From contig NZ_CP085530.1 in the NCBI RefSeq assembly GCF_020616155.1, positions 3,616,501 through 3,680,500 of the forward strand: a DNA stretch of 64,000 nucleotides, read 5' to 3'. The position numbers and the translations under genes are program-made. How positions within the stretch are numbered: position 1 is the first letter of the stretch; the number at the start of each line of letters is the position of its first letter. Source of the stretch: Vogesella sp. XCS3 (GTDB taxonomy: Bacteria; Pseudomonadota; Gammaproteobacteria; Burkholderiales; Chromobacteriaceae). This document shows positions 1 to 64,000 of this stretch, in pieces. The notes under the pieces are model-generated. The model was not told where the DNA came from. It searched no databases and saw only the letters and a list, made by a program, of their open reading frames with translations.

Positions 1-1
1 C

Positions 2-883
2 TCGGTAAACAAAGGTGCGCTGGCTGGTGTGCTGGGCGATGCCGGTACCGGTAATGTGCAAGGCGAAGCCCAGAAAAAGCTGGACGTGATCGCCAACGAC
101 ATCCTGCTGGAAGCCAACGAATGGGGTGGCAACCTGGGCGCCATGGCGTCCGAAGAAATGGAGCTGCCGCACTCCATTCCCGAGCACATGCCGCGTGGCC
201 GCTACCTGCTGATGTTCGACCCGCTGGACGGCTCGTCCAATATCGACGTGAACATCTCCGTGGGTACCATCTTCTCGGTGCTGGAAGCACCGGAAGGCAA
301 TACCCAGCCGACCGAAGCCGACTTCCTGCAAGCCGGTAGCCACCAGGTGGCCGCAGGCTATGCCGTATACGGCCCGCAAAACATGCTGGTGATTACCTTT
401 GGCCATGGTGTGTACGGCTTTACGCTGGACCGCGAGCTGGGCTCCTGGGTACTGACCCACCGCAATATGACCGTGCCGGCCACCACCGGCGAGTTTGCCA
501 TCAATATGTCCAACCAGCGCCACTGGGAAGCCCCGGTGCAGCGCTATGTCAGCGAGCTGCTGGCTGGCAAGGAAGGCCCGCTGGGCAAGGACTACAATAT
601 GCGCTGGGTGGCCTCCATGGTGGCCGAGGTACACCGCATCATCACCCGTGGCGGTATTTTCATGTACCCGAAAGACGCGCGTGACCCAGCCAAACCGGGC
701 AAGCTGCGCCTGATGTACGAAGGCAACCCGATGGCCTTCATCATCGAGCAGGCAGGTGGTCTGGCTACCGATGGTCACCGCCGCATCATGGACATTGTGC
801 CGCAGGGCCTGCACGAGCGCGTGGCCGTATTCCTGGGCTCCAAGGAAGAAGTGGCCCGTGTGACCGGCTACCACCAGGGCTAA
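2..883 (+). CDS. fbp: Fructose-1,6-bisphosphatase class I (5' end cut by window)
   Basis: Hydrolyses fructose 1,6-bisphosphate to fructose 6-phosphate in gluconeogenesis; cytosolic, Mg-dependent. The frame is open from base 2, so the true start lies before the window; about 45 N-terminal residues seem to be missing by comparison with the E. coli enzyme. The metal/substrate motif [12 protein letters not shown] and the upstream SEE acidic pair are intact, as are the C-terminal [15 protein letters not shown] and DIVPQ blocks of class I enzymes. The gene stands alone here: a repeat copy (901-910) and a strong terminator follow the stop. Identification is by clear family similarity. Confidence 0.96.
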
Positions 884-898
884 TGCCCGCCTGCGGCG

Positions 899-911
899 AA
901 GGTTGGCCGCA
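899..911 (+). repeat. Candidate DNA-uptake-like repeat GGTTGGCCGC (first of 37 copies)
   Basis: The 10-base core GGTTGGCCGC is exact on the + strand starting at 901, 5858, 10165, 11298, 12300, 16267, 20914, 24907, 25471, 32945, 38621, 42215, 45691, 47170, 48850, 49883, 51927, 55489, 57331, 58090 and 58661. It is exact on the - strand with leftmost base at 2606, 9943, 10380, 10806, 13844, 17508, 19733, 22130, 30949, 39042, 42339, 43638, 46404, 57339, 60297 and 63470. Counted by eye. The base before the core is A in 22 copies and G in most others; the base after it is A in 28. About twenty further sites match nine bases (GTTGGCCGC), for example 22708, 27871, 29653, 38400, 54400 and 62719. Copies occur inside genes and between them. 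The function is inferred; see findings. Confidence 0.85.
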
Positions 912-924
912 GCGACTGCCCAGC

Positions 925-953
925 AAAACCGCCGGTAACGTACCGGCGGTTTT
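925..953 (+). terminator. Rho-independent terminator of fbp
   Basis: A ten-base stem ACCGCCGGTA with a three-base loop pairs with TACCGGCGGT, flanked by AAA before and TTT after, 40 bases after the fbp stop. The A and T tracts make it plausible in both directions. Confidence 0.85.
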
Positions 954-1068
954 GCATTGTTCTGCTTTTATCTTCCTGCGTTGCAGCATTGCGCCTTCCT
1001 GCCCGTGGGCGAAACGCCTAAAATAGCGGCACAAACCCAACACAGCCCCTACGCTGGAGAACCCAATA

Positions 1069-2601
1069 ATGACCATCATCCGTCAGGACGACTTCATCCA
1101 GAGCATTGCCGATGCCTTCCAGTACATCAGCTGCTACCACCCGAAAGACTATATCGAGGCGTTGTACCAGGCCTATCTGCACGAAGAGAGCCCGGCGGCC
1201 AAAGACGCCATGGCGCAGATCCTGATCAACAGCCGCATGTGTGCCGAAGGTCGCCGCCCGATTTGCCAGGATACCGGTATTGCCGTGGTGTTCCTGAAAG
1301 TGGGTATGAAAGTGCAGTGGGACAGCACCCTGTCGGTGCAGGAAATGGTGAACGAGGGCGTGCGTCGTGCCTATAACAACCCGGACAACAAGCTGCGCGC
1401 CTCCGTGCTGCTGGACCCGGCAGGCAAGCGCCAGAACTCCAAAGACAACACCCCGGCCGTAGTGCACTTCGAAATCGTCGAAGGCGACGGCGTAGAAGTG
1501 ACCTGTGCGGCCAAGGGCGGCGGCTCCGAGAACAAATCCAAGTTCTACGCGCTGAACCCGTCCGACAGCATCGTTGACTGGGTGGTGAAAACCGTACCGA
1601 CCATGGGCGCCGGCTGGTGTCCGCCAGGCATCCTGGGTATCGGTATCGGCGGTACCCCGGAAAAAGCCATGCTGCTGGCCAAAGAATCGCTGATGGACCA
1701 CGTGGACATCCACGAGCTGAAAGCCAAGGCCGCCAGCGGCGCCGAGCTGAGCCGTGTAGAGCAGCTGCGCCTGGAGATCTTCGAAAAAGTGAACGCGCTG
1801 GGTATCGGCGCGCAGGGCCTGGGCGGCCTGACCACCGTGCTGGACGTGAAGATTCTGGATTACCCGACCCACGCCGCCAGCCTGCCGGTAGCCATGATCC
1901 CGAACTGCGCCGCCACGCGCCATATCCATTTCCACCTGGATGGCAACGGCCCGGCCGTGCTGGAAACGCCGAAGCTGGAAGACTGGCCGGAAATCACCTA
2001 CGACACCAGCAATGGCAAGCGTGTGAACCTGGACAACATCACGCCGGAAGAAGTGGCCAGCTGGCAGCCGGGCGACGTGCTGCTGCTGAACGGCAAGATC
2101 CTCACCGGCCGTGACGCCGCGCACAAGCGCATGGTGGACATGCTAAACAAGGGCGAGCAGCTGCCGGTAGACTTCACCAACCGCTTCATCTACTACGTCG
2201 GCCCGGTAGACCCGGTGCGTGACGAAGTGGTTGGCCCGGCCGGCCCGACTACCGCTACCCGCATGGACAAATTCACCCGCCAGATGCTGGAGCAAACCGG
2301 CCTGTTGGGCATGATCGGCAAGGCAGAGCGTGGCCCGGCAGCCATCGACGCCATCAAGGACAACAAAGCCGTGTATCTGATGGCGGTGGGCGGCTCGGCC
2401 TACCTGGTGTCCAAGGCTATCAAAGCGTCCAAAGTGGTGGGCTTTGCCGACCTGGGCATGGAAGCCATCTACGAGTTCGAAGTACAGGACATGCCGGTAA
2501 CCGTCGCCGTCGATTCGACTGGCACCTCGGTACACAACACCGGCCCGGCCGAGTGGAGCGTGAAAATCGCCGATATCGCGCGCGCCAAACAGCAAGCCTG
2601 A
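1069..2601 (+). CDS. fumA: Class I fumarate hydratase (iron-sulfur, FumA/FumB type)
   Basis: Interconverts fumarate and malate in the TCA cycle with an oxygen-sensitive [4Fe-4S] cluster. At 510 residues with fused N- and C-terminal fumarase domains it matches the single-chain class I form, not the 460-residue class II FumC. Likely cluster cysteines sit in RPICQDTG (C66) and IPNCAATRH (about C281). The C-terminal half carries the beta-domain blocks GPTTATRMD and GGSAYL. The start ATG follows CTGGAGAACCC, an acceptable ribosome site. It appears monocistronic, with its own terminator and a repeat copy (2606-2615) right behind the stop. The paralogue name within class I is a guess. Confidence 0.93.
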   Translation: MTIIRQDDFIQSIADAFQYISCYHPKDYIEALYQAYLHEESPAAKDAMAQILINSRMCAEGRRPICQDTGIAVVFLKVGMKVQWDSTLSVQEMVNEGVRRAYNNPDNKLRASVLLDPAGKRQNSKDNTPAVVHFEIVEGDGVEVTCAAKGGGSENKSKFYALNPSDSIVDWVVKTVPTMGAGWCPPGILGIGIGGTPEKAMLLAKESLMDHVDIHELKAKAASGAELSRVEQLRLEIFEKVNALGIGAQGLGGLTTVLDVKILDYPTHAASLPVAMIPNCAATRHIHFHLDGNGPAVLETPKLEDWPEITYDTSNGKRVNLDNITPEEVASWQPGDVLLLNGKILTGRDAAHKRMVDMLNKGEQLPVDFTNRFIYYVGPVDPVRDEVVGPAGPTTATRMDKFTRQMLEQTGLLGMIGKAERGPAAIDAIKDNKAVYLMAVGGSAYLVSKAIKASKVVGFADLGMEAIYEFEVQDMPVTVAVDSTGTSVHNTGPAEWSVKIADIARAKQQA

Positions 2602-2625
2602 TACTGCGGCCAACCCTGGCTAGCC

Positions 2626-2658
2626 AAAAAGCCTTCCCTTGCCGGGGAAGGCTTTTTT
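2626..2658 (+). terminator. Rho-independent terminator of fumA
   Basis: Stem AAGCCTTCCC pairs with GGGAAGGCTT across a short loop and is followed by six T, about 25 bases after the fumarase stop. It lies directly behind a repeat copy. Confidence 0.9.
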
Positions 2659-2699
2659 CTTGGCGCGCCGGTGGTGGCAAACGCACCGTTAACCGCACA

Positions 2700-2792
2700 T
2701 CAGCGGCGAAACAGCTGGCGCTTGACGCGTTGCCACAGCCACTTGGCGGCGATGCCTGCCAGCATCAGGGCGATACGTTTTTTTACCGACAT
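2700..2792 (-). CDS. 30-residue cationic small protein, coupled to DUF411 gene
   Basis: The ATG lies two bases behind the stop codon of the DUF411 gene, and the end of that gene supplies a good ribosome site (AGGGG, about 9 bases upstream). The peptide begins MSVKKRIALMLAGIAAKWLW and ends with a basic tail containing KRQLFRR. It looks like a hydrophobic or amphipathic helix flanked by Lys/Arg at both ends, suitable for membrane association. No family is recognised. Because the spacing and ribosome site are good, I think it is translated, but conservation in relatives is needed to be sure. It ends 42 bases from the fumA terminator. Confidence 0.5.
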   Translation of the reverse strand: MSVKKRIALMLAGIAAKWLWQRVKRQLFRR

Positions 2793-2794
2793 GG

Positions 2795-3229
2795 CTAGTC
2801 CCCTTTTACGGTGGCGTACACATACTGCCGGCCGCTGCGGGTGAAAGCGACAACCTGGTAGCTGTCACGCCTGCCGGTTTCCATGCCGGGGCTGCCCTGC
2901 GGCATGCCGGCCACCGCCAGGCCGCTGATGGCGGGACGCTCGCGCAAGATCTGTTGCACCATGGCGGCTGGTACGTGCCCTTCGATAATGTAGCCACCGA
3001 TTTGTGCGGTATGGCAGGAGCGCAAGGCGGGCGGCACGCCCAGCCGGTCTTTCAGCTGTGCCATGTCGCTGCGGTCCTGGCTTTGCAGCGCCAGTTGGTT
3101 GGCGCGCATATGCGCGGCCCACTTGCCGCAACAGCCGCATGTGGGGTCTTTATACAGTTGGCCGCTGTTTGTCGCCAGCGCAGGCAGGCTGATGGTCAAG
3201 GCCAGAAAAAGCAGATGGGCAGTACGCAT
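2795..3229 (-). CDS. DUF411 periplasmic metal-binding protein
   Basis: A 144-residue exported protein of the DUF411 family, which is often found with copper and other metal resistance genes. Residues 1-19 form a signal peptide (MRTAHLLFLALTISLPALA). The mature protein opens with the DPTCGCCGKW motif (C31, C33, C34), the likely metal site, followed by GCHTA-like SCHTA and GYIIEGHVP blocks typical of the family. I chose the ATG at 3229, ahead of the signal peptide, over longer in-frame starts that would reach into the divergent gene. No copper pump or oxidase is adjacent, so the metal is inferred from family, not context. Confidence 0.88.
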   Translation of the reverse strand: MRTAHLLFLALTISLPALATNSGQLYKDPTCGCCGKWAAHMRANQLALQSQDRSDMAQLKDRLGVPPALRSCHTAQIGGYIIEGHVPAAMVQQILRERPAISGLAVAGMPQGSPGMETGRRDSYQVVAFTRSGRQYVYATVKGD

Positions 3230-3347
3230 AAGGGCTTCACCAAAGAGAATGCTGCATGGACGCGTATTACCGTGGCGAGTTCCGGCACCAGCTATGCGAT
3301 ACTCTCGCTCTTGCCGGCCAAGCGGGCGGAGTGATACGGGGTAGGAA
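3230..3347. promoter_or_regulatory. Divergent intergenic region, DUF411 / histidine kinase
   Basis: These 118 bases separate the DUF411 gene (-) from the histidine kinase gene (+), so both promoters should lie here or slightly inside the genes. I see no confident -10/-35 pair or operator. Confidence 0.4.
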
Positions 3348-5177
3348 GTGCGATTACGGTTTATTTTATGGCTCTGGCTGCTGTGCCTCACACCCGCGTG
3401 GGCGGTGCAAACCCAGGTATTGTCCAGCGCCTATCTGGTAGACGAGCAGGGCAAGCTGGATTTGTCCGAGGTACGCCAGCAGCTGTTCACCCCGCTGCCC
3501 GGCATCCTCGCGCGGGGTTATACCCCTACGGTGACCTGGCTGCGCATCATCGTGCAAAACGCCGCCCCAGGCGAGCCCTTGGTGCTGCGCATCAGGCCGG
3601 GCTATCTGGATGAGGTGCGCCTGTACTGGCAGGACAGCCAGGGGCGCTGGCAGCAGCAAGTCGATGGTGACCGCTACCCTTACCTGGCGCGCAGTTATCC
3701 CGGCATTACCCCGTCGTTCCTGGTGCGGCAAGCGCAGCCACAGACGGTGTACTACCTGCGCCTGCACACCAGCAGTACCAGTATGCTCAGCGTACAAGCC
3801 CAGCCCCTGCACGAGGCACTGCAGACGGATGTGCAGCAGGCTTCCTGGCAAATCATCTATTACGCCATTCTGCTGTGGCTACTGGTGTGGGCCATTGCCG
3901 ACTACCGCGAAAGCCGTGACCGTGTGGTCGGGCTGTTCATTCCCTACCAGCTACTGTCGGTACTGCTGAACCTGGCCTTTATGGGTTACTACAGCATGCT
4001 GGCACCGGCTAGCTACCCGCAGCTGGCCGATATCGCCACCAGCTGGACCTCAACGCTGTTCTGCCTGGCCAGCTTGCTGTTTCACCGCCACTTGCTGCTG
4101 GGCTTTTCACCGCCGCGGCTACTGCAATGGGTGTTGAAACTGTTGCCCAGCTACTACCCGCTTTTATTCCTGATGCTGGCATTCGGCATTATCCAGCCGG
4201 TGATGCAGACCAATACCATGGTAGCGCCGGTGCAGGTGCTGCTGATGGCACTTACCGCGTGGCTGGTGCCGCCGCACCCGCTGCGCCGCTTGTTGCGTGT
4301 GCTGTATACCCTTTCCATCGGCGTGATTGCCATTACCATGCTGCCCTTGCTGGGTATCGGTAATGTGTTGGAAATGAACCAGTACGGCCAGCTGATGCAG
4401 TCGCTGTTGATCAGTGCGCTGGCCTTCGTGCTATTGCAGCGCCGTTCCAGCCAGCTGCGTAGCGAACGCCATGCCTTTGCCGTGGAGCTGGAGCTGGCGC
4501 AGCAGCAGATCGTGATCGAGCGCCAGCAAAGTGAAGAACAATCCCGCTTTATGGCCATGCTGACCCACGAGCTCAAAACGCCTATGTCGGTTATCCGTAT
4601 GGCGCTGGGGAGCTTGCGCATGCAGCTGGGCGAACAGCGCATTCTGGCGCACGCCGAGCGGGCGGTAGACGACATGAATGCCGTGGTAGAGCGCTGCACC
4701 CAGGCCGACCGTGTCGAACAGGGGCAGCTGGAAATTCAGCGTGAAACGATTGTGTTGGCCGAGCTGATAAACGATGTGCGTGACAATAGCCGCGAGCCGG
4801 AGCGGGTTGTGTTACACCCTGGCACCGTGCCTTTGTTGCAAAGTGACAGCCAGCTACTGCGGACGGTGTTATCAAATCTGATAGATAACGCTTTGAAGTA
4901 CTCGCCGGCGGCCAGCGTAATTAATGTCAAATGGGGGGCGAAATCCGCTGGATTGTGGCTATCTGTTGACAATGTTGCCTCATCGGCAGGCATGCCGGAT
5001 GCAAGCAAGGTGTTTACAAAGTATTATCGAAGTCCTGGCGCTCATAGCAAAACCGGTTCTGGCCTCGGGCTGTATCTGGTGCGTGGCCTGTGTACCCAGC
5101 TGCAAGGGATGGTTTCTTACCGGCCTGAAGCCAATATCGTGAGATTTGAAGTATGGTTACCCGTATCAACCCGTTAA
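3348..5177 (+). CDS. Sensor histidine kinase with 7TM-DISM sensor
   Basis: A 609-residue membrane sensor kinase. A signal peptide (about 1-19) is followed by a periplasmic DISMED2-type domain (about 20-165), seven hydrophobic helices (about 170-365), then HisKA with phosphoacceptor H407 in MLTHELKTPMS, and a HATPase domain with the N-box LSNLIDNALKY and G2 box GSGLGLYL. The G1 region (SVDNVASSAG) lacks the usual DxGxG glycines and may be divergent, although the G2 box is intact. The response regulator gene starts 25 bases before this stop, so the pair is co-translated. The ligand is unknown. Confidence 0.9.
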   Translation: MRLRFILWLWLLCLTPAWAVQTQVLSSAYLVDEQGKLDLSEVRQQLFTPLPGILARGYTPTVTWLRIIVQNAAPGEPLVLRIRPGYLDEVRLYWQDSQGRWQQQVDGDRYPYLARSYPGITPSFLVRQAQPQTVYYLRLHTSSTSMLSVQAQPLHEALQTDVQQASWQIIYYAILLWLLVWAIADYRESRDRVVGLFIPYQLLSVLLNLAFMGYYSMLAPASYPQLADIATSWTSTLFCLASLLFHRHLLLGFSPPRLLQWVLKLLPSYYPLLFLMLAFGIIQPVMQTNTMVAPVQVLLMALTAWLVPPHPLRRLLRVLYTLSIGVIAITMLPLLGIGNVLEMNQYGQLMQSLLISALAFVLLQRRSSQLRSERHAFAVELELAQQQIVIERQQSEEQSRFMAMLTHELKTPMSVIRMALGSLRMQLGEQRILAHAERAVDDMNAVVERCTQADRVEQGQLEIQRETIVLAELINDVRDNSREPERVVLHPGTVPLLQSDSQLLRTVLSNLIDNALKYSPAASVINVKWGAKSAGLWLSVDNVASSAGMPDASKVFTKYYRSPGAHSKTGSGLGLYLVRGLCTQLQGMVSYRPEANIVRFEVWLPVSTR

Positions 5178-5842
5178 ATGTCGTGGTCGTCGAAGACCAC
5201 GATGTCCTGCGAGAAGTCACCCTGGACGCGTTGCGCGTGCAGGGTTATCACGTGCAAGGTGTGGATTGTGCCGAGGCACTTGGCGACCTGCCGTTCCAGC
5301 CTGACCTGTACATAGTGGATTTGAACCTGCCGGGTGAAGATGGCATCAGCCTGTCGCGGCGCCTGCGTGCCGCCCAGCCCGAGGTAGGCATCATCATGAC
5401 CACGGCGCGTAACAGCATTGCGGCCAAGGTAGAAGGCTATGCCAGCGGTGCGGATATCTACCTGACCAAACCCTGTTCGCTGGAAGAGCTGCTGGCGGCG
5501 GTGCGTTCGCTGGCGCGCAGGCTCACCGGCCAGGGCCCGGAGCATGGCTGGCTACTACAAACCGACAAGCAGCAGCTGTCGGGCCCGGGCGGGCAGGTCG
5601 GGCTGACTTCGTCCGAGTTTGCCCTGCTGGCCGGTTTGTCCCGCGCCCCGGGGCGGCAGCTGGAAACGTGGCAGATGATAGAGCTCTTGGGTAAACGGCT
5701 AGAGGAGTACAGCAAGGCTAACCTGGAAGTGCAGCTGGTGCGCCTGCGCAAGAAGCTGGTGCAGGCGGGCTGCGACAATAATGCGCTGAAGGCGGTGCGC
5801 GGGCAGGGCTACCAGCTGGCGGTAACGCTGGCTATCCAGTAG
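5153..5842 (+). CDS. OmpR-type response regulator, partner of 7TM kinase
   Basis: A 229-residue regulator with a receiver domain (phospho-acceptor D56 in IVDLNLPGEDG, conserved K106 in LTKPCS) and a winged-helix DNA-binding domain from about 130 to 225, ending in VRGQGYQL, the usual wing region. The gene overlaps the end of the kinase gene by 25 bases, which indicates translational coupling and a cognate pair. A repeat copy and then a strong terminator end the operon. Targets are not evident from the local sequence. Confidence 0.92.
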   Translation: MVTRINPLNVVVVEDHDVLREVTLDALRVQGYHVQGVDCAEALGDLPFQPDLYIVDLNLPGEDGISLSRRLRAAQPEVGIIMTTARNSIAAKVEGYASGADIYLTKPCSLEELLAAVRSLARRLTGQGPEHGWLLQTDKQQLSGPGGQVGLTSSEFALLAGLSRAPGRQLETWQMIELLGKRLEEYSKANLEVQLVRLRKKLVQAGCDNNALKAVRGQGYQLAVTLAIQ

Positions 5843-5868
5843 TACTGGCATTACCAAGGTTGGCCGCA

Positions 5869-5906
5869 ACAAACCCCGCTTGCAAGGCAAGCGGGGTTTG
5901 TTTTTT
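5869..5906 (+). terminator. Terminator after 7TM kinase / regulator operon
   Basis: Stem AAACCCCGCTTGC pairs with GCAAGCGGGGTTT across a three-base loop and runs into a T-rich tail. It abuts a repeat copy (5858-5867). Confidence 0.92.
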
Positions 5907-5942
5907 AGCAGCCAGGCTGCCAGGCACGCCGCGGTCGCGGTA

Positions 5943-6707
5943 TCAGGCGGCAGAGCGCATGCTGCTGCCTTCATCCGGTGCGCTAAAGTCGTCGTAGGCG
6001 CGCATCATCTCCATCAGCCGCTGGGCAATGCGCCCCTGCATGTCCTGGCTGCCGGACGCGCTGCTGGTGTTGCTGGTGTTGCTCGTGCTGCTGTCGCTGC
6101 TGCCGGCTTGCTCTTGCTGGCGCTGGTAGGCCACGCTTTCGCTAAAGCTCACCTTGCCGTCACCGTCGGCGTCTGCCTCGTCAAAGTTGTCTGCCAGCTG
6201 GCTGAACAGGCTGGCGGCCTGGGTATTGCCAGACTCTGCGGCGGCCGTGGCCATATCGCCCAGCTGGCTTTGGTCCAGGCCTTGATCCTGGCCCTGGCCA
6301 CCACGCCCGCCAGGCGGTGGGGGAGGCATGCCGCCGCCGCCCATGCCCTGCATGCCGCCTTGCATGCGCATGGCGTTGAACTGGCTATCGAGCTGTTCCT
6401 GCAGCGACTTGATGCCGCTGGTCAGCTCGTCCTGGGTGACTTTGCCGTCGCTATCGCTATCCAGGCTGGAAAACACCTCGTCACTGCTGGCGGTGTTACT
6501 GCTTTGGCCGCTACGCGATAGCTGGCTGATGGCGCTGGCAAAATCGTCAGCCTCCAGATAGCTCTGCTTGTCGGTGTCCAGTTTGCTGAAGATCTGCTCG
6601 GCGACTTCGCTGGCTTCCGGCCGCTGCCGCATGCCACGCGGCCCACCGCCTGGGCCCTGCATCATATTGGGCATGTAGCTGCTGGTACTGCTTGTTACGC
6701 TGCTCAT
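5943..6707 (-). CDS. EF-hand calcium-binding protein
   Basis: A 254-residue low-complexity protein with three recognisable EF-hand loops: an N-terminal DTDKQSYLEADD, then DSDSDGKVTQDE, and DADGDGKVSFSE near the C-terminus. The last two have the canonical D-x-D-x-DG calcium geometry. A Gly/Pro/Met-rich linker (GGGGMPPPPPGGRGG) separates them and a Ser/Thr-rich stretch follows. There is no clear signal peptide. The ATG at 6707 was chosen because AGGGAG lies seven bases upstream; ATGs further upstream have poorer spacing. Related EF-hand proteins in Xanthomonas are called XopAW, but nothing here suggests a type III secretion locus. A 22-bp inverted repeat upstream resembles one ahead of the neighbouring two-component operon. 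Confidence 0.8.
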   Translation of the reverse strand: MSSVTSSTSSYMPNMMQGPGGGPRGMRQRPEASEVAEQIFSKLDTDKQSYLEADDFASAISQLSRSGQSSNTASSDEVFSSLDSDSDGKVTQDELTSGIKSLQEQLDSQFNAMRMQGGMQGMGGGGMPPPPPGGRGGQGQDQGLDQSQLGDMATAAAESGNTQAASLFSQLADNFDEADADGDGKVSFSESVAYQRQQEQAGSSDSSTSNTSNTSSASGSQDMQGRIAQRLMEMMRAYDDFSAPDEGSSMRSAA

Positions 6708-6823
6708 GGTCATTCTCCCTGAAGGGTAGGAAAGCCCGCCCGAGCCGTGCATGGCCAATACCTGTCACGGCCTGTAGCGGGTCATGACACTGTATGGCTG
6801 GCTTGTCTGCATGATTTATCCGC

Positions 6824-6845
6824 TTTGTATCACGATGGATACAAA
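6824..6845. promoter_or_regulatory. Inverted repeat, candidate response-regulator operator
   Basis: Perfect 8-base arms TTTGTATC and GATACAAA with a 6-base spacer. It lies 117 bases upstream of the EF-hand start and just behind the histidine kinase stop. A near-identical arrangement, TTTGTAAC - six bases - GATACATG, lies at 9248-9269. The shared spacing suggests one DNA-binding protein, probably the response regulator encoded between them. Confidence 0.55.
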
Positions 6846-6853
6846 CCACAGTG

Positions 6854-7909
6854 CTAGCGCGGCAGTACCAGTAGCGCAATCAGGCCGCCATCGCTGGCGT
6901 TGCTCAGGTAGAGCTCCCCGCCCATGCGCCGCGCGGCATCGCGGGCGATGGTCAGCCCCAGGCCAGTACCGCCGGTGTGGCGGTTGCGCGAGTCTTCCAG
7001 CCTTACAAAGGGCTCGAATACCCGCGCCAGCTGTGCCTCCGGTATGCCGGGGCCGTGGTCGCGAACGCAGATTTCTACCGTGGTATCACTTTGCTGCAGG
7101 CTGATATCGGCACTGCCACCGTAGCGCAATGCGTTTTCCAGCAAGTTATCCAGACAGCGGCGCAGGGTGGCGGGCAGGGTGCGCAGCTGGCTGGCTTGGC
7201 CGCTAAAGCGCACCGGCTGCCCCAGCTCCTGGGCGTCTTCCGCCATGGCTTGCAGCAGGGCTTCGATATCCAGCTGCTCCCAGCCTTCTTGCTGGCTGTT
7301 GTCGCGCAGGTAGGCCAGGGTGGCGTCCAGCATGGCAGCCATCTCGTCTATGTCCTGGTTGAGCCGTTGTTGCAGTGTGTTGTCGTCGATCTGGGTGCCG
7401 CGCAGGCGAATGCGCGTCAGCGGTGTACGCAGGTCGTGCGATACGGCGGCCAGAAAGTGGCTGCGCTCCTCCATCTGCCGCCGCAGTTTGGCGCGCATAT
7501 CGTTGAACAGCTGCGCGGCCTGGCGTGTTTCCAGCGGGCCGGTTTCGTCTATGGGTGGGGCGTCCAGCGTCCGGCCCAGTTCGCGTGCGCCCTGGGTCAG
7601 CTGCTCGATAGGGCGTACCAGACGGCGCGCGCCGTACCAGGCCAGTAGCGAAACGGCGGCCAACTGTAGGGCAAAGCCGGCCCAGAATTCCGGTGGCAGG
7701 CGGCGTTCACCCCTGTCGTGTGGCGGGCGCTCGCCTGGCGGCGGGCGAGCATGTTCTGCCGAGCGTGGCGGGGGCGGGGCTTCGGGTGGCGGGCCGTCGG
7801 GCGCAAATACCACGAACAGGCCGGTCATCACCAGGTGGCTACACAGCAGGGCAGCCAGTACCAGGCCAAACAGGCGGGTAAAAACGGTATCGGGTACAGG
7901 CCATTTCAT
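6854..7909 (-). CDS. EnvZ-type sensor histidine kinase
   Basis: A 351-residue kinase: first membrane helix about 11-35, a short proline-rich periplasmic loop (36-72, PPPEAPPPPRS and similar), second helix about 73-95, HAMP region to about 145, HisKA with H158 in AVSHDLRTPLTR, then HATPase with N-box DNLLENALRYG, G1 DHGPGIP and G2 GGTGLGLTIA. The very short loop suits a kinase that senses through the membrane or through an accessory periplasmic protein, such as the CpxP/Spy-like protein encoded at the head of the same cluster. It starts 10 bases behind the regulator stop. Everything needed for activity is present. Confidence 0.93.
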   Translation of the reverse strand: MKWPVPDTVFTRLFGLVLAALLCSHLVMTGLFVVFAPDGPPPEAPPPPRSAEHARPPPGERPPHDRGERRLPPEFWAGFALQLAAVSLLAWYGARRLVRPIEQLTQGARELGRTLDAPPIDETGPLETRQAAQLFNDMRAKLRRQMEERSHFLAAVSHDLRTPLTRIRLRGTQIDDNTLQQRLNQDIDEMAAMLDATLAYLRDNSQQEGWEQLDIEALLQAMAEDAQELGQPVRFSGQASQLRTLPATLRRCLDNLLENALRYGGSADISLQQSDTTVEICVRDHGPGIPEAQLARVFEPFVRLEDSRNRHTGGTGLGLTIARDAARRMGGELYLSNASDGGLIALLVLPR

Positions 7910-7919
7910 GCGGTGGCTT

Positions 7920-8630
7920 TCAATTGATCTTGCAGTCCAGCAGGTAGCCTTCGCCGCGTACGGTTTTCAGCAGCTGCGGCTGCTTGGGGTCGTCGCCCAG
8001 CTTCTGGCGCAGGCGCGATACCAGCAGGTCGATGCTGCGGTCAAACGCTTCTACCGTGCGGCCTCGTGCAGCATCCATCAGCTGTTCGCGGCTGAGTATG
8101 CGCTGCGGGCGTGCCAGAAAGGCGCACAGCAGGCGGTACTCGGCATTGGACAGCGGCACCAGCAGTTGCCCGGGGGTGGTGATCTGGCGTTTCAGGTGGC
8201 TAAGCCGCCAGCCGGCAAACTGTACGGTGTCCTGCTCGGCAGCCGAGCCTGGCTTGCCGCGCACCCGGCGTAGCACGGTGTGAATGCGCGCTACCAGCTC
8301 GCGCGGGTCGAAGGGCTTCACAACGTAGTCGTCGGCACCCAGCTCCAGCCCCACCACGCGGTCGGCTGATTCGCCACGGGCGGTGAGCATGATGATGGGC
8401 GTGTCGCCCACGGCGCGGATATGGCGGCACAGCGATAGCCCGTCTTCGCCCGGCAGCATCAGGTCCAGGATGATCAGGTCGACGCGCTCGTGTTCCAGCT
8501 GCTGGCGCAGGCTGGGGCCGTCGCCCACGCACAGGCACTGCATGCCGTAGCCTTGCAGGTACTGCGCCAGCAGGCTGCGGATATCGGGGTCGTCGTCCAC
8601 GATCAGCAGGCGAATGCCGTGTTCGTTCAT
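7920..8630 (-). CDS. OmpR-type response regulator
   Basis: A 236-residue regulator with receiver domain (acidic pocket D12-D13-D14, phospho-acceptor D56 in ILDLMLPGEDG, K105 in VVKPFDPREL) and a winged-helix output domain ending KTVRGEGYLLD. It is encoded between the CpxP/Spy-like gene and its kinase gene. The 10-base gap to the kinase gene indicates an operon. A shared inverted repeat ahead of this operon and ahead of the EF-hand gene is a candidate target; that is inference. Confidence 0.94.
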   Translation of the reverse strand: MNEHGIRLLIVDDDPDIRSLLAQYLQGYGMQCLCVGDGPSLRQQLEHERVDLIILDLMLPGEDGLSLCRHIRAVGDTPIIMLTARGESADRVVGLELGADDYVVKPFDPRELVARIHTVLRRVRGKPGSAAEQDTVQFAGWRLSHLKRQITTPGQLLVPLSNAEYRLLCAFLARPQRILSREQLMDAARGRTVEAFDRSIDLLVSRLRQKLGDDPKQPQLLKTVRGEGYLLDCKIN

Positions 8631-8702
8631 GCTGGCTCCTAGGGAAAGTGCCGTGCGCCGCTAGGGTGGCGGCACGGCCGTATGGTTGCGGGTGGCACAG
8701 GC

Positions 8703-9170
8703 CTAGCCGGGGGGCGGCATATCGTGTGGCGGCGGTGGCGACTGTAACACCTGGCGCACGATGCCGGCTTGCTGGCTGCTAAGGCTATCAAAAAATGCCA
8801 GCCACGCCGGGGATGGCTGCATGGCCGGTACCGCCAGGCTGGCAGCACGCAGCGCTTGCGACAGGCTCAGGCGGGTATCGGCCAGTTTTTCTTGCAGCCT
8901 GAAGCGGGCGTGTTGCAGGCCGCGTTGCTGGCTGGCTTGCTGGTTCAGGTCGTTCTGTTCTGCTTTCAGCCATAAAGACTGCTGGGCGTCGCTCAGCTGC
9001 AGTGCGGGCAAAGCGTCCTCCAGCATGATAGCCAATGGGGGCGGTGGCAGGTCGCGTGGCATCTCGTGCCGGGTGCCATGCGGTGGCGGGGGGGCGTCGT
9101 CGGCCCGGGCAGGCAGGCTGGTGCCTAGCGCCAGCAGGGCAGTGGCCAGCAGCAGTGTTGTCTTGTACAT
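8703..9170 (-). CDS. CpxP/Spy-like periplasmic protein
   Basis: A 155-residue exported protein: signal peptide at about 1-22 (MYKTTLLLATALLALGTSLP), then a His/Pro-rich stretch, then a helical region containing LQLSDAQQSLW, a relaxed form of the LTxxQ motif of Spy/CpxP/ZraP proteins, and Gln/Arg-rich helices. Family members act as periplasmic chaperones or metal-responsive modulators of a sensor kinase. AAGGAG lies eight bases before the ATG. It leads the operon with the regulator and kinase, which fits feedback on the sensor. Which stress or metal is sensed cannot be told. The extreme C-terminus repeats a HDMPPPG-like Pro/His tail. Confidence 0.75.
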   Translation of the reverse strand: MYKTTLLLATALLALGTSLPARADDAPPPPHGTRHEMPRDLPPPPLAIMLEDALPALQLSDAQQSLWLKAEQNDLNQQASQQRGLQHARFRLQEKLADTRLSLSQALRAASLAVPAMQPSPAWLAFFDSLSSQQAGIVRQVLQSPPPPHDMPPPG

Positions 9171-9247
9171 GATAGGGCTCCTTGATCGGTACGGCACGGG
9201 GCGGACGCTGGCAGTATCCGGCCAGGCTGTATCGCCGCCTTGTCCCC

Positions 9248-9269
9248 TTTGTAACAGCCCTGATACATG
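9248..9269. promoter_or_regulatory. Candidate operator upstream of CpxP-like/TCS operon
   Basis: TTTGTAAC, six bases, GATACATG, 78 bases ahead of the CpxP/Spy-like ATG. It matches in sequence and spacing the perfect inverted repeat at 6824-6845. The rest of the 9171-9390 divergent region shows no other clear signal. Confidence 0.5.
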
Positions 9270-9390
9270 GCCGCGCGCCGGGCGGGCAGCATGGCCGTAT
9301 TTGTCCTGTGCATGGCTTGTCATGGCATGGCGCAGGGCGGAATTGCCCAGCAGAATAGGCTCATCTTCACTGGCATACAGGTAACCCGCC

Positions 9391-9966
9391 ATGTCCGCTT
9401 CTGCCCTGATCGTGATTGATGTCCAGCAATCCTTCCTGCACCGCCCGTACTGGGACGAGCGCGAACTGCCGGCCTTCCGCCAGGCAGTACTGGCGCTGAT
9501 CGCCGGTGCGCGCGCCCGCGGTGTGCCAGTGGTATACGTGCTGCACGAAGACGGCGACGGCCCGTTTGCCGCCGCCAGCGGCCACGTGCAGCCGATGGAC
9601 TGGCTGCCGCCGGCGCCGGATGCCACCTTTACCAAACACGTACACAACGCCCTTACCGATACCGGCCTGCAGGCGTGGCTGGCGGCGCGCGGCATAAACC
9701 GCCTGATCGTCAGCGGCATCCGCACCGAGCAGTGCTGCGAAACCACCACCCGCGTGGGCAGTGACCTGGGCTTTGCCGTGGACTACGTCACCGAAGCCAC
9801 GCTGACTTTTGCCATGACCCACCCGCACAGCGGCCGCGTATACAGCGCCGACGACATCCGCCAGCGAACCGAGCTGGTGCTGGCCGGCCGTTTTGCCGAC
9901 ATCCATACCGTGGCCAGCGTGCTGGCGCGGCTGGACGCCGATGCGGCCAACCAGGCCACCCTCTGA
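9391..9966 (+). CDS. Isochorismatase-family cysteine hydrolase
   Basis: A 191-residue cytosolic hydrolase with the Asp-Lys-Cys triad of the family: D10 in LIVIDVQQ, K82 in FTKHVHN, and C115 in GIRTEQC, plus the preceding cis-peptide region. Length and motif order are typical. Substrates in this family range from isochorismate to nicotinamide and other amides; no siderophore, NAD or pyrimidine genes lie nearby, so the substrate is not assignable. The following DUF1272 gene begins 13 bases after the stop and is probably co-transcribed. The ribosome site is weak. Confidence 0.88.
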   Translation: MSASALIVIDVQQSFLHRPYWDERELPAFRQAVLALIAGARARGVPVVYVLHEDGDGPFAAASGHVQPMDWLPPAPDATFTKHVHNALTDTGLQAWLAARGINRLIVSGIRTEQCCETTTRVGSDLGFAVDYVTEATLTFAMTHPHSGRVYSADDIRQRTELVLAGRFADIHTVASVLARLDADAANQATL

Positions 9967-9979
9967 AAGGACACACACC

Positions 9980-10288
9980 ATGCTGCAACTACGCCCCAGC
10001 TGCGAACACTGCAACACGCCACTACCGCCCGACAGCCCAGACGCCCGCATCTGCAGCTACGAGTGCACGTTCTGCGCCCGCTGTGCCGAATCGGTGTTGC
10101 ACAACGTCTGCCCGAATTGCGGCGGCGGTTTCGCCCCACGCCCCATCCGCCCGGCGCGGCAGTGGGTTGGCCGCACCGGTTTGCCCGTGCATCCGGCCAC
10201 CCCCACCGTCACCTACCGGCCGGTGGATCTGGCCGCCCATGCCGCGCTGCTGGCGGCGCAGGGCGGGCTGCCGCCCACGCAGCGCTAG
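9980..10288 (+). CDS. DUF1272 zinc-binding protein
   Basis: A 102-residue protein whose first half is a cysteine-rich DUF1272 module: CEHCNTPLPPDS, ICSYECTFCARC and VCPNCGG supply at least eight cysteines, arranged to bind one or two zinc ions. The second half is basic and proline-rich with no recognised fold. AAAGGA stands nine bases ahead of the ATG. It follows the isochorismatase-like gene closely and contains a repeat copy at 10165. Function is unknown across the family. Confidence 0.85.
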   Translation: MLQLRPSCEHCNTPLPPDSPDARICSYECTFCARCAESVLHNVCPNCGGGFAPRPIRPARQWVGRTGLPVHPATPTVTYRPVDLAAHAALLAAQGGLPPTQR

Positions 10289-10403
10289 CGGCAGCTGTAT
10301 CCGGTAAATCGGAACGCACTGTTGCTGTCTGGCGCGTGCCGGCTGGCGTAAGCTCGATGTCATCATGCACCGGCCGCGTGCGGCCAACCTTGGGGAGCAA
10401 GCC

Positions 10404-11297
10404 ATGAACTGGCAAGACCGGCTGATCGCGCTGGCGATCGTTGCGGTATGGGGTTTCAACTTTGTGGTCATCAAATGGGGCGTGGCCGGCGTGCCACCGT
10501 TCCTGCTGGGGGCGCTGCGCTTTAGCGCCGCCGCCGGCCTGGGCCTGCTGTTTGTGCGCCGCCCCGCCATCCCGTGGCGCTGGCTTGCGCTGTACGGCCT
10601 CAGTGTGGGGCTGGGGCAGTTTGCCTGCCTGTTTACCGCCATCAAACTGGGCATGCCGGCCGGGCTGGCGTCCATCGTGCTGCAGTCGCAGGCGTTCTTT
10701 ACCCTGATCATCGGTATGTTATGGCTGGGCGAACGCTTTACGCCGTGGCAGCTGGCCGGCCTGCTGATCGGTAGCGCCGGGCTGTACCTGATCGGCGGCC
10801 TGGGTGCGGCCAACCTGCCGCTGGCCGGCTTTGTGCTGACGCTGTGCGGTGCCGCCAGCTGGGCGTTTTCCAACGTGGTGGTGCGCCGCATCGTGGCCGC
10901 CGGCTACCGGCCGGACATGCTGGGCCTGGTGGTGTGGAGCAGCCTGGTGCCCATCGTGCCGTTCTTTGCGCTGTCCGGCCTGTTTGAGGCGGACCGTATC
11001 GTGTGGGCACAGGTGGCCACGCCGCAAAGCCTGTTTGCCATTGCCTACCTGGCGCTGGTGGCCACGCTGTTCGGCTACGGCCAATGGAGCAAGCTGCTCA
11101 GCCGCCATGCGGCCAACGTGGTGGCGCCGTTTTCGCTGCTGGTGCCGTTTTTCGGCGTGCTGTCGGCGGCGCTGGTGCTGGGCGAGCGTCTCAGCTTCTG
11201 GCAGCTGGCCGGTGGCGCGCTGCTGCTGGGCGGGCTGGCGGTGAACGTGTTCGGCCCGCGCCTGCTGGCGCTGTGGCGCAAGCCGCAGCCGGCGTAA
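10404..11297 (+). CDS. eamA: EamA/DMT-family exporter
   Basis: A 297-residue inner-membrane protein with ten hydrophobic helices arranged as two EamA halves. The N-terminus (VWGFNFVVIKWG) and the blocks QFACLFTAIKLGMPAGLAS, SWAFSNVVVRRI and PFSLLVPFFGVLSAALVLGE align well with E. coli EamA, an exporter of O-acetylserine and cysteine. The ATG at 10404 has GGGGAG eight bases upstream; an earlier in-frame ATG has none. A repeat copy lies just before the ribosome site (10380-10389) and another in the gene. Substrate is inferred from similarity only. Confidence 0.85.
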   Translation: MNWQDRLIALAIVAVWGFNFVVIKWGVAGVPPFLLGALRFSAAAGLGLLFVRRPAIPWRWLALYGLSVGLGQFACLFTAIKLGMPAGLASIVLQSQAFFTLIIGMLWLGERFTPWQLAGLLIGSAGLYLIGGLGAANLPLAGFVLTLCGAASWAFSNVVVRRIVAAGYRPDMLGLVVWSSLVPIVPFFALSGLFEADRIVWAQVATPQSLFAIAYLALVATLFGYGQWSKLLSRHAANVVAPFSLLVPFFGVLSAALVLGERLSFWQLAGGALLLGGLAVNVFGPRLLALWRKPQPA

Positions 11298-12296
<999 letters not shown>

Positions 12297-12309
12297 CAAG
12301 GTTGGCCGC

Positions 12310-13251
12310 ATGAAAGACATCTACTTCCTGCTCACCCCGCGCTACCTGGCGCTGGACTTTGTCGGCCCGGCCGAGGCGTTTCGTATGGCGCAGGACGAGG
12401 GCGCGCCGTTTCGGCTGCACATTGCCGGCCCGGCCACGGAGTGCGTCTGCTCGCTGGGGCTGGTGTCGTGCATCGACCCGCTACCCGCAGCGGTGGCGGA
12501 CGGCAGCCTGGTGATCGTGGTGGGGACGGTAGATGAAGACGCCGATTACGCCACGCCCGAGGCGCAGCAGCTGGTGGCCTGGCTGCGCCAGCACATCCGC
12601 CCGCAGGTGGCGTTGGCCACCGTGTGTTCCGGCGCGCTGCTGGCCGGCATGGCCGGGCTGCTGGACGGCCGCGCCTGCACCACGCACCACAGCATTGTGG
12701 CCAAGCTGGCCGCCACCGCGCCGCGTGCGCGGGTGCTGGATAACCGCGTATTTGTGGAAGATGGCCACATCGCCACCTCGGCCGGCATTACCACCGGCAT
12801 GGACCTGGCGCTGGCACTGATCGAGCGCCATGCCGGGCCCGACGTGGCGGCGCGCGTGGCGCGGCGCATGGTGCTGTACAGCCGCCGCGCTGGCGACGAC
12901 GCCCAGCTATCGCCGTGGCTAGCCTTTCGCAACCACCTGCATCCGGCAGTACACCGCGCACAAGACGCCATCGCGCGCGACCCGGCGCAGCCGTGGCCCT
13001 TGGCCGCGCTGGCGGAGCGTGTGCACCTGAGCCCGCGCCACCTGACGCGGCTATTTCGCCAGCAAACCGGCGTCAGCATTGTGGAGTACCAGCAACGCTT
13101 GCGCGTGGCGGTGGTGCGCCAGCTATTGCAGCAGGGCATACCGGTAGAGCGCGCGGCCGAGGGCGCCGGTTTTGCCTCGGCACGCGATATGCGCCGGGTG
13201 TGGGCCAAGTTCGAGCCGCAGCTGCCGGGGCAGGTGGGCGGGCGTTTGTAA
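12310..13251 (+). CDS. GlxA-family transcriptional regulator (DJ-1/PfpI + AraC HTH)
   Basis: A 313-residue regulator combining an N-terminal DJ-1/PfpI-like domain (1-175, with the nucleophile-elbow block LATVCSGALLAGMAGLL) and a C-terminal AraC helix-turn-helix pair (about 215-305; LAERVHLSPRHLTRLFRQQTG and AAEGAGFASARDMRRVW). Proteins of this type sense small nitrogen or amine compounds or act without enzyme activity. The ATG directly follows a repeat copy whose AAGG can serve as ribosome site; a TTG further upstream is less likely. No obvious target operon adjoins it. Confidence 0.9.
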   Translation: MKDIYFLLTPRYLALDFVGPAEAFRMAQDEGAPFRLHIAGPATECVCSLGLVSCIDPLPAAVADGSLVIVVGTVDEDADYATPEAQQLVAWLRQHIRPQVALATVCSGALLAGMAGLLDGRACTTHHSIVAKLAATAPRARVLDNRVFVEDGHIATSAGITTGMDLALALIERHAGPDVAARVARRMVLYSRRAGDDAQLSPWLAFRNHLHPAVHRAQDAIARDPAQPWPLAALAERVHLSPRHLTRLFRQQTGVSIVEYQQRLRVAVVRQLLQQGIPVERAAEGAGFASARDMRRVWAKFEPQLPGQVGGRL

Positions 13252-13339
13252 GCTGCCTGTTACCTGCGGCCACAATCTGCCAACCCTTTGCCTGGTTCTG
13301 GCTGGCATGCTGGCGTGTTTGGCCAGACGGGAGCAGGGC

Positions 13340-13645
13340 ATGAGTTACAGCGGTATGGCAGTTGGCGGTAGCCAGATGTTGAAAGGCGTGGTCGGCTTGG
13401 GTAAAGGTGCCTACCACGTGGGCGAAGCGGTGGTCGATACGGTGACTGCCGATTTCGGCGAGGCGGCGCTTGATCTGGCAGAGGCTGGCATCGAGCTGGC
13501 CGGTGGCGCCTTCAACCTGGCTGCGGGGGCGGCGGAAACGGCGGTAGAGGCGGCCGAGGTGGTATACGAAACGGTGTCAACCACCGGCGAGAGCGTGGTC
13601 AATGGCCTGAAGGTAGCCGGTAACGTCATCGATATTTTTGCCTGA
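13340..13645 (+). CDS. Hypothetical Ala/Gly/Val-rich 101-residue protein
   Basis: No family recognised. The chain is low in complexity: GGSQMLKGVVGLGKGAYHVG, then repeated Ala-Glu-Ala and Ala-Gly stretches (AALDLAEAGIELAGGAFNLA, AAETAVEAAEVVYETV). It suggests long amphipathic helices, as in phasin-like, apolipoprotein-like or stress proteins; that is only a shape-based guess. AGGG and GGGAG precede the ATG at suitable spacing. It stands alone between the GlxA-type regulator and a convergent response regulator gene. Confidence 0.6.
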   Translation: MSYSGMAVGGSQMLKGVVGLGKGAYHVGEAVVDTVTADFGEAALDLAEAGIELAGGAFNLAAGAAETAVEAAEVVYETVSTTGESVVNGLKVAGNVIDIFA

Positions 13646-13664
13646 GCATGAGCAGGGTCAAGCA

Positions 13665-13690
13665 CAAGGCCTGCCGGCAGGCTGGCCTTG
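13665..13690. terminator. Hairpin between convergent genes
   Basis: CAAGGCC pairs with GGCCTTG around an inner CCTGCCGGCAGG palindrome, between the stops at 13645 (+) and 13704 (-). There is no long T tract, so terminator function in either direction is likely but not certain. Confidence 0.45.
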
Positions 13691-13703
13691 TTGCAGGCGA
13701 GGC

Positions 13704-14315
13704 TCAATCGCCAAACAGGCGCAGTTCGCGGGCGCGGTTGATCAGCTGCACTGCGTTGCTGGCGCCCAGCTTGCGTTGCAGGTTTTCACGGTGTTTGTCC
13801 ACGGTGCGTACCGACAGTGAAAAATGCGCGGCGATGTCGGCGTGCGGCCAACCCTGGCAGATCAGCTGCAGCACCTGGTACTCGCGGGCGGTGAGTGCCA
13901 CCTGGCTGTCCTGCATCAGCGCGCTGGCCGCCGGGCTGATCACGCGCTGGCCGGCCAGTACCCGTTGCAGAGCGGCCAGCATATCTGCCGCCGAGCCTTC
14001 TTTGAGTAGTAGGCCGTCGGCGCCGGCTTGTTGTACCTGGGCTAGCAGCTGCCCGCCGCGTTCTGCTGTCAGCATGACCAGGCGCAGGGCCGGGTAGCGC
14101 TGGCGCAGGTGTTGCAGCGTGGCCAGGGCATTGCCGCCGGGCATGTTGTAGTCCATCAGTACCAGCTGCGGTTCATGCTGTTGCACCAAGGGCAGCAGTG
14201 CGTCCAGCGTGCCGCACTCGGCCACTACCTGATATTCGGGCTGCATGCCCAGCAATAGCTTGAGGCCATCGCGAAAAATGGCGTGGTCGTCGGCTATGAT
14301 CACGGCTGAGCGCAT
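13704..14315 (-). CDS. NarL/LuxR-type response regulator
   Basis: A 203-residue regulator: receiver domain with D55 in LMDYNMPGG and K105-region LLKEGSAAD, and a LuxR helix-turn-helix at about 138-200 (LTAREYQVLQLICQGWPHADIA, then VRTVDKHRENLQRKLGASN). It is divergent from a histidine kinase gene only 15 bases away, which is the probable partner. No good ribosome site precedes the ATG. Confidence 0.92.
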   Translation of the reverse strand: MRSAVIIADDHAIFRDGLKLLLGMQPEYQVVAECGTLDALLPLVQQHEPQLVLMDYNMPGGNALATLQHLRQRYPALRLVMLTAERGGQLLAQVQQAGADGLLLKEGSAADMLAALQRVLAGQRVISPAASALMQDSQVALTAREYQVLQLICQGWPHADIAAHFSLSVRTVDKHRENLQRKLGASNAVQLINRARELRLFGD

Positions 14316-14330
14316 TTTTAACAGTTTTCC

Positions 14331-16202
14331 ATGAAATCAATACGCAGCATTGTAGGCAGCCTGGCGTTCCTGTTGCTAGTGCTCCTGTGGAGCCCGCCGC
14401 TATGGGCGCAGGCACATTACTGGCAAGACCAGGCCGGCCAGCTCAGTGAGACCCAGGCATGGCAGCAGGCGGCGCGCTGGCCTTTGCAGCTGCGCCAGCC
14501 GTGGCGCAGTGCGGCAGCTGACTGGGCATGGCGCCCCGTACTGGCGGCAGAGGCCGGCCCACAGCGGGTGCTGGTACTGGGGGTGCCCGATGTCCGTTTT
14601 GTACAGCTGTGGCACCGCCGCGCCGATGGTAGCGTGCGGCAGCTGATACGGCTGGGAGAAGGGGCAGCCTATACGGCACGGCCACTGCCGGCGCGCATGC
14701 TGGCGCTGCCGCTACCCGATACGCTGCAGGCGGGCGACAGCCTGCTGCTGCGCTATCGCACCCACGGCAATACCCCGCTGCAGCTGGATATCGCCCCGCG
14801 CTGGCAGTGGCAGGCCGGCCTGGCGGACAGCAATATGGCAAACGGCCTGCAGCTGGGGGTGCTGCTGGCCTTGATGGTGTTTGCCCTGCTGCAGTACTTG
14901 CTGGCGGGCGAGCGCACCTTGGCACTGTACGCCGCGCTGGCCGCGGCGATGATGGCCATGCTGCTGCAGCTGGAAGGCTATACCTTCGCCTGGCTGTGGC
15001 CGCAGGCCGGCAGCTGGAACCAACTGGCACCGCCCTTGCTGATGGGCGTGGTGCTGCTACTGCAGTCGCTGTTTGCCCTTAGCCTGTTTGGCGTGGCACG
15101 CAGCCATCACCGTTTGTACCTGGCGTATCTCGCCCAGCTGGGCTCGTTGCCCTTGGCAGGTTTTGCTTACTTTTACGCTGGGTGGCTGTGGCCGTCGCTG
15201 TTGTCGGCACTGGCGTATCTGGGCTTGATTCTCTACACGGGTGCTTACTACGGGCGCCGCGGTTCGCCGCTTGCCGTGCCGTTTCTGGCCGGCGCGCTGC
15301 TGAATGTGCTGTTGTCCAATGTGCTGTTTGGCTTGGTGCTCAGCGGCCTGGCCCTGCCGGTTTCGCCTTTTGCCTTGCCCAAGCTGGGTTATGCCGCCGA
15401 GGCGCTGTGTTTTGCGGTAGCGCTGGCGCGCAAGGTGCAGCTGCTGCAGCGCCGCGTGGCCGATAGCCGCCGCCGCCACGAGCAAGAGGCGCTACAGCTG
15501 GCGCAGGCCGAGGCCGCTACCGCTGCCGCCCGCCAGCAGGCACGGGCCAGCCAGCTGCAGTTGGCCGCTACGAGCCACGACCTGTCGCAGCCCTTGGCAT
15601 CGTTGCGGCTGGCGCTAGGGGCGCTGGCGCCGCTACCACAGGCGGCGCCGGTGCTGGCTCACGTGAACCGCACGCTGGATTACAGCGAAGCCTTGCTTGG
15701 TGGGCTGATTGCCGAGGCGCGCGGCCAACTGCAGGCGGTGCCGGCCAGCCTGCCCCTGGGGCCGTTGCTGGCGGATGCCTGCCAGCGCCACGCGCCGGCC
15801 GCCGCGCTCAAGGGGCTACGCCTGGTGTGCCACGACACCGCCTGGCATTACCCGGCGGCGCCGCTGCTACTGGGGCGCATTCTGGACAACCTGCTGGTGA
15901 ACGCTATCCGCTATACGCCGGCAGGCAGTGTGCTGCTGGGTGTGCGTTACCGGCCCGGTGCGCTGGTGATCGAGGTGCGCGATAGCGGCCCTGGTCTGGC
16001 TGCCGGCCAGCTGCAGCGCTTGCTGCAGCCGTTCCAGCGCGGTGAAGGGCAGGGCGGCGACGGCCACGGCCTGGGCTTGCACATCACCCGTTCGCTGTGC
16101 GAAGCAGCCGGTTATACGCTGGCAGTGCGCTCCACGCCCGGCAAGGGGGCGGTGTTTGCCGTGCAGATGCCGCTGGCAGCCGGCCAGGCCGCCACGGGCT
16201 GA
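14331..16202 (+). CDS. 7TM sensor histidine kinase, probable partner of NarL-type regulator
   Basis: A 623-residue kinase: signal peptide (1-26), a periplasmic DISMED2-like domain (to about 160), seven hydrophobic helices (about 175-370), a coiled stretch rich in Ala/Gln, HisKA with H416 in ATSHDLSQPLASLRLALG, and HATPase with N-box DNLLVNAIRY, G1 DSGPGLAAG and G2 GHGLGLHI. The layout parallels the kinase at 3348-5177 but the two differ in sequence. Only 15 bases separate it from the divergent regulator start and there is no clear ribosome site. Its last 91 bases overlap the antisense Rossmann-fold gene. Confidence 0.9.
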   Translation: MKSIRSIVGSLAFLLLVLLWSPPLWAQAHYWQDQAGQLSETQAWQQAARWPLQLRQPWRSAAADWAWRPVLAAEAGPQRVLVLGVPDVRFVQLWHRRADGSVRQLIRLGEGAAYTARPLPARMLALPLPDTLQAGDSLLLRYRTHGNTPLQLDIAPRWQWQAGLADSNMANGLQLGVLLALMVFALLQYLLAGERTLALYAALAAAMMAMLLQLEGYTFAWLWPQAGSWNQLAPPLLMGVVLLLQSLFALSLFGVARSHHRLYLAYLAQLGSLPLAGFAYFYAGWLWPSLLSALAYLGLILYTGAYYGRRGSPLAVPFLAGALLNVLLSNVLFGLVLSGLALPVSPFALPKLGYAAEALCFAVALARKVQLLQRRVADSRRRHEQEALQLAQAEAATAAARQQARASQLQLAATSHDLSQPLASLRLALGALAPLPQAAPVLAHVNRTLDYSEALLGGLIAEARGQLQAVPASLPLGPLLADACQRHAPAAALKGLRLVCHDTAWHYPAAPLLLGRILDNLLVNAIRYTPAGSVLLGVRYRPGALVIEVRDSGPGLAAGQLQRLLQPFQRGEGQGGDGHGLGLHITRSLCEAAGYTLAVRSTPGKGAVFAVQMPLAAGQAATG

Positions 16203-17281
16203 CCGAAACAGCGCGGCTCGGGCAGGCACAGGCCTATTTCGGCAAAAGCACTGTCTACGCACTGGCGGTTGGCCGCACTCACCTGAAACCAGTCGCGCCC
16301 GGCCAGCCAGCTAATGCCCAGGGTGTGGATGCTGTAATGCAGCGCCAGCGCCTCGCCAAAGCAGCCGAATACTACCCCGCGCGACAACATCAGCAAGCGC
16401 CAGGACAAGCTGCCCAGAATGTAATGCAGCTGCGCCGAGTAGGCGTTGCCGGCGTCCTGGCGGATAACGCGGGTACGGCAGCGCGCGTATTGCGCCATGT
16501 CCAGGTTGGCCGGCTCGGCCACGTCGATGACCGGCAGTTTTTTATCTGGCCGGCACAGCTGTGCTACGTCGTCGGCCTGCAGTCTGGCCGACTGGCTGTG
16601 GGTACACGCTACCACCGCGTCTACCTGGCCGATGTCGGCGATGCGGGTGTGCACGGCAATGCCGTGTTCGGCCTGCACCTGGGCCAGCGCGCTGGCGTTG
16701 CCGCCGTATCCCACTACCTCGTAGCCGGCGTCGCGTAGCGGCTGCAGGATGGCCGAGCCCAGAATGCCGTAAGGGCCGATCACCAGCACGCGGCCGTGAC
16801 CGGGGGCGATGGCGTGCGTTTGCAGCGCACGGAACACGTCGGCCAGCAGCATGTTGGCCGTACCGTTATCGCCAATGGTGAACAGCAGGTGCGGAAAGCG
16901 CGCCTTCAGTTCGGCACCGTCGCGGCCGAACAGCCGCTTGGTGGACGCCGCCAGCAGGATGACGCGGGCGCCGTTTTGTTCGGCCCACTCGGTGGCAGCG
17001 ATAAACTGCGCCTTGGCCAGGCGGCGGCCGTCGCGGCTCAGCATCTCTTCGGCGGTAACAAAAATGCCGCGCACACGGCCAGCGACCCCGCGCAGGTAGA
17101 TGCGCGGGCCGTTGGCGTGGCCCAGGCGCGGCGCACGGCCGCCAAAGAAGCGCTGCCGTTCGGCCTCGTCGCGCAGGTTGGTAATGAACACCACGTCTAC
17201 CGGCGGGCGGCCGGTCAGCATACGTGCCAGGGCACGCAGATCGCACAGCGCTACCATCAGGCGCCACAGATTGGCCAGCAT
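16112..17281 (-). CDS. Rossmann-fold oxidoreductase resembling long-chain acyl-ACP/aldehyde reductases
   Basis: A 389-residue protein. The central VLVIGPYGILGSAI is a nucleotide-binding glycine motif. Ahead of it, IAATEWAEQNGARVILLAASTKRLFG and FTIGDNGTANMLLADVF follow the layout seen in cyanobacterial acyl-ACP reductases (helical lead-in, a TK block, then GD.TA before the Rossmann fold). I therefore place it near that family with modest confidence; a catalytic cysteine was not verified (one candidate lies in VVACTHSQSAR). The ATG at 17281 has AGGAGA eight bases upstream. The 3' end runs 91 bases antisense into the kinase gene. Substrate unknown. Confidence 0.6.
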   Translation of the reverse strand: MLANLWRLMVALCDLRALARMLTGRPPVDVVFITNLRDEAERQRFFGGRAPRLGHANGPRIYLRGVAGRVRGIFVTAEEMLSRDGRRLAKAQFIAATEWAEQNGARVILLAASTKRLFGRDGAELKARFPHLLFTIGDNGTANMLLADVFRALQTHAIAPGHGRVLVIGPYGILGSAILQPLRDAGYEVVGYGGNASALAQVQAEHGIAVHTRIADIGQVDAVVACTHSQSARLQADDVAQLCRPDKKLPVIDVAEPANLDMAQYARCRTRVIRQDAGNAYSAQLHYILGSLSWRLLMLSRGVVFGCFGEALALHYSIHTLGISWLAGRDWFQVSAANRQCVDSAFAEIGLCLPEPRCFGQPVAAWPAASGICTANTAPLPGVERTASV

Positions 17282-17338
17282 GGCTTGTCTCCTGTTATTG
17301 AAATCAGCCACCATGCTAGGGCGGGCAGCGCCCATACT

Positions 17339-17360
17339 GAATACGCGGTGTCGCGTATTC
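17339..17360. promoter_or_regulatory. Inverted repeat in the rlmF / oxidoreductase divergent region
   Basis: Perfect 9-base arms GAATACGCG and CGCGTATTC separated by GTGT. It lies 58 bases from one start codon and 58 from the other, midway between divergent genes. Such symmetry suits a repressor operator. Confidence 0.5.
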
Positions 17361-17417
17361 TTCGCCCTGACCGTGCAAAGCACGTACAATCCGCCGATTG
17401 ATTTTGCGGTATCTGCC

Positions 17418-18377
17418 ATGACCATTACCCTTCCTGCCGGCGACGGCAAACCCGGCCTGCACTTTCGCAGCCTGCACCGCGAGCGCTATGATTTTGCCGC
17501 GCTGATTGCGGCCAACCCCGAGCTGGCCGAGTTTGTGCGCCATAACGAGCACGGCATCGAAACCGTGGATTTCCACAACCCCGCCGCCGTCAAAGCGCTG
17601 AACCGCGCGCTGCTGATGCACCACTACGGCGTGCTGTTCTGGGACATTCCGCCCGGCTACCTGTGCCCGCCGGTACCCGGCCGCGCCGACTACCTGCACC
17701 ACGCAGCCGACCTGCTGGCCAAGAGCAATAAAGGCACCATTCCCAAGCGCGCCACCGTGCTGGATATCGGTGTGGGCGCCAACTGCATCTACCCTATCGT
17801 GGGGCGTCATGTGTATGGCTGGCGCTTTGTGGGCAGCGATATCGACGCCGACGCGCTGCGCATGGCCAGGCTGATCGTGGATGCCAACCCGCAGCTGAAA
17901 AGCGGTCTGAAGCTGCGCCAGCAAACCGATGCGGCCAACGTGTTCGACGGCATCATCAAGCGCGAAGACCGCTTCGACCTGACCATCTGCAACCCGCCGT
18001 TCCACGGCTCGGCAGCCGAGGCCGACGCCGCTGCGCGCCGCAAGGTAGCCAACCTGACCGGCCAGCGCATGGCCAATGTGGAGCTGAACTTTGGCGGCCG
18101 CCACCACGAGCTGTGGTGCGAGGGCGGCGAGGAGTACTTCCTGGCCACCATGGCGCGCCAGAGCGTGCGCTACGGCCATCAGGTAGCGTGGTTCAGCTCG
18201 CTGGTATCCAAAGTGGACAATGTGCGCGGCCTGCTGCGCGAGCTGGAAATGTGCAACGCCAAGCGTGTGATTACGCTGGATATGGCGCAGGGCAACAAGA
18301 TCAGCCGGGTGGTGGCCTGGACCTTCCTGGACAAAGAAGCCATGGCAGAGTGGCGCGACGAGCGCTGGGACGCCTGA
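17418..18377 (+). CDS. rlmF: 23S rRNA (adenine-1618-N6)-methyltransferase
   Basis: A 319-residue SAM-dependent methyltransferase that modifies A1618 of 23S rRNA. LDIGVGANCIYPIVG is the SAM-binding motif, and NPPFHGS is the N6-adenine methyltransferase catalytic motif (NPPF). Other blocks, GLHFRSLHRERYDF and ISRVVAWTFLD, are typical of RlmF. I chose the ATG at 17418, giving a length close to the family norm (about 310). The gene is divergent from the Rossmann-fold gene, and no terminator is evident after its stop. Confidence 0.94.
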   Translation: MTITLPAGDGKPGLHFRSLHRERYDFAALIAANPELAEFVRHNEHGIETVDFHNPAAVKALNRALLMHHYGVLFWDIPPGYLCPPVPGRADYLHHAADLLAKSNKGTIPKRATVLDIGVGANCIYPIVGRHVYGWRFVGSDIDADALRMARLIVDANPQLKSGLKLRQQTDAANVFDGIIKREDRFDLTICNPPFHGSAAEADAAARRKVANLTGQRMANVELNFGGRHHELWCEGGEEYFLATMARQSVRYGHQVAWFSSLVSKVDNVRGLLRELEMCNAKRVITLDMAQGNKISRVVAWTFLDKEAMAEWRDERWDA

Positions 18378-18595
18378 CACCCGTCTAGCATGCAGCGGCC
18401 AGTGGCTGGTACCAGGCGCTGTACTGCTCGCCTGGCCACGGTAAAGCAATACTTGATCTAGTGCAGGGTTGGGTAGAAGCCCGGCTGATAATGTGTATAT
18501 TCTATAGAATATATTAATTTAAAATGCGTGTTTTTATGCATTTTGCTTGATATGCTGCGCCTTGTGCGTGCCACCAAGCCGTCTGGGAACTTGCT
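18378..18595 (+). promoter_or_regulatory. AT-rich regulatory region with two palindromes
   Basis: An AT-rich patch lies just ahead of the solute-binding protein gene. It holds a perfect 18-base palindrome, TATATTCTATAGAATATA (18496-18513), and an inverted repeat AAAATGC (18521-18527) with GCATTTT (18539-18545). Composition contrasts sharply with the surrounding GC-rich DNA. Together they look like a regulated promoter. Confidence 0.5.
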
Positions 18596-19375
18596 ATGAA
18601 ATATGCCCTGCTTTGTCTGGCCGCGCTGGCCACACTTCCTGCTGCTGCCCACGCCGGCCGTCTGGACGACGTGCTGGCTGCGCGGGAAGTACGCGTGTGC
18701 ATCTGGCCCGATTATTACGGTATCTCCTACCGTAACCCGAAAACACGCCAGCTCAGCGGTGTCGATATCGATATGGCGCAGGGCCTGGGCCGCGACCTGG
18801 GCGTGCCTGTGCGTTTTGTCGATAGCTCGTTTGCCAGCCTGATACCCGATATCGAACAAAACCGCTGCGACATCGCCATGTTTGCCATCGGTATCAACCC
18901 GGCGCGTAGCGAAAAGCTGCGTTTTACCCGCCCGCACCTGATCAGCGATATTTACGCCATTACCACCAAGAGCAACCGCCGCATCCAGCGTTGGGAAGAC
19001 ATCGACAAACCCGGCATGGTGGTGGCCGTGGCCAAAGGCACGCTGCACGAGCCGGTGATGCGTGAAAAACTGAAGCAGGCCACGCTGCTGGTGACCGACA
19101 CGCCGCAAGGGCGCGAGCAGGAGGTGGAGTCTGGCCGCGCCGATGTGTTCATGACCGACTATCCGTTTAGCCGCCGTATGCTGGAAACCACCGACTGGGC
19201 ACGCCTGGTGGCCCCGCCGGCCACCTATCACCTGACCCATTACGCCTACGCCATGAAAAAGGGCGACGATGCCTGGTACGAGCGGGTGTCGCGCTTTCTG
19301 GAGCGGGCACGGCAAGACGGCAGCCTGGCTGCGGCGATCAAGCGCCACAAGCTGGACCCGGTGGCCGAGCGCTAG
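18596..19375 (+). CDS. Periplasmic solute-binding protein (SBP_bac_3 type)
   Basis: A 259-residue extracellular amino-acid-binding-type protein: signal peptide MKYALLCLAALATLPAAAHA, then two lobes containing GVDIDMAQGLGRDLGVPVRFVD and ADVFMTDYPFSRRML. No permease or ATPase gene follows. The next gene, 12 bases on, encodes a membrane GGDEF-EAL protein, so the binding protein may pass ligand information to that sensor; this is inference. The ligand is probably a small polar or amino-acid-like molecule. Confidence 0.85.
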   Translation: MKYALLCLAALATLPAAAHAGRLDDVLAAREVRVCIWPDYYGISYRNPKTRQLSGVDIDMAQGLGRDLGVPVRFVDSSFASLIPDIEQNRCDIAMFAIGINPARSEKLRFTRPHLISDIYAITTKSNRRIQRWEDIDKPGMVVAVAKGTLHEPVMREKLKQATLLVTDTPQGREQEVESGRADVFMTDYPFSRRMLETTDWARLVAPPATYHLTHYAYAMKKGDDAWYERVSRFLERARQDGSLAAAIKRHKLDPVAER

Positions 19376-19387
19376 AGCAGGGCCAGC

Positions 19388-22045
19388 GTGAGTACGTACA
19401 GCAGCTTGCAAGCCCGGCTGGGCCTGAATCAGCGCGCCACCTTTGTCATGGTGGTGGTGCTGGTGCTGCTGTTTACCACCCTGGCTACCGCCTCTGTACA
19501 GTGGCGTTTGCGTAGCGAAGCACTGTCGCGGCAGTTTGCGCTGGCCAACCTGACCGTGCGCGCGCTGGAAGACCAGCTCACCCAGAGCCTGAACGTGGTA
19601 GAGCGCACCTTGCTGCTGTCCGGCAGCACTCGCCAGCGTAGCGACAAGCTCAAGGCCTTTTTGCAGCAAGCACCCTATATCCGCTCTATTGCGCTGGAAA
19701 ACAGCCAGGGCGTGGTCGAGGCCAGTACCAATGCGGCCAACCTGGGGCTGAGCCTGCCGCGCCAGCAGTTCATGCCGCAAAGTACCGAGCCACTGGGCGT
19801 GCTGCGCACCGGCCCCTTGACTGCCGGGCGCGACTTTGCCGACAGCCCGCTGGCCGGGCAGCCGGCGCAGCGCGGCATCAGCTTTATTCCGGTGGCGCTG
19901 GACGTGATGCAGGACGACCAGCGCTGGGTGACGGTACTGGCCGCGCTCAATACCGACTATTTCCTGAATTTCTACGGTAACCACATCAGCCCGCAGCAAG
20001 GCCAGGTGGCCCTGCTGCGCTACGATGGCAGCCTGATCGTCAGTACCGACCCGCAGGCGCTGCCCGGCCACCGCGGCCCCAGCCGCTTGCTGGCGGCCAG
20101 GCTGGCGCAGACCGATGCCGACAGCTACCGCGAAACCTGGCCGGGTGGCCGGCGCGTGCTGACGGCCTACCGCGCCTCGCGTGCCTACCCCTTTGTGCTG
20201 GCGGTACACCTGGACGAAAGCCATGCCCTGGCCGCCTGGCGCCAGGAAGCCTGGCGCACCGCCTGGGTGGTGGCCGGTGTGCTGCTGCTATTGCTGGGGG
20301 TGGCGACACTCTACTTTCTGCGCTTCGAGCGCCTGGCGCGGGCGCGGGCGCGTGACGAACAAGACCTGCGTATTGCCGCTGCGGCTTTCGATTCGCAAGA
20401 AGGCATTTTTGTGACCGATACGCGCAGCGTGATCCTGCGGGTGAACCGCGCCTTTACCCGCATTACCGGCTACACCCAGGCCGAGGCGGTAGGGCAGACG
20501 CCCAGCCTGTTGAGTTCCGGGCGGCACGGGCCGGCGTTTTATGCCCACCTGTGGCACTTGCTGCTCAGCCACGGCAGCTGGAGTGGCGAAATCTGGAACC
20601 GCCGCAAAAACGGCGAAATCTATCCGGAGTGGCTCACGGTTACTGCCGTGCAGGACGCCAGCGGGGATGTGACGCACTACGTGGCCATGCTCACCGACAT
20701 TACCCAGCGCAAGGCGGCCGAGCAGGAAATCCAGCAACTGGCCTACTACGACCCGCTAACCCGCCTGCCAAACCGCCGCCTGCTGCTGGAGCGCCTGGAG
20801 CGGGCGCTGGCGCACACCGACAGCGAAGGGGCCTTGCTGTTTCTTGATCTGGACAACTTCAAAACGCTGAACGACACCCTGGGGCACGATCACGGCGATA
20901 TGCTGTTGCAGCAGGTTGGCCGCAGGCTGCTAGCCGGTGTGGGCGAGAGTGACACGGTCGCGCGGCTGGGCGGGGACGAGTTTGTGGTACTGCTGCCCGC
21001 GCTGGGCAGCAATGTGGCCGAGGCGGCGGCGGTGGCGCAGCGCCTGGGTGAAAGCCTGCGCCTGGCGCTGAACGCCATCTACGACCTGAACGGCCACGAT
21101 TACCAGTGCACGCCCAGTATCGGCATCTCGCTGTTTGCCGACGGCCCGCGCGAGTGCGACGAGCTGATGAAGCGCGCCGACATGGCGCTGTATAGCGCCA
21201 AGGCAGCAGGGCGCAATACCGTGCGCTTTTTCGACATGCAGCTACAGCGTAGCGTGGCGGAGCGCGCCCGGCTGGAAAGCGCCCTGCGCCGCGTACTGGC
21301 CGAAGAACAGCTGAGCCTGCACTACCAGCCGCAGGTGGATGCCAGCGGCCGGATCTGCGGCGCGGAAGCCCTGCTGCGCTGGCACGATAGCGTGCTGGGC
21401 AATTTGCCGCCGCAACGCTTTGTGCCCCTGGCCGAGGATACCGGGCTGATCGTGCCTATCGGGCTATGGGTACTGGAGCAGGCCTGCCGCCAGCTGGCGC
21501 GCTGGGCGGCCAGCCCGCATACGGCCGGGCTGAGCCTGTCGGTGAACGTGAGCGTGTGCCAGCTGCGCCAGCCGGACTTTGTGGCCCAGCTGCGCGCCAT
21601 TCTGGCGCAAACCGGTGCCGCGCCGGCGCGCCTGGTGCTGGAGCTGACCGAAAGCGTGCTGATGGACGACGATGGCAGCGGCAGCAGCAAGATGCGCGCG
21701 CTGCGCCGCCTGGGGGTACGCCTGGCGCTGGATGATTTTGGCACCGGCTATTCTTCGCTCAGCTACCTGAAAAAGCTGCCGCTGCACCAGATCAAGCTGG
21801 ACCAGTCGTTTGTGCAGGGCATGCTCAGTGACGGCCACGACGCCGCCATCGTGCGCGCCGTGCTGGGCCTGGCGCAAAGCCTGCAGCTGGACGTGCTGGC
21901 CGAGGGCGTGGAAAGCCAGGCGCAGTTCACCAGCTTGCTGGCTTGCGGCTGCCAGCACTTCCAGGGCTACCTGTTTGGTGCGCCGCAGCCGCTGGCCGCG
22001 TTCGAACAGCTGCTGTCTGCGGCGTACAGCAGCGGCGACCGTTAA
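19388..22045 (+). CDS. Membrane GGDEF-EAL protein with periplasmic sensor and PAS
   Basis: An 885-residue cyclic-di-GMP enzyme starting at GTG. Two membrane helices (about 19-40 and 295-318) enclose a Cache-like periplasmic domain; a PAS domain spans about 330-450, GGDEF about 455-620 with an intact GGDEF signature near residue 527, and EAL about 640-880 with EAL at 660-662 and DDFGTGYSS. Both activities could therefore operate. The 12-base gap to the solute-binding gene indicates an operon. Its stop codon overlaps the convergent helicase stop. Confidence 0.92.
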   Translation: MSTYSSLQARLGLNQRATFVMVVVLVLLFTTLATASVQWRLRSEALSRQFALANLTVRALEDQLTQSLNVVERTLLLSGSTRQRSDKLKAFLQQAPYIRSIALENSQGVVEASTNAANLGLSLPRQQFMPQSTEPLGVLRTGPLTAGRDFADSPLAGQPAQRGISFIPVALDVMQDDQRWVTVLAALNTDYFLNFYGNHISPQQGQVALLRYDGSLIVSTDPQALPGHRGPSRLLAARLAQTDADSYRETWPGGRRVLTAYRASRAYPFVLAVHLDESHALAAWRQEAWRTAWVVAGVLLLLLGVATLYFLRFERLARARARDEQDLRIAAAAFDSQEGIFVTDTRSVILRVNRAFTRITGYTQAEAVGQTPSLLSSGRHGPAFYAHLWHLLLSHGSWSGEIWNRRKNGEIYPEWLTVTAVQDASGDVTHYVAMLTDITQRKAAEQEIQQLAYYDPLTRLPNRRLLLERLERALAHTDSEGALLFLDLDNFKTLNDTLGHDHGDMLLQQVGRRLLAGVGESDTVARLGGDEFVVLLPALGSNVAEAAAVAQRLGESLRLALNAIYDLNGHDYQCTPSIGISLFADGPRECDELMKRADMALYSAKAAGRNTVRFFDMQLQRSVAERARLESALRRVLAEEQLSLHYQPQVDASGRICGAEALLRWHDSVLGNLPPQRFVPLAEDTGLIVPIGLWVLEQACRQLARWAASPHTAGLSLSVNVSVCQLRQPDFVAQLRAILAQTGAAPARLVLELTESVLMDDDGSGSSKMRALRRLGVRLALDDFGTGYSSLSYLKKLPLHQIKLDQSFVQGMLSDGHDAAIVRAVLGLAQSLQLDVLAEGVESQAQFTSLLACGCQHFQGYLFGAPQPLAAFEQLLSAAYSSGDR

Positions 22046-23268
22046 GGCTTGCCCGCCGCAGCGGCAGCGGCGCGCAGCTTGTCTTTCTTGCTCATGCGTT
22101 TGCCCTTGATGCCGCCGTTATCGTCGGCTGCGGCCAACCTGGCCGCCGGGGTGTCGGTGGCCGGATAGGCCGCCAGCTGTTCACGGGCAATCTTCAAACC
22201 CAGGCGTTTTTCTATCAGGCGAAAGTGCGCGCGGCTATCGGCATCGATCAGGCTGATGGCCACACCGGCTTGCCCGGCGCGGCCGGTGCGGCCTATGCGG
22301 TGGGTGTAGTCCTGCGGCGAGCGCGGCAGCTCGGCGTTGATTACCGCCGGCAACGCCGGAATATCGATACCGCGCGCCGCCAGATCGGTGGCCACCAGCA
22401 CCTGCAGCGTGCCGTTTTTCAGGTTGTCCAGCACGCGCTCGCGCCGGCCCTGGGCCAGCTCGCCGTGCAGCGCGGCGGCACGGATACCCTCGCGCTGCAG
22501 CCATTGCGCCAGCTCGGCGGCGTCGTGCTTGCTGTTGACGAATACCAGTACCTGCGGCCAGGCCGCCTCGCACAGCAGCGCCTGCAGCACGGCGTAGCGG
22601 TCTGCCGCATTGATGTCGATGGCACGCTGGCTGATGTCCGGCGCGGCCTCGTCGGCGATGGCCACGCGCTGCGGCTGCTGCAGCAGGCGTGCGGCCAACT
22701 GTTGTACGTTGGCCGCAAAAGTGGCCGAGAACATCAGCGTCTGCCGCTGCGGCGGCAGCAGGGCCAGGATGCGGCCCAGCTCGTCGGCAAAACCCAGCGC
22801 CAGCAGGCGGTCGGCCTCGTCCAGCACCAGGGTGTCGATGCTGCCCAGCGGCACAGCGTTGTTGGCGATCAGGTCTAGCAGGCGGCCAGGCGTGGCGACG
22901 ATGAAATCGGCCCCGCCGCGCAGCGCCATCAGCTGCGGGTTGATGGACACACCGCCGTAAGCCACCACGATTTTCGGGCGTGGCAGGTGGGCAGACAGCT
23001 GCCACAGGGTGTCCCCCACCTGCTGCGCCAGCTCGCGCGTAGGCAGCAGGATCAGGCTGCAGCCACCGCCTGCAGTCAGCTGCTTTTGCAGCAGCGGCAG
23101 GCAGTAGGCCGCCGTTTTGCCCGAGCCGGTACGGGCGGTAGCCAGCACGTCGTGGCCAGCCAGAATAGGCGGAATGGCGGCGTGCTGGATGGCGGTGGCG
23201 CGGTCAAAGCCGGCGTCGGCCAGCGCGCGTTGCAGCGCCGCGTCGAGCGCCAGGGTAGAAAAAGGCAT
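22042..23268 (-). CDS. rhlE: DEAD-box ATP-dependent RNA helicase (RhlE type)
   Basis: A 408-residue helicase with motif I ARTGSGKT, motif II DEAD (VLDEADRLL), SAT (FSATF), and the C-terminal VATDLAARGIDIP and HRIGRTGRAG blocks. A basic C-terminal tail (KGKRMSKKDKLRAA) fits RhlE/SrmB-like proteins active in ribosome assembly or RNA decay. Its stop overlaps the convergent GGDEF-EAL stop by two bases. No clear ribosome site precedes the ATG at 23268. Confidence 0.9.
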   Translation of the reverse strand: MPFSTLALDAALQRALADAGFDRATAIQHAAIPPILAGHDVLATARTGSGKTAAYCLPLLQKQLTAGGGCSLILLPTRELAQQVGDTLWQLSAHLPRPKIVVAYGGVSINPQLMALRGGADFIVATPGRLLDLIANNAVPLGSIDTLVLDEADRLLALGFADELGRILALLPPQRQTLMFSATFAANVQQLAARLLQQPQRVAIADEAAPDISQRAIDINAADRYAVLQALLCEAAWPQVLVFVNSKHDAAELAQWLQREGIRAAALHGELAQGRRERVLDNLKNGTLQVLVATDLAARGIDIPALPAVINAELPRSPQDYTHRIGRTGRAGQAGVAISLIDADSRAHFRLIEKRLGLKIAREQLAAYPATDTPAARLAAADDNGGIKGKRMSKKDKLRAAAAAAGKP

Positions 23269-23433
23269 GGGCAGGGCCGGGTAAGGTGCAAAGGCGGCAG
23301 TCTACGGGGTTTGCGCTGTGGCAACCAGCACAGCAAGCACGGTATGGCCTGGGCATGGCGGTTGACGCGGATAGACAGGATACGCATGATTCAAGCGCTT
23401 GTTTTATTATTGCCACCCCACCGCCGAGGCTAC

Positions 23434-24357
23434 ATGAAAAACCGCGAAGAAGATTTGTTCGTGCCCGTTACCGCCAGCGATACCCTGTACGTAAAGCGTA
23501 TCCGCCACCCGCAGCACGACGGCCAGCCGGTACTGATGGTGCACGGCGTGATGGCCAACGGGCGCATTTTTTATTCCGATAGCGGCAAAGGGCTGGCGCA
23601 CTACCTGGCGCGCCACGGCTACGACGTGTACGTGGCCGACTTGCGCGGGCGCGGGCGCAGCACACCGCGTATCAGCCGCCACGCGCGCCACGGCCAGACC
23701 GAAATCATCCGCGAAGACCTGCCCGCGCTGCACGCTGCCGTGTGCCAGCACAGCGGTGGCCAGGCGGTGCACTGGATGGCGCACTCCTGGGGCGGGGTGC
23801 ATATGAGCAGCGCGCTGTTGTACCAGCCGGCACTGATCCCGCAGGTGGCCAGCCTGGTGTACTTCGGCAGCAAGCGCAGCGTGCACGCGCGCAACCTGAA
23901 CAAGCTGCTGGAAGTGGACCTGATGTGGAACGGCGTGGCGCGGCTGCTATGCCGCAGTGTGGGGTATTTGCCGGCGCAGCGCATCGGCCTGGGGGCGGAC
24001 GACGAAACCGACAAAAGCCACTGGCAGAGCAAGCAGTGGGCCAAGGTGCGCCCCTGGGTAGATAGCGACGACGGCTTTGATTACGCCGCCGCCGCACAGC
24101 GCCATACCTTGCCGCCAGCGCTGTATTTTGCCGCGCAAAACGACCCGTGCCGCGGCCACCCTGGCGATGTGAAACGCTTTCGTGCCGAAAGCGGCGCCCA
24201 CACCTCGTGCGTGCATCTGCTGGCACGCCATACCGGCTACCGCCACGATTACAACCATGTCAGCTTGCTGACCCACCCCGATGCGGCCAACGATCACTTC
24301 CCGCTGGTACTGGCCTGGCTGGCGGGCAACCATCAGCAGGTAGCAGAAAACTACTAA
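23434..24357 (+). CDS. Alpha/beta hydrolase
   Basis: A 307-residue hydrolase-fold protein with the oxyanion region VLMVHGVMANGR and a nucleophile elbow WMAHSWGGVH (Ser). The catalytic acid and His are likely near FAAQNDPCRG and YRHDYNHVSLL. The start is uncertain: ATG 23434 follows GAGG, whereas ATG 23386 follows AGGA and would add 16 hydrophobic residues. Lysophospholipase-like or polyester-hydrolase-like substrates are possible; none is indicated by context. Confidence 0.8.
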   Translation: MKNREEDLFVPVTASDTLYVKRIRHPQHDGQPVLMVHGVMANGRIFYSDSGKGLAHYLARHGYDVYVADLRGRGRSTPRISRHARHGQTEIIREDLPALHAAVCQHSGGQAVHWMAHSWGGVHMSSALLYQPALIPQVASLVYFGSKRSVHARNLNKLLEVDLMWNGVARLLCRSVGYLPAQRIGLGADDETDKSHWQSKQWAKVRPWVDSDDGFDYAAAAQRHTLPPALYFAAQNDPCRGHPGDVKRFRAESGAHTSCVHLLARHTGYRHDYNHVSLLTHPDAANDHFPLVLAWLAGNHQQVAENY

Positions 24358-24371
24358 GGACTGTCAACACT

Positions 24372-24407
24372 ATGGCTTGCTGCGGCAAAGGTGCACCGTG
24401 CGCTTGA
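24372..24407 (+). CDS. Possible 11-residue cysteine-rich peptide
   Basis: An ATG-started ORF encoding MACCGKGAPCA, with AAGGA 12 bases ahead, between the hydrolase and the oxygenase genes. Three cysteines in eleven residues is unusual, but an ORF this short carries little statistical weight. It could be a leader peptide or chance. Confidence 0.2.
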   Translation: MACCGKGAPCA

Positions 24408-24477
24408 TCTGGCGCATTGGCGGCAGGCGGCGCGCATGGTACAAAGCCCGCCTTGATGTTTTTTGCCGGATGTCACC

Positions 24478-25104
24478 ATGACTGTTTTGCAATTTGATCT
24501 GGATGCCGTACTGGACGCCTTGGCCGATAAAGGCTGGGTGGTGATACCGCACGCCTTGCCCGCCAGCCTGGTACAAAACCTGCGCGATACCTGCCTGTCG
24601 GTATGGCAGCAGGGCTTGTTTCACGAGGCGGCTACTGGCCGTGCTACCGGCCAGGCGCGCCGCGCAGAGATCCGTAGCGACTCGGTACTATGGCTGGACC
24701 AGGTGGCCGCCGAGCCGGCCGTGCAGGCGTATAACGCCGCCATGGACGACATCATGCACGCGGTGAACCGTGGCCTGTATCTGGGCCTGGCCGAGCTGGA
24801 ATCTCACTTTGCCGTGTACCCGGCCGGTGCCTTTTACAAGAAGCACCTGGACCGGTTCCAGGACGATGACGCGCGCACGCTGACCACGGTGTTTTATCTG
24901 AATGAAGGTTGGCCGCAAGGGGCCGGCGGGCAAATTCGCCTGTATCTGGATGACGCTTGCAGCGAGTATCTGGATATCGAGCCGGAGGCCGGCACGCTGG
25001 TGTTGTTCCTGTCCGACCGTTTCTGGCACGAAGTGCTGCCGGCGCGGCAGCAGCGCCTGTCGGTAACCGGCTGGTATCGCCGCCGTACCGACCGCGTGCT
25101 GTAA
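24478..25104 (+). CDS. 2-oxoglutarate/Fe(II)-dependent oxygenase
   Basis: A 208-residue oxygenase of the double-stranded beta-helix type. The Fe(II) triad is visible as H-x-D in YKKHLDRF and the distal His in DRFWHEVLP, with an Arg in RLSVTGWYRR for 2-oxoglutarate. Similar proteins hydroxylate proteins or small molecules; prolyl-hydroxylase-like relatives are closest in layout. I preferred ATG 24478 to a TTG 15 bases earlier. A repeat copy lies within the gene (24907). Substrate unknown. Confidence 0.85.
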   Translation: MTVLQFDLDAVLDALADKGWVVIPHALPASLVQNLRDTCLSVWQQGLFHEAATGRATGQARRAEIRSDSVLWLDQVAAEPAVQAYNAAMDDIMHAVNRGLYLGLAELESHFAVYPAGAFYKKHLDRFQDDDARTLTTVFYLNEGWPQGAGGQIRLYLDDACSEYLDIEPEAGTLVLFLSDRFWHEVLPARQQRLSVTGWYRRRTDRVL

Positions 25105-25135
25105 GGCGGGCCGCTAGCCGGGTTTTGGCTGCGTG

Positions 25136-26077
25136 CTAGCCCAAGCTGTACAGCGCGCTGCTCAGCTCGCTATTGATGCCGGCTTCGCCGATGACGCAGT
25201 TACGGCCACTGCGCTTGGCGTGGTACAGGCGCTGGTCGGCCAGTTGCAGCAGGCTGGAGGGCGTATCGATACCATTTTGCAGGCTGGCCACGCCGGCGCT
25301 GATGGTGACCACCTGGCTGACCAGCGAAGCCGGGTGCGGGATGGCCATGGTTTCTACCGTACGGCGCATGCTTTCCAGTAGCTGCCACGCCCCCTGGCCC
25401 TGTGTAGCGGGCAGGATCACGACAAATTCTTCGCCGCCATAGCGGGCGGCCAGGTCGCCGGGGCGACCCAGGTTGGCCGCAATGGTTTGCGCCAGCTGCT
25501 GCAGCACGCGGTCGCCCATGGCATGGCCGCAGTGGTCGTTGTACTGCTTGAAGCAGTCTACGTCGATGATGGCTACCGACAGCGGTAGCTGGTTGCGGCG
25601 GGCGCGCTCCCATTCACCGTGGTAGACCTGGTCCAGCTGGCGGCGGTTGGGCAGCTCGGTCAGGCCGTCGATATTGGCCAGGCTTTCCAGCATGCGGCGC
25701 TGCCGCTCCAGCTTGAGGTGGGTGGCCACGCGCGCCTTGACGATGACCTCGTTCAGCGGCTTGGTGATGTAGTCCACCGCGCCGCGCAGCAGGCCTTGCG
25801 CCTCGTCTTCCGGCCTGTCCTGGCCGGTAATGAAAATCACGGGAATATTCTTGGTGCGCGCGTCGTGGCGCAGGGCTTGCAGTACGGCAAAGCCGTCCAT
25901 TTCCGGCATCACGACATCAAGCAAAACCAGGTCGGGGTGGTGCTCGCGCGCCAGCTGCAGTGCCTGCTGGCCGTTTTTGGCCATCAGGACGGTGTAATCG
26001 GTTTTCAGCAGGCCATCCAGCAAGTGCAGATTGATGATGACATCGTCCACGATCAGGATTTTTTGTTGTTGTTTCAT
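25136..26077 (-). CDS. Response regulator diguanylate cyclase (REC-GGDEF)
   Basis: A 313-residue protein: receiver domain (D54 in LLDVVMPEMDG, K104-region ITKPLNEV) and a GGDEF domain whose signature reads GGEEF near residue 214, with the upstream D-x-D-x-FK block IIDVDCFKQYND intact. It should make cyclic-di-GMP when phosphorylated. Its ATG overlaps the stop of the giant hybrid kinase gene (ATGA), so it is translated with that kinase and is very likely its output. Confidence 0.95.
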   Translation of the reverse strand: MKQQQKILIVDDVIINLHLLDGLLKTDYTVLMAKNGQQALQLAREHHPDLVLLDVVMPEMDGFAVLQALRHDARTKNIPVIFITGQDRPEDEAQGLLRGAVDYITKPLNEVIVKARVATHLKLERQRRMLESLANIDGLTELPNRRQLDQVYHGEWERARRNQLPLSVAIIDVDCFKQYNDHCGHAMGDRVLQQLAQTIAANLGRPGDLAARYGGEEFVVILPATQGQGAWQLLESMRRTVETMAIPHPASLVSQVVTISAGVASLQNGIDTPSSLLQLADQRLYHAKRSGRNCVIGEAGINSELSSALYSLG

Positions 26078-29000
26078 GTGGTACTTCCGATGGGCAAGTC
26101 CAGTGTCTTGATCAGTGTTTGCAGCTGTCGATAAGCCTGATCATATTCTATCTGATCTAGTAATTTACCGATATTAATCAAATGCTCATGGCAATCTATA
26201 GGCATTGCATCAAAAAGTGCGGCTAATGCTTCATCGGCACGGGAGTCGGCGTGCTTGAGTTTATCTTGCAAATGTTGCAAAAGCCGCATTTGTTCCAGAG
26301 GCGTCTGCGGCTGCGCGGTACTGCGCGCTGGGGCGCTGCGGCTGTCTTGTAGCTGGCGCAGGGTTTTATCCAGCTCGTCTTGCAGCTCGGGCAGCAGGGC
26401 TTCGGCGGCCAGGCGCTGGTGGTCGCGCAGGGCGCTGTCGATATCCGATGCCAGCCGGGCCAGGCGCTGTGCATCCACGTAGGCTGCAGCGGCTTTCAGG
26501 CTGTGCGTGTGGTATTCGATGGCGGCCCAGTCCCCGGCTTCGCGTAGTAGCTGCAGCTTGGCAGGCAGCTGGCGGTAGCTGCTGACAAAGTGGTATTGCA
26601 GGCGTTGCGCCAGGTTGTGGCTGCCCTGGCGCGGGGTGGGCTGCAGCGCGCGGCGTGGCTGGTGGGCGGGTAGCCAGCGCAGCAGGGTGGCAATCAGGGC
26701 ATCGGGGACGATGGGTTTGTCCAGATGGTCGTTCATGCCGGCGGCCAGGCTGGCCTGATGGTCGCTGACCATGGCGTGCGCGCTCAGCGCCACGATGGGC
26801 AGGCTGGCGTGCGCCGGGTTGGCGCGTATTTGCCGGGTAGCGGCAAAGCCGTCCAGCATGGGCATCTGGATATCCATCAGCACCAGGTCGTAGTGGCCGA
26901 TATTGACAGCGTCTACCGCATCGACCCCGTTTTCGGCGATATCGATCAGCAGCCCGCTGTCTTCCAGCATGCCCAGCACCACCTCGCGATTGATGGCATT
27001 GTCGTCTACCAGCAGAACACGGCAGCCGGCTACGCCGGACAGGCTGGCCAGCTGGATGGCCATGCGCTGTTTCTCATCTGGCGGGGCGGGCAGGGCGTGG
27101 CCTGCCAGGCTTTGCAGCAGGGTAAGCACGCTGGCAGGGCGTGGCGGTTTGGCCAGCATGCCTTGCAGGCCCGTGGGCAGCTCGTCTTCGTTGTCGCCGT
27201 AGGGCTGGATCAGCATCACCACGGCCGGTTCGCACGCCAGGCGGGCATCGCGCAGGCGCTGCAGGGTGTCGCTACCGCTCCAGCCCGGCATCTGGCTATC
27301 CAGCAGCACCAAGTCTATGGGCTGGCCTTGTTCGCTGGCCTGATGGAGCTTGGCCAGTGCAGCCATGCCATCGCCGGCTTCGCTGACCTTCATGCCCAGG
27401 TTGAACAGCATATTGCCCAGGGCGCTACGTGCTTGCGGGTGGTCGTCTACCACCAGCACATGGCGGTTGGGCAGCGGAGTGTCGGGGGCGGTATCGGTTT
27501 GCCATGGTAGGGTGATGCGCAGGGTAAAGCTGCTGCCGCGGCCAGGCTGGCTGTCTACGGCCAGCTCGCCTTGCATCAGGCTGGCCAGCTGTTTGCAAAT
27601 GGCCAGCCCCAGGCCGGTGCCGCCGTAGCGCCGCGTTACCGAGCCGTCGGCCTGGGTAAACGAGTGGAACAGCTGGTCGCGCAGCGCCGGCTCTATGCCG
27701 ATACCGCTGTCTTGCATGGTGAAGCTCAGGGTCACGCTATGGGCGTCTTGCTCGGTAACCGCTACCGACAGGGCGATCTGGCCGCGCTCGGTAAATTTGG
27801 CGGCATTGCTGGCCAGGTTGCACAGGATTTGCTCCAGCCGCAGCGGGTCGCCGATCAGCCTGCCGGGCACGTTGGCCGCAATCTGGTAGATGGGTTCGAT
27901 GGGTTTGCCCTGGATGCGCAGCACCATCACGTCGGCCACGCGTTCCAGAATGTTGTCCAGCGAGAAGGGCACGCTTTCCAGCGTGAGCTTGCCGGCTTCG
28001 ATCTTGGAGAAGTCCAGAATGTCGTTGAGTATCTGCAGCAGCCCTTCGCCGCTGGCCAGAATCTTGTGCAGATAGTGGCCTACTTGCAGGTCCGGGTCGC
28101 GCTGCAGCGCCAGGCGGGCCATGCCCAGAATGGCGTTCATCGGGGTGCGGATCTCGTGGCTCATATTGGCCAGGAACAGCGATTTGGTGCGCGTGGCGTC
28201 TTCGGCGCGCTGGCGCGACTCGGCCATGGCCTGTTCTGCCGCTTTGCGCGCGCTGATATCCATGATCACCACCACCATGCCGGCGTCCGGCTCGGCCGGG
28301 TTCACCAGCTTGGCGCTGATAGCGCACCACACCGGGCTGCCATCCTGGCGCCGCAGCGCCATGTCGGTTTCCAGATAGCTGCTGCGTGTCAGGTGGCCGG
28401 TAAGCTGGTAGTCGCTTTCGCTGAGGTAGGCCAGCTGGGTGGGCTGTTTGTCCAGCGCGCCACGGGGGTAGCCCAGTATCTGCTCGAAGCCCTGGTTGCA
28501 CTGCTGGAAGACGCGGTCGCGCACAAAGGCAATGCCGACCAGCGCGTTGTCCAGAATGGCTTGCTGCTCCAGCCGTATCTGGTTCAGCCGGGCGGTGCGC
28601 TCCTGTACCTGGCGCTCCAGGTTGTCGTACAGCCGCGCATTGTCGATGGACACCAGCGCCTGCAGGGTAAGCATGCGCAGGAAGGTGAGCCGGTCGTGGC
28701 TGAACGCGTGCTGAATCAGGCGGTTTTCCAGGTACAGCACGCCGATAACCTGCTGCTTGCGCAGGATGGGCAGGCACAGCACCGAGCCCGGCTGGTGTTG
28801 CTCGACGTAGGGGTCGGCATGAAAGCGTTGCGAGGCGGCCAGATTGCCTTCTACCAGCGCTTCGCCTGTGCGGATGACATAGCGCAGCAGCGACAGTGGC
28901 AGCAGCGGGTGTTGCCGCGCGTCCAGCAGTACCGGCTCGGGCTTGCCGCGCTGGCCATCGCCACCTTCCAGCAACCAGTGGTTCTGGTAGTGCAGCAGCA

Positions 29001-32000
29001 GGCGGGCAGTCTGGGCACCGGTGTTTTCCCGCACGATGTCCAGCAGCCGCGCCAGTACCCGCTCCAGGCTGAGCTCGCCAGACAGGGCGCGGGTTGCTTT
29101 CAGAATGGACGCCAGGTCCAGCGAGCTGGTGTTGTCGCTGCCGGTATGCGTGCTATGGCTAACCGTTTGGGGCGCGCTGGCTTCGGCTGGTGCGCTGGCC
29201 AGTTGCAGGCCTTTGGCCTGATAGCGCTGCTGCAGCTGGCTGGCCTTGCCGCTGGCGCCCCATGCCTGGTAGCCCTGCCAGGCTTGCTGCAAAAACAGCT
29301 GGGCAATGGCGGGCTGGCCACAGGCCAGCCAGTAGTCGCCATAGCTTTCGCGGGCGATGGCGGCGATGTGGGCAAAGCCGTGCTGGGCCGCTTGTTCGAT
29401 GGCTTGCTGGTAGTGCTGCTGTGCCGCGATGTGCTGCCCGTCCAGCCTGGCCTGTTCTGCTTGCAGCAGGCTATGGCGCGCGGCGAAGTTGTCGGCGCAC
29501 AGGCTGGCCCAGCCGGCGTAGCTGGCCAGGCAGCCGGCCAGGGTGGTTTGCCAGCTGTCCTGCTGCGGGTGGTCTGGCTGTTCGCGCAGGGCGCGGGCAA
29601 GGATCAGGCCGCAGTAGAAGGTGGCTTCTGCCACTTTGAACTGGCCGGCAACGTTGGCCGCAATATGGGGCAGCTGCGCAGTCAGCGCGATGGCGTCGGG
29701 GCTGCGCAGCAGGTAGCCGGTAAACAGCTTGCTGTGATGGTAGTAAGCCAGGTGTAGCGGGCTGTGCTGGTAGTGCTGCAGGAAGTCGTGCTCGCTGAAG
29801 GTTTCGTCGTCGAAGCTGTGTGGCTGGTAGCTCAGCCCCATCAGGCAGCACAGCGGCTGCACGCTGCCGACGCGGGTGCAGTCGTACATGTCTTGCCGGG
29901 CATGACTTTGCAGGCGCTGCAGGTCTTGCTCGCCCAGCTCCAGCAGCTCGGGCAGGTACTGGCCCTGCATGATGCGGTCGGTGCCGCGTACCGCCAGGAT
30001 ATAGCCTTCGTTCAGCAGGTCGCCGCTTTCCTGGCTCCAGTGCAGGGCTTCCTGGTAGTAGCCGTTCAGGCTGCGTAGCGGGTGCTGCCAGTGCCCCAGC
30101 TTGCTGGCGTACAGAAAGTGGGTATTGCCGCGAATGGCAAGCTGGTGCTGCTTGTTGGACAGGTCCAGGGCGAGCTGCCCCCATTGCTCGGCCGCCGCAT
30201 ATTGCTGGTGCAGCTGGCCCAGGGTAAAGCCGTACAGGGCGTAGGCGTAGGGCGATAGCTCGTCATGGCCGTGTGTGAGCGATAGCCGCGTCATGTGCAG
30301 GATGGCGAGGGCGTCCAGGGTCAGCTGGCCAGACAAGTAGGCCGCGTGGCTCACGCCAAACAGCAGGGCCATGGCGGCTTGCGCCGTGTGGTCGCTCATC
30401 TGGCCCAGGCGGTGCAGCACGGTACTGTCGGGCAGGCCGTGTGCTGTGCCCAGCTCGCTTTCCAGCGCGTGTAGCTGGGCTTGCTGCTCGGCCAGGGTGG
30501 CGGGCAGGCTGATGCCCAGCATGGCCAGACACTGGCGCTGCAGCTGCAGGGCGTCGTCAAAGCGGCCTTGCAGCAGGTACTGGTGTATCTGTACCAGATA
30601 GCCTTCGATTTGCGTGGTGACGCAGGGGCTGTGGGCTTGTAGCTGCGGGTAGAGGCTGTCGGCCAGGGCAAACTGGCCGCAGTGGCTGGCAGCGTCGCAC
30701 AGGCCCAGCAGGATGTGGCGCAGATCGTCGCTGGCGGCGTACTCCGGCAGCAGCTGCTGCGCCAGCTGCATATGGTGCAGGGCGGCGGGGTAGGCGGCAG
30801 CACCTTGCGCCAGCTTGCCGGCTTTGTAGTTCAGCACGGCCAGCTGTTCGCGTTCGGCGGGGTCGTGCAGCAAAGCCACGGCCGGGTTCAGCTGTTCCAG
30901 AATGGCGTACAGGTCGTCTTGCAGCTGGGTGCTGTGCGCCAGCAGGCTGCGGCCAACCTTGAGGTGTTGCTGGCGTTGGCCGGCTTCGTCGTACAGCGCG
31001 TAGGCGGCTTGCTGGATGCGATCGTGCACAAAGCGGTAGTCGTCGTGCTCGACGGTGTTGTCGTGGCCGCCAGGGCGTATCAGCTCGTGTGCCAGCGCCG
31101 GTTTCAGCTGCAGGCGTGCGCTGGCCAGCGGCAGTGCCGCAATGCGGGCCAGCTGGCTGAGGGTAAAACGGTTGCCCAGTGTGGCGGCCAGTTGCAGCAG
31201 TGCCTGGGTATTGGCCGGCAGGCTGCGCAGCTTGTCTACCATCAGGGCAACGACATTGTCGGTAAAGGCGGTGTTGTCCAGGGCCTGTTGCTGCCAGCAC
31301 CAGCGCGCTTCTGCCGGGTGGTAGAACAGCAGGCCACGGTCGTACAGGCTGCGCAGGAACTGGCGCAGGAAAAACGGGTTGCCCCGGGTTTTGTGCTGGC
31401 ATAGCGTGGCCAGCGCGCTGATGCTGTCTAGCGGGCACTGCAGTGTGTCGGCCAGCCACTGGCTGATGTGGGCTTGCCCCAGCGGTTCCACCGTCAGCGT
31501 TTGTATGGCAACACCGTGCTGTACCAGCGCCGATTGCAGGTGTATCAACGGGTGGTTGGTGCCGGTTTCGTTATCGCGATAGGCGCCCAGCAACAGGATA
31601 TGCCGGGCTTGCGGGCTAGCCAGCAGCTGTTCGATCAGGCCCAGGGTGGCCGGGTCGGCCCACTGCAGGTCGTCCAGAAAGATCACCAGCGGGTGGTAAG
31701 GGCTGGCAAAAGTGCTGGCGAGGGTGAGCAGTAAGCGGTGTAACCGGTGCTGTGCTTCTTGCGGTGGCAGCGGCGGGCTGACATGCTGGGCTGGCAGCAG
31801 CAGGGCCAGCTCCGGCAGCAGGGCGCACAGGATGTCGGCCTGTTCGCCCAGCGCATTGCGTAGCAGCTGCGACCACTGTGCCAGCTGGCTCTGCGGCAGG
31901 GTCAGCAGCTGGCGCAACAGGTCTTGGAACGCCTGGATAATGGCCGCGTACGGCGTGTTGCGCTTGTACTGCTCGCATTTGCCCGCCACGAAAAAGCTGC

Positions 32001-33039
32001 CTTGCTCGTTGGCCGGCTGGCGTAGCGCCTCGGCCAGTGCCGATTTGCCCACGCCGGCGAAGCCACCCAGCAATACCAGCTCGTTATGCGGGCCGCGGCA
32101 GCGGGCAAAGGCCTGCACTAGCTGGGCAAGCTGCGGCGCCCTCCCGTAAAGGTTATCCGGCAGCACCAGTTGGACGCGCTGGCTGCCCCAGCTGGCTTGG
32201 TCGGCCAGTGGCTGGGTATCGGCCAGCAGCTGGCGGCATAGCTGCAGGTCATTCTTGAGTAGGGCAATCGTCTGGTAGCGGCGGTCCGGGTGTTTTTCCA
32301 GTAGCCGCTGCACCACAGCCACCAGCTGCGGCGGCAGGCTGGCAAAGGCGGGCAGCTGGAAGTCCGGCGGGCGTGCCAGGTGGCTATGCACCAACTCCAT
32401 CGCATCCTGGCTATCGAATGGCAGCTGGCCGCTTAGCAACTGGTACAGGGTGACGCCCAGCGAATAGTAGTCGGCACGGTAGCCCAGCGTATGGCTGGTA
32501 CGGCCGGTGTGCTCGGGCGAGCTGTACGCCAGCGTGCCTTCGTAGCGCTGTCCGGTAGGCGGCTCGTAGCTGGGGGGCTGGGCCAGGCCGAAGTCGATCA
32601 GCTGTAGCTGGTGCGTGTCGGCGTTCCAGACGATATTGGCCGGGTTGATGTCGCGGTGCACCAGCTGCGCCTGATGGACACAGTCCAGGGCATCGCATAG
32701 CTGCAGGCCCATTTCCAGTACCAGGCCGGGCGGCAGTGCCTGGCCCGCCTGTTCCAGTAGCTGGCTTAGCGCCACACCTCCGCAATCTTCCAGCACCATC
32801 ACCCAGTGTTGCTGGTGCTGCAGCAGCGCCAGCGGCTGCACGATGCCGGCGTGGGCAAAACGCTGCAGGCAGGCGTATTCGGCCTGGAAGCGCGCTACGT
32901 CAGCGGCTTGCGGCTGCGGGTGGCGCAACACCTTCATGATGACAGGTTGGCCGCTTTGCCGGTGCTGGCTGCGGTAGATCAACGAGGTGCCGCTATCGTG
33001 TAGCAGGCTGCCTGGGTGGTAAGCGGGCAGTGTGATCAT
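26074..33039 (-). CDS. Giant hybrid kinase: Ser/Thr kinase, ATPase, GAF, PAS, HisKA, HATPase, REC, REC, HPt
   Basis: A 2321-residue soluble signalling protein. Order: Ser/Thr protein kinase (1-275; K36, HRD 128-130, DFG 149-151), AAA-like ATPase (P-loop GGFAGVGKS 325-333, then WADPATLG), a long helical TPR-like stretch (about 700-1290), GAF (about 1310-1480), PAS (about 1490-1600), HisKA with NMSHEIRTPMN (about 1630), HATPase (GTGLGLAI), two receivers (about 1860-1975 with LLDSQMPG; about 2005-2120 with LMDIQMPM) and an HPt domain with HTHSLKAAAAY (about 2170). No membrane helix was seen. All phosphorelay residues appear intact. The ATGA overlap ties it to the REC-GGDEF gene. The layout matches the known trifunctional kinase class; the stimulus is unknown. 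Confidence 0.93.
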   Translation of the reverse strand: MITLPAYHPGSLLHDSGTSLIYRSQHRQSGQPVIMKVLRHPQPQAADVARFQAEYACLQRFAHAGIVQPLALLQHQQHWVMVLEDCGGVALSQLLEQAGQALPPGLVLEMGLQLCDALDCVHQAQLVHRDINPANIVWNADTHQLQLIDFGLAQPPSYEPPTGQRYEGTLAYSSPEHTGRTSHTLGYRADYYSLGVTLYQLLSGQLPFDSQDAMELVHSHLARPPDFQLPAFASLPPQLVAVVQRLLEKHPDRRYQTIALLKNDLQLCRQLLADTQPLADQASWGSQRVQLVLPDNLYGRAPQLAQLVQAFARCRGPHNELVLLGGFAGVGKSALAEALRQPANEQGSFFVAGKCEQYKRNTPYAAIIQAFQDLLRQLLTLPQSQLAQWSQLLRNALGEQADILCALLPELALLLPAQHVSPPLPPQEAQHRLHRLLLTLASTFASPYHPLVIFLDDLQWADPATLGLIEQLLASPQARHILLLGAYRDNETGTNHPLIHLQSALVQHGVAIQTLTVEPLGQAHISQWLADTLQCPLDSISALATLCQHKTRGNPFFLRQFLRSLYDRGLLFYHPAEARWCWQQQALDNTAFTDNVVALMVDKLRSLPANTQALLQLAATLGNRFTLSQLARIAALPLASARLQLKPALAHELIRPGGHDNTVEHDDYRFVHDRIQQAAYALYDEAGQRQQHLKVGRSLLAHSTQLQDDLYAILEQLNPAVALLHDPAEREQLAVLNYKAGKLAQGAAAYPAALHHMQLAQQLLPEYAASDDLRHILLGLCDAASHCGQFALADSLYPQLQAHSPCVTTQIEGYLVQIHQYLLQGRFDDALQLQRQCLAMLGISLPATLAEQQAQLHALESELGTAHGLPDSTVLHRLGQMSDHTAQAAMALLFGVSHAAYLSGQLTLDALAILHMTRLSLTHGHDELSPYAYALYGFTLGQLHQQYAAAEQWGQLALDLSNKQHQLAIRGNTHFLYASKLGHWQHPLRSLNGYYQEALHWSQESGDLLNEGYILAVRGTDRIMQGQYLPELLELGEQDLQRLQSHARQDMYDCTRVGSVQPLCCLMGLSYQPHSFDDETFSEHDFLQHYQHSPLHLAYYHHSKLFTGYLLRSPDAIALTAQLPHIAANVAGQFKVAEATFYCGLILARALREQPDHPQQDSWQTTLAGCLASYAGWASLCADNFAARHSLLQAEQARLDGQHIAAQQHYQQAIEQAAQHGFAHIAAIARESYGDYWLACGQPAIAQLFLQQAWQGYQAWGASGKASQLQQRYQAKGLQLASAPAEASAPQTVSHSTHTGSDNTSSLDLASILKATRALSGELSLERVLARLLDIVRENTGAQTARLLLHYQNHWLLEGGDGQRGKPEPVLLDARQHPLLPLSLLRYVIRTGEALVEGNLAASQRFHADPYVEQHQPGSVLCLPILRKQQVIGVLYLENRLIQHAFSHDRLTFLRMLTLQALVSIDNARLYDNLERQVQERTARLNQIRLEQQAILDNALVGIAFVRDRVFQQCNQGFEQILGYPRGALDKQPTQLAYLSESDYQLTGHLTRSSYLETDMALRRQDGSPVWCAISAKLVNPAEPDAGMVVVIMDISARKAAEQAMAESRQRAEDATRTKSLFLANMSHEIRTPMNAILGMARLALQRDPDLQVGHYLHKILASGEGLLQILNDILDFSKIEAGKLTLESVPFSLDNILERVADVMVLRIQGKPIEPIYQIAANVPGRLIGDPLRLEQILCNLASNAAKFTERGQIALSVAVTEQDAHSVTLSFTMQDSGIGIEPALRDQLFHSFTQADGSVTRRYGGTGLGLAICKQLASLMQGELAVDSQPGRGSSFTLRITLPWQTDTAPDTPLPNRHVLVVDDHPQARSALGNMLFNLGMKVSEAGDGMAALAKLHQASEQGQPIDLVLLDSQMPGWSGSDTLQRLRDARLACEPAVVMLIQPYGDNEDELPTGLQGMLAKPPRPASVLTLLQSLAGHALPAPPDEKQRMAIQLASLSGVAGCRVLLVDDNAINREVVLGMLEDSGLLIDIAENGVDAVDAVNIGHYDLVLMDIQMPMLDGFAATRQIRANPAHASLPIVALSAHAMVSDHQASLAAGMNDHLDKPIVPDALIATLLRWLPAHQPRRALQPTPRQGSHNLAQRLQYHFVSSYRQLPAKLQLLREAGDWAAIEYHTHSLKAAAAYVDAQRLARLASDIDSALRDHQRLAAEALLPELQDELDKTLRQLQDSRSAPARSTAQPQTPLEQMRLLQHLQDKLKHADSRADEALAALFDAMPIDCHEHLINIGKLLDQIEYDQAYRQLQTLIKTLDLPIGSTT

Positions 33040-33427
33040 GGTATGAGCCTGTTCCTGCGCGTGTGCTGTGTGCCGCCTTGGCTGGCGCCCGCGTATCTGG
33101 CCTGCGTGGCTGGCTGCCGTGTAACTGGCGGATATTTACTAGCTTTTTATATAGAACATATGCTTGTTCTGTGATTTTGTGTGAATCGACGGCTGACTCG
33201 CTACTAAATTGATGCAATTTGTATGGCTTGCCAGCGTGCTGTGGCATTTTATGCAGACAGATCACGCCGTCAGGTGTGGCCGCAAGGCGGCTATACCGGC
33301 CGTCATGATGCGCTTGGCAGCGCCTTGGCCAGGCCTATGGCCGGCCTGTCGCCGCGCCGTGCTTTCCCCGCCTTCCCCTATACGGTTAGAATCGGGCTTT
33401 GTTTTTCAATCTTTCAGATTCCGCCAC
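33040..33427. promoter_or_regulatory. Divergent region, giant kinase / glyQ
   Basis: This 388-base stretch carries no gene I can support. It includes an AT-rich patch near 33135-33180 with an inverted repeat AGAACA (33153-33158) and TGTTCT (33165-33170), a plausible operator for the kinase gene. The part nearer glyQ shows no clear hairpin leader or T-box. Confidence 0.4.
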
Positions 33428-34318
33428 ATGCTCACTTTCCAGGAAATCATCCTCACCCTGCAGCACTACTGGAACCGTCAGGGCTGCGCTTTGTTGCAGC
33501 CGTACGATACCGAAGTGGGCGCAGGCACCTCGCACACCGCCACCTTCCTGCGCGCCCTGGGCCCGGAACCTTGGCACGCTGCCTACGTGCAGCCTAGCCG
33601 CCGCCCCAAAGACGGCCGCTACGGCGAAAACCCGAACCGCCTGTTCCAGCATCACCAGTTCCAGGTGGTGCTGAAACCATCCCCGCCGGATATCCAGGAC
33701 CTGTACCTGGGTTCGCTGCGCGAGCTGGGTATCGACCCGGCCATCCACGATATCCGCTTTGTCGAAGACGACTGGGAAAACCCCACCCTGGGCGCCTGGG
33801 GTTTGGGTTGGGAAGTCTGGCTGAACGGCATGGAAGTGACCCAGTTCACCTACTTCCAGCAAGTCGGCGGCCTGGACTGCAAACCGGTACTGGGTGAGAT
33901 CACCTACGGCCTGGAGCGCCTGGCCATGTACCTGCAAGACATCGAAAACGTGTACGAGCTGGTGTGGACGCGCCTGCCGGACGGCACCGTGGTGACCTAC
34001 GGCGACGTGTTCTTCCAGAACGAGTTCGAGCAATCGAAATACGCCTTTGAAGAAAGCAATGTCGAGCTGCTGTTCAAACAGTTTGCCGACTACGAAAGCG
34101 AAGCCAAGCGCCTGCTGGAAGCCGGCCTGCCGCTGCCGGGTTACGAAACCATCCTGAAAGCCGGCCACACCTTCAACCTGCTGGATGCCCGCGGTGCCAT
34201 TTCGGTGACCGAACGCGCCGCCTACATCGGTCGCATCCGCAACCTGTCCCGCGGTGTGGCCCAGGCTTATTACGACGCGCGTGAAGCCCTGGGCTTCCCG
34301 ATGTGCAGAAAAGACTAA
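33428..34318 (+). CDS. glyQ: Glycine-tRNA ligase alpha subunit
   Basis: The 296-residue alpha chain of the bacterial tetrameric glycyl-tRNA synthetase; it forms glycyl-adenylate. [24 protein letters not shown] and the block ETEVGAGT-like [15 protein letters not shown] match the class II catalytic core, as do [13 protein letters not shown] and [12 protein letters not shown]. The start at 33428 gives a length close to E. coli (303); longer frames extend into the promoter region. It heads the operon with an adhesin-E-like gene and glyS. Confidence 0.97.
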
Positions 34319-34321
34319 GCC

Positions 34322-34789
34322 ATGAAGACAGCGGTAGCCTTTTTCACCCTGATCGCGGTGCTGGCCGGCCTGACCTGGTATTTGGCCAGCCAGCAGGAAG
34401 CACCGCAGCAGGAAGGCAATTTCCAGGTGTACCAGAGCGGTGACGCGCTGGAGCTGGCCATCGACCTGGACAGCATTGCCAATGTGAACGAAGGCTTTGT
34501 CCGCTTCATCAACCAGGAGCGTTACGCCGAGAAAAAGCAGGAAGACAGCCTGGGTATCAGCTATCAGGTACGCCGCCTGGAAGGCCGTGCCGACTGCCAG
34601 AACATGCAGTACGCCTTTGTGAACACCAGTTACTGGACCAAGCGCAACAAGCATGTCTACACCCAGATGTTCCAGCTGCAGCGCTTTAACTGGACCTTCG
34701 TGCCGGTGGAGCAGGGCTCTATTGCCGAAACCATGCTGAAGATTGTCTGCCGCCTGGCACCTAACGCCCCCAGCGAAAAGATTGAATGA
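34322..34789 (+). CDS. Membrane-anchored hypothetical protein, surface-adhesin-E-like
   Basis: A 155-residue protein with one N-terminal hydrophobic segment (MKTAVAFFTLIAVLAGLTWY) acting as anchor or signal, and a globular domain with DLDSIANVNEGFVRF and RRLEGRADCQNMQYAF followed by a second cysteine near the end (KIVCRLAP). The order of blocks suggests the small surface-adhesin E fold that is common in Neisseriales, at modest confidence. It sits between glyQ (2-base gap... stop/start adjacent) and glyS, whose ATG overlaps its stop. Confidence 0.6.
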   Translation: MKTAVAFFTLIAVLAGLTWYLASQQEAPQQEGNFQVYQSGDALELAIDLDSIANVNEGFVRFINQERYAEKKQEDSLGISYQVRRLEGRADCQNMQYAFVNTSYWTKRNKHVYTQMFQLQRFNWTFVPVEQGSIAETMLKIVCRLAPNAPSEKIE

Positions 34790-36858
34790 ACATGACCCAA
34801 CAAGCCACCTTGCTGATCGAGCTGCTCACCGAAGAGCTGCCGCCAAAAGCACTGGAAAAGCTGGCTAACAGCTTTGCCGACACCATTACCGACGAGCTGA
34901 AAAAGCTGCAGTTTGCCCCAGCCGACGCTGCGGCCAACGTATACGCCAGCCCGCGCCGCCTGGCCGTGCAGATTCCGGCCGTAGCCGCCATCCAGCCCGA
35001 CCAGCACATTGTGCGTCGCGGCCCGGCAGTATCCGCCGGCATGAAAGACGGCCAGCCGTCGCCGGCACTGGCCGGCTTCGCCCGCTCCTGCGGCGTAGAC
35101 GTGGCCGCGCTGACCACCGTGCACGACGGCAAGCAGGACGTGTACGCCTACGAATCCACCAAAGCCGGCGAGGCGCTGTCCGCCGTGCTGTCCGGCATTG
35201 TGGCCACCGCGCTGAAAAAGCTGCCGGCACCCAAGCTGATGCGCTGGGCCGACCTGGACCTGCAATTCGTGCGCCCGGTACACGGCCTGATGATGCTGCA
35301 CGGCGAGCAAGTGATTGCCGGCGAGGTGCTGGGCCTGCAAAGCCGCCAGCTCACCCGTGGCCACCGCTTCCTGTCCGCCGGTGACGTCACCGTGGCCAAC
35401 GCCGACGCCTACGCCCGCACCCTGGCCGAAGAAGGCAAAGTCATTGCCAGCTTCACCGCCCGCCGCGAGCTGATCCGCCACAAGCTGGCCGAAGCCGCCG
35501 CCCGCCTGAACGCCACCATCGCCGCGCCGGATGCACTGTTCGACGAAGTGACCGGCCTGGTGGAATGGCCGGTGGTGCTGGAAGCCGGCTTCGAGGCCGA
35601 GTTCCTGAATGTGCCGCAGGAATGCCTGATCCTGACCATGCAGCAGAACCAGAAGTACTTCCCGCTGCTGGACGCGGACGGCAAGCTGATGAACCGCTTC
35701 CTGCTGGTGTCCAACCTGCAGACAGAAGACCCGCGTTACATCATCGGCGGTAACGAGCGCGTGCTGCGTGCCCGTCTGTCCGACGCCAAGTTCTTCTACG
35801 AGCAAGACCAGAAACAACGCCTGGACAGCCGCCTGCCGCGCCTGGCCAATGTGGTGTACCACAACAAGATCGGTAGCCAGCTGGCGCGCGTCGAGCGCCT
35901 GCAGACCATCGCTGCCGCCATCGCCGGCAAGCTGGGTGCCGATAGCGCCCTGGCCGCCCGCGCGGCGTATCTGGCCAAGGCCGACCTGGTGTCCGACATG
36001 GTGGGCGAGTTCCCCGAGCTGCAAGGCATCATGGGCCGCTACTACGCGCGCCTGGACGGTGAAGACGCCGCCGTGGCCGACGCCATCGAAGGCCACTACC
36101 ACCCGCGCTTTGCCGGCGACAGCCTGCCGCAAGGCCCGATCGCCACCGCCGTGGCGCTGGCCGACAAGCTGGAAACCATCGTCGGCATCTGGGGCATCGG
36201 CCTGATTCCTACCGGCGACAAAGACCCGTTCGCGCTGCGCCGTGCCGCGCTGGGCGTGCTGCGCATGGTGCTGGAACAGCCGCTGGACCTGAAAGCGCTG
36301 ATCGCCGACGCTGCCGCCGCCTTCCCGGCCGGCCTGCTGTCTGCCACCGTGGTGGACGAGGTGTACGCCTTTGCGCTGGAACGCCTGAAAAACTACCTGG
36401 CCAACGACTACAAGGCCGACGAGATCGACGCCGTACTGGCGCTGGCACCAACCCAGCTGAACGAAGTGGGCGCCGTGCTGGCCGCCGTGGCGCAGTTCAA
36501 GGCGCTGCCGGAAGCCGCTACCCTGGCTGCGGCCAACAAGCGCGTGAAAAACATCCTGAAGAAAGCCGAAGGCGACATCGGCATGGTGAACCCGGCGCTA
36601 TTTGCCGAAGACGCCGAACGTGCGCTGTTTGACGCCATCCAGGCACTGGCTCCGGCGGTGGAGGCGAAGTTTGCCGCCCACGACTTTGCCGGCGCGCTGA
36701 CCCAGCTGGCCTCGCTGCGGGCACCGGTTGATGCCTTCTTTGATGGCGTGATGGTGATGGCAGACGACCTGGCCGTGCGTGGCAACCGTATTGCGCTGCT
36801 GGCCAGCCTGGCCGCGCTGTTCAACCGCGTAGCGGATATCTCGCTGCTGGCTGACTAA
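34786..36858 (+). CDS. glyS: Glycine-tRNA ligase beta subunit
   Basis: The 690-residue beta chain, needed for tRNA recognition by the alpha2-beta2 enzyme. It starts with the family block LLIELLTEELPPKALEKL and has the HD-like and anticodon-binding regions (GEFPELQGIMGRYYA, FALRRAALGVLRMVLEQ). The ATG overlaps the preceding stop (ATGA); a second ATG two codons on is an alternative. A variant repeat site (34930) and another (36529) lie inside. Confidence 0.97.
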   Translation: MNMTQQATLLIELLTEELPPKALEKLANSFADTITDELKKLQFAPADAAANVYASPRRLAVQIPAVAAIQPDQHIVRRGPAVSAGMKDGQPSPALAGFARSCGVDVAALTTVHDGKQDVYAYESTKAGEALSAVLSGIVATALKKLPAPKLMRWADLDLQFVRPVHGLMMLHGEQVIAGEVLGLQSRQLTRGHRFLSAGDVTVANADAYARTLAEEGKVIASFTARRELIRHKLAEAAARLNATIAAPDALFDEVTGLVEWPVVLEAGFEAEFLNVPQECLILTMQQNQKYFPLLDADGKLMNRFLLVSNLQTEDPRYIIGGNERVLRARLSDAKFFYEQDQKQRLDSRLPRLANVVYHNKIGSQLARVERLQTIAAAIAGKLGADSALAARAAYLAKADLVSDMVGEFPELQGIMGRYYARLDGEDAAVADAIEGHYHPRFAGDSLPQGPIATAVALADKLETIVGIWGIGLIPTGDKDPFALRRAALGVLRMVLEQPLDLKALIADAAAAFPAGLLSATVVDEVYAFALERLKNYLANDYKADEIDAVLALAPTQLNEVGAVLAAVAQFKALPEAATLAAANKRVKNILKKAEGDIGMVNPALFAEDAERALFDAIQALAPAVEAKFAAHDFAGALTQLASLRAPVDAFFDGVMVMADDLAVRGNRIALLASLAALFNRVADISLLAD

Positions 36859-36867
36859 AACTGCCTA

Positions 36868-36958
36868 GCCACGAAAACCACGAAACAACACGAACAAGGC
36901 GAACCATGCGCTACTCGGCGCGTGATGTGTCTTTTGTGTTTTTCGTGGTGTTCGTGGC
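36868..36958. repeat. Inverted repeat of CCACGAA type
   Basis: GCCACGAAAACCACGAA (36868-36884) pairs with TTCGTGGTGTTCGTGGC (36942-36958), 16 of 17 bases, around 57 bases. It fills the glyS-gmhB gap. Similar CCACGAA / TTCGTGG intergenic elements occur in many proteobacterial genomes, as I recall. No coding ORF fits here. Confidence 0.65.
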
Positions 36959-36981
36959 AAAAAATGGCTTAAAAGGACACC

Positions 36982-37524
36982 ATGAAACTCGTCATCCTCG
37001 ACCGCGACGGCGTGATCAACCAGGATCGCGACGACTTCGTCAAGAACACCATGGAATGGCAGCCGCTACCGCGCAGCCTGGAAGCCATTGCCAACCTGAC
37101 CCAGGCCGGCTGGCGTGTGGTGGTGGCCACCAACCAGAGCGGCATCGGCCGTGGCCTGTTCGACATGCACGCGCTAAACGCCATGCACGAAAAAATGCAC
37201 CGTCTGGTGAACCAGGCCGGTGGCCGCATTGACGCGGTGATTTTCTGTCCGCATACGGCAGACGACCAGTGCGATTGCCGCAAGCCCAAGCCTGGCATGG
37301 TGCACGAGGTGATGGAGCGCTTCAATGTACGTGGCGACGGCCTGCCGCTGATAGGCGATAGCCTGCGCGACCTGCAAGCCGTGGCCGAGGTGGGCGGCAA
37401 GCCTTTGCTGGTGCGTACCGGCAAAGGCCTGCGCACGCTGGAAAAAGGCGGCCTGCCGCAAGGCACGCAGGTATTTGACGACCTGTTCGATGCGGCAGAC
37501 TACCTGATCAATCTGGACAACTGA
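36982..37524 (+). CDS. gmhB: D-glycero-beta-D-manno-heptose-1,7-bisphosphate 7-phosphatase
   Basis: A 180-residue HAD-family phosphatase of the ADP-heptose pathway for lipopolysaccharide inner core. LVILDRDGVIN supplies the nucleophile and acid aspartates (D7, D9), VVVATNQSGIG follows, and CPHTADDQCDCRKPKPG contributes zinc-loop cysteines and the lysine motif. AAAAGGA lies ahead of the ATG. plsC follows by five bases. Confidence 0.95.
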   Translation: MKLVILDRDGVINQDRDDFVKNTMEWQPLPRSLEAIANLTQAGWRVVVATNQSGIGRGLFDMHALNAMHEKMHRLVNQAGGRIDAVIFCPHTADDQCDCRKPKPGMVHEVMERFNVRGDGLPLIGDSLRDLQAVAEVGGKPLLVRTGKGLRTLEKGGLPQGTQVFDDLFDAADYLINLDN

Positions 37525-37529
37525 GTGCC

Positions 37530-38300
37530 ATGCTGCTGATTCGTAACCTGATTTACTGGCTGTTGGTGGCCATCCTTACCCCGCTGTTCTGCGCTGTACT
37601 GTTTCTGTGTGCGCCATTGCCGCGTCGCCGTCGCCACCTGGTGGGCGAGAGCTGGGCTCGGGTGCTGACCTGGCTACTGTGGCATGTGGTCGGCCTGCGC
37701 TACCGTGTTATCGGCCAGGAAAACATCATTGATCAGCCGGCCATTATTTGCGCCAAGCACCAGTCGGGCTGGGAAACCCTGTCGCTGCAGGAGATCTTTC
37801 CGTCGCAGGTGTTTGTGGCCAAGCGCGAGCTGTTGATGATTCCGTTTTTTGGCTGGGGCCTGGCGTTGACCAACCCCATCACCATCAACCGTGCCGACCG
37901 AGCCAACGCCAACCGCCGCCTGCTGGAGCAAGGCCTGAACCGCAAACAGCACGGTTTCTGGATCAGCGTGTTCCCGGAAGGCACGCGTATCCGCCCCGGC
38001 CTGGCCGGCAAGTACAAGCTGGGCGCCGCGCGCATGGCGGTGCAGTTCGATATGCCCATGGTGCCGGTAGCGCACAATGCCGGCGAGTTCTGGCCGCGTA
38101 ACGCCTTTCTCAAGCACCCCGGCGAGATCACCGTGGTGATCGGCCCGGCGCTGTTCCCGGCCGACTACGCCGGCCCCGAAGCCATGATGAAGGCCGCCGA
38201 AACCTGGATCGAAGCACGCCAGCGCGAGATCGGCGGCGTCGGCCCCTTTGCCCACCCCGATGAACGCAAAGCCCGCGCCGCTCAGCCTCACCCTGCCTGA
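37530..38300 (+). CDS. plsC: 1-acyl-sn-glycerol-3-phosphate acyltransferase
   Basis: A 256-residue inner-membrane acyltransferase that makes phosphatidic acid from lysophosphatidic acid. One N-terminal hydrophobic segment (about 5-30) is followed by the catalytic block KHQSGWET, an HX4E variant of the usual HX4D, as is seen in Neisseria homologues, and the substrate block FPEGTRIRPG. It lies in an operon with gmhB upstream and the M48-type gene overlapping its 3' end. Confidence 0.92.
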   Translation: MLLIRNLIYWLLVAILTPLFCAVLFLCAPLPRRRRHLVGESWARVLTWLLWHVVGLRYRVIGQENIIDQPAIICAKHQSGWETLSLQEIFPSQVFVAKRELLMIPFFGWGLALTNPITINRADRANANRRLLEQGLNRKQHGFWISVFPEGTRIRPGLAGKYKLGAARMAVQFDMPMVPVAHNAGEFWPRNAFLKHPGEITVVIGPALFPADYAGPEAMMKAAETWIEARQREIGGVGPFAHPDERKARAAQPHPA

Positions 38301-38973
38301 TGGCCCGGTAGCGGTGCGGCTCACGCGCCGCGCCCGGCAGAGCGTGGGCATACGCATACGCGACGGCGAGGTGGAGCTGATCGCCCCGCCAGCGGTATCG
38401 TTGGCCGCATTGCAGGACATTCTGGCCAGTAAGCGCGGCTGGATCATGGCGCATCTGGCGCGCCACCAGGCCGAAGCAAACCGGCGCGAAGCCAGTCGCG
38501 GTACGGTAATGCTGGCCGGCCATACGCTGCAGCTGGTGGTGGAAGAGGCTAGCCGCCACCGCGCCCGTATCGATGGCGAGGCGCTGCATATCGCCGGCCC
38601 CGGCTTGCAGCAGCCGGCCAGGTTGGCCGCAGCGGTGGTGGCCTGGCTGCAAAAACAGGCCCGCGAGAGATTTTGCAGCCGCTTGGCCGCGTGGGAAGCG
38701 CACGCGGCACGGCCACTGTCCGGCTGGGCGCTGTCGTCGGCGCGCACGCGCTGGGGCAGCTGTACCAGCCAGGGCATTATCCGCCTGAACTGGCGGCTGG
38801 TGCAGGCGCCACCGGCGGTGCTGGATTACGTCATTGCCCACGAGCTGGCGCATTTGCGCCACATGAACCATTCCCCCGCGTTCTGGGCCGAAGTGGAACG
38901 CCTGTACCCGGGCTGGCAGCCGGCGCGGCAATGGCTGAAAACCCACGGTGACAGCCTGTTCCGCTACGGTTGA
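38260..38973 (+). CDS. M48/YgjP-type metallopeptidase
   Basis: A 237-residue protein of the DUF45 (YgjP/WLM) metallopeptidase group. The zinc motif HELAH with a downstream His in LRHMNHSPAFW is intact, and the block ARTRWGSCTSQGIIRLNWRL is characteristic. The ATG at 38260 lies inside the 3' end of plsC (41-base overlap); a TTG 12 bases earlier is possible. Cellular role is unknown for this group. A repeat copy occurs at 38621. Confidence 0.9.
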   Translation: MNAKPAPLSLTLPDGPVAVRLTRRARQSVGIRIRDGEVELIAPPAVSLAALQDILASKRGWIMAHLARHQAEANRREASRGTVMLAGHTLQLVVEEASRHRARIDGEALHIAGPGLQQPARLAAAVVAWLQKQARERFCSRLAAWEAHAARPLSGWALSSARTRWGSCTSQGIIRLNWRLVQAPPAVLDYVIAHELAHLRHMNHSPAFWAEVERLYPGWQPARQWLKTHGDSLFRYG

Positions 38974-39069
38974 ACAGCCTGTTCTTGCTACCTGTCTTTA
39001 ACTTTGCCTGCCTGTCCCCATCTGCCTGCTCTTGCCGCCATGCGGCCAACCTTATTGCCGGAGAACACC

Positions 39070-39459
39070 ATGCGCCTGCTGCATACCATGATCCGTGTCG
39101 GCCAGCTCGACCGTTCCATCGCCTTTTACACCGAAGTGCTGGGCATGACCCTGCTGCGCCGTCACGACTACCCGGAAGGCCGCTTCACGCTGGCCTTTGT
39201 CGGTTACGGCGACGAAGACAGCAATAGCGTGATCGAGCTGACCCATAACTGGGACACCGACAGCTACGAGCAGGGCAACGCTTTTGGCCACCTGGCGGTG
39301 GAAGTAGCCGACGCCTACGCCGCCTGTGACGCCGTGCGCGCCAAGGGCGGCAAGGTGGTACGCGAAGCCGGCCCGATGAAGCACGGCACCACCGTGATCG
39401 CCTTCGTGGAAGACCCGGACGGCTACAAGATCGAATTCATCCAGAAAGGGACGCGCTAA
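39070..39459 (+). CDS. gloA: Lactoylglutathione lyase (glyoxalase I)
   Basis: A 129-residue enzyme that isomerises the methylglyoxal-glutathione hemithioacetal to S-lactoylglutathione. The metal ligands fit H5 (LLHTM), the Glu in SVIELTHN, His in FGHLAVEV and the Glu in [13 protein letters not shown] precedes the ATG. A repeat copy (39042-39051) lies just upstream, and a terminator follows the stop. Confidence 0.96.
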
Positions 39460-39499
39460 GCGCTACCCGCCCGTGGCGTGATGGCCGCGGTCATCGCCA

Positions 39500-39528
39500 G
39501 CCCTTCTGCTATGCTGAAGGGCTTTTTT
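39500..39528 (+). terminator. Terminator after gloA
   Basis: GCCCTTC pairs with GAAGGGC across a nine-base loop, followed by six T. Confidence 0.85.
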
Positions 39529-39667
39529 GCGTCTGCGGCCTGCTGCCGGGATAACGATTTTTGCTTTTGTGGCAAACCGATTCCGGAATTTATCGTTTAA
39601 ACTGCGGTCACAAAACATTCTGTTACAAAAAAGAGCGGTTGTGACGCCGCCAGCACAAGGAGCCCTG

Positions 39668-41062
39668 ATGACCCGTTTTACCTCTGCATTGCTGCTGGGC
39701 CTGCTACCCGGCCTGGCCCAGGCCGCCAGCCTCGATGGCGCCACGCTATCGCTGGCCTGGGGCCTGCCGTTTGCCGGCATCCTGCTGTCGATTGCCTTGT
39801 TTCCCATTTTTGCCCCCGGTTTCTGGCACCATCATTTCGGCAAGATTACTGCAGCCTGGACGCTGCTGTTCCTGCTGCCCTTTACGGCGACCTTCGGGCT
39901 TGGCACCAGTGCCGGGCTGGTGGTGCATGCGCTGATGGCCGAGTTCATTCCTTTCGTGGTGTTGCTGTTTGCGCTGTATACGGTGTCCGGCGGCATTCTG
40001 GTGTGGGGCAATCTGCACGGCTCGCCGGCGCTGAATACCGGCCTGTTGGCGCTGGGCACGGTGCTGGCATCGCTGATGGGCACTACCGGTGCCGCCATGC
40101 TGCTGATCCGCCCGCTGATCAAGGCCAACGATAACCGCCAGCACAATGTGCACGTGGTGGTGTTCTTCATCTTCCTGGTGGCCAACATCGGCGGGGGGCT
40201 GACGCCGCTGGGTGACCCGCCGCTGTTCCTGGGCTTCCTGAAGGGCGTGGACTTCTTCTGGACCGTGTCGGCCATGGCGCTGCCAGTGCTGCTGTCGGTA
40301 CTGGTGCTGCTGGCGGTGTTTTACGCGGTAGATAGTTACTACTTCCGCAAAGAAGGCGTGCTGCCGCGCGACAAGACGCCGGACGCGCCGATCAAGCTGT
40401 ACGGCCTGCGCAATATCCCGCTGCTGCTGGCGATTATTGCTGCGGTATTGTTGTCGGGCTTCTGGAAGCCGGGCATCAGCTTTGACGTGCTGGGTACCCC
40501 GGTAGCGCTGCAGAACCTGGTGCGCGACGGCCTGCTGCTGCTGATAGCCGCCATCTCGCTGAAGATCACCCCGCATCAGGTACGTGCCGGTAACGAGTTC
40601 AACTGGGACCCGATCCTGGAAGTGGCCAAGCTGTTTGCCGGCATCTTCATCACCATCGGCCCGGTGATCGCCGTGCTGCAGGCAGGCCAGGCCGGCGCGC
40701 TGGCGCCGCTGGTGGGCGTGGTGTCCGGCCCGGATGGGGCGCCGCTGAACGCGATGTACTTCTGGATGACCGGTATCCTGTCCAGCTTCCTGGATAACGC
40801 GCCAACCTATCTGGTGTTCTTCAACCTGGCCTCCGGCGATGCCGCCACGCTGATGGGCCCGCTGTCGCAGACCCTGCTGGCTATTTCGATGGGTGCCGTG
40901 TTCATGGGTGCCAATACCTATATCGGTAACGCGCCCAACTTCATGGTGAAGGCCATCGCCGAGCAGCGCGGCATCAAGATGCCGAGCTTCTTTGGCTACA
41001 TGCTGTGGTCCATCGTATTCCTGCTGCCGCTATTCGTGCTGCAAACCTGGCTGTTCTTCTGA
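39668..41062 (+). CDS. nhaD: Na+/H+ antiporter, NhaD/ArsB-superfamily
   Basis: A 464-residue inner-membrane antiporter of the ion-transporter superfamily. It has roughly twelve hydrophobic segments, an N-terminal signal-like helix, and the blocks GLTPLGDPPLFLGFLKGVDFFW, SSFLDNAPTYLVFFNLA and GANTYIGNAPNFMVKAIAEQ, which are characteristic of the family. AAGGAG precedes the ATG. The gene is monocistronic by spacing. Ion preference (sodium, possibly arsenite or dicarboxylate) is from family only. Confidence 0.88.
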   Translation: MTRFTSALLLGLLPGLAQAASLDGATLSLAWGLPFAGILLSIALFPIFAPGFWHHHFGKITAAWTLLFLLPFTATFGLGTSAGLVVHALMAEFIPFVVLLFALYTVSGGILVWGNLHGSPALNTGLLALGTVLASLMGTTGAAMLLIRPLIKANDNRQHNVHVVVFFIFLVANIGGGLTPLGDPPLFLGFLKGVDFFWTVSAMALPVLLSVLVLLAVFYAVDSYYFRKEGVLPRDKTPDAPIKLYGLRNIPLLLAIIAAVLLSGFWKPGISFDVLGTPVALQNLVRDGLLLLIAAISLKITPHQVRAGNEFNWDPILEVAKLFAGIFITIGPVIAVLQAGQAGALAPLVGVVSGPDGAPLNAMYFWMTGILSSFLDNAPTYLVFFNLASGDAATLMGPLSQTLLAISMGAVFMGANTYIGNAPNFMVKAIAEQRGIKMPSFFGYMLWSIVFLLPLFVLQTWLFF

Positions 41063-41076
41063 TTCAGCGCGTAAAT

Positions 41077-41104
41077 GCCGCCGTGGCCACCAAGCCACGG
41101 CGGC
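41077..41104 (+). terminator. Hairpin after nhaD-type gene
   Basis: GCCGCCGTGGC pairs with GCCACGGCGGC across a six-base loop and is followed by only three T; a weak or partial terminator before mpl. Confidence 0.6.
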
Positions 41105-41150
41105 TTTGCGGTATGCTTCTGCCTTTCCCGATTTCTGTCTGCAGCACATC

Positions 41151-42527
41151 ATGCATATCCACATTCTCGGTATTTGCGGCACCTTCATGGGTGGTATTGC
41201 CGCCATCGCCAAAGCCGCCGGCCACAAGGTGACCGGCTGCGACGCCAACGTCTACCCGCCGATGAGCACCCAGCTGGAGGCCATGGGCATCGAGTTGCTG
41301 CAGGGCTTTGGCGCCGAGCAGGCCGATATCGGTGCCGACGTGTTTGTGGTGGGCAATGTGGTGACGCGCGGCAAGCCGCTGATGGAAGCCATCCTCAACC
41401 GCGGCCTGCCGTATATCTCCGGCCCGCAGTGGCTGGCCGAGAACGTGCTGCACGATAAATGGGTGCTGGCGGTCGCCGGTACCCACGGCAAGACCACTAC
41501 TAGCTCGATGCTGGCGTGGATCCTGCAGGATGCTGGCCTGGCGCCTGGCTTTTTGATTGGCGGCATTCCGCAAAACTTCGGCATTTCTGCCCGCCTGCCG
41601 GGTACCCCGGCGCAAGATGCGGCCAGCCAGAGCCCGTTCTTCGTGATCGAGGCTGACGAGTACGACACCGCCTTCTTCGATAAGCGCAGCAAGTTTGTAC
41701 ACTACCGCCCGCGCACCGCCGTGCTGAATAACCTGGAATACGACCACGCCGACATCTTTGCCGACCTGGCCGCTATTGAAACCCAGTTTCACCACCTGGT
41801 GCGTACCGTACCGGGTGAAGGCCTGGTAGTGGCCAATGGCCGTGAAGCCAGCCTGCAGCGCGTGCTTGAGCGTGGTTGCTGGACGCCGGTGGAAACCTTT
41901 GGCACCGACAACGGCTGGCAAGCCGGTGTGGCCGACGCCGACGGCAGCTTTGATGTGCTGCTGGATGGCCAGCTGCAAGGCCGCGTGGTGTGGGATGTTC
42001 CGGGCGAGCACAACCGCCTTAACGCGGTAGCCGCTATTGCCGCCGCGCGCCATGTGGGCGTGACGCCGGCCGTGGCCATCGACGCCCTGTCGCGCTTTCA
42101 GAGTGTGAAGCGCCGCATGGAAGTAAAAGGCACCGTGCGTGGCATTACCGTATACGACGACTTTGCCCATCACCCCACCGCCATTACCACCACGGTAGCC
42201 GGCCTGCGCCACAAGGTTGGCCGCAGCACGCGCATTCTGGCGGTACTGGAGCCGCGCTCCAATACCATGAAGCTGGGCACCATGAAGGCGGCGCTGCCCG
42301 GTTCGCTGCAAGACGCCGACGTGGTGTTCTGCTACGGTGCGGCCAACCTGGGCTGGCGCGTGGACGAGGCGCTGGCACCGCTGGGTGACAAGGCGCATTG
42401 CTTTGACGATATTGATGCGCTGGTGGCGGCCATCGTGGCCGAAGCCCGCACCGGCGACCAGGTACTGGTAATGAGCAACGGCGGCTTTGGCGGCATTCAT
42501 GCCAAGCTGTTGGCCGCACTGGCCTAG
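41151..42527 (+). CDS. mpl: UDP-N-acetylmuramate: L-alanyl-gamma-D-glutamyl-meso-DAP ligase
   Basis: A 458-residue Mur-ligase-family enzyme for peptidoglycan recycling; it attaches the murein tripeptide to UDP-MurNAc. The N-terminal MHIHILGICGTFMGGIAAIA, the ATP-binding AVAGTHGKTTTSSMLAW (P-loop about 105-112) and FVIEADEYDTAFFDKRSKFVHY are typical of Mpl. The length is normal. Three repeat sites fall in or near it (42215, 42339, 42509). A terminator follows. Confidence 0.96.
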   Translation: MHIHILGICGTFMGGIAAIAKAAGHKVTGCDANVYPPMSTQLEAMGIELLQGFGAEQADIGADVFVVGNVVTRGKPLMEAILNRGLPYISGPQWLAENVLHDKWVLAVAGTHGKTTTSSMLAWILQDAGLAPGFLIGGIPQNFGISARLPGTPAQDAASQSPFFVIEADEYDTAFFDKRSKFVHYRPRTAVLNNLEYDHADIFADLAAIETQFHHLVRTVPGEGLVVANGREASLQRVLERGCWTPVETFGTDNGWQAGVADADGSFDVLLDGQLQGRVVWDVPGEHNRLNAVAAIAAARHVGVTPAVAIDALSRFQSVKRRMEVKGTVRGITVYDDFAHHPTAITTTVAGLRHKVGRSTRILAVLEPRSNTMKLGTMKAALPGSLQDADVVFCYGAANLGWRVDEALAPLGDKAHCFDDIDALVAAIVAEARTGDQVLVMSNGGFGGIHAKLLAALA

Positions 42528-42547
42528 CGCAGGTGCAGCACCAAAGC

Positions 42548-42574
42548 AAAAAGCCACCGCAAGGTGGCTTTTTT
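42548..42574 (+). terminator. Terminator after mpl
   Basis: AAAAAGCCACC pairs with GGTGGCTTTTTT across a four-base loop. The A tract on the left makes it useful for the convergent diguanylate cyclase gene as well. Confidence 0.9.
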
Positions 42575-42584
42575 CATGCGGTAG

Positions 42585-44465
42585 TCAGTGCGGGCTATCC
42601 AGCGTAGGGAAGGCGCTTTCCACGCGGTTGCGGCCGTTGTGCTTGGCCTGGTACATGGCGTGGTCGGCTATTTTCAGCAGCTCCGACAGCTGGTTGCTAT
42701 GGCGCTTGCGCTCGGCCACACCGGCGGAAAAGGTGATGTGCAGCTGGTGGCTGTCGATGCCAAGGGCTTGTGCGGCCAAGCCCTGGCGGATGTTGTCTAT
42801 CAGGGCGTGGGCTTCGTTCAGGCCGTAGCCTGGCAGGGTAATGGCAAACTCTTCGCCCCCCATACGGCCAAACAGTGCCTCTGCAGGCAGTGCGGCGGTG
42901 ATGAATTGCGTCATGCGCTGCAAGGCCACATCGCCGCTGGCATGGCCGTAGTTATCGTTGATGGATTTGAAATGGTCGATATCCAGTACCGCTACGCTAT
43001 AGGGCTGGTTGTCCAGCCGTGCCAGATCCAGTGCCTTGCCGGCACCGGACAGAAAGTGCCGGCGGTTGGCAATGCCGGTCAGGTCATCACAGGTGGCGCG
43101 CTGGTACAGCTCGTGCTGGGTGGATTGCAGCTGCGACAGTGCCCGTTCGGTTGCCTGTTTTTCTTCTTCCAGCCGCTGGGCGTGCAGCAGGCGGTCGGTA
43201 ATGTCGACAAAACTGAGCACATAGGCGCTGCGCTCGCGGAACAGCAGGGCGCGCATGGACAGTACGCTCCACAGCCGTTCGCCATGCCGCGTATTGAGCT
43301 CTACCTCGCGCTCGCTCAGCTGCTGCTGTTCTTGCAGCAGGGCCAGCAGCTGGCGGTATTGATCCGGCGAGGTAAACAGGCTCTCCAGCGTGCGGCGGTA
43401 CAGCGCCTGGCGGGTGTAGCCCAGCAAGCGGCTGGCGGCTTCGTTGGCCGTAATCACGATCTTGTGTTCGGCATCGATCAGCAGCACGCCTACCTGTACG
43501 GTGTCGATCAGGGTCTGCTGGTCGCGCTGTTCTTCGATGAGCTTGCGCAAGCGGTCGCGCAGGCTGTTATTGGTGAGTGTCAGCAGGTGGGTGGCCTGGT
43601 TGACCTCTTCGCTGCGCTGCAGGATGAACCCCAGCCTGCGGCCAACCCTGAGCAGAATGATCACCAGGGTACCGCTCATCAGCGTGGCGGCCCCGGTCAG
43701 GTACAGGGCAAACAGCACAAAGGGTTCGGCGTAGCGCTGCGGCGGCAGGTGTACGCTCAGGCGCAAAGGCACGCTGGCCAGCTCGGCCTGGGCCTGGCTG
43801 GTATGCAATAGTTTGCTGTCCAGATAGCTTTCCAGTTTTTGCGGGCCGTTGCCGTGGGTTAGCAGGGCATTATTGCTGCTATCGGTCAGCAGGATATGGG
43901 GGTCATCGGCCAGCAGGTCGCTATCGAGTAGCTCGCTAAAGCGCACGTAGCCGGTCAGTGCCGCCTGGCAGCCGCCCTGGTCGCACTGCGGTACCACAAT
44001 CTGCAGGCGCTCTGGCTCGCGCGGGGTGCTGGCATCCAGCAGCAACAGTTTGCCGTCTACCGGGTGTTGCTCCAGCAGCTGGCGCACGCTGTCCTGTGCC
44101 GCAGTGTCGAGTGTGAGGAGCTCGCCGTGTAGCTGTTGCTGCTCCTGATTGTCTACCAGCCACAGGCGGCCGCTCTCCAGCGGGTACAGGCCGCTGGTCT
44201 GGCGGGCCAGCCCGTCGCCAGGCTGGCGATAGAGCAGCATGTCTTCACGCAAGGCTTGCAGGCGGGTGTCGATACCGCGTACTGCCTGGTTCAGCCAGCT
44301 GTGCTGTTCGGTATGGATGCGCTGGCTGGCAAAGCTAGCCCGTTCGCTGAGGGTTTCTACCACCACCGACCACAGCAGCAGCAAAAACAGCGCCGATAGC
44401 ACGGGCAGCAGCCGGCTCATGCGCAGGGCGCTTTGTTCTGCCTGTTGCAGGGTGGGTGGCGTCAT
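42585..44465 (-). CDS. Membrane diguanylate cyclase with PAS domain
   Basis: A 626-residue protein: helix near 16-40, a periplasmic sensor region to about 240, second helix about 245-275, a PAS domain about 330-450, and GGDEF about 460-620 with a GGEEF signature near residue 536 and intact IDHFKSINDNYGH. It should synthesise cyclic-di-GMP. Its ATG overlaps the stop of the PilZ-like gene (ATGA), and both follow serB closely. Confidence 0.92.
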   Translation of the reverse strand: MTPPTLQQAEQSALRMSRLLPVLSALFLLLLWSVVVETLSERASFASQRIHTEQHSWLNQAVRGIDTRLQALREDMLLYRQPGDGLARQTSGLYPLESGRLWLVDNQEQQQLHGELLTLDTAAQDSVRQLLEQHPVDGKLLLLDASTPREPERLQIVVPQCDQGGCQAALTGYVRFSELLDSDLLADDPHILLTDSSNNALLTHGNGPQKLESYLDSKLLHTSQAQAELASVPLRLSVHLPPQRYAEPFVLFALYLTGAATLMSGTLVIILLRVGRRLGFILQRSEEVNQATHLLTLTNNSLRDRLRKLIEEQRDQQTLIDTVQVGVLLIDAEHKIVITANEAASRLLGYTRQALYRRTLESLFTSPDQYRQLLALLQEQQQLSEREVELNTRHGERLWSVLSMRALLFRERSAYVLSFVDITDRLLHAQRLEEEKQATERALSQLQSTQHELYQRATCDDLTGIANRRHFLSGAGKALDLARLDNQPYSVAVLDIDHFKSINDNYGHASGDVALQRMTQFITAALPAEALFGRMGGEEFAITLPGYGLNEAHALIDNIRQGLAAQALGIDSHQLHITFSAGVAERKRHSNQLSELLKIADHAMYQAKHNGRNRVESAFPTLDSPH

Positions 44466-44974
44466 GCCTTGCGTCCTATGGCCTGACGGTGGCGGCGGAA
44501 TACCCAGCGCTCCCAGTCGGCCTGGGTCTCTGCCAGCTGCGTACCCCAGCTGGCGTGAACGGCGTACCCCTGGCCTGCTGGCTGGCATTGCAAGACCGTA
44601 ATCGGCAGCTGCAAGGTGAGCGCGGAAGGCATACGCGGCTGCAGCGAGATGATGCCGCTACTGCCTATGTCTAGCGGGGCCGGGTGCAGCCAGCACAGGC
44701 TTTCCAGCCCGATGCGACAAGGTGTGGGGGCGCCAGCCTGCGGGTAGCGTTGCTGTAGTGCCAGCTCCAGCGCCAGATCCAGCTTGGCTTCCAGGCGCTG
44801 CAAGGTGCCAGCCTGTTCGCTGCTGTCTGCCGGGCTGGCCAGGATGGACAGGGCCAGCCGTGTGCCAAGCAGTGCCTGCGCCATGGCTTGCGCATCGGCC
44901 TGGGGCTGGTAGGCCAACGGCAGCTCGGCATCAAAGCTGACAGTGTCCAGCGGTAGCAGCAGGGGCATGGACAT
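44462..44974 (-). CDS. PilZ-like protein of unknown function
   Basis: A 170-residue soluble protein. Its C-terminal part (MPSALTLQLPITVLQCQ ... YAVHASWG ... WERWVFRRHRQ) has the strand-rich layout and basic tail of atypical PilZ domains, while no clear RxxxR-type binding motif was seen. The assignment leans on its coupling to a diguanylate cyclase gene: the two overlap by ATGA. The short gap to serB (three bases) makes a three-gene operon. It could be a cyclic-di-GMP receptor or an unrelated small protein. Confidence 0.5.
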   Translation of the reverse strand: MSMPLLLPLDTVSFDAELPLAYQPQADAQAMAQALLGTRLALSILASPADSSEQAGTLQRLEAKLDLALELALQQRYPQAGAPTPCRIGLESLCWLHPAPLDIGSSGIISLQPRMPSALTLQLPITVLQCQPAGQGYAVHASWGTQLAETQADWERWVFRRHRQAIGRKA

Positions 44975-44977
44975 GGT

Positions 44978-45823
44978 TTACAGGAACAGTTTGCGGATGC
45001 CGTCCAGCCCGCTGACATTCAGGCTGTATTGCGCCTGGGCTTTCACTACCGGCTTGGCGTGGGTGGCCACGCCTACGCCGGCTTCGGCCAGCATCAACAG
45101 GTCGTTGGCACCGTCGCCCATGGCGATGACTTGTTCCGGCGCCAGACCCAGCTCGCTGCGTTTTTCGATCAGCAGGCGGCGCTTGGCTTCAGCGTCCACA
45201 ATATCGCCCACCACACGGCCGGTAAGTTTGCCGTCCACTATCTCCAGCTGGTTGGCGTAGGTGTAATCCAGCCCCAGCTCGGCTTTCAGGCGCTCGGTAA
45301 AGTAGGTAAAGCCACCGGATACCAGCATGAATTTCACGCCGTGCTCGCGGCAGGCGGCCAGCAGCTCGCGGGCGCCGGCCATCAGCTGCAGGCGCTCTTC
45401 GTATACGCGGGCCAGCGCGGCCTCAGGCAGCCCGGCCAGCAGCGCCACGCGTTCGCGCAGCGATTGCGAGAAGTCCAGCTCGCCGCGCATGGAGCGGGCG
45501 GTGATGGCGGCGACTTGTGGCTTCAGGCCCTGCATGTCGGCGATCTCGTCGATGCACTCGATGGTGATCAGCGTGGAATCCATATCGGACACAATCAGCC
45601 CGAAGTCGGCAAAGCGGCGGCTGCTGTCTACGTAGTTGGCGTCCACGCCCAGGCGGCTGGCGCGTTCCAGCACCAGCTCGCGGCGCGCTGGGTTGGCCGC
45701 AGCCAGACGGGCGATGCCATCGACAGGTGTCACCGGCTCGCTACCGGCCAGAATGGCCAGCTCGGTGACGCGGGCAGAATCGAGATGCGGGGCTTGCAGA
45801 ACCAGGGTAGGGCTGACGCTCAT
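44978..45823 (-). CDS. serB: Phosphoserine phosphatase
   Basis: A 281-residue HAD-family enzyme that releases serine from phosphoserine. The motif DMDSTLITIECIDEIAD carries the nucleophile Asp; SGGFTYF and MGDGANDLLML complete the HAD set. An N-terminal ACT-like region of about 75 residues is present. It leads the PilZ-like and cyclase genes on one transcript. A repeat copy lies within (45691). Confidence 0.95.
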   Translation of the reverse strand: MSVSPTLVLQAPHLDSARVTELAILAGSEPVTPVDGIARLAAANPARRELVLERASRLGVDANYVDSSRRFADFGLIVSDMDSTLITIECIDEIADMQGLKPQVAAITARSMRGELDFSQSLRERVALLAGLPEAALARVYEERLQLMAGARELLAACREHGVKFMLVSGGFTYFTERLKAELGLDYTYANQLEIVDGKLTGRVVGDIVDAEAKRRLLIEKRSELGLAPEQVIAMGDGANDLLMLAEAGVGVATHAKPVVKAQAQYSLNVSGLDGIRKLFL

Positions 45824-45872
45824 GATATCGGTGGCAGGGTGATGGATGACTGCCCGCGATTATGCCACGCCA

Positions 45873-46325
45873 TCAGGCAAACCGGCGTTTGATCAGCCCG
45901 TCCAGTGCCAGCTTGCCGGGGCCGCTAGCCAGCAATAGCAGCAACATCAGCCCCCACTGCAGGTGAAACTCCAGCGCGCTGCCTTCCAGCGCGTGCCAGT
46001 AGCTGACCACGGCCATGATATTGAGCACAAACAGCCCCAGCGCCGCAAAACGCCCGGCCAGGCCCAGCAGTAGCAGGAGCGGCAGCAGCAACTCGCCAGC
46101 CGTGCCCAGCGCCGCCGCCACCGCTGGCGACAGTAGCGGCACGCGGTATTCCTCGGTAAACAAAAAGACCGTGGTGTCCCAATCCTGGATTTTGGTAAGC
46201 CCGGACAGGAAAAACACCCGTGCCAGATACAAACGCATGGCCAGCAGGGCGACGGGTTGCAGCCAGCCATCCAGCGCGGCGGTGACGGGCTGGCTGCGGC
46301 GCAGCAGGGTGGTGATGGCGTTCAT
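45873..46325 (-). CDS. DoxX-family membrane protein of bufferin operon
   Basis: A 150-residue DoxX protein with four hydrophobic helices and the family lead-in RLYLARVFFLSGLTKIQDW. AAGGAG lies before the ATG, and the ATG overlaps the stop of the DUF2063 gene. DoxX proteins often close bufferin operons (sometimes called bufD) and are thought to act in redox chemistry in the membrane. Role here is inferred from context. Confidence 0.85.
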   Translation of the reverse strand: MNAITTLLRRSQPVTAALDGWLQPVALLAMRLYLARVFFLSGLTKIQDWDTTVFLFTEEYRVPLLSPAVAAALGTAGELLLPLLLLLGLAGRFAALGLFVLNIMAVVSYWHALEGSALEFHLQWGLMLLLLLASGPGKLALDGLIKRRFA

Positions 46326-47071
46326 GATGGCTCCTTGATGGTGGACAGTACGCCGTGCTGCAGTACCAGCAGCAGCGCGGCTTGCAGGTCGAAGTCTGGC
46401 GCGGCGGCCAACCCTGCCGCACTGGCATCGTCCAGCGTGGCACCGCGCAGCAGCGCCTGGCAGAAGGCCGCCTGGCCGGGTGCCAGCGTGTGCAGCTGCA
46501 TCAGGCCATCGCCATTGCGCCACAGCAGCAGCGGCTGCGCGGTGGCCATGTCCACCGCACAGCCGGCGGTGGCCGGCTGGTGGTGGGCGTGGATGTCGGC
46601 CAGCGGCCACGGGCTGTCCAGTACGGCGCAGGCCGGGTGGCAGGCAAAGCTCAGACTGCCCCATTGCGGCTGCGGGATGGCGGCCAGCGTGGCGATGGCC
46701 AGCGGCGTGGCGTCCGGTGCGTAGTAGCCGCGGTGCAGTGCCCACTCCAGCCGTGCCACGTCCGGCAAGTAGCCGATGGACGCCGTATGTTCGAAGGTGG
46801 CGACAAAGCCGGCAAAGCTGCCGCCGTAGCGGTGCAGGTTGCCGCTATCCGACGGTGTGGCTTTCACGTATGCGCGGCTTAGTGCCTCGAAAAACTCCTC
46901 ACCCAATAGCTGGCGGCAGATCGGGTACACCAGCGCCAGCATCTCCATCAGGCCGACGCGGTAGTTATTGCGGTACACCGCCAGCGCGGCGGCGGGAAAG
47001 CGCGGGTCGGGCTGCCACTGCGGCGTGGTGATGGCGTCCAGCAGCGCGTGTTGCCAGGCGGTTTCGTTCAT
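46322..47071 (-). CDS. bufC: DUF2063 partner protein of MNIO modification enzyme
   Basis: A 249-residue DUF2063 protein, the BufC/HvfC partner that helps deliver or recognise the precursor for the MNIO enzyme. The N-terminal region (ALAVYRNNYRVGLMEMLALVYPICRQLLGEEFF) is the family hallmark, and a C-terminal strand-rich half follows. Its ATG overlaps the bufB stop, and its stop overlaps the DoxX start; all are therefore co-translated. Confidence 0.9.
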   Translation of the reverse strand: MNETAWQHALLDAITTPQWQPDPRFPAAALAVYRNNYRVGLMEMLALVYPICRQLLGEEFFEALSRAYVKATPSDSGNLHRYGGSFAGFVATFEHTASIGYLPDVARLEWALHRGYYAPDATPLAIATLAAIPQPQWGSLSFACHPACAVLDSPWPLADIHAHHQPATAGCAVDMATAQPLLLWRNGDGLMQLHTLAPGQAAFCQALLRGATLDDASAAGLAAAPDFDLQAALLLVLQHGVLSTIKEPS

Positions 47072-47916
47072 GCGGCGGCCTCCGTGTGCTGGTCGAGTAT
47101 GGCCTGTGCGGTAGCGGCTTCGGCCAGCAGCGTGTCCAGCGGCGGGATGTCGATGTCCCATTCGATCAGGGTTGGCCGCGCGCCGAAGCGGGCGATTACC
47201 TGCCGGTACAGCTGCCACACCGCCGGGTATACCGGGCGGCTGTGGGTATCCACCAGTAGCGTGCTGCCGTCGTCAAATGTGCGCTCGGTGTAGCCGGCCA
47301 GGTGGATTTCGCCAATCGCGTGCGGCGGCAGTGCAGCCAGGAAGGCGTCTACATCGGTGCCCAGGTTTTGCTGGTTCACGTACAGATTGTTCACGTCCAG
47401 CAGCAGGCCGCAGCCGGTGCGCGCCACCAGCTCGGCCAGAAACTCGCCCTCGTGCATGTCGTTGCCGGGGTAGGCCAGGTAGCTGGACAGGTTTTCTATC
47501 AGCAGCGGCCGGCGCAGCGCGTCCTGCGCCTCGGCCACGTTGGCCGCCACCAGGTCCAGCATGGCGCGGGTGTAGGGAATGGGCAGCAGGTCGTTGGCAA
47601 AGCGTTGGCTGGCGTCGTGGTTGAACGACAGGTGCTCGGATACTGCGGCGGCGGGTACCGCGTCCAGCAAGCGCCGTAGCGCAGCCAGGTGGGTGGCGTC
47701 GGGGCGGGCTGCTGCGCCCAGGCCCAGGCCGACGCCGTGCAGCGATAACGGGTAGCGTGCGGCCAACTGTTGCAGCATGGCCAGCGGCTGGCCGCCGTCA
47801 AAGAAGTTTTCGCTGTGCAGCTCTATCCAGCCCAGTGCCGGCTGCTGGGCCAGTACCTGGCTGTAGTGGGGGTGACGCAGGCCGATGCCGGCGCAAACGG
47901 GAAGGGGGGCAGTCAT
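47068..47916 (-). CDS. bufB: MNIO-type (DUF692) peptide-modifying oxidase
   Basis: A 282-residue DUF692 TIM-barrel enzyme of the multinuclear non-heme iron oxidase family (with MbnB, BufB and HvfB). Conserved metal-binding blocks are visible: WIELHSENFF, SEHLSFN, LLIENLSSYL, GLLLDVNNLYVN and GEIHLAGYT. The family converts cysteines of a precursor to modified, copper-binding groups. The precursor gene bufA lies 108 bases upstream and bufC overlaps it downstream, the usual bufferin order. Confidence 0.95.
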   Translation of the reverse strand: MTAPLPVCAGIGLRHPHYSQVLAQQPALGWIELHSENFFDGGQPLAMLQQLAARYPLSLHGVGLGLGAAARPDATHLAALRRLLDAVPAAAVSEHLSFNHDASQRFANDLLPIPYTRAMLDLVAANVAEAQDALRRPLLIENLSSYLAYPGNDMHEGEFLAELVARTGCGLLLDVNNLYVNQQNLGTDVDAFLAALPPHAIGEIHLAGYTERTFDDGSTLLVDTHSRPVYPAVWQLYRQVIARFGARPTLIEWDIDIPPLDTLLAEAATAQAILDQHTEAAA

Positions 47917-47942
47917 GGCAGGGTACCCGGTAAGAAACGGAA

Positions 47943-47960
47943 ACGGGGCCGCAGCCCCGT
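47943..47960 (-). terminator. Hairpin between bufA and bufB
   Basis: ACGGGGC pairs with GCCCCGT across four bases. There is no strong T tract on the - strand side, so partial termination that raises bufA over bufBC mRNA is the likeliest role. Confidence 0.5.
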
Positions 47961-48024
47961 CTGGTTCCAGCGCCTGCCGGCACGGTGCGACTCGTGTGCC
48001 TGCAGGCTTGGCGGCTGGGCTGGC

Positions 48025-48282
48025 TTACTTCTTCATCGGTTCCAGCGTGCCGTTCATCTTGGTGCAGCTGCCTTTGGCCACGAATTTCCATTCGGCACCG
48101 TCTTTGTCCATCTTGGCCTGGCCAGCACAGCTGTGGCCGTTGGCGGCGCAGTCGTTTTTGCCGGCCATGGCGATGCCGTAGCATTTTTCCTTGTCGGCAG
48201 CAGCGGCCGGGGCGCTCACGGCAGCCATGGCGATAGCAGCGGACAGAGCAGAAACCAGCAGGGTTTTGGACGTAGCGGACAT
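48025..48282 (-). CDS. bufA: Bufferin precursor (DUF2282 family)
   Basis: An 85-residue exported precursor of the copper-binding bufferin RiPPs. A signal peptide occupies about 1-29 and ends in AAAADK. The core has four cysteines: C34 in EKCYG, C45 in KNDCA, C52 in HSCAG and C73 in GSCTK, the usual four-cysteine arrangement. AGGAG precedes the ATG. It heads the bufABC-DoxX operon; the length and motif order match the family. After modification it should bind and buffer copper in the periplasm. Confidence 0.93.
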
Positions 48283-48435
48283 GGTGATTCTCCTGTGTTG
48301 AAAGTGGGTTTGGAACGCGTGTTGTATCGCGTTACCAGCTTTAGTCGGCCCACATTGCTATTCATTACACACTGCGGTAAAAAAAATTTCGAGTGTCTTT
48401 TTGTGTGGCGTGTGTGACGGCGGGCAGCAAAACAA
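48283..48435 (-). promoter_or_regulatory. Upstream region of bufABC operon
   Basis: The 153 bases ahead of bufA should hold its promoter. I see no clear ECF-type or CueR-type element. It ends at the queE terminator. Confidence 0.35.
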
Positions 48436-48462
48436 AACCCCGTTTGTATGGCAAACGGGGTT
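48436..48462 (-). terminator. Terminator of queCDE operon
   Basis: AACCCCGTTTG pairs with CAAACGGGGTT across a five-base loop; on the - strand it is followed by T-rich sequence (plus-strand AAAACAAAA). Confidence 0.85.
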
Positions 48463-48467
48463 GAGCA

Positions 48468-49109
48468 TTAGCGGATGTTGACGACCTTGTGCGTCTGCAC
48501 CGATAGCCGCCAGGCCGGGTGAGCCATGCACCAGGCGATGGCTTCACGGGTGTTCTGGCGTTGCAGCGGGCTGTCCATTGGCTGCAGGTACAGGTGGTCG
48601 AACTGCAGGTCGGCCGGTAGCTCGCCGGGCAGCAGCGTGGGCTGCGGGTAAACCAGCTTCAGCTCGTGGCCGCTGCGCTGTACCCAGTCGGCGCCAGCCT
48701 TGGGGCTGACGCAGATCCAGTCGATGCCGCGTGGCGCGGGCAGGCTGCCGTTGGTTTCTACCGCTACCTCGAAACCCAGCGCGTGCAAGGCGTCGATCAG
48801 CGGCTCGTCCAGCTGCAGCAGCGGTTCGCCCCCGGTAAACACCACATAAGGTTGGCCGCCGGTGGCGCCCGTGGGCCAGGTGGCGGCAATGCGTGCTGCC
48901 AGCTCGGCAGCGGTGGCAAACTTGCCGCCGTCGGGGCCGGTGCCGACAAAGTCGGTATCGCAAAACTGGCAGATGGCTTTGCTGCGGTCTTCTTCGCGCC
49001 CGCTCCACAGGTTACAGCCGCTAAAGCGGCAGAATACCGCCGCACGGCCGGCCTGGCGGCCTTCGCCCTGCAGCGTGTAGAAGATCTCTTTTACGGTGTA
49101 GTTCGCCAT
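48468..49109 (-). CDS. queE: 7-carboxy-7-deazaguanine synthase
   Basis: A 213-residue radical-SAM enzyme of queuosine/7-deazapurine synthesis that forms 7-carboxy-7-deazaguanine from carboxytetrahydropterin. The cluster cysteines are spaced C-x14-C-x2-C (GCNLWSG ... CQFCDT), the variant form known for Burkholderia QueE, rather than the classical CxxxCxxC. VVFTGGEPLLQ is the SAM block. The ATG at 49109 follows a purine-rich site; the gene begins 10 bases behind queD. Confidence 0.95.
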   Translation of the reverse strand: MANYTVKEIFYTLQGEGRQAGRAAVFCRFSGCNLWSGREEDRSKAICQFCDTDFVGTGPDGGKFATAAELAARIAATWPTGATGGQPYVVFTGGEPLLQLDEPLIDALHALGFEVAVETNGSLPAPRGIDWICVSPKAGADWVQRSGHELKLVYPQPTLLPGELPADLQFDHLYLQPMDSPLQRQNTREAIAWCMAHPAWRLSVQTHKVVNIR

Positions 49110-49119
49110 AGTTACCCCC

Positions 49120-50130
49120 TTACAGCAACGGCCACTGCATGTCGCCACGGAAGGTCAGCGACACGCCTTGTTCCGGGGTTTCCATCAGGTCGATGCGCGA
49201 CAGCTCCGGTACCAGCGGTTTGAGTTCGCCGTGTACCCACTCGGCCACGCTGCCGGCGTCGGCTGCGCGGATGCCGCTGAGCTTGTCCAGCGGGTTGTGG
49301 TCCAGCTGGCGGTAGATGGGCTTGAAGCGGTCTTTTACGTCGCCAAAGTCCAGCACCCAGCCCATCACCCGGTCCACGCTGCCTTGCAACATCAGGCGGA
49401 TCAGGTAACTGTGGCCGGTGTAGTTGCCGGCGGCGTCGAACGGCACCGCGCTTTCAAAGTGCTGCTCTTTCCAGATACGGTAGGTGTGGCCGTCGAACTG
49501 GCTGCCGGCGGTGTGCGTCTCGCGCACTTCCACCCAGGCCAGGCCGGCCAGGCGCGGCTGCAGCTGCTGGTACAGCCAGGCTGCCATTACCTCGCTGGTG
49601 GGGTTTTCCAGGCCGGGGATGTCGTTCAGGTAGCGGTGGTTCAGCTGCGCAAACAGCGGCGGCCAGGCTTGTAGCAAGATGTCGTTCAGCGAGGCATGGC
49701 GCGCGTCGGCCACAATGCGCACGCCAAAGCCGTGGCCGTGCAGGCGGCCGCACTTGTGGCCGGGCGGTACGTGTGGCAGCTGGTGCGCGGCTTCGAAACG
49801 GGTATCGAAGTACACGTACTCGCGGCCGTCTTCGCCCAGCAGCACGCCACGGTCCGGCGCGCTGGCCAGGTGCAGGCTGCCAGGTTGGCCGCAGGCGGCC
49901 AGCAGGTGGCGGGCCAGCGACAGGTCGCTGGCGTCGGCCAGGTGCTGGCTGATATTGCCGTAGTGGAACGGCGCTACCGCTTGTTGCAGCGTGCTTTGCA
50001 AGGCGGGCAGGGTGTCCGGCAGCGCGGCGGTGCGCAGCTGCACGCGGAAGCTGTGGCCGTGCTCGCCCACGCCCGGCAGGGTGCGCGCGGCTTCAAAACC
50101 GGCGCCTAGCAGATGATGGCGGGCGTTCAT
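49120..50130 (-). CDS. queD: 6-carboxytetrahydropterin synthase, three-module form
   Basis: QueD makes 6-carboxytetrahydropterin from dihydroneopterin triphosphate. It is usually 120-150 residues; this one is 336 and holds three PTPS-like modules. Module 1 (about 1-100) has GFEAAR and EHGHSF. Module 2 (about 105-220) is the complete one, with zinc His 116, 131 and 133 and the catalytic Cys 127 in KCGRLHGH, then LNHRYLND and GLENPTSE. Module 3 (about 224-336) keeps DFGDVK and LDHNPLD and an E in METPE but shows FDAAG in place of FxAAH. The ATG overlaps the queC stop. Confidence 0.92.
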
Positions 50131-50822
50131 GCGGCACCTCCGGTACGTACGACCAGCGGGTCGGCCACGCCGGCTTCGGCAAAGCCCTTGGCGCGCAGCT
50201 CGCACGACGCGCAGCGGCCGCAGGGTGGTACTTCGCCGTTGTAGCAGGTGTGGCTCCAGGCCATGGCATCCATGGCGCCCACGTCCTGCGCCAGGCGCAC
50301 GGTGTCGGCCTTGCTCATGAACATCAGCGGCGCGTGCAGGGTAACGCGGCTGTCCATGCCCAGGCGCAGTGCCAGCTCCAGCGCTTTCAGGGTGTTTTCG
50401 CGGCAGTCCGGGTAGCCGGAATAATCGGTTTGCGCTACGCCGGTCACCACGTGCTCGATGCCACGGGTGTAGGCCAGTGCCGCAGCAAAGCTGAGGAACA
50501 CCAGGTTGCGGCCGGGCACGAAGGTATTGGGTAGTGCGGTGTCGGCGTCGTCGCGGGCGCCTTCTTCCGGTGCGATGCTGTCGTCGGTCAGCGCGTTGCC
50601 GCCGATGGCGGCGAAGGTGTCGATCGGTAGTACGGTCTGGCGCACGCCGGCCAGCTGGGCGATCTTGCGCGCGCAGTCCAGCTCCACGCGGTGGCGCTGG
50701 CCGTAATCAAAGGTCACGGCTTCTACGTTGGCCGCGCCGAATTCGCGCAGCGCCCAGTACAGGCAGGTAGTGGAGTCCTGGCCGCCGGACAGGACGACGA
50801 GCGCTTTGGGTGTCTTGGTCAT
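50127..50822 (-). CDS. queC: 7-cyano-7-deazaguanine synthase
   Basis: A 231-residue ATP-dependent enzyme that converts carboxydeazaguanine to preQ0. The PP-loop motif SGGQDSTTC is near the start; GYPDCRE and the C-terminal zinc block [16 protein letters not shown] follow. It leads the queC-queD-queE operon; its stop overlaps queD by ATGA. Confidence 0.96.
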
Positions 50823-50900
50823 GGTTCCGTCGAAAAACAGTCGAGGTTATTCAGCATAGACGCACACGGGATCGGTCTCACCCGGCGCGAAAAACCTGCC

Positions 50901-50906
50901 ATTATA
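50901..50906 (-). promoter_or_regulatory. Probable -10 element of queCDE promoter
   Basis: The - strand reads TATAAT 79 bases ahead of queC. No clear -35 box is spaced correctly and I could not recognise a preQ1 riboswitch in the leader. Confidence 0.5.
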
Positions 50907-50933
50907 CCCTAGGCGGTGTCTGGCGTGGTGCTG

Positions 50934-51851
50934 TCAGGCGGGTAAGCGCCGCAGGCAGCGCAGCGCGGCTGGTACCAGCTCGAAGCGCACCGGGGCGTGG
51001 CCGGCCAGCTCGCCATCCAGCTCCAGCGGGCAACGCGCCGCGTCGCCCTCTACTTGCAGTACGCGGCCGCGCAGGTAGCGTACGCGCGGGTCAGCCAGCG
51101 GGCGCGCCTGGCGCAGCTGCGGTAGCAGGCGGATGAAGTCCAGGCTGCCGGCGTTATCGATCAGCACCACTTCCATCATGCCGTCGTCCAGCAGCGCCTC
51201 GGGGGCAATGCCCAGCCCGCTGCCGAAAAAGCGCCCGTTGGCCGCCGACACACAGGTAAAACGCCCATCGATCAGCAGCCCGTCCAGCGTCAGCCGCATG
51301 GCTTGCGGCTGCCAGCGCAACAGCGCGCTGCAAACGGCGCTATAAAACGCCAGGCTGGCCGGCAGCCGCGCCGGCATGGCTTTGACGCGGCGCACGATAT
51401 CGCTGGTGATGCCGATGCTGCCGATATTGTTGCACCAGCGTACGCTGCCGTCGGCCAGCGTGACGCGGATCAGGTCCAGCGCGTGTACCTGGCCGGCCGC
51501 CATCAGCGCCAGCAAATCCGGCACGCTATTGCCGCTGCCCAGGCTGCGGGCGAAGTCGTTGCCGGTGCCGGTGGGCAATACCGCCAGCGCCACTTGCTGG
51601 CGGGCGGCTTCCGCTACGCTCATCAGGCCGTTGACCACCTCGTGCACGGTGCCGTCGCCGCCGACGGCTACCACCCAGCGTGCGCCGGACAGCGCGGCTT
51701 CGCGCGCGTAGCGGGTGGCGCTGTCGGCACTACTGGTCAGCAGCACGTCCACGTCGAAATCGGCACGCAGCGGTGCCAGCAGGTGTTCCGGCAGACCCTG
51801 CGGGCAGTGGCGGCCGTGCAGGATGAAAACGATGCGGGACGGGTGGGCCAT
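50934..51851 (-). CDS. Diacylglycerol/lipid kinase (YegS type)
   Basis: A 305-residue lipid kinase of the diacylglycerol kinase catalytic family. VVAVGGDGTVHEVVNGLM is the nucleotide-binding motif (GGDGT), with LPTGTGNDFARSLG and a C-terminal LEVDGE-like LELDGELAG block. It may phosphorylate diacylglycerol or phosphatidylglycerol. It is monocistronic and divergent from glpR. Confidence 0.92.
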   Translation of the reverse strand: MAHPSRIVFILHGRHCPQGLPEHLLAPLRADFDVDVLLTSSADSATRYAREAALSGARWVVAVGGDGTVHEVVNGLMSVAEAARQQVALAVLPTGTGNDFARSLGSGNSVPDLLALMAAGQVHALDLIRVTLADGSVRWCNNIGSIGITSDIVRRVKAMPARLPASLAFYSAVCSALLRWQPQAMRLTLDGLLIDGRFTCVSAANGRFFGSGLGIAPEALLDDGMMEVVLIDNAGSLDFIRLLPQLRQARPLADPRVRYLRGRVLQVEGDAARCPLELDGELAGHAPVRFELVPAALRCLRRLPA

Positions 51852-52007
51852 GGCAATGTTCAGGGCAAAAGGGGATCACCCATTATGCGCAAAAGCAGGC
51901 CAGGTGCCCACGGTGCGATCGGGCAGGGTTGGCCGCGTGGGGGCGGGTGCCACGGTAGTGCCCGTGCTCGGTTACAATGAAGCCCTCCCGTCACCCTGAA
52001 CGCCGGT
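51852..52007. promoter_or_regulatory. Divergent region, lipid kinase / glpR
   Basis: TACAAT at 51973-51978 is a fair -10 for glpR. A repeat copy lies at 51927-51936. No GlpR-type operator was seen. Confidence 0.45.
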
Positions 52008-52772
52008 ATGCTGATCCTCAATCAACGCCAGAAAGACCTGCTTGCCTGGGTAAACCGCGAAGGCTACGTTGCGGTGGAAAAGATGGCCGCCCACTTCCAG
52101 GTTACCCATCAGACCATACGCCGCGACATCACGCTGCTGGCCGATAACCAGCTGCTGCAGCGCTACCACGGTGGCGCCAGCGTGTTGTCCAGCGTGGAAA
52201 ACGTGGCCTACGACGCCCGCCAGGTGCTGATGGCCGAAGAAAAGCGCCGCATCGCCCGCGCCGTGGCGGCCGAGATCCCCGACAACGCCTCGCTGTTTAT
52301 CAACCTGGGTACCACCACCGAAGAGGTGGCCCGCGCGCTGTCGCAGCACCGCGGCCTGCGCGTGATCACCAACAACTTCCACATCGCCAACCTGATGTGC
52401 GACTACCCCGACTGCGAGGTGCTGGTGGCCGGCGGCGCGCTGCGCAAGCGCGACCGCGGCCTGACCGGCGAAGCCACCGTGCAGTTCATCCGCCAGTTCA
52501 AGGTGGACTACGGCATCATCGGCATTTCCTGTATCGAGGCCGACGGCGTGCTGCGCGATTACGACTACCGCGAAGTGCTGACCAGCCAGGCCATCATGCA
52601 GCAGTCACGCCAGGTGTGGCTGGTGGCCGACCATTCCAAATTCGAGCGCCCGGCGCTGGTGGAGCTGGGTCACGTGTCGCAGCTGGACGCGCTGTTTACC
52701 GACCAGCCGGTCAGCGCCGAGCTGCAGGCGGTGCTGGACAAGGGCCAGACGCGGCTGGTGGTGGCAGGTTGA
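52008..52772 (+). CDS. glpR: Glycerol-3-phosphate regulon repressor (DeoR family)
   Basis: A 254-residue DeoR-family repressor: N-terminal helix-turn-helix (about 5-55; YVAVEKMAAHFQVTHQTIRRDI) and a sugar-phosphate-binding domain with INLGTTTEEVAR. The protein resembles E. coli GlpR (252 residues). It lies next to glpD, glpF and glpK and points toward them, meeting glpD at a shared terminator. Probable binding sites with ATGTTTG and CGAACAT half-sites stand ahead of glpD and glpK. Confidence 0.93.
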   Translation: MLILNQRQKDLLAWVNREGYVAVEKMAAHFQVTHQTIRRDITLLADNQLLQRYHGGASVLSSVENVAYDARQVLMAEEKRRIARAVAAEIPDNASLFINLGTTTEEVARALSQHRGLRVITNNFHIANLMCDYPDCEVLVAGGALRKRDRGLTGEATVQFIRQFKVDYGIIGISCIEADGVLRDYDYREVLTSQAIMQQSRQVWLVADHSKFERPALVELGHVSQLDALFTDQPVSAELQAVLDKGQTRLVVAG

Positions 52773-52792
52773 TCTGATCACCGGCATGACGA

Positions 52793-52830
52793 AGCCAGGC
52801 CCGGAATGCGTGAGCAAACCGGGCCTGGCT
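52793..52830. terminator. Bidirectional hairpin between glpR and glpD
   Basis: AGCCAGGCCCGG (52793-52804) pairs with CCGGGCCTGGCT (52819-52830). It separates convergent genes. Confidence 0.75.
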
Positions 52831-52852
52831 GTTTGACGGTATTGGCGCCGAT

Positions 52853-54379
52853 CTAGCCTGCGGCGGGCTGTAGTGCCTCTGCTTTTGTTGACGCCTTGCG
52901 ATAGCGCGCCAGCCAGCCTTCCACCGCCGCGTCGGCACCAGCCGGCAGGTGCAGGCGCAGCTTGCTGCGCCGCCACAGAATGTCGTCGGCGCAGGTGGCC
53001 CATTCCTCTTCTACCAGGTAACGCAGCTCCGCTTCGTACAGGCCGGGCTGGATGGCTTCACCCAGGTCCGCCAGCGACACGGCCTTACCCAGCAGGGTAT
53101 GCACGCGGCTGCCGTAGGCGCGGGCCAGGCGCTGCGCCAGCGCGGCCGGCAGCCACGGCTTGTCGGCTTGCAGGCGCGCCACGAAGGCGTCGAAATCGCC
53201 ACCGGGCAGGTCGCCGCCCGGCAGTGCCTGGCCGGCGGTCCACGTTGGCCGCGTATTGCCCAGCAGCGGCGCCAGCTGGTCCACCACCTGCTCGGCCAGT
53301 TTGCGGTAGGTGGTGATCTTGCCGCCGAACACCGACAGCAGCGGCGCGCCGTCGGTATCCAGCTCCAGCGCGTAGTCGCGCGTTACGCCGCTGGCGTTGG
53401 CCGCGTCGTCGTCCAGCAGCGGGCGCACGCCGGAGTAGGTGGCTACCACGTCGGCCGGGGTGATCTGCTGTGTGAAATAGCGGTTGCTCATGCGGCACAG
53501 GTAGGCCACTTCGTCGCCGTCGATGGCTACTTGCGCGGCGTCGCCGTGGTATTCCACGTCGGTGGTACCGATCAGGGTGAAGTCCTGCTCGTACGGAATG
53601 GCAAAAATGATGCGCTTGTCCGGGTTCTGGAAGATGTAGGCGTACGGGTGCTCGAACAGGCGCTTGACGATGATGTGGCTGCCTTTTACCAAGCGGATGG
53701 CTTTGCTGGCTGGCGCCTGGATGACGCCGCCCAGCAGCTGCTGCACCCAGGGGCCGGCGGCGTTCACCACGGCACGGGCGTGCACGGTGGCTTGCTTGCC
53801 GTCGGCGCCTTGCAGCGTGGCTTGCCAACCGTCGCCGTGGCGGCTGGCGGCCACACAAGCGGTGCGGGTGAGGATGGTGGCGCCGCGCTCGGCGGCGTCG
53901 ATGGCGTTCAGCACCACCAGCCGCGCGTCGTTGACCCAGCCGTCGGAATACACAAAACCCTGGCGGTAGCTGGCTTGCAGCGGCTTGCCGGCCACGTGGC
54001 TGCCTAGCTGGATGCGCTCGCTACCCGGCAGCCGGCGGCGGCGCGCCAGGTGGTCGTACAGGAACAGGCCGCAGCGGATCAGCCACGCCGGGCGCTGGGC
54101 GGCATCGTGCGGCATCACGAAGCGCAGCGGCCACATGATGTGCGGCGCGGCGTCCAGCAGCACTTCGCGCTCTTGCAGCGCCTTGCGCACCAGGCCGAAC
54201 TCGTAATACTCCAGATAGCGCAGGCCGCCGTGGATCAGCTTGGTGCTGGCCGACGAGGTGTGCGCCGCCAGGTCGTCCTTCTCGCACAGCAGCACGCGCA
54301 GCCCGCGCCCTGCCGCATCGCGGGCAATGCCCGCGCCGTTGATGCCGCCACCGATCACCAGCAAGTCGTACTGTTCCAC
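52853..54379 (-). CDS. glpD: Aerobic glycerol-3-phosphate dehydrogenase
   Basis: A 508-residue membrane-associated FAD enzyme that oxidises glycerol 3-phosphate to dihydroxyacetone phosphate and feeds electrons to quinone. VIGGGINGAGIARDAAGRG is the FAD-binding motif; STKLIHGGLRYLEYYEFGLV and FGGKITTYRKLAE are hallmarks. I chose the GTG at 54379 (AAAGGA eight bases upstream) because the next in-frame ATG lies in non-coding upstream sequence. A variant repeat lies right upstream. Confidence 0.95.
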   Translation of the reverse strand: MEQYDLLVIGGGINGAGIARDAAGRGLRVLLCEKDDLAAHTSSASTKLIHGGLRYLEYYEFGLVRKALQEREVLLDAAPHIMWPLRFVMPHDAAQRPAWLIRCGLFLYDHLARRRRLPGSERIQLGSHVAGKPLQASYRQGFVYSDGWVNDARLVVLNAIDAAERGATILTRTACVAASRHGDGWQATLQGADGKQATVHARAVVNAAGPWVQQLLGGVIQAPASKAIRLVKGSHIIVKRLFEHPYAYIFQNPDKRIIFAIPYEQDFTLIGTTDVEYHGDAAQVAIDGDEVAYLCRMSNRYFTQQITPADVVATYSGVRPLLDDDAANASGVTRDYALELDTDGAPLLSVFGGKITTYRKLAEQVVDQLAPLLGNTRPTWTAGQALPGGDLPGGDFDAFVARLQADKPWLPAALAQRLARAYGSRVHTLLGKAVSLADLGEAIQPGLYEAELRYLVEEEWATCADDILWRRSKLRLHLPAGADAAVEGWLARYRKASTKAEALQPAAG

Positions 54380-54472
54380 CGTTCTATCCTTTGCGTCACG
54401 TTGGCCGCATGCGGCCGCCTGATTGATTCCAGTGTAGAAGATAGTGAAATCACGATCACAAAGCAACACAAA

Positions 54473-54522
54473 ACGAACATTAAATGTTTGAAAAATGTTT
54501 GATGTGTGATTTGAACGAACAT
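54473..54522. promoter_or_regulatory. Candidate GlpR operators upstream of glpD
   Basis: Half-sites resembling the E. coli GlpR core ATGTTCG occur as ACGAACAT (54473-54480), ATGTTTG (54484-54490), ATGTTTG (54495-54501) and ACGAACAT (54515-54522). The 16-base segment starting at 54484 matches one at 57074 with a single difference. Confidence 0.6.
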
Positions 54523-54640
54523 CCCATCTGGCAAGGCATGCAAGCGGCTGTGTTGCTCCTCACTAAGGAACCCGGCCTGCACCCCGTGTCGCGCTGCACG
54601 CTGGTGTGGCGGGGGCGTGGCCAGTCGCGGGCGTTAAAAA

Positions 54641-54666
54641 GCCGCTCCCCGTTGCGGGCGAGCGGC
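54641..54666 (-). terminator. Terminator after glpF
   Basis: GAGCGGC (54660-54666) pairs with GCCGCTC (54641-54647); read on the - strand it is followed by five T. Confidence 0.85.
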
Positions 54667-54691
54667 TTGCAGGCGGTGCCTGGGTAGGCGA

Positions 54692-55396
54692 TCAGGCGAT
54701 GCCGTGTGCCACAGCGGCCAGCGTGGCGCCCAGCAGCGAACCCACTACCGGTACCCAGCTGTACGACCAGTCGCTGTCGCGTTTGCCCTTGATCGGCAGC
54801 AGCGCGTGCATGATGCGCGGCGCCAGGTCGCGGGCCGGGCTCATGGCGTAGCCGGTGGTGCCGCCCAGCGACACGCCGATGCCCAGTACCAGCAGCGCTA
54901 CCGGCAGCGCGTCCATGGCGCCCAGCGAAATCTTGGGCGACACCATGCTGAGGATGGCAAACACCAGTACGAAGGTGGCAAGCACTTCCGACAGCAGGTT
55001 GCCAGTGGTGCTGCGGATGGCCGGGCCGGTGCAGAACACCGCCAGCTTGGTATCGGCGCAGTCGGTGTGGTCGAAGTGGTCGCGGTACACCAGCCACATC
55101 AGCAGCGCGCCGGCCATGCCGCCCAGCATCTGCGCCAGGATGTAGCCCGGGGCGTCGGCCCAGGCAAACTTGCCGGCGACCGCCAGCGCCACGGTTACCG
55201 CAGGGTTCAGGTGCGCGCCGCTGATGGCAGCCACGCTGAACACGCCGACAAACACCGCCATCGCCCAGCCGAAGGCGATGACGATCAGGCCGCTGTTGTG
55301 GCCTTTGGTGTTTTTGAGGATGACGTTGGCGACCACGCCGTTGCCCAGCAGCACCAGCAGGGCAGTACCGATGAATTCACCGAATAAGGGGTTCAT
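54692..55396 (-). CDS. glpF: Glycerol uptake facilitator (aquaglyceroporin)
   Basis: A 234-residue MIP-family channel with six helices. The first pore motif is normal (AHLNPAVTVAL, NPA 64-66), but the second reads MSPARD: SPA at 186-188 instead of NPA. The flanking ARD is kept, as in GlpF-type glycerol channels. ATG at 55396 was chosen over longer frames. It follows glpK by 120 bases that include a repeat copy. It should admit glycerol across the inner membrane. Confidence 0.92.
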   Translation of the reverse strand: MNPLFGEFIGTALLVLLGNGVVANVILKNTKGHNSGLIVIAFGWAMAVFVGVFSVAAISGAHLNPAVTVALAVAGKFAWADAPGYILAQMLGGMAGALLMWLVYRDHFDHTDCADTKLAVFCTGPAIRSTTGNLLSEVLATFVLVFAILSMVSPKISLGAMDALPVALLVLGIGVSLGGTTGYAMSPARDLAPRIMHALLPIKGKRDSDWSYSWVPVVGSLLGATLAAVAHGIA

Positions 55397-55516
55397 GATG
55401 TGTTCCTTGCAAAAAGGGGGACCACCCGTGCCACCTCGTGGGCTGGCACCGGGCAGGTCGGTATTAAGGGGGCGTGCGGCCAAGCTCAGGTTGGCCGCAA
55501 ACAGGCTGGCGGGCGC

Positions 55517-57019
55517 TTACTGTTGGTCGCCAGCCCAGGCAATGGCGGCGCGGGTGGCGCGGTGCCAGCCGGCCACGTAGCGGGCCACGGCGTCGGGGCT
55601 TTGCTGCGGGGCAAAGCGCGTATCCAGCTGCCATTGGCCCTGGATGTCGTCGGTGCTCTGCCAGTAGCCGACGGCCAGGCCGGCCAGGTAGGCGGCGCCC
55701 AGGGCGGTGGTTTCGGTGATTTTAGGGCGTGCCACGGCGGTGCCCAGAATGTCGCTCTGGAACTGCATCAGCACGTTGTTGACGCTGGCGCCGCCGTCCA
55801 CGCGCAGCTCGGCGATGGTGATGCCGGAGTCGGCCTGCATGGCGCCCAGCACGTCCATGGTCTGGAACGCGATGCTGTCCAGCGCGGCGCGGGCAATGTG
55901 CGCGGCGTGGGTGCCTTGCGTCATGCCCACCAGGGTGCCGCGGGCTTCGGCGTTCCAGTGCGGTGCGCCCAGGCCGGCAAAGGCCGGTACCAGGTACACG
56001 CCGTCGCTGTCGGCCACTTGCGCCGCCAGCGGGCCCACGTCGCTGGACTGCTTGATGATGCCCAGGCCGTCACGCAGCCATTTCACCACCGAGCCGCCGA
56101 TGAAGATGCTGCCTTCCAGCGCGTACTGCACCTTGTCGCCCACTTGCCAGGCGATGGTGGTCAGCAGCTTGTTGTGCGATGGCACCGGTTTGTCGCCGGT
56201 GTTCATCATCATGAAGCAGCCGGTGCCGTAGGTATTTTTCACCATGCCAGGCGTGGTGCACTGCTGGCCGAACAGCGCGGCCTGCTGGTCGCCGGCCACA
56301 CCGGCGATGGGGATGGTCACGCCCAGATGCGCGGCGTGGGTATGGCCGTATACCTCGCTGGAGCTTTTCACCTGCGGCAGCATGCTGGCCGGGATGCCCA
56401 GGATATCCAGCAGCTCGTCGTCCCACTGCAGGGTGTGGATGTTGTACAGCATGGTGCGCGAGGCGTTGGACACGTCGGTGACGTGCACCTCGCCGTGGGT
56501 CAGTTGCCAGATCAGCCAGCTATCGATGGTGCCGAAAGCCAGCTTGCCGGCCTGCGCGCGTTCGCGGGCGCCGGGCACGTTATCCAGAATCCAGCGCACC
56601 TTGGTGCCGGAGAAGTAGGCGTCTACCAGCAGGCCGGTCTTGTTGCGGATGGTGTCGGCCAGGCCGCGGGCGCGGATGTCGTCGCAGAAGCCCGCAGTGC
56701 GGCGGTCTTGCCATACGATGGCGTTGTACACCGGCTGGCCGGTTTCGCGATCCCACACCACGGTGGTTTCACGCTGGTTGGTAATGCCGATAGCGGCAAT
56801 GCGGCTGCCCGGCACGCCGGCGCGGGCCAGTGCCTCGGCCGCCACGCCCACCTGGCCGGCCCAGATTTCCATCGGGTCGTGCTCCACCCAGCCGGCTTGC
56901 GGGTAGATCTGGCGGAATTCCTTCTGCGCGCTGGCCACCATGTCACCGCTACGGTTGAACAGGATGGCACGCGAGCTGGTTGTCCCCTGGTCGAGGGCGA
57001 GAATGAAAGTGTCTTGCAT
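55517..57019 (-). CDS. glpK: Glycerol kinase
   Basis: A 500-residue FGGY-family kinase that phosphorylates glycerol to glycerol 3-phosphate. [15 protein letters not shown] is the N-terminal phosphate motif, followed by [26 protein letters not shown] and [26 protein letters not shown] precedes the ATG. It begins the glpK-glpF-glpD direction on the - strand. Confidence 0.97.
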
Positions 57020-57375
57020 AAAGCTCTCCTTGGGCGCGGGCGCCTTTGTTGTCTTGTGTTTTTTGTTTGATTTATGTTTGTAAAATGTTGTTTTTGTTTT
57101 CGGGTGATTCTAGGCCGCTGGCATCGGCTGTCAATATCCCCCGCGCAAAATTTGTCTGCGCCCGGTTTATCGGGGTGTGTGCTGTGGTGTAGTCGGTTGG
57201 CTACAAGTTGTTGCATGGCAAGGTAAAAAGCGGCTGCCCAAGCGTAGTTCGCTTGCCATTGCCGCCCGTGGCCGGGCTTGTAACAGATTGTGCATTGCAA
57301 ACGCTTGGTGGCTAGTACCAATGCAAACAGGGTTGGCCGCGGCCAACCCTGTTGTTGTGTATTACCTGGCTTGCT
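57020..57375 (-). promoter_or_regulatory. Upstream region of glpK with candidate GlpR site
   Basis: The 356 bases ahead of glpK hold an AT-rich promoter-like patch (57045-57105) with ATGTTTG plus TAAAATGTT (57074-57089), nearly identical to the glpD-upstream segment. The rest holds no gene and ends at the repeat palindrome. Confidence 0.55.
57326..57353. repeat. 28-base perfect palindrome made of two repeat copies
   Basis: Two head-to-head repeat cores (57331-57340 and 57339-57348) overlap at GC and extend into AACAG / CTGTT arms. It lies just behind the stop of the DJ-1 gene (-) and may act as a terminator, although its loop would be very small and the T tract is weak. Confidence 0.8.
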
Positions 57376-58059
57376 TTAGTGGCTTAGGCGCGCCAGCAGT
57401 GCGTGTGCCACGGCTTCGGACGAGGCCGGGTTCTGGCCGGTGATCAGCAGGCCGTCTTCCACCACGAACGGTGCCCAGTCGGCGCCCTTGCGGTACAGGC
57501 CGCCTTTGGCCTGCAGCGCGTCTTCCACCAGCAGCGGCACGATGGCGGTGAGCTGCACTGCGTCTTCTTCGCTATTGCTGAAACCGGTGACCTGTTTGCC
57601 GGCCACCAGCGGTGTGCCGTCGGCCGCTTGCGCGTTTACCAGCGCGGCGCTGGCGTGGCACACGGCGGCCAGCGGTTTGCCCGCGGCCACGGTGTCGGCG
57701 ATCAGGCGCAGCGAATCGGCGTTGTCCACCAGGTCCCACAGCGGGCCGTGGCCGCCAGGGTAGAACACCGCGTCGTAGTCGGCGGCGTTGACGCTGGCCA
57801 GCGGCAGGGTGTCGGCCAGGCGGGCTTGCAGCGCGCTGTCAGCGTCAAAGCGCTGGGTAGCCGGGGTGGCAAACGCCGGGTCGGCGCTTTTCGGGTCGAT
57901 CGGCGGCTGGCCGCCTTGCGGCGAAGCCAGGGTGATGGCGACGCCGGCGTCGGCCAGTGCGTAGTAGGGGGCTGCAAACTCTTCTACCCAGAAGCCGGTT
58001 TTATGGCCGGTATCGCCCAGCTGGTCGTGGCTGGTCAGTACAAACAGAACGTGTTTCAT
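57376..58059 (-). CDS. DJ-1/PfpI-family protein (type 1 glutamine amidotransferase-like)
   Basis: A 227-residue DJ-1 superfamily protein. The nucleophile-elbow block AAVCHASAALVNA has the reactive Cys; FWVEEFAAPYYAL gives the conserved Glu, and YPGGHGPLWDL follows. The layout is that of Hsp31/YhbO-like glyoxalase III or deglycase proteins, close to E. coli HchA-type chaperones. It closes the nem operon, which fits defence against reactive carbonyls. Confidence 0.9.
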   Translation of the reverse strand: MKHVLFVLTSHDQLGDTGHKTGFWVEEFAAPYYALADAGVAITLASPQGGQPPIDPKSADPAFATPATQRFDADSALQARLADTLPLASVNAADYDAVFYPGGHGPLWDLVDNADSLRLIADTVAAGKPLAAVCHASAALVNAQAADGTPLVAGKQVTGFSNSEEDAVQLTAIVPLLVEDALQAKGGLYRKGADWAPFVVEDGLLITGQNPASSEAVAHALLARLSH

Positions 58060-58080
58060 GGTGTGTGTCTCGTAATGACC

Positions 58081-58100
58081 TGCGGCCAAGGTTGGCCGCA
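58081..58100. repeat. Near-palindromic repeat pair
   Basis: TGCGGCCAA and TTGGCCGCA arms with GG between them; only the second is a full core copy (58090-58099). It lies between the old-yellow-enzyme gene and the DJ-1 gene of the nem operon. Confidence 0.7.
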
Positions 58101-58154
58101 GGCAATGTCATCGCGGTGTACCCGCTGCTGGCAAGCCAGCGACGGGCAGGGGGC

Positions 58155-59255
58155 TTACTGGCCCAGGGCCGGGTAGTCGGTGTAGCCCTCGGCGCCACCG
58201 CCGTAGAAGGTTTCCGGGCGCGGCGGGTTCAGCGGCGCGCCGGCGGCCAGGCGTGCCGGCAGGTCGGGGTTGGCGATGAAGCTGCGGCCAAAGGCCACGG
58301 CGTCGATCAGGCCGGCGCCGATCAGCTTCTCGGCTTTTTCCAGCGTGTAGCCACCGGCTGCCACGATGGTGCCGGGGTAGACGGCACGCACGCGCTGGCG
58401 GAAGTCGTCGCTCCAGGCCGGGCCACCGGCCCAGTCCGGCTCCGACAGGTGCAGGAAGGCGATGTTGCGCTTGGCGATTTCGCCGATCAGGTACAGCGCC
58501 ATCTCTTGCTGGTCGGTTTCCGACAGGCCGTTGAATACGCCCAGCGGCGACAGGCGGATGCCCACATGGTCGGCATCCCATTCGGCGATCACCGCGTCCA
58601 GCACTTCCAGCACAATGCGGGCGCGGTTTTCCACGCTGCCACCGTACTGGTCGGTACGCTGGTTGGCCGCCGGCGACAGGAACTGGTCCAGCAGGTAGCC
58701 GTGGGCGCCGTGGATTTCCACCAGGTCGAAGCCGGCGCGGCGCGCGTTGTCAGTGGCGCGGCGGTAGTCTTCGATCAGGTCGGCGATTTCGGCGGTTTCC
58801 AGCGCACGCGGGGTGGATACCGGGGCGCGCACCAGCTGGCCGTTTTCGTCACGGATATTGGTGTTGCTGTTGGCCGCAATGGCGGACGGCGCCACCGGGG
58901 CTTCGCCGCCCGGCTGCAGGCTGTTATGCGAGATGCGGCCGGTGTGCCACAGCTGGATGGCGATCTTGCCGCCTTCAGCGTGCACGGCGTCGTTCACGCG
59001 CTGCCACATCTGGATCTGGTCTTCGCTGTAGATGCCCGGCGCGCCGGCGTAGCCCTTGGCGGTGGGGGAGATGTGGGTGCCTTCGTTAATGATCAGGCCG
59101 GCACCGGTGCGCTGGCGGTAGTACGCGATGGCCAGCTCGGTGGGCACGTCGCCCGGCTCGGTGTTGCGCAGGCGGGTCAGCGGTGCCATCAGCACACGGT
59201 TGTTCAGGGTAACGGCGCCCAGGCGCACGGGGGTCAGCAGTTTATCGGCTTGCAT
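58155..59255 (-). CDS. nemA: Old-yellow-enzyme flavoprotein, N-ethylmaleimide reductase type
   Basis: A 366-residue FMN reductase of electrophilic alkenes and nitro compounds. Catalytic blocks include [40 protein letters not shown] and [13 protein letters not shown]. Length and order match NemA and xenobiotic reductases. It follows the nitroreductase gene by 21 bases and precedes the DJ-1 gene. Confidence 0.94.
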
Positions 59256-59276
59256 GAGGTGTCCTTTGCTTGCGGT

Positions 59277-60017
59277 TTAGCGGTCGAATCCAAAGCCCTG
59301 GGCGCGTGCTACCGGGGCTACTTGCGGGAAATACACTTGCTGGTAATAGCGGGCAATGCTCTGGCTCCACGGCTCGCCGTCGGCGCGGCCCAGGTTTTGC
59401 CAGTGCTGCTGCAGGGTCTGGTCGTAGGCGGCGATGTGGCCGGGCAGGGCGGCGGCGTCGTAGCGCTCGCTGTGGGCAAACGTGGCCAGCGGCAGGCGCG
59501 GCTTCACGGCGCTGTCGTCGGCGCTGTAACCCAGCACCACGCCTGCCAGCGGAAAGGTGAGCTCGGGCAGGCCCAGCAGCTCGATCATGGCGGCCGGGTC
59601 GCGGCGGATACCGCCAATCGGCACCACGCCCAGGCCGGCGGCGCGGGCGGCGGTCATCAGGTTGCCCATGGTGATGCCGGCGTCCACAGCGGCCACGGCA
59701 AAGCCTTCCACGCTGTCGTGAATCACCTGTTCGCTACCGGCGGCAGCCACGCCCAGGCGGGTCTTGTAGAAGTCGGCCACTACGGCAACGAATACCGGTG
59801 CCTGCGCAATCCACGGCTGGCCGCCGGCGATCTCGGCAATGCGCGCGCGGCGGGCGGCGTCCTGTACCACCACCAGCGATACCTGCTGGCCGTTGATGGA
59901 GGTAGGGCCGTGCCAGGCGGCACGCAGTACCGCGTCCAGCACCTCGGCCGGTACGGGTTTGTCCTGGTAGCTGCGGATACTGCGGTGTTGCTGCATCTGT
60001 TCAATCGCGTTGTTCAT
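59277..60017 (-). CDS. NAD(P)H-dependent nitroreductase (NfsA-like)
   Basis: A 246-residue FMN nitroreductase. The opening HRSIRSYQDKPV and SINGQQVSLVVVQD, plus the C-terminal GFDR, follow the NfsA/FRP fold. GGAG sits before the ATG, and an operator-like site sits ahead at 60042-60056. It belongs to the nemR-nitroreductase-nemA-DJ-1 cluster. Confidence 0.9.
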   Translation of the reverse strand: MNNAIEQMQQHRSIRSYQDKPVPAEVLDAVLRAAWHGPTSINGQQVSLVVVQDAARRARIAEIAGGQPWIAQAPVFVAVVADFYKTRLGVAAAGSEQVIHDSVEGFAVAAVDAGITMGNLMTAARAAGLGVVPIGGIRRDPAAMIELLGLPELTFPLAGVVLGYSADDSAVKPRLPLATFAHSERYDAAALPGHIAAYDQTLQQHWQNLGRADGEPWSQSIARYYQQVYFPQVAPVARAQGFGFDR

Positions 60018-60041
60018 CACAAGCTCCGAAGAATAAGTTAT

Positions 60042-60056
60042 TAGACCAGTCGTCTA
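60042..60056. promoter_or_regulatory. NemR-type operator ahead of nitroreductase
   Basis: TAGAC - five bases - GTCTA inverted repeat, 25 bases upstream of the nitroreductase start. Confidence 0.65.
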
Positions 60057-60106
60057 GATTGTGCTTCAAAAAAACCGCCTGCGCGTGGGCAAACGGTGTG
60101 TGTCTA

Positions 60107-60724
60107 TCAGGCTGCCGGGCGGCAGGGCGCCAGCTGGCCTTCGGTATGGATCATCGCGGCCTGCAGCGGCAGCAGGCTATGCTGCGTTTTCTGCATCAGC
60201 GCGGCGCCCAGCCACAGGCTGTACAGCGCGTAGGCGGTTTCATCCGGCGGCAGCTGCGGCTTGATGCTGCCGTCGGCCTGGCCAGCGCGAATGCACGCGG
60301 CCAACCTGTGCACGATGGCGTCCATGCCTTCGTGCAGTGCCAGCCGCATCGGCTCGGACAGGTCGGACACCTCGGCCGCCAGCTTCACCGCCAGGCAGCT
60401 GTGCGCCTCGCAGCGGGCGTGGTGGTCCAGCCATTGCCGGAAGTAGGCCAGCAGCCGGGCCCGGCCATCGCCGATGCTGTCATCGGCCAGCAGCAGGCCG
60501 ACACGCTCGCGGTACACCGCAAAATAGCGGGTCAGCATGGCCACGCCGAAGTCTTCTTTCGACTTGAAGTAATGATAAAACGACCCCTTGGGTACCCCGG
60601 CTTCGTTCAAGAGCTCGGTCAGGCCCATCGCGGTAAAGCTGCGGCCATGGATCAGCGCCTCGCCAGTAGCCAGGATGTGTTCGCGGGTGTCGGTGTGCAG
60701 TCGTTCTCGTGCCATGGGGTGCAT
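60107..60724 (-). CDS. nemR: TetR-family repressor, NemR type
   Basis: A 205-residue TetR-family repressor with an N-terminal helix-turn-helix (GLTELLNEAGVPKGSFYHYFKSK) and a ligand domain holding HSCLAVKLAAEVSDLSEPMR, the region of the redox-active Cys in E. coli NemR. A Met at position 4 is an alternative start. TAGAC inverted repeats stand ahead of this gene and of the next. It likely senses electrophiles and hypohalous stress. Confidence 0.92.
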   Translation of the reverse strand: MHPMARERLHTDTREHILATGEALIHGRSFTAMGLTELLNEAGVPKGSFYHYFKSKEDFGVAMLTRYFAVYRERVGLLLADDSIGDGRARLLAYFRQWLDHHARCEAHSCLAVKLAAEVSDLSEPMRLALHEGMDAIVHRLAACIRAGQADGSIKPQLPPDETAYALYSLWLGAALMQKTQHSLLPLQAAMIHTEGQLAPCRPAA

Positions 60725-60735
60725 GATAGTGCAAA

Positions 60736-60751
60736 TAGACTGGTCAGTCTA
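60736..60751. promoter_or_regulatory. NemR-type operator ahead of nemR
   Basis: TAGAC - TGGTCA - GTCTA, 12 bases upstream of the nemR start; suits autoregulation. Confidence 0.65.
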
Positions 60752-60902
60752 GTGGTGTTCGGGTGGGGGCGCGGGCTGATCTTGTCACTGGCGTGGCAAC
60801 TGAATCGCGCCTACCTATCCCGGATAGTTGGTGAACCTAAGGCTAGGCGGTACAAGGAGGCGCCGCTAGCAAGCCGAAAAGTGCAGGGTTGACGCCGTAA
60901 AG

Positions 60903-61466
60903 TTATGGCCGCACGCGGGAATACACACGGGTATGCCTGAGCTCGCCCTGCACGTTCAGGCGGTCGTTACGCAAGGTTCCCTCCAGCTGAAACCCCGCCC
61001 GCTCGGCCAGGCGCCAACTGGCCATGTTCAGTTCGTCGGTCGTCAGGAAAACGCGGTTTGCCCCCAGTTGCTGCAGCGCGTATTCCGTTAGTGCGGCCAC
61101 CCCTTCAGTAATGAATCCCTTGCCGAGAAATCGGCTGTGCCCCCAGTAGCCCACCTCAAACTGGCGCAGTTGCCAGTCGGCATGATGCAAGCCGCTACCG
61201 CCCACAAGCGCGCCTGATGCCTTATCAATGAAGAAAGCCATCAGGTCCTCGTTGAGCAAAAAGCGCGCATAAGCGCGACGGCAGGAAGCCTCTGATTCAG
61301 CCAACGATGGCGGGGGGTAAACCCAGCCAAGCCAGGGTTTGAGCTGCTCGCAGGATTCCACTATTGCAGCATTGAACATGGCGCCATCACCTGGGCGTGC
61401 CACGCGCACCAGTAGCCTGTCGGTTTCAAGTGACTCGGGGAGTTGATCTAGGGGGACGGGTTGCAT
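60903..61466 (-). CDS. GNAT-family acetyltransferase (RimJ/RimL type)
   Basis: A 187-residue acetyltransferase of the RimJ/RimL group. ETDRLLVRVARPGD begins the domain; GYWGHSRFLGKGFITEGVAALTEYAL is the acetyl-CoA block, with LGANRVFLTTDELNMASWRLAERAGF following. Target may be ribosomal protein N-termini or an antibiotic; none is indicated. It is isolated, with AT-richer flanks. Confidence 0.9.
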   Translation of the reverse strand: MQPVPLDQLPESLETDRLLVRVARPGDGAMFNAAIVESCEQLKPWLGWVYPPPSLAESEASCRRAYARFLLNEDLMAFFIDKASGALVGGSGLHHADWQLRQFEVGYWGHSRFLGKGFITEGVAALTEYALQQLGANRVFLTTDELNMASWRLAERAGFQLEGTLRNDRLNVQGELRHTRVYSRVRP

Positions 61467-61924
61467 ATGGGGCCTAAAGTAGCAGTGAGAGACATCCGGA
61501 GCGCAAAGCGCGGAGGAAACCTGCAAGCGCAGCTTACAGGCCGCCCCTCTAGACCGCCTGGTTAGAGAGATTTCAATCGCCCCCGCATACCGCATCGGTA
61601 GCCATTTGGATAGGTCACCACCTTATGGATGGCTCCCAAGCTGGCTAGTTGGAAGTGGGAGAGTCGCTGCTGCAGCCCCGACTGCAGGCATGTTAGCACA
61701 TGGGCATTGTCGTCTGTTTTGTCCCTGACGTTACCGCATACGAGGCTGGTCATCCGCACCGTTTTGCCGACGCTGGTTTTGGCATGGCGGCGCGGGTGGC
61801 AGCACGATTTGAACAAGTCAGAACCGTTATCTGCTGGCTACGCCAGACAATGCCGCAGTATTGCTAGCAAGTTGCCCTATACTGGCAATAAATCATACTT
61901 AATGCTTGCTGATACCGTACCGAC
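61467..61924. other. Gap between GNAT and EAL genes, no supported gene
   Basis: These 458 bases hold no gene I trust. An open frame of 84 codons on the - strand (61562-61816) shows no family, no convincing ribosome site and no neighbour-like codon bias. Base composition is more mixed than the flanks. The EAL gene promoter should lie at its right end. Confidence 0.4.
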
Positions 61925-62713
61925 ATGACTCTTATCCCTATCCATGCTGACAGCGAGCCTGCTGTGCCACCCTGCGGTGATTGCCGCAACGGGGAGGCGC
62001 TGGATTTCGCTTTCAGCTATGCATTCCAGCCCATTATCGACCTGCGTGCGGGCAGCATTTTTGCGCATGAGGCGCTGGTGCGTGGCCCGGCGGGCGAGGG
62101 GGCGCTGAGTGTGCTGGCCCAGGTAAACGATGAAAACCGCTACCGTTTCGACCAGGCTTGCCGTGTGAAAGCCATCGAGGTGGCGGCGCGGCTGGGCATG
62201 CGCAGCAAGCTTTCCATCAACTTTTTGCCCAATGCCATTTACCGCCCCGAGGTGTGCATCCGCACCACGCTGCAGGCGGCGCGCCAGTTTGGCTTTCCTG
62301 TAGAGCAGATCATTTTCGAGACGGTAGAGAGCGAGCGTATCGACGACGGCAGCTGGCTGGCCACGGTGTTTAGCGCCTATCAGCGTATCGGTTTCATGAC
62401 GGCGATTGACGATTTTGGCGCCGGTTACGCCGGGCTTAACCTGCTGGCGGCGTTTCAGCCCGACATCGTCAAGCTGGATATGGCGCTGGTGCGGGGTATC
62501 GAGCAGAAAAAGGCGGCCCGCGTCATAGTGGCCAGCGTGGCGCGCATGTGCGACCAGCTGGGTATCCGCGTGATTGCCGAAGGGGTGGAAACACGCGAAG
62601 AGCTAACCTGCCTGCAAGACATCGGTGTGCATCTGGTGCAGGGCTATTTGTTTGGCAAGCCGCAGTTCGAGCAGTGCGTGGCGGATATTAGCCAGATCTG
62701 GCCGCCGGCCTAG
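61925..62713 (+). CDS. EAL-domain cyclic-di-GMP phosphodiesterase
   Basis: A 262-residue single-domain EAL protein. All key residues appear present: EAL at 49-51, SINFLPNAI, FETVES, AIDDFGAGYAG, KLDM and AEGVET. It should hydrolyse cyclic-di-GMP. It lacks a sensor or membrane segment; an N-terminal cysteine pair (CGDC) may bind a metal or redox ligand. It stands alone 89 bases before modA. Confidence 0.92.
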   Translation: MTLIPIHADSEPAVPPCGDCRNGEALDFAFSYAFQPIIDLRAGSIFAHEALVRGPAGEGALSVLAQVNDENRYRFDQACRVKAIEVAARLGMRSKLSINFLPNAIYRPEVCIRTTLQAARQFGFPVEQIIFETVESERIDDGSWLATVFSAYQRIGFMTAIDDFGAGYAGLNLLAAFQPDIVKLDMALVRGIEQKKAARVIVASVARMCDQLGIRVIAEGVETREELTCLQDIGVHLVQGYLFGKPQFEQCVADISQIWPPA

Positions 62714-62748
62714 TACTAGTTGGCCGCATTTTGGCGTATTGCGCCCAT

Positions 62749-62772
62749 CGCTATATACGTGCTTATATAGCG
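62749..62772. promoter_or_regulatory. ModE-type operator upstream of modA
   Basis: CGCTATATA and TATATAGCG flank a six-base centre, a perfect inverted repeat with the CG-TATAT form of ModE boxes, 31 bases before modA. Confidence 0.75.
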
Positions 62773-62802
62773 CCTCGATTTCCCGACGCGGAGCAAGGCA
62801 AG

Positions 62803-63555
62803 ATGACGCGCATTCATACCCTGGTAGCCAGCATGGGCCTGAGCCTGGCCTGCAGCATGGCGCTGGCCGGCGAGATAACCGTATCGGCAGCCTCCAGCCT
62901 GACTAATGCTTTCAAAGACGTGGCGCAGAGTTTCGAGGCGCAGTACCCCGGTAGCAAGGTACAGCTGAATTTTGCCGCCTCTGGCGCGCTGCTGCAGCAG
63001 CTGGCCAAAGGCGCGCCGGTGGATGTGCTGGCCTCGGCCGACCAGGAAACCCTGGACCAGGCCGCCAAACAGGGGCTGATCCAGCCAGCCAGCCGCCGCG
63101 ACTTTGTGCGCAATACCCTGGTGCTGGTGGTACCGGCGGGCAGCAAGCTGGCTCCCAAAAGCCTGGCCGAGCTGGCCCAGCCGGCTTACGGCAAGGTGGC
63201 GATAGGCAACCCGGCCAGCGTGCCGGTAGGGCGCTATACGCAGGACGCGCTGGAGGCGGCCAGGCTGTGGCCGGCGGTGAGTGCCAAGGCGGTGAACACC
63301 CTGAATGTGCGCCAGTCGCTGGACTACGTGGCGCGTGGCGAGGTGGACGCCGGTTTTGTGTACGCCACCGATGCCCGGCAGATGGCCGACAAGGTAAAAG
63401 TAGCGTTTACCGTGCCGCTGGATAGCGCTATCCGCTACCCCATTGCGGCTACCACCGCTGCGGCCAACCCGCGCGAGGCCAAAAGCTTTATCGATTACGT
63501 GTTATCCCCCGCGGGGCAGGCCATTCTGGCGCGCTACGGCTTTCAGAAGCCCTGA
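62803..63555 (+). CDS. modA: Molybdate-binding periplasmic protein
   Basis: A 250-residue exported molybdate receptor. A signal peptide ending near ALAGE is followed by ITVSAASSLTNAFKDVAQSFE, LNFAASGALLQQL and GNPASVPVGRYTQDAL, the ModA ligand-loop blocks. AAGG precedes the ATG. It leads modAB, with a ModE-type box ahead. Confidence 0.95.
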   Translation: MTRIHTLVASMGLSLACSMALAGEITVSAASSLTNAFKDVAQSFEAQYPGSKVQLNFAASGALLQQLAKGAPVDVLASADQETLDQAAKQGLIQPASRRDFVRNTLVLVVPAGSKLAPKSLAELAQPAYGKVAIGNPASVPVGRYTQDALEAARLWPAVSAKAVNTLNVRQSLDYVARGEVDAGFVYATDARQMADKVKVAFTVPLDSAIRYPIAATTAAANPREAKSFIDYVLSPAGQAILARYGFQKP

Positions 63556-63558
63556 GTG

Positions 63559-64000
63559 ATGGCAGGCATGGATGCGGTCTGGGTGGCGCTGGCGCTATCG
63601 CTGAAGGTAGCGGGCCTGGCCACCGTGCTGGCGGCGCTCGCGGGCGTGGCTACCGGTTTTGTGCTGGCGCGCGGGCGTTTTCCTGGGCGCGATGTGCTGG
63701 ACACGCTGCTGACCCTGCCCATGGTGCTGCCGCCTACCGTGCTGGGCTATTACCTGCTGGTGTTGCTGGGCAGGCAAGGCGCGTTGGGTGGCTGGCTGCA
63801 GGCGCAGTGGGGCATTAACCTGATTTTCAGCTGGCAGGGCGCGGTTATCGCGGCCGCGGTGGTGGCGTTTCCGCTGGTATTCAAGCCAGCGCGGGCTGCC
63901 TTCGAGGCGGTAGACGGCCAGCTGGAGCAGGCGGCGCAGGTGCTGGGTATCAGCCGCCTGGCGGTGTTTTTCCGCATTACCCTGCCGCTGGCCTGGCGCG
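63559..64000 (+). CDS. modB: Molybdate ABC transporter permease (3' end cut by window)
   Basis: The first 147 residues of the ModB permease, starting three bases after modA stop; a second ATG three codons later is also possible. Hydrophobic segments and DTLLTLPMVLPPTVLGYYLLVLLG are typical of molybdate and sulfate permeases. EQAAQVLGISRLAVFFRITLPLA is the start of the EAA loop that docks the ATPase. The rest lies beyond the window. Confidence 0.95.
   Translation, partial: MAGMDAVWVALALSLKVAGLATVLAALAGVATGFVLARGRFPGRDVLDTLLTLPMVLPPTVLGYYLLVLLGRQGALGGWLQAQWGINLIFSWQGAVIAAAVVAFPLVFKPARAAFEAVDGQLEQAAQVLGISRLAVFFRITLPLAWR

What the first reader, a model, noticed from the sequence alone, without database searches (positions are those of the whole stretch)
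899..63480. Candidate DNA uptake sequence GGTTGGCCGC, about 37 copies in 64 kb
Seen directly: the exact 10-mer occurs about 37 times, 21 on one strand and 16 on the other, with A usual before and after. It sits in genes of unrelated families, in different frames and in gaps, so it is not a shared protein motif. A random 10-mer would appear roughly 0.1-0.3 times in this length, even allowing for GC bias. The density of about one per 1.7 kb resembles that of Neisseria DUS and Haemophilus USS, but the word differs from both. Alternatives are a segregation or replication motif, or a methyltransferase-linked site; the even orientation argues against a strand-polar motif such as Chi or KOPS.
Basis: partly seen in the sequence, partly recalled or inferred. 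Interest (0 to 1): 0.9.

Follow-up and report, generated by a model that had tools for sequence, protein, structure and literature searches.

The report
A new bacterial DNA uptake password
A ten-letter DNA word is written about 1,700 times into this bacterium's genome, yet almost never into its plasmid-like second piece, and it looks like the tag by which these environmental bacteria would recognise DNA of their own kind before taking it up, in a spelling that breaks the rule known from Neisseria.

Summary
Confirmed. GGTTGGCCGC occurs 37 times in the window (0.63 expected) and 1,733 times in the genome (reversed word: 12), without strand bias. The better core is GTTGGCCGCA, consensus AGGTTGGCCGCA. 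Synonymous codon shuffling does not produce it (27 coding copies against 2.3). The plasmid-like second contig has 3 copies in 160 kb, and the word is better conserved than control words in two of three relatives. All 13 genomes of the genus (most likely Vogesella) carry it. Ten more of the 61 family genomes carry sister words, GTTGGCCGAA or GTTGGCCGAG; 38 carry neither. A pilin whose best solved relatives are the Neisseria ComP receptors is present. Best explanation: a DNA uptake sequence read by ComP, a second branch of the Neisseria system in which the supposedly invariant CTG core is CCG. Frye et al. 2013 reported no obvious DUS in P. ferrooxidans 2002 (then Lutiella nitroferrum), which carries one. 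Uptake and binding are untested. Cautions: ComP homologues in genera without the word, one missing disulfide, and a tree in which Neisseria ComP groups first with other Neisseria-family pilins.

The parts
901..911 (+). uptake word GGTTGGCCGCA (both 10-mers)
2605..2615 (-). uptake word, both 10-mers
5858..5868 (+). uptake word, both 10-mers
9942..9952 (-). uptake word, both 10-mers
10165..10175 (+). uptake word, both 10-mers
10379..10389 (-). uptake word, both 10-mers
10805..10815 (-). uptake word, both 10-mers
11108..11117 (-). GTTGGCCGCA only
11298..11308 (+). uptake word, both 10-mers
12300..12310 (+). uptake word, both 10-mers
13843..13853 (-). uptake word, both 10-mers
16267..16277 (+). 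uptake word, both 10-mers
17507..17517 (-). uptake word, both 10-mers
17930..17939 (-). GTTGGCCGCA only
19732..19742 (-). uptake word, both 10-mers
20914..20924 (+). uptake word, both 10-mers
22129..22139 (-). uptake word, both 10-mers
22690..22699 (-). GTTGGCCGCA only; closely spaced inverted pair with 22708
22708..22717 (+). GTTGGCCGCA only; closely spaced inverted pair with 22690
24282..24291 (-). GTTGGCCGCA only
24907..24917 (+). uptake word, both 10-mers
25471..25481 (+). uptake word, both 10-mers
27871..27880 (+). GTTGGCCGCA only
29653..29662 (+). GTTGGCCGCA only
30948..30958 (-). uptake word, both 10-mers
32945..32954 (+). GGTTGGCCGC only
34929..34938 (-). GTTGGCCGCA only
36528..36537 (-). 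GTTGGCCGCA only
38400..38409 (+). GTTGGCCGCA only
38621..38631 (+). uptake word, both 10-mers
39041..39051 (-). uptake word, both 10-mers
42215..42225 (+). uptake word, both 10-mers
42338..42348 (-). uptake word, both 10-mers
42509..42518 (+). GTTGGCCGCA only
43637..43647 (-). uptake word, both 10-mers
45691..45701 (+). uptake word, both 10-mers
46404..46413 (-). GGTTGGCCGC only
47170..47179 (+). GGTTGGCCGC only
47758..47767 (-). GTTGGCCGCA only
48850..48859 (+). GGTTGGCCGC only
49883..49893 (+). uptake word, both 10-mers
51927..51936 (+). GGTTGGCCGC only
54400..54409 (+). GTTGGCCGCA only
55489..55499 (+). uptake word, both 10-mers
57331..57340 (+). GGTTGGCCGC, half of an overlapping palindromic dyad GGTTGGCCGCGGCCAACC
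57339..57348 (-). GGTTGGCCGC, other half of the dyad
58090..58100 (+). uptake word, both 10-mers
58661..58670 (+). GGTTGGCCGC only
58869..58878 (+). GTTGGCCGCA only
60297..60306 (-). GGTTGGCCGC only
62719..62728 (+). GTTGGCCGCA only
63459..63469 (-). uptake word, both 10-mers

Best explanation
AGGTTGGCCGCA is the DNA uptake sequence (DUS) of this genus. Free DNA that carries it is bound by a ComP-like minor pilin in the type IV pilus, drawn in by the pilus, passed to ComEA and ComEC, and recombined into the chromosome with the help of DprA. Preferred uptake and recombination of tagged DNA then multiplies and preserves the tag in shared chromosomal DNA, on both strands, and leaves newly arrived DNA untagged. 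It is one dialect of a second DUS group, core GTTGGCCG, spread over part of the Chromobacteriaceae. Shown here: the repeat, its distribution, conservation and dialects, and genes for a ComP-like pilin, ComEA, ComEC and DprA. Inferred: that this pilin reads the word and that the word raises uptake; the pilus motor and secretin were not searched for.
For: 1,733 copies in 3.89 Mb, reversed word 12. 13 of 13 genomes of the genus have 1,406-1,867 copies; the 48 other family genomes have 15-74. Orientation 879/854; in 14 chromosomal samples 26:35 where GC skew is positive and 38:41 where it is negative (summed). Codon-preserving null rejected. 3 copies in 160 kb of contig C2 (0.8 expected there) against 177 in 344 kb of chromosome (3.9 expected), Fisher P 2e-25. 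Identical in 36 of 38 aligned sites in G056 against 96 of 141 composition-matched control sites (P 0.0003), and in 26 of 31 against 45 of 92 in G050 (P 0.0005). In G000 one-letter variants at +2 to +8 do not clearly exceed expectation. Sister words GTTGGCCGAA and GTTGGCCGAG in other genera; CA is the commonest ending in all 8 genomes of the genus sampled and AG in both g5 genomes. The same k-mer method finds the known DUS in 3 of 4 genomes sampled of family f44. The candidate receptor's three best solved relatives are the ComP structures 2nba, 2m3k, 5hz7, while a PilE-like pilin of the genome hits PilE 4noa first and no ComP at E 0.1. ComEC, DprA, ComEA present. The closely spaced inverted pair occurs in all 23 genomes with a dialect and in one of the 38 without (G017, once); reversed control 0.
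Against: No uptake or binding data. Conservation is not significant in the more distant G060 (20 of 37 against 43 of 105, P 0.12). Full-length ComP-like pilins also occur in genera without the word (g2, g3, g8), so the pilin alone does not predict it. In the tree Neisseria ComP groups first with five other f44 pilins (94/84), not directly with the homologues of the dialect genera; the fork that sets the ComP side apart from PilE-like pilins is weak (78/87), and the best candidate of one dialect genome (g9) lies on the PilE side. The only cysteines shared by all 30 aligned homologues are one pair, whereas Neisseria ComP has two disulfides, reported as crucial for DUS binding. Some other dialect genomes do show excess variants inside the core (G010 +4, G037 +3). 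ComEC, DprA and ComEA also occur in many of the 14 control genomes. C2 is lower in GC than the chromosome, and that it is a plasmid was not tested.
Confidence: 0.8

Rival explanations
1. The word is an uptake sequence, but its receptor is another pilin or DNA-binding protein and the ComP-like pilin is incidental.
For: ComP-like pilins also occur in genera without the word; one disulfide is missing; Neisseria ComP groups first with other f44 pilins; two further pilins of the genome pass the ComP_DUS cut-off.
Against: Of the two pilins compared with solved structures, only this one has the ComP structures as best hits; it has a full-length homologue in all 13 genomes of the genus.
Confidence: 0.15
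2. A highly iterated motif without role in uptake, as HIP1 in cyanobacteria (recalled): spread by mutation, methylation or mismatch-repair bias.
For: Great abundance and spread inside genes.
Against: Not a palindrome; near absence from C2 of the same cell; coherent change of the last two letters by genus; closely spaced inverted pairs; ComP-like pilin.
Confidence: 0.03
3. A chromosome segregation, replication or recombination signal (KOPS, Chi, parS, matS type).
For: Chromosomal and abundant.
Against: Orientation 879/854; no visible relation with GC skew and 3 to 15 copies in each of 14 samples.
Confidence: 0.01
4. A restriction or methyltransferase site, or a codon or protein motif.
For: GGCC is a common restriction core (recalled).
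Against: Ten defined bases, over-represented rather than avoided; codon-preserving null rejected and all six frames used; eight of ten proteins tested in different families.
Confidence: 0.01

Closest known systems
DNA uptake sequence (DUS) dialects of Neisseriaceae, e.g. AG-simDUS AGGCTGCCTGAA, AG-DUS AGGCCGTCTGAA, AG-eikDUS AGGCTACCTGAA (Frye et al. 2013, PMC3630211: passages and section 6; words)
   Same: 12-bp non-palindromic word that begins AG-G and ends mostly in A, 1,000-2,000 copies in most carriers, both strands, inverted pairs, depleted in the plasmid-like contig, dialects by genus, ComP-like pilin. AGGTTGGCCGAA agrees with simDUS and mucDUS in 9 of 12 positions in register (shuffled words reach the best of 7 dialects with P 0.0036, or 0.01 at offsets up to 3 and both strands).
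   Different: Positions +6 to +8 are CCG, not the CTG that is conserved in all eight dialects and needed for transformation; +5 is G. For the Vogesella and AG words the likeness is weaker (8 of 12; P 0.015-0.017 in register, 0.06-0.08 with offsets), so common descent of the words is plausible but not proved.
Uptake signal sequence (USS) of Pasteurellaceae
   Same: Same kind of phenomenon (short repeated self-tag).
   Different: Different word (recalled); a different receptor pilin is predicted there (PMC12616744, start of abstract in a search listing only).
HIP1 of cyanobacteria (recalled)
   Same: Very abundant short word.
   Different: Palindromic; no link with uptake known to me.

Membership tests
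Neisseriaceae DUS (as defined in PMC3630211) | one 10-12-mer present in hundreds to thousands of copies | tested here: met
   1,733 copies, reversed word 12; sister words 238-2,223 copies in 10 genomes
Neisseriaceae DUS (as defined in PMC3630211) | CTG at +6 to +8, conserved in all dialects and needed for transformation | tested here: not met
   CCG in the top words of all carriers found without a preset motif; substitutions at +6 to +8 are rare
Neisseriaceae DUS (as defined in PMC3630211) | A at +10 | tested here: inconclusive
   Commonest letter in the window genus (223 CA of 360 GTTGGCCGNN in G000) and in the AA dialect; not met in g5, where G dominates in both genomes
Neisseriaceae DUS (as defined in PMC3630211) | rare in recently acquired DNA, conserved in the core genome (PMC2397512, passages) | tested here: met
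   3 in 160 kb of the plasmid-like C2 against 177 in 344 kb; conserved above controls in two of three relatives; prophages and islands not tested
Neisseriaceae DUS (as defined in PMC3630211) | closely spaced inverted pairs that act as terminators (PMC2397512, passages) | tested here: inconclusive
   Pairs exist; 6 of 14 in the samples have a run of four or more T on a side; termination untested
Neisseriaceae DUS (as defined in PMC3630211) | the word raises uptake or transformation | not testable with these tools
   needs an experiment
ComP (DUS receptor pilin) | sequence closest to ComP among solved pilins | tested here: met
   2nba, 2m3k, 5hz7 are the three best hits; PilE-like control gives 4noa first
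ComP (DUS receptor pilin) | two disulfide bridges | tested here: not met
   Only C122 and C131 are shared by all 30 homologues; the window organism's protein has these two cysteines only
ComP (DUS receptor pilin) | groups with Neisseria ComP in a tree of pilins | tested here: inconclusive
   Both lie on the side away from PilE-like pilins, but that fork has 78/87, and Neisseria ComP groups first with five other f44 pilins (94/84)
ComP (DUS receptor pilin) | binds DNA, better with the cognate DUS | not testable with these tools
   needs binding assays

The most novel reading that the evidence does not exclude
A whole second branch of the DUS-ComP system exists outside the Neisseriaceae, with core GTTGGCCG and at least three dialects (CA, AA, AG endings) in the Chromobacteriaceae. 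The CTG core is then not a law of ComP recognition but a feature of one branch; self-recognition in transformation arose before the two families split, and was lost in several lineages that still keep ComP-like pilins.
Probability: 0.57. Interest if true: 0.82.

Novelty: new variant of a known kind. Interest (0 to 1): 0.76.

Why it matters
How ComP reads its DNA word is unsolved, and models lean on the CTG core as fixed (PMC12061091, passages). If a natural ComP group is paired with CCG words, it gives the missing contrast: related receptors with different cores, plus near relatives that lack the tag. It would move the origin of the system back before the split from the Chromobacterium line, after which Frye et al. 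placed it, and it predicts natural competence in environmental bacteria that could serve as models. It also gives a simple way to spot foreign DNA in these genomes.

Tried and rejected
Codon or protein motif: rejected by synonymous shuffling and by use of all frames. Strand-polar or segregation motif: rejected by orientation. The first ComP candidate, the best PF16732 hit (L009, 81.7 bits), was rejected: it follows pilin-like reading frames (named by eye) and its best solved relative is PilE. PF16732 alone does not mark ComP: 60 of 61 family genomes pass its cut-off, and the 11 loci of its best hits that I put in the tree group with that PilE-like pilin. Other families sampled for a repeat of this kind gave none: f41 (80 kb), f21 and f38 (40 kb each), and one of four f44 genomes (60 kb); these are small samples. 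IMG/VR gave two contigs with the inverted pair, neither enriched in a dialect word, and the one Verrucomicrobia MAG of the genome scan is not enriched either: taken as chance. A plasmid-collection search with 20 of the 164.5 kb of C2 gave no match, but that collection may leave out records of this genome. Literature: in the listings of searches I saw no paper that reports this word as an uptake sequence, or a DUS in Vogesella; some listings were cut (20 of 103 papers, 20 of 44, 15 of 78), and only openly licensed PMC papers are held. Table S1D of PMC3630211, which lists over-represented 10-mers of the five genomes called DUS-less, could not be read and may contain the Pseudogulbenkiania word. 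wadDUS was left out of the likeness test, so 7 of 8 known dialects were compared.
Full report
OBSERVATION. The 10-mer GGTTGGCCGC occurs 37 times in the window, 21 and 16 by strand; shuffles give 0.63. The window is part of a 3.89 Mb genome in two contigs; the genome holds 1,733 copies (879 and 854), the reversed word 12. Beyond the 12 positions AGGTTGGCCGCA the flanks carry little information. Of its one-letter variants in this genome, those at +10 (102 against 10) and +1 (22 against 7) exceed expectation and those at +9 slightly (8 against 3); at +2 to +8 they do not clearly do so. That is the profile of a word kept by recognition. In other carriers some core variants are in excess: +4 T in G010 (20 copies), +3 C in G037 (15).

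NOT CODING OR COMPOSITION. Shuffling synonymous codons among 55 heuristic genes gives 2.29 coding copies against 27 observed, and 1.44 against 35 for GTTGGCCGCA (300 shuffles). Ten of 37 copies lie outside genes or cross a gene edge, and all six frames occur. Eight of ten proteins tested have Pfam matches, each in a different family; two have none.

DISTRIBUTION IN THE CELL. Each of 14 chromosomal samples of 20 kb holds 3 to 15 copies, on both strands; forward to reverse is 26:35 where GC skew is positive and 38:41 where it is negative (summed, not tested formally). In 160 of 164.5 kb of the second contig there are 3 copies, against 177 in 344 kb of chromosome including the window (Fisher P 2e-25). 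GC differs (0.52 in C2), but against its own expectation the chromosome is 45-fold over and C2 about fourfold. 7,500 positions of the chromosomal sample are unreadable. The median spacing of GTTGGCCGCA is 1.2 kb.

CONSERVATION. In the regions aligned to three relatives the core word is identical in 36 of 38 sites (G056), 26 of 31 (G050) and 20 of 37 (G060); composition-matched control words give 96 of 141, 45 of 92 and 43 of 105; P 0.0003, 0.0005 and 0.12. The controls are not matched for codon position.

THE GENUS AND ITS KIN. All 13 genomes of the genus carry 1,406-1,867 copies of GGTTGGCCGC; the other 48 genomes of the family 15-74. Sampling 20-100 kb from other genera and counting 10-mers against a Markov model showed sister words: GTTGGCCGAA in g6, g7, g9, g10 and one g2 genome, GTTGGCCGAG in g5. 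Whole-genome counts of GTTGGCCGAR: 238-2,223 in 10 genomes, 24-154 in the other 51. So 23 of 61 genomes carry a dialect and 38 do not. G040 and G043 (154 and 130 copies) may be remnants. The 3' end sets the dialect: CA is commonest in 8 of 8 genomes sampled of the window genus, AG in 2 of 2 of g5, AA elsewhere, though in G036 only 9 of 23. The inverted pair CGGCCAACCTN{2,8}AGGTTGGCCG occurs in all 23 and, once, in G017.

NAMES. One scan of the collection of 84,980 species for CGGCCAACCTTNNAAGGTTGGCCG gave 18 stretches: four Vogesella species (five stretches), Pseudogulbenkiania ferrooxidans 2002 and P. subflava (five), Gulbenkiania mobilis (two), Crenobacter oryzisoli and C. luteus, Paludibacterium denitrificans, 'Neisseriaceae bacterium JH1-16', an Aquitalea-labelled MAG and a Verrucomicrobia MAG; records near the window's genome may be left out. 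The Vogesella stretches have the CA ending, C. luteus AG, the other Chromobacteriaceae AA; the Verrucomicrobia MAG is not enriched. Contig lengths and BLAST tie G037 to JH1-16, G045 to P. denitrificans, G036 to C. oryzisoli and G046 to Pseudogulbenkiania. That the window's genus is Vogesella rests on the shared CA dialect and on 77-88% DNA identity of V. alkaliphila and V. indigofera stretches to two genomes of the genus; a P. subflava stretch reaches 86% to a third, so identity alone does not decide. The window genome itself is not named. Taking g3 for Chromobacterium and g2 for Aquitalea rests on size, number of species and one MAG label, in part recalled.

RECEPTOR. A 138-residue pilin at C1:3106142-3106555 lies between a FimT-like pilin frame and, beyond one small frame, an aroB-like gene (both named by eye). 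Its three best solved relatives are ComP structures (E 9e-8 to 8e-6 alone; 2e-20 to 4e-19 as a family profile, other pilins 9e-12 or weaker). A PilE-like pilin of the genome, though the best match of Pfam's ComP_DUS model, hits PilE first and no ComP at E 0.1. Homologues of 47-95% identity exist in the 12 other genomes of the genus and full-length ones in other genera, also in some without the word. In a tree of 58 pilins the homologues of the window genus form one group (100/98); a larger group with nearly all dialect genera has 88/89 and includes a g8 and a g2 homologue from genomes without the word. Neisseria ComP groups first with five other f44 pilins (94/84) and then with two ComP-like f44 pilins (98/92); the g9 candidate falls on the PilE side; the deep fork has 78/87. 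So closeness to ComP rests on the profile comparison more than on the tree. One of the two disulfides of Neisseria ComP is missing. ComEC, DprA and ComEA are present, but also in many control genomes.

INTERPRETATION. The features match those described for DUS in Neisseria: abundance, both strands, inverted pairs, rarity outside the core genome, stringent conservation (PMC2397512, passages), and dialects by lineage (PMC3630211, passages and section 6). In register the AA word reads AG-GTTGGCCGAA against AG-GCTGCCTGAA (simDUS): 9 of 12; the CA and AG words reach 8 of 12. Shuffled words reach this with P 0.0036 to 0.017 in register and 0.01 to 0.08 with offsets, so homology of the words is suggested, not proved. 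The CTG core is CCG in the top words of all carriers found. I therefore call it a system that works like DUS and is probably its sister branch, but do not file it among the eight CTG dialects.

PRIOR WORK. Frye et al. report no obvious DUS in Lutiella nitroferrum 2002, Pseudogulbenkiania sp. NH8B, two Chromobacterium and Laribacter, and no ComP by BLAST in C. violaceum. The name L. nitroferrum now leads to P. ferrooxidans, whose strain 2002 holds ten GTTGGCCGAA in the 16 kb seen here. Their Table S1D lists over-represented 10-mers and was not readable. No other report came up in the listings seen.

Noticed in passing
G000:C2:55343-55934 (L175): A tandem array of 16 copies of a 37-bp unit with an inner near-palindrome (GTGTGCTATTAGCACAC), perhaps plasmid iterons or a partition site.
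   Followed up: partly
G010 (L181-L185): GTTTGCCGAA occurs 20 times in 100 kb beside GTTGGCCGAA (32): possibly two dialects in one genome, as reported for Simonsiella.
   Followed up: partly
G037 (L084-L088): GTCGGCCGAA occurs 15 times in 100 kb (about 3 expected for all +3 variants): a possible secondary dialect.
   Followed up: no
G040, G043 (g8): 154 and 130 copies of GTTGGCCGAR against 37-78 in the other four genomes of the genus: possible remnant of a lost dialect.
   Followed up: partly
window 57331-57348: Two copies overlap as a perfect palindrome GGTTGGCCGCGGCCAACC; a few more such dyads occur in the chromosomal samples, like the overlapping dyads described for Simonsiella.
   Followed up: partly
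Pfam PF16732 (ComP_DUS): The model passes its cut-off in 60 of 61 genomes of the family, and 11 of 11 best-hit loci put in a tree group with a PilE-like pilin, so annotation as ComP by this model alone is unsafe.
   Followed up: yes
G224 (L206), family f44: A small genome of the Neisseria-like family has a ComP-like pilin that looks by eye like those of the dialect genera, though the tree puts it on the f44 side; its uptake word was not sampled.
   Followed up: no
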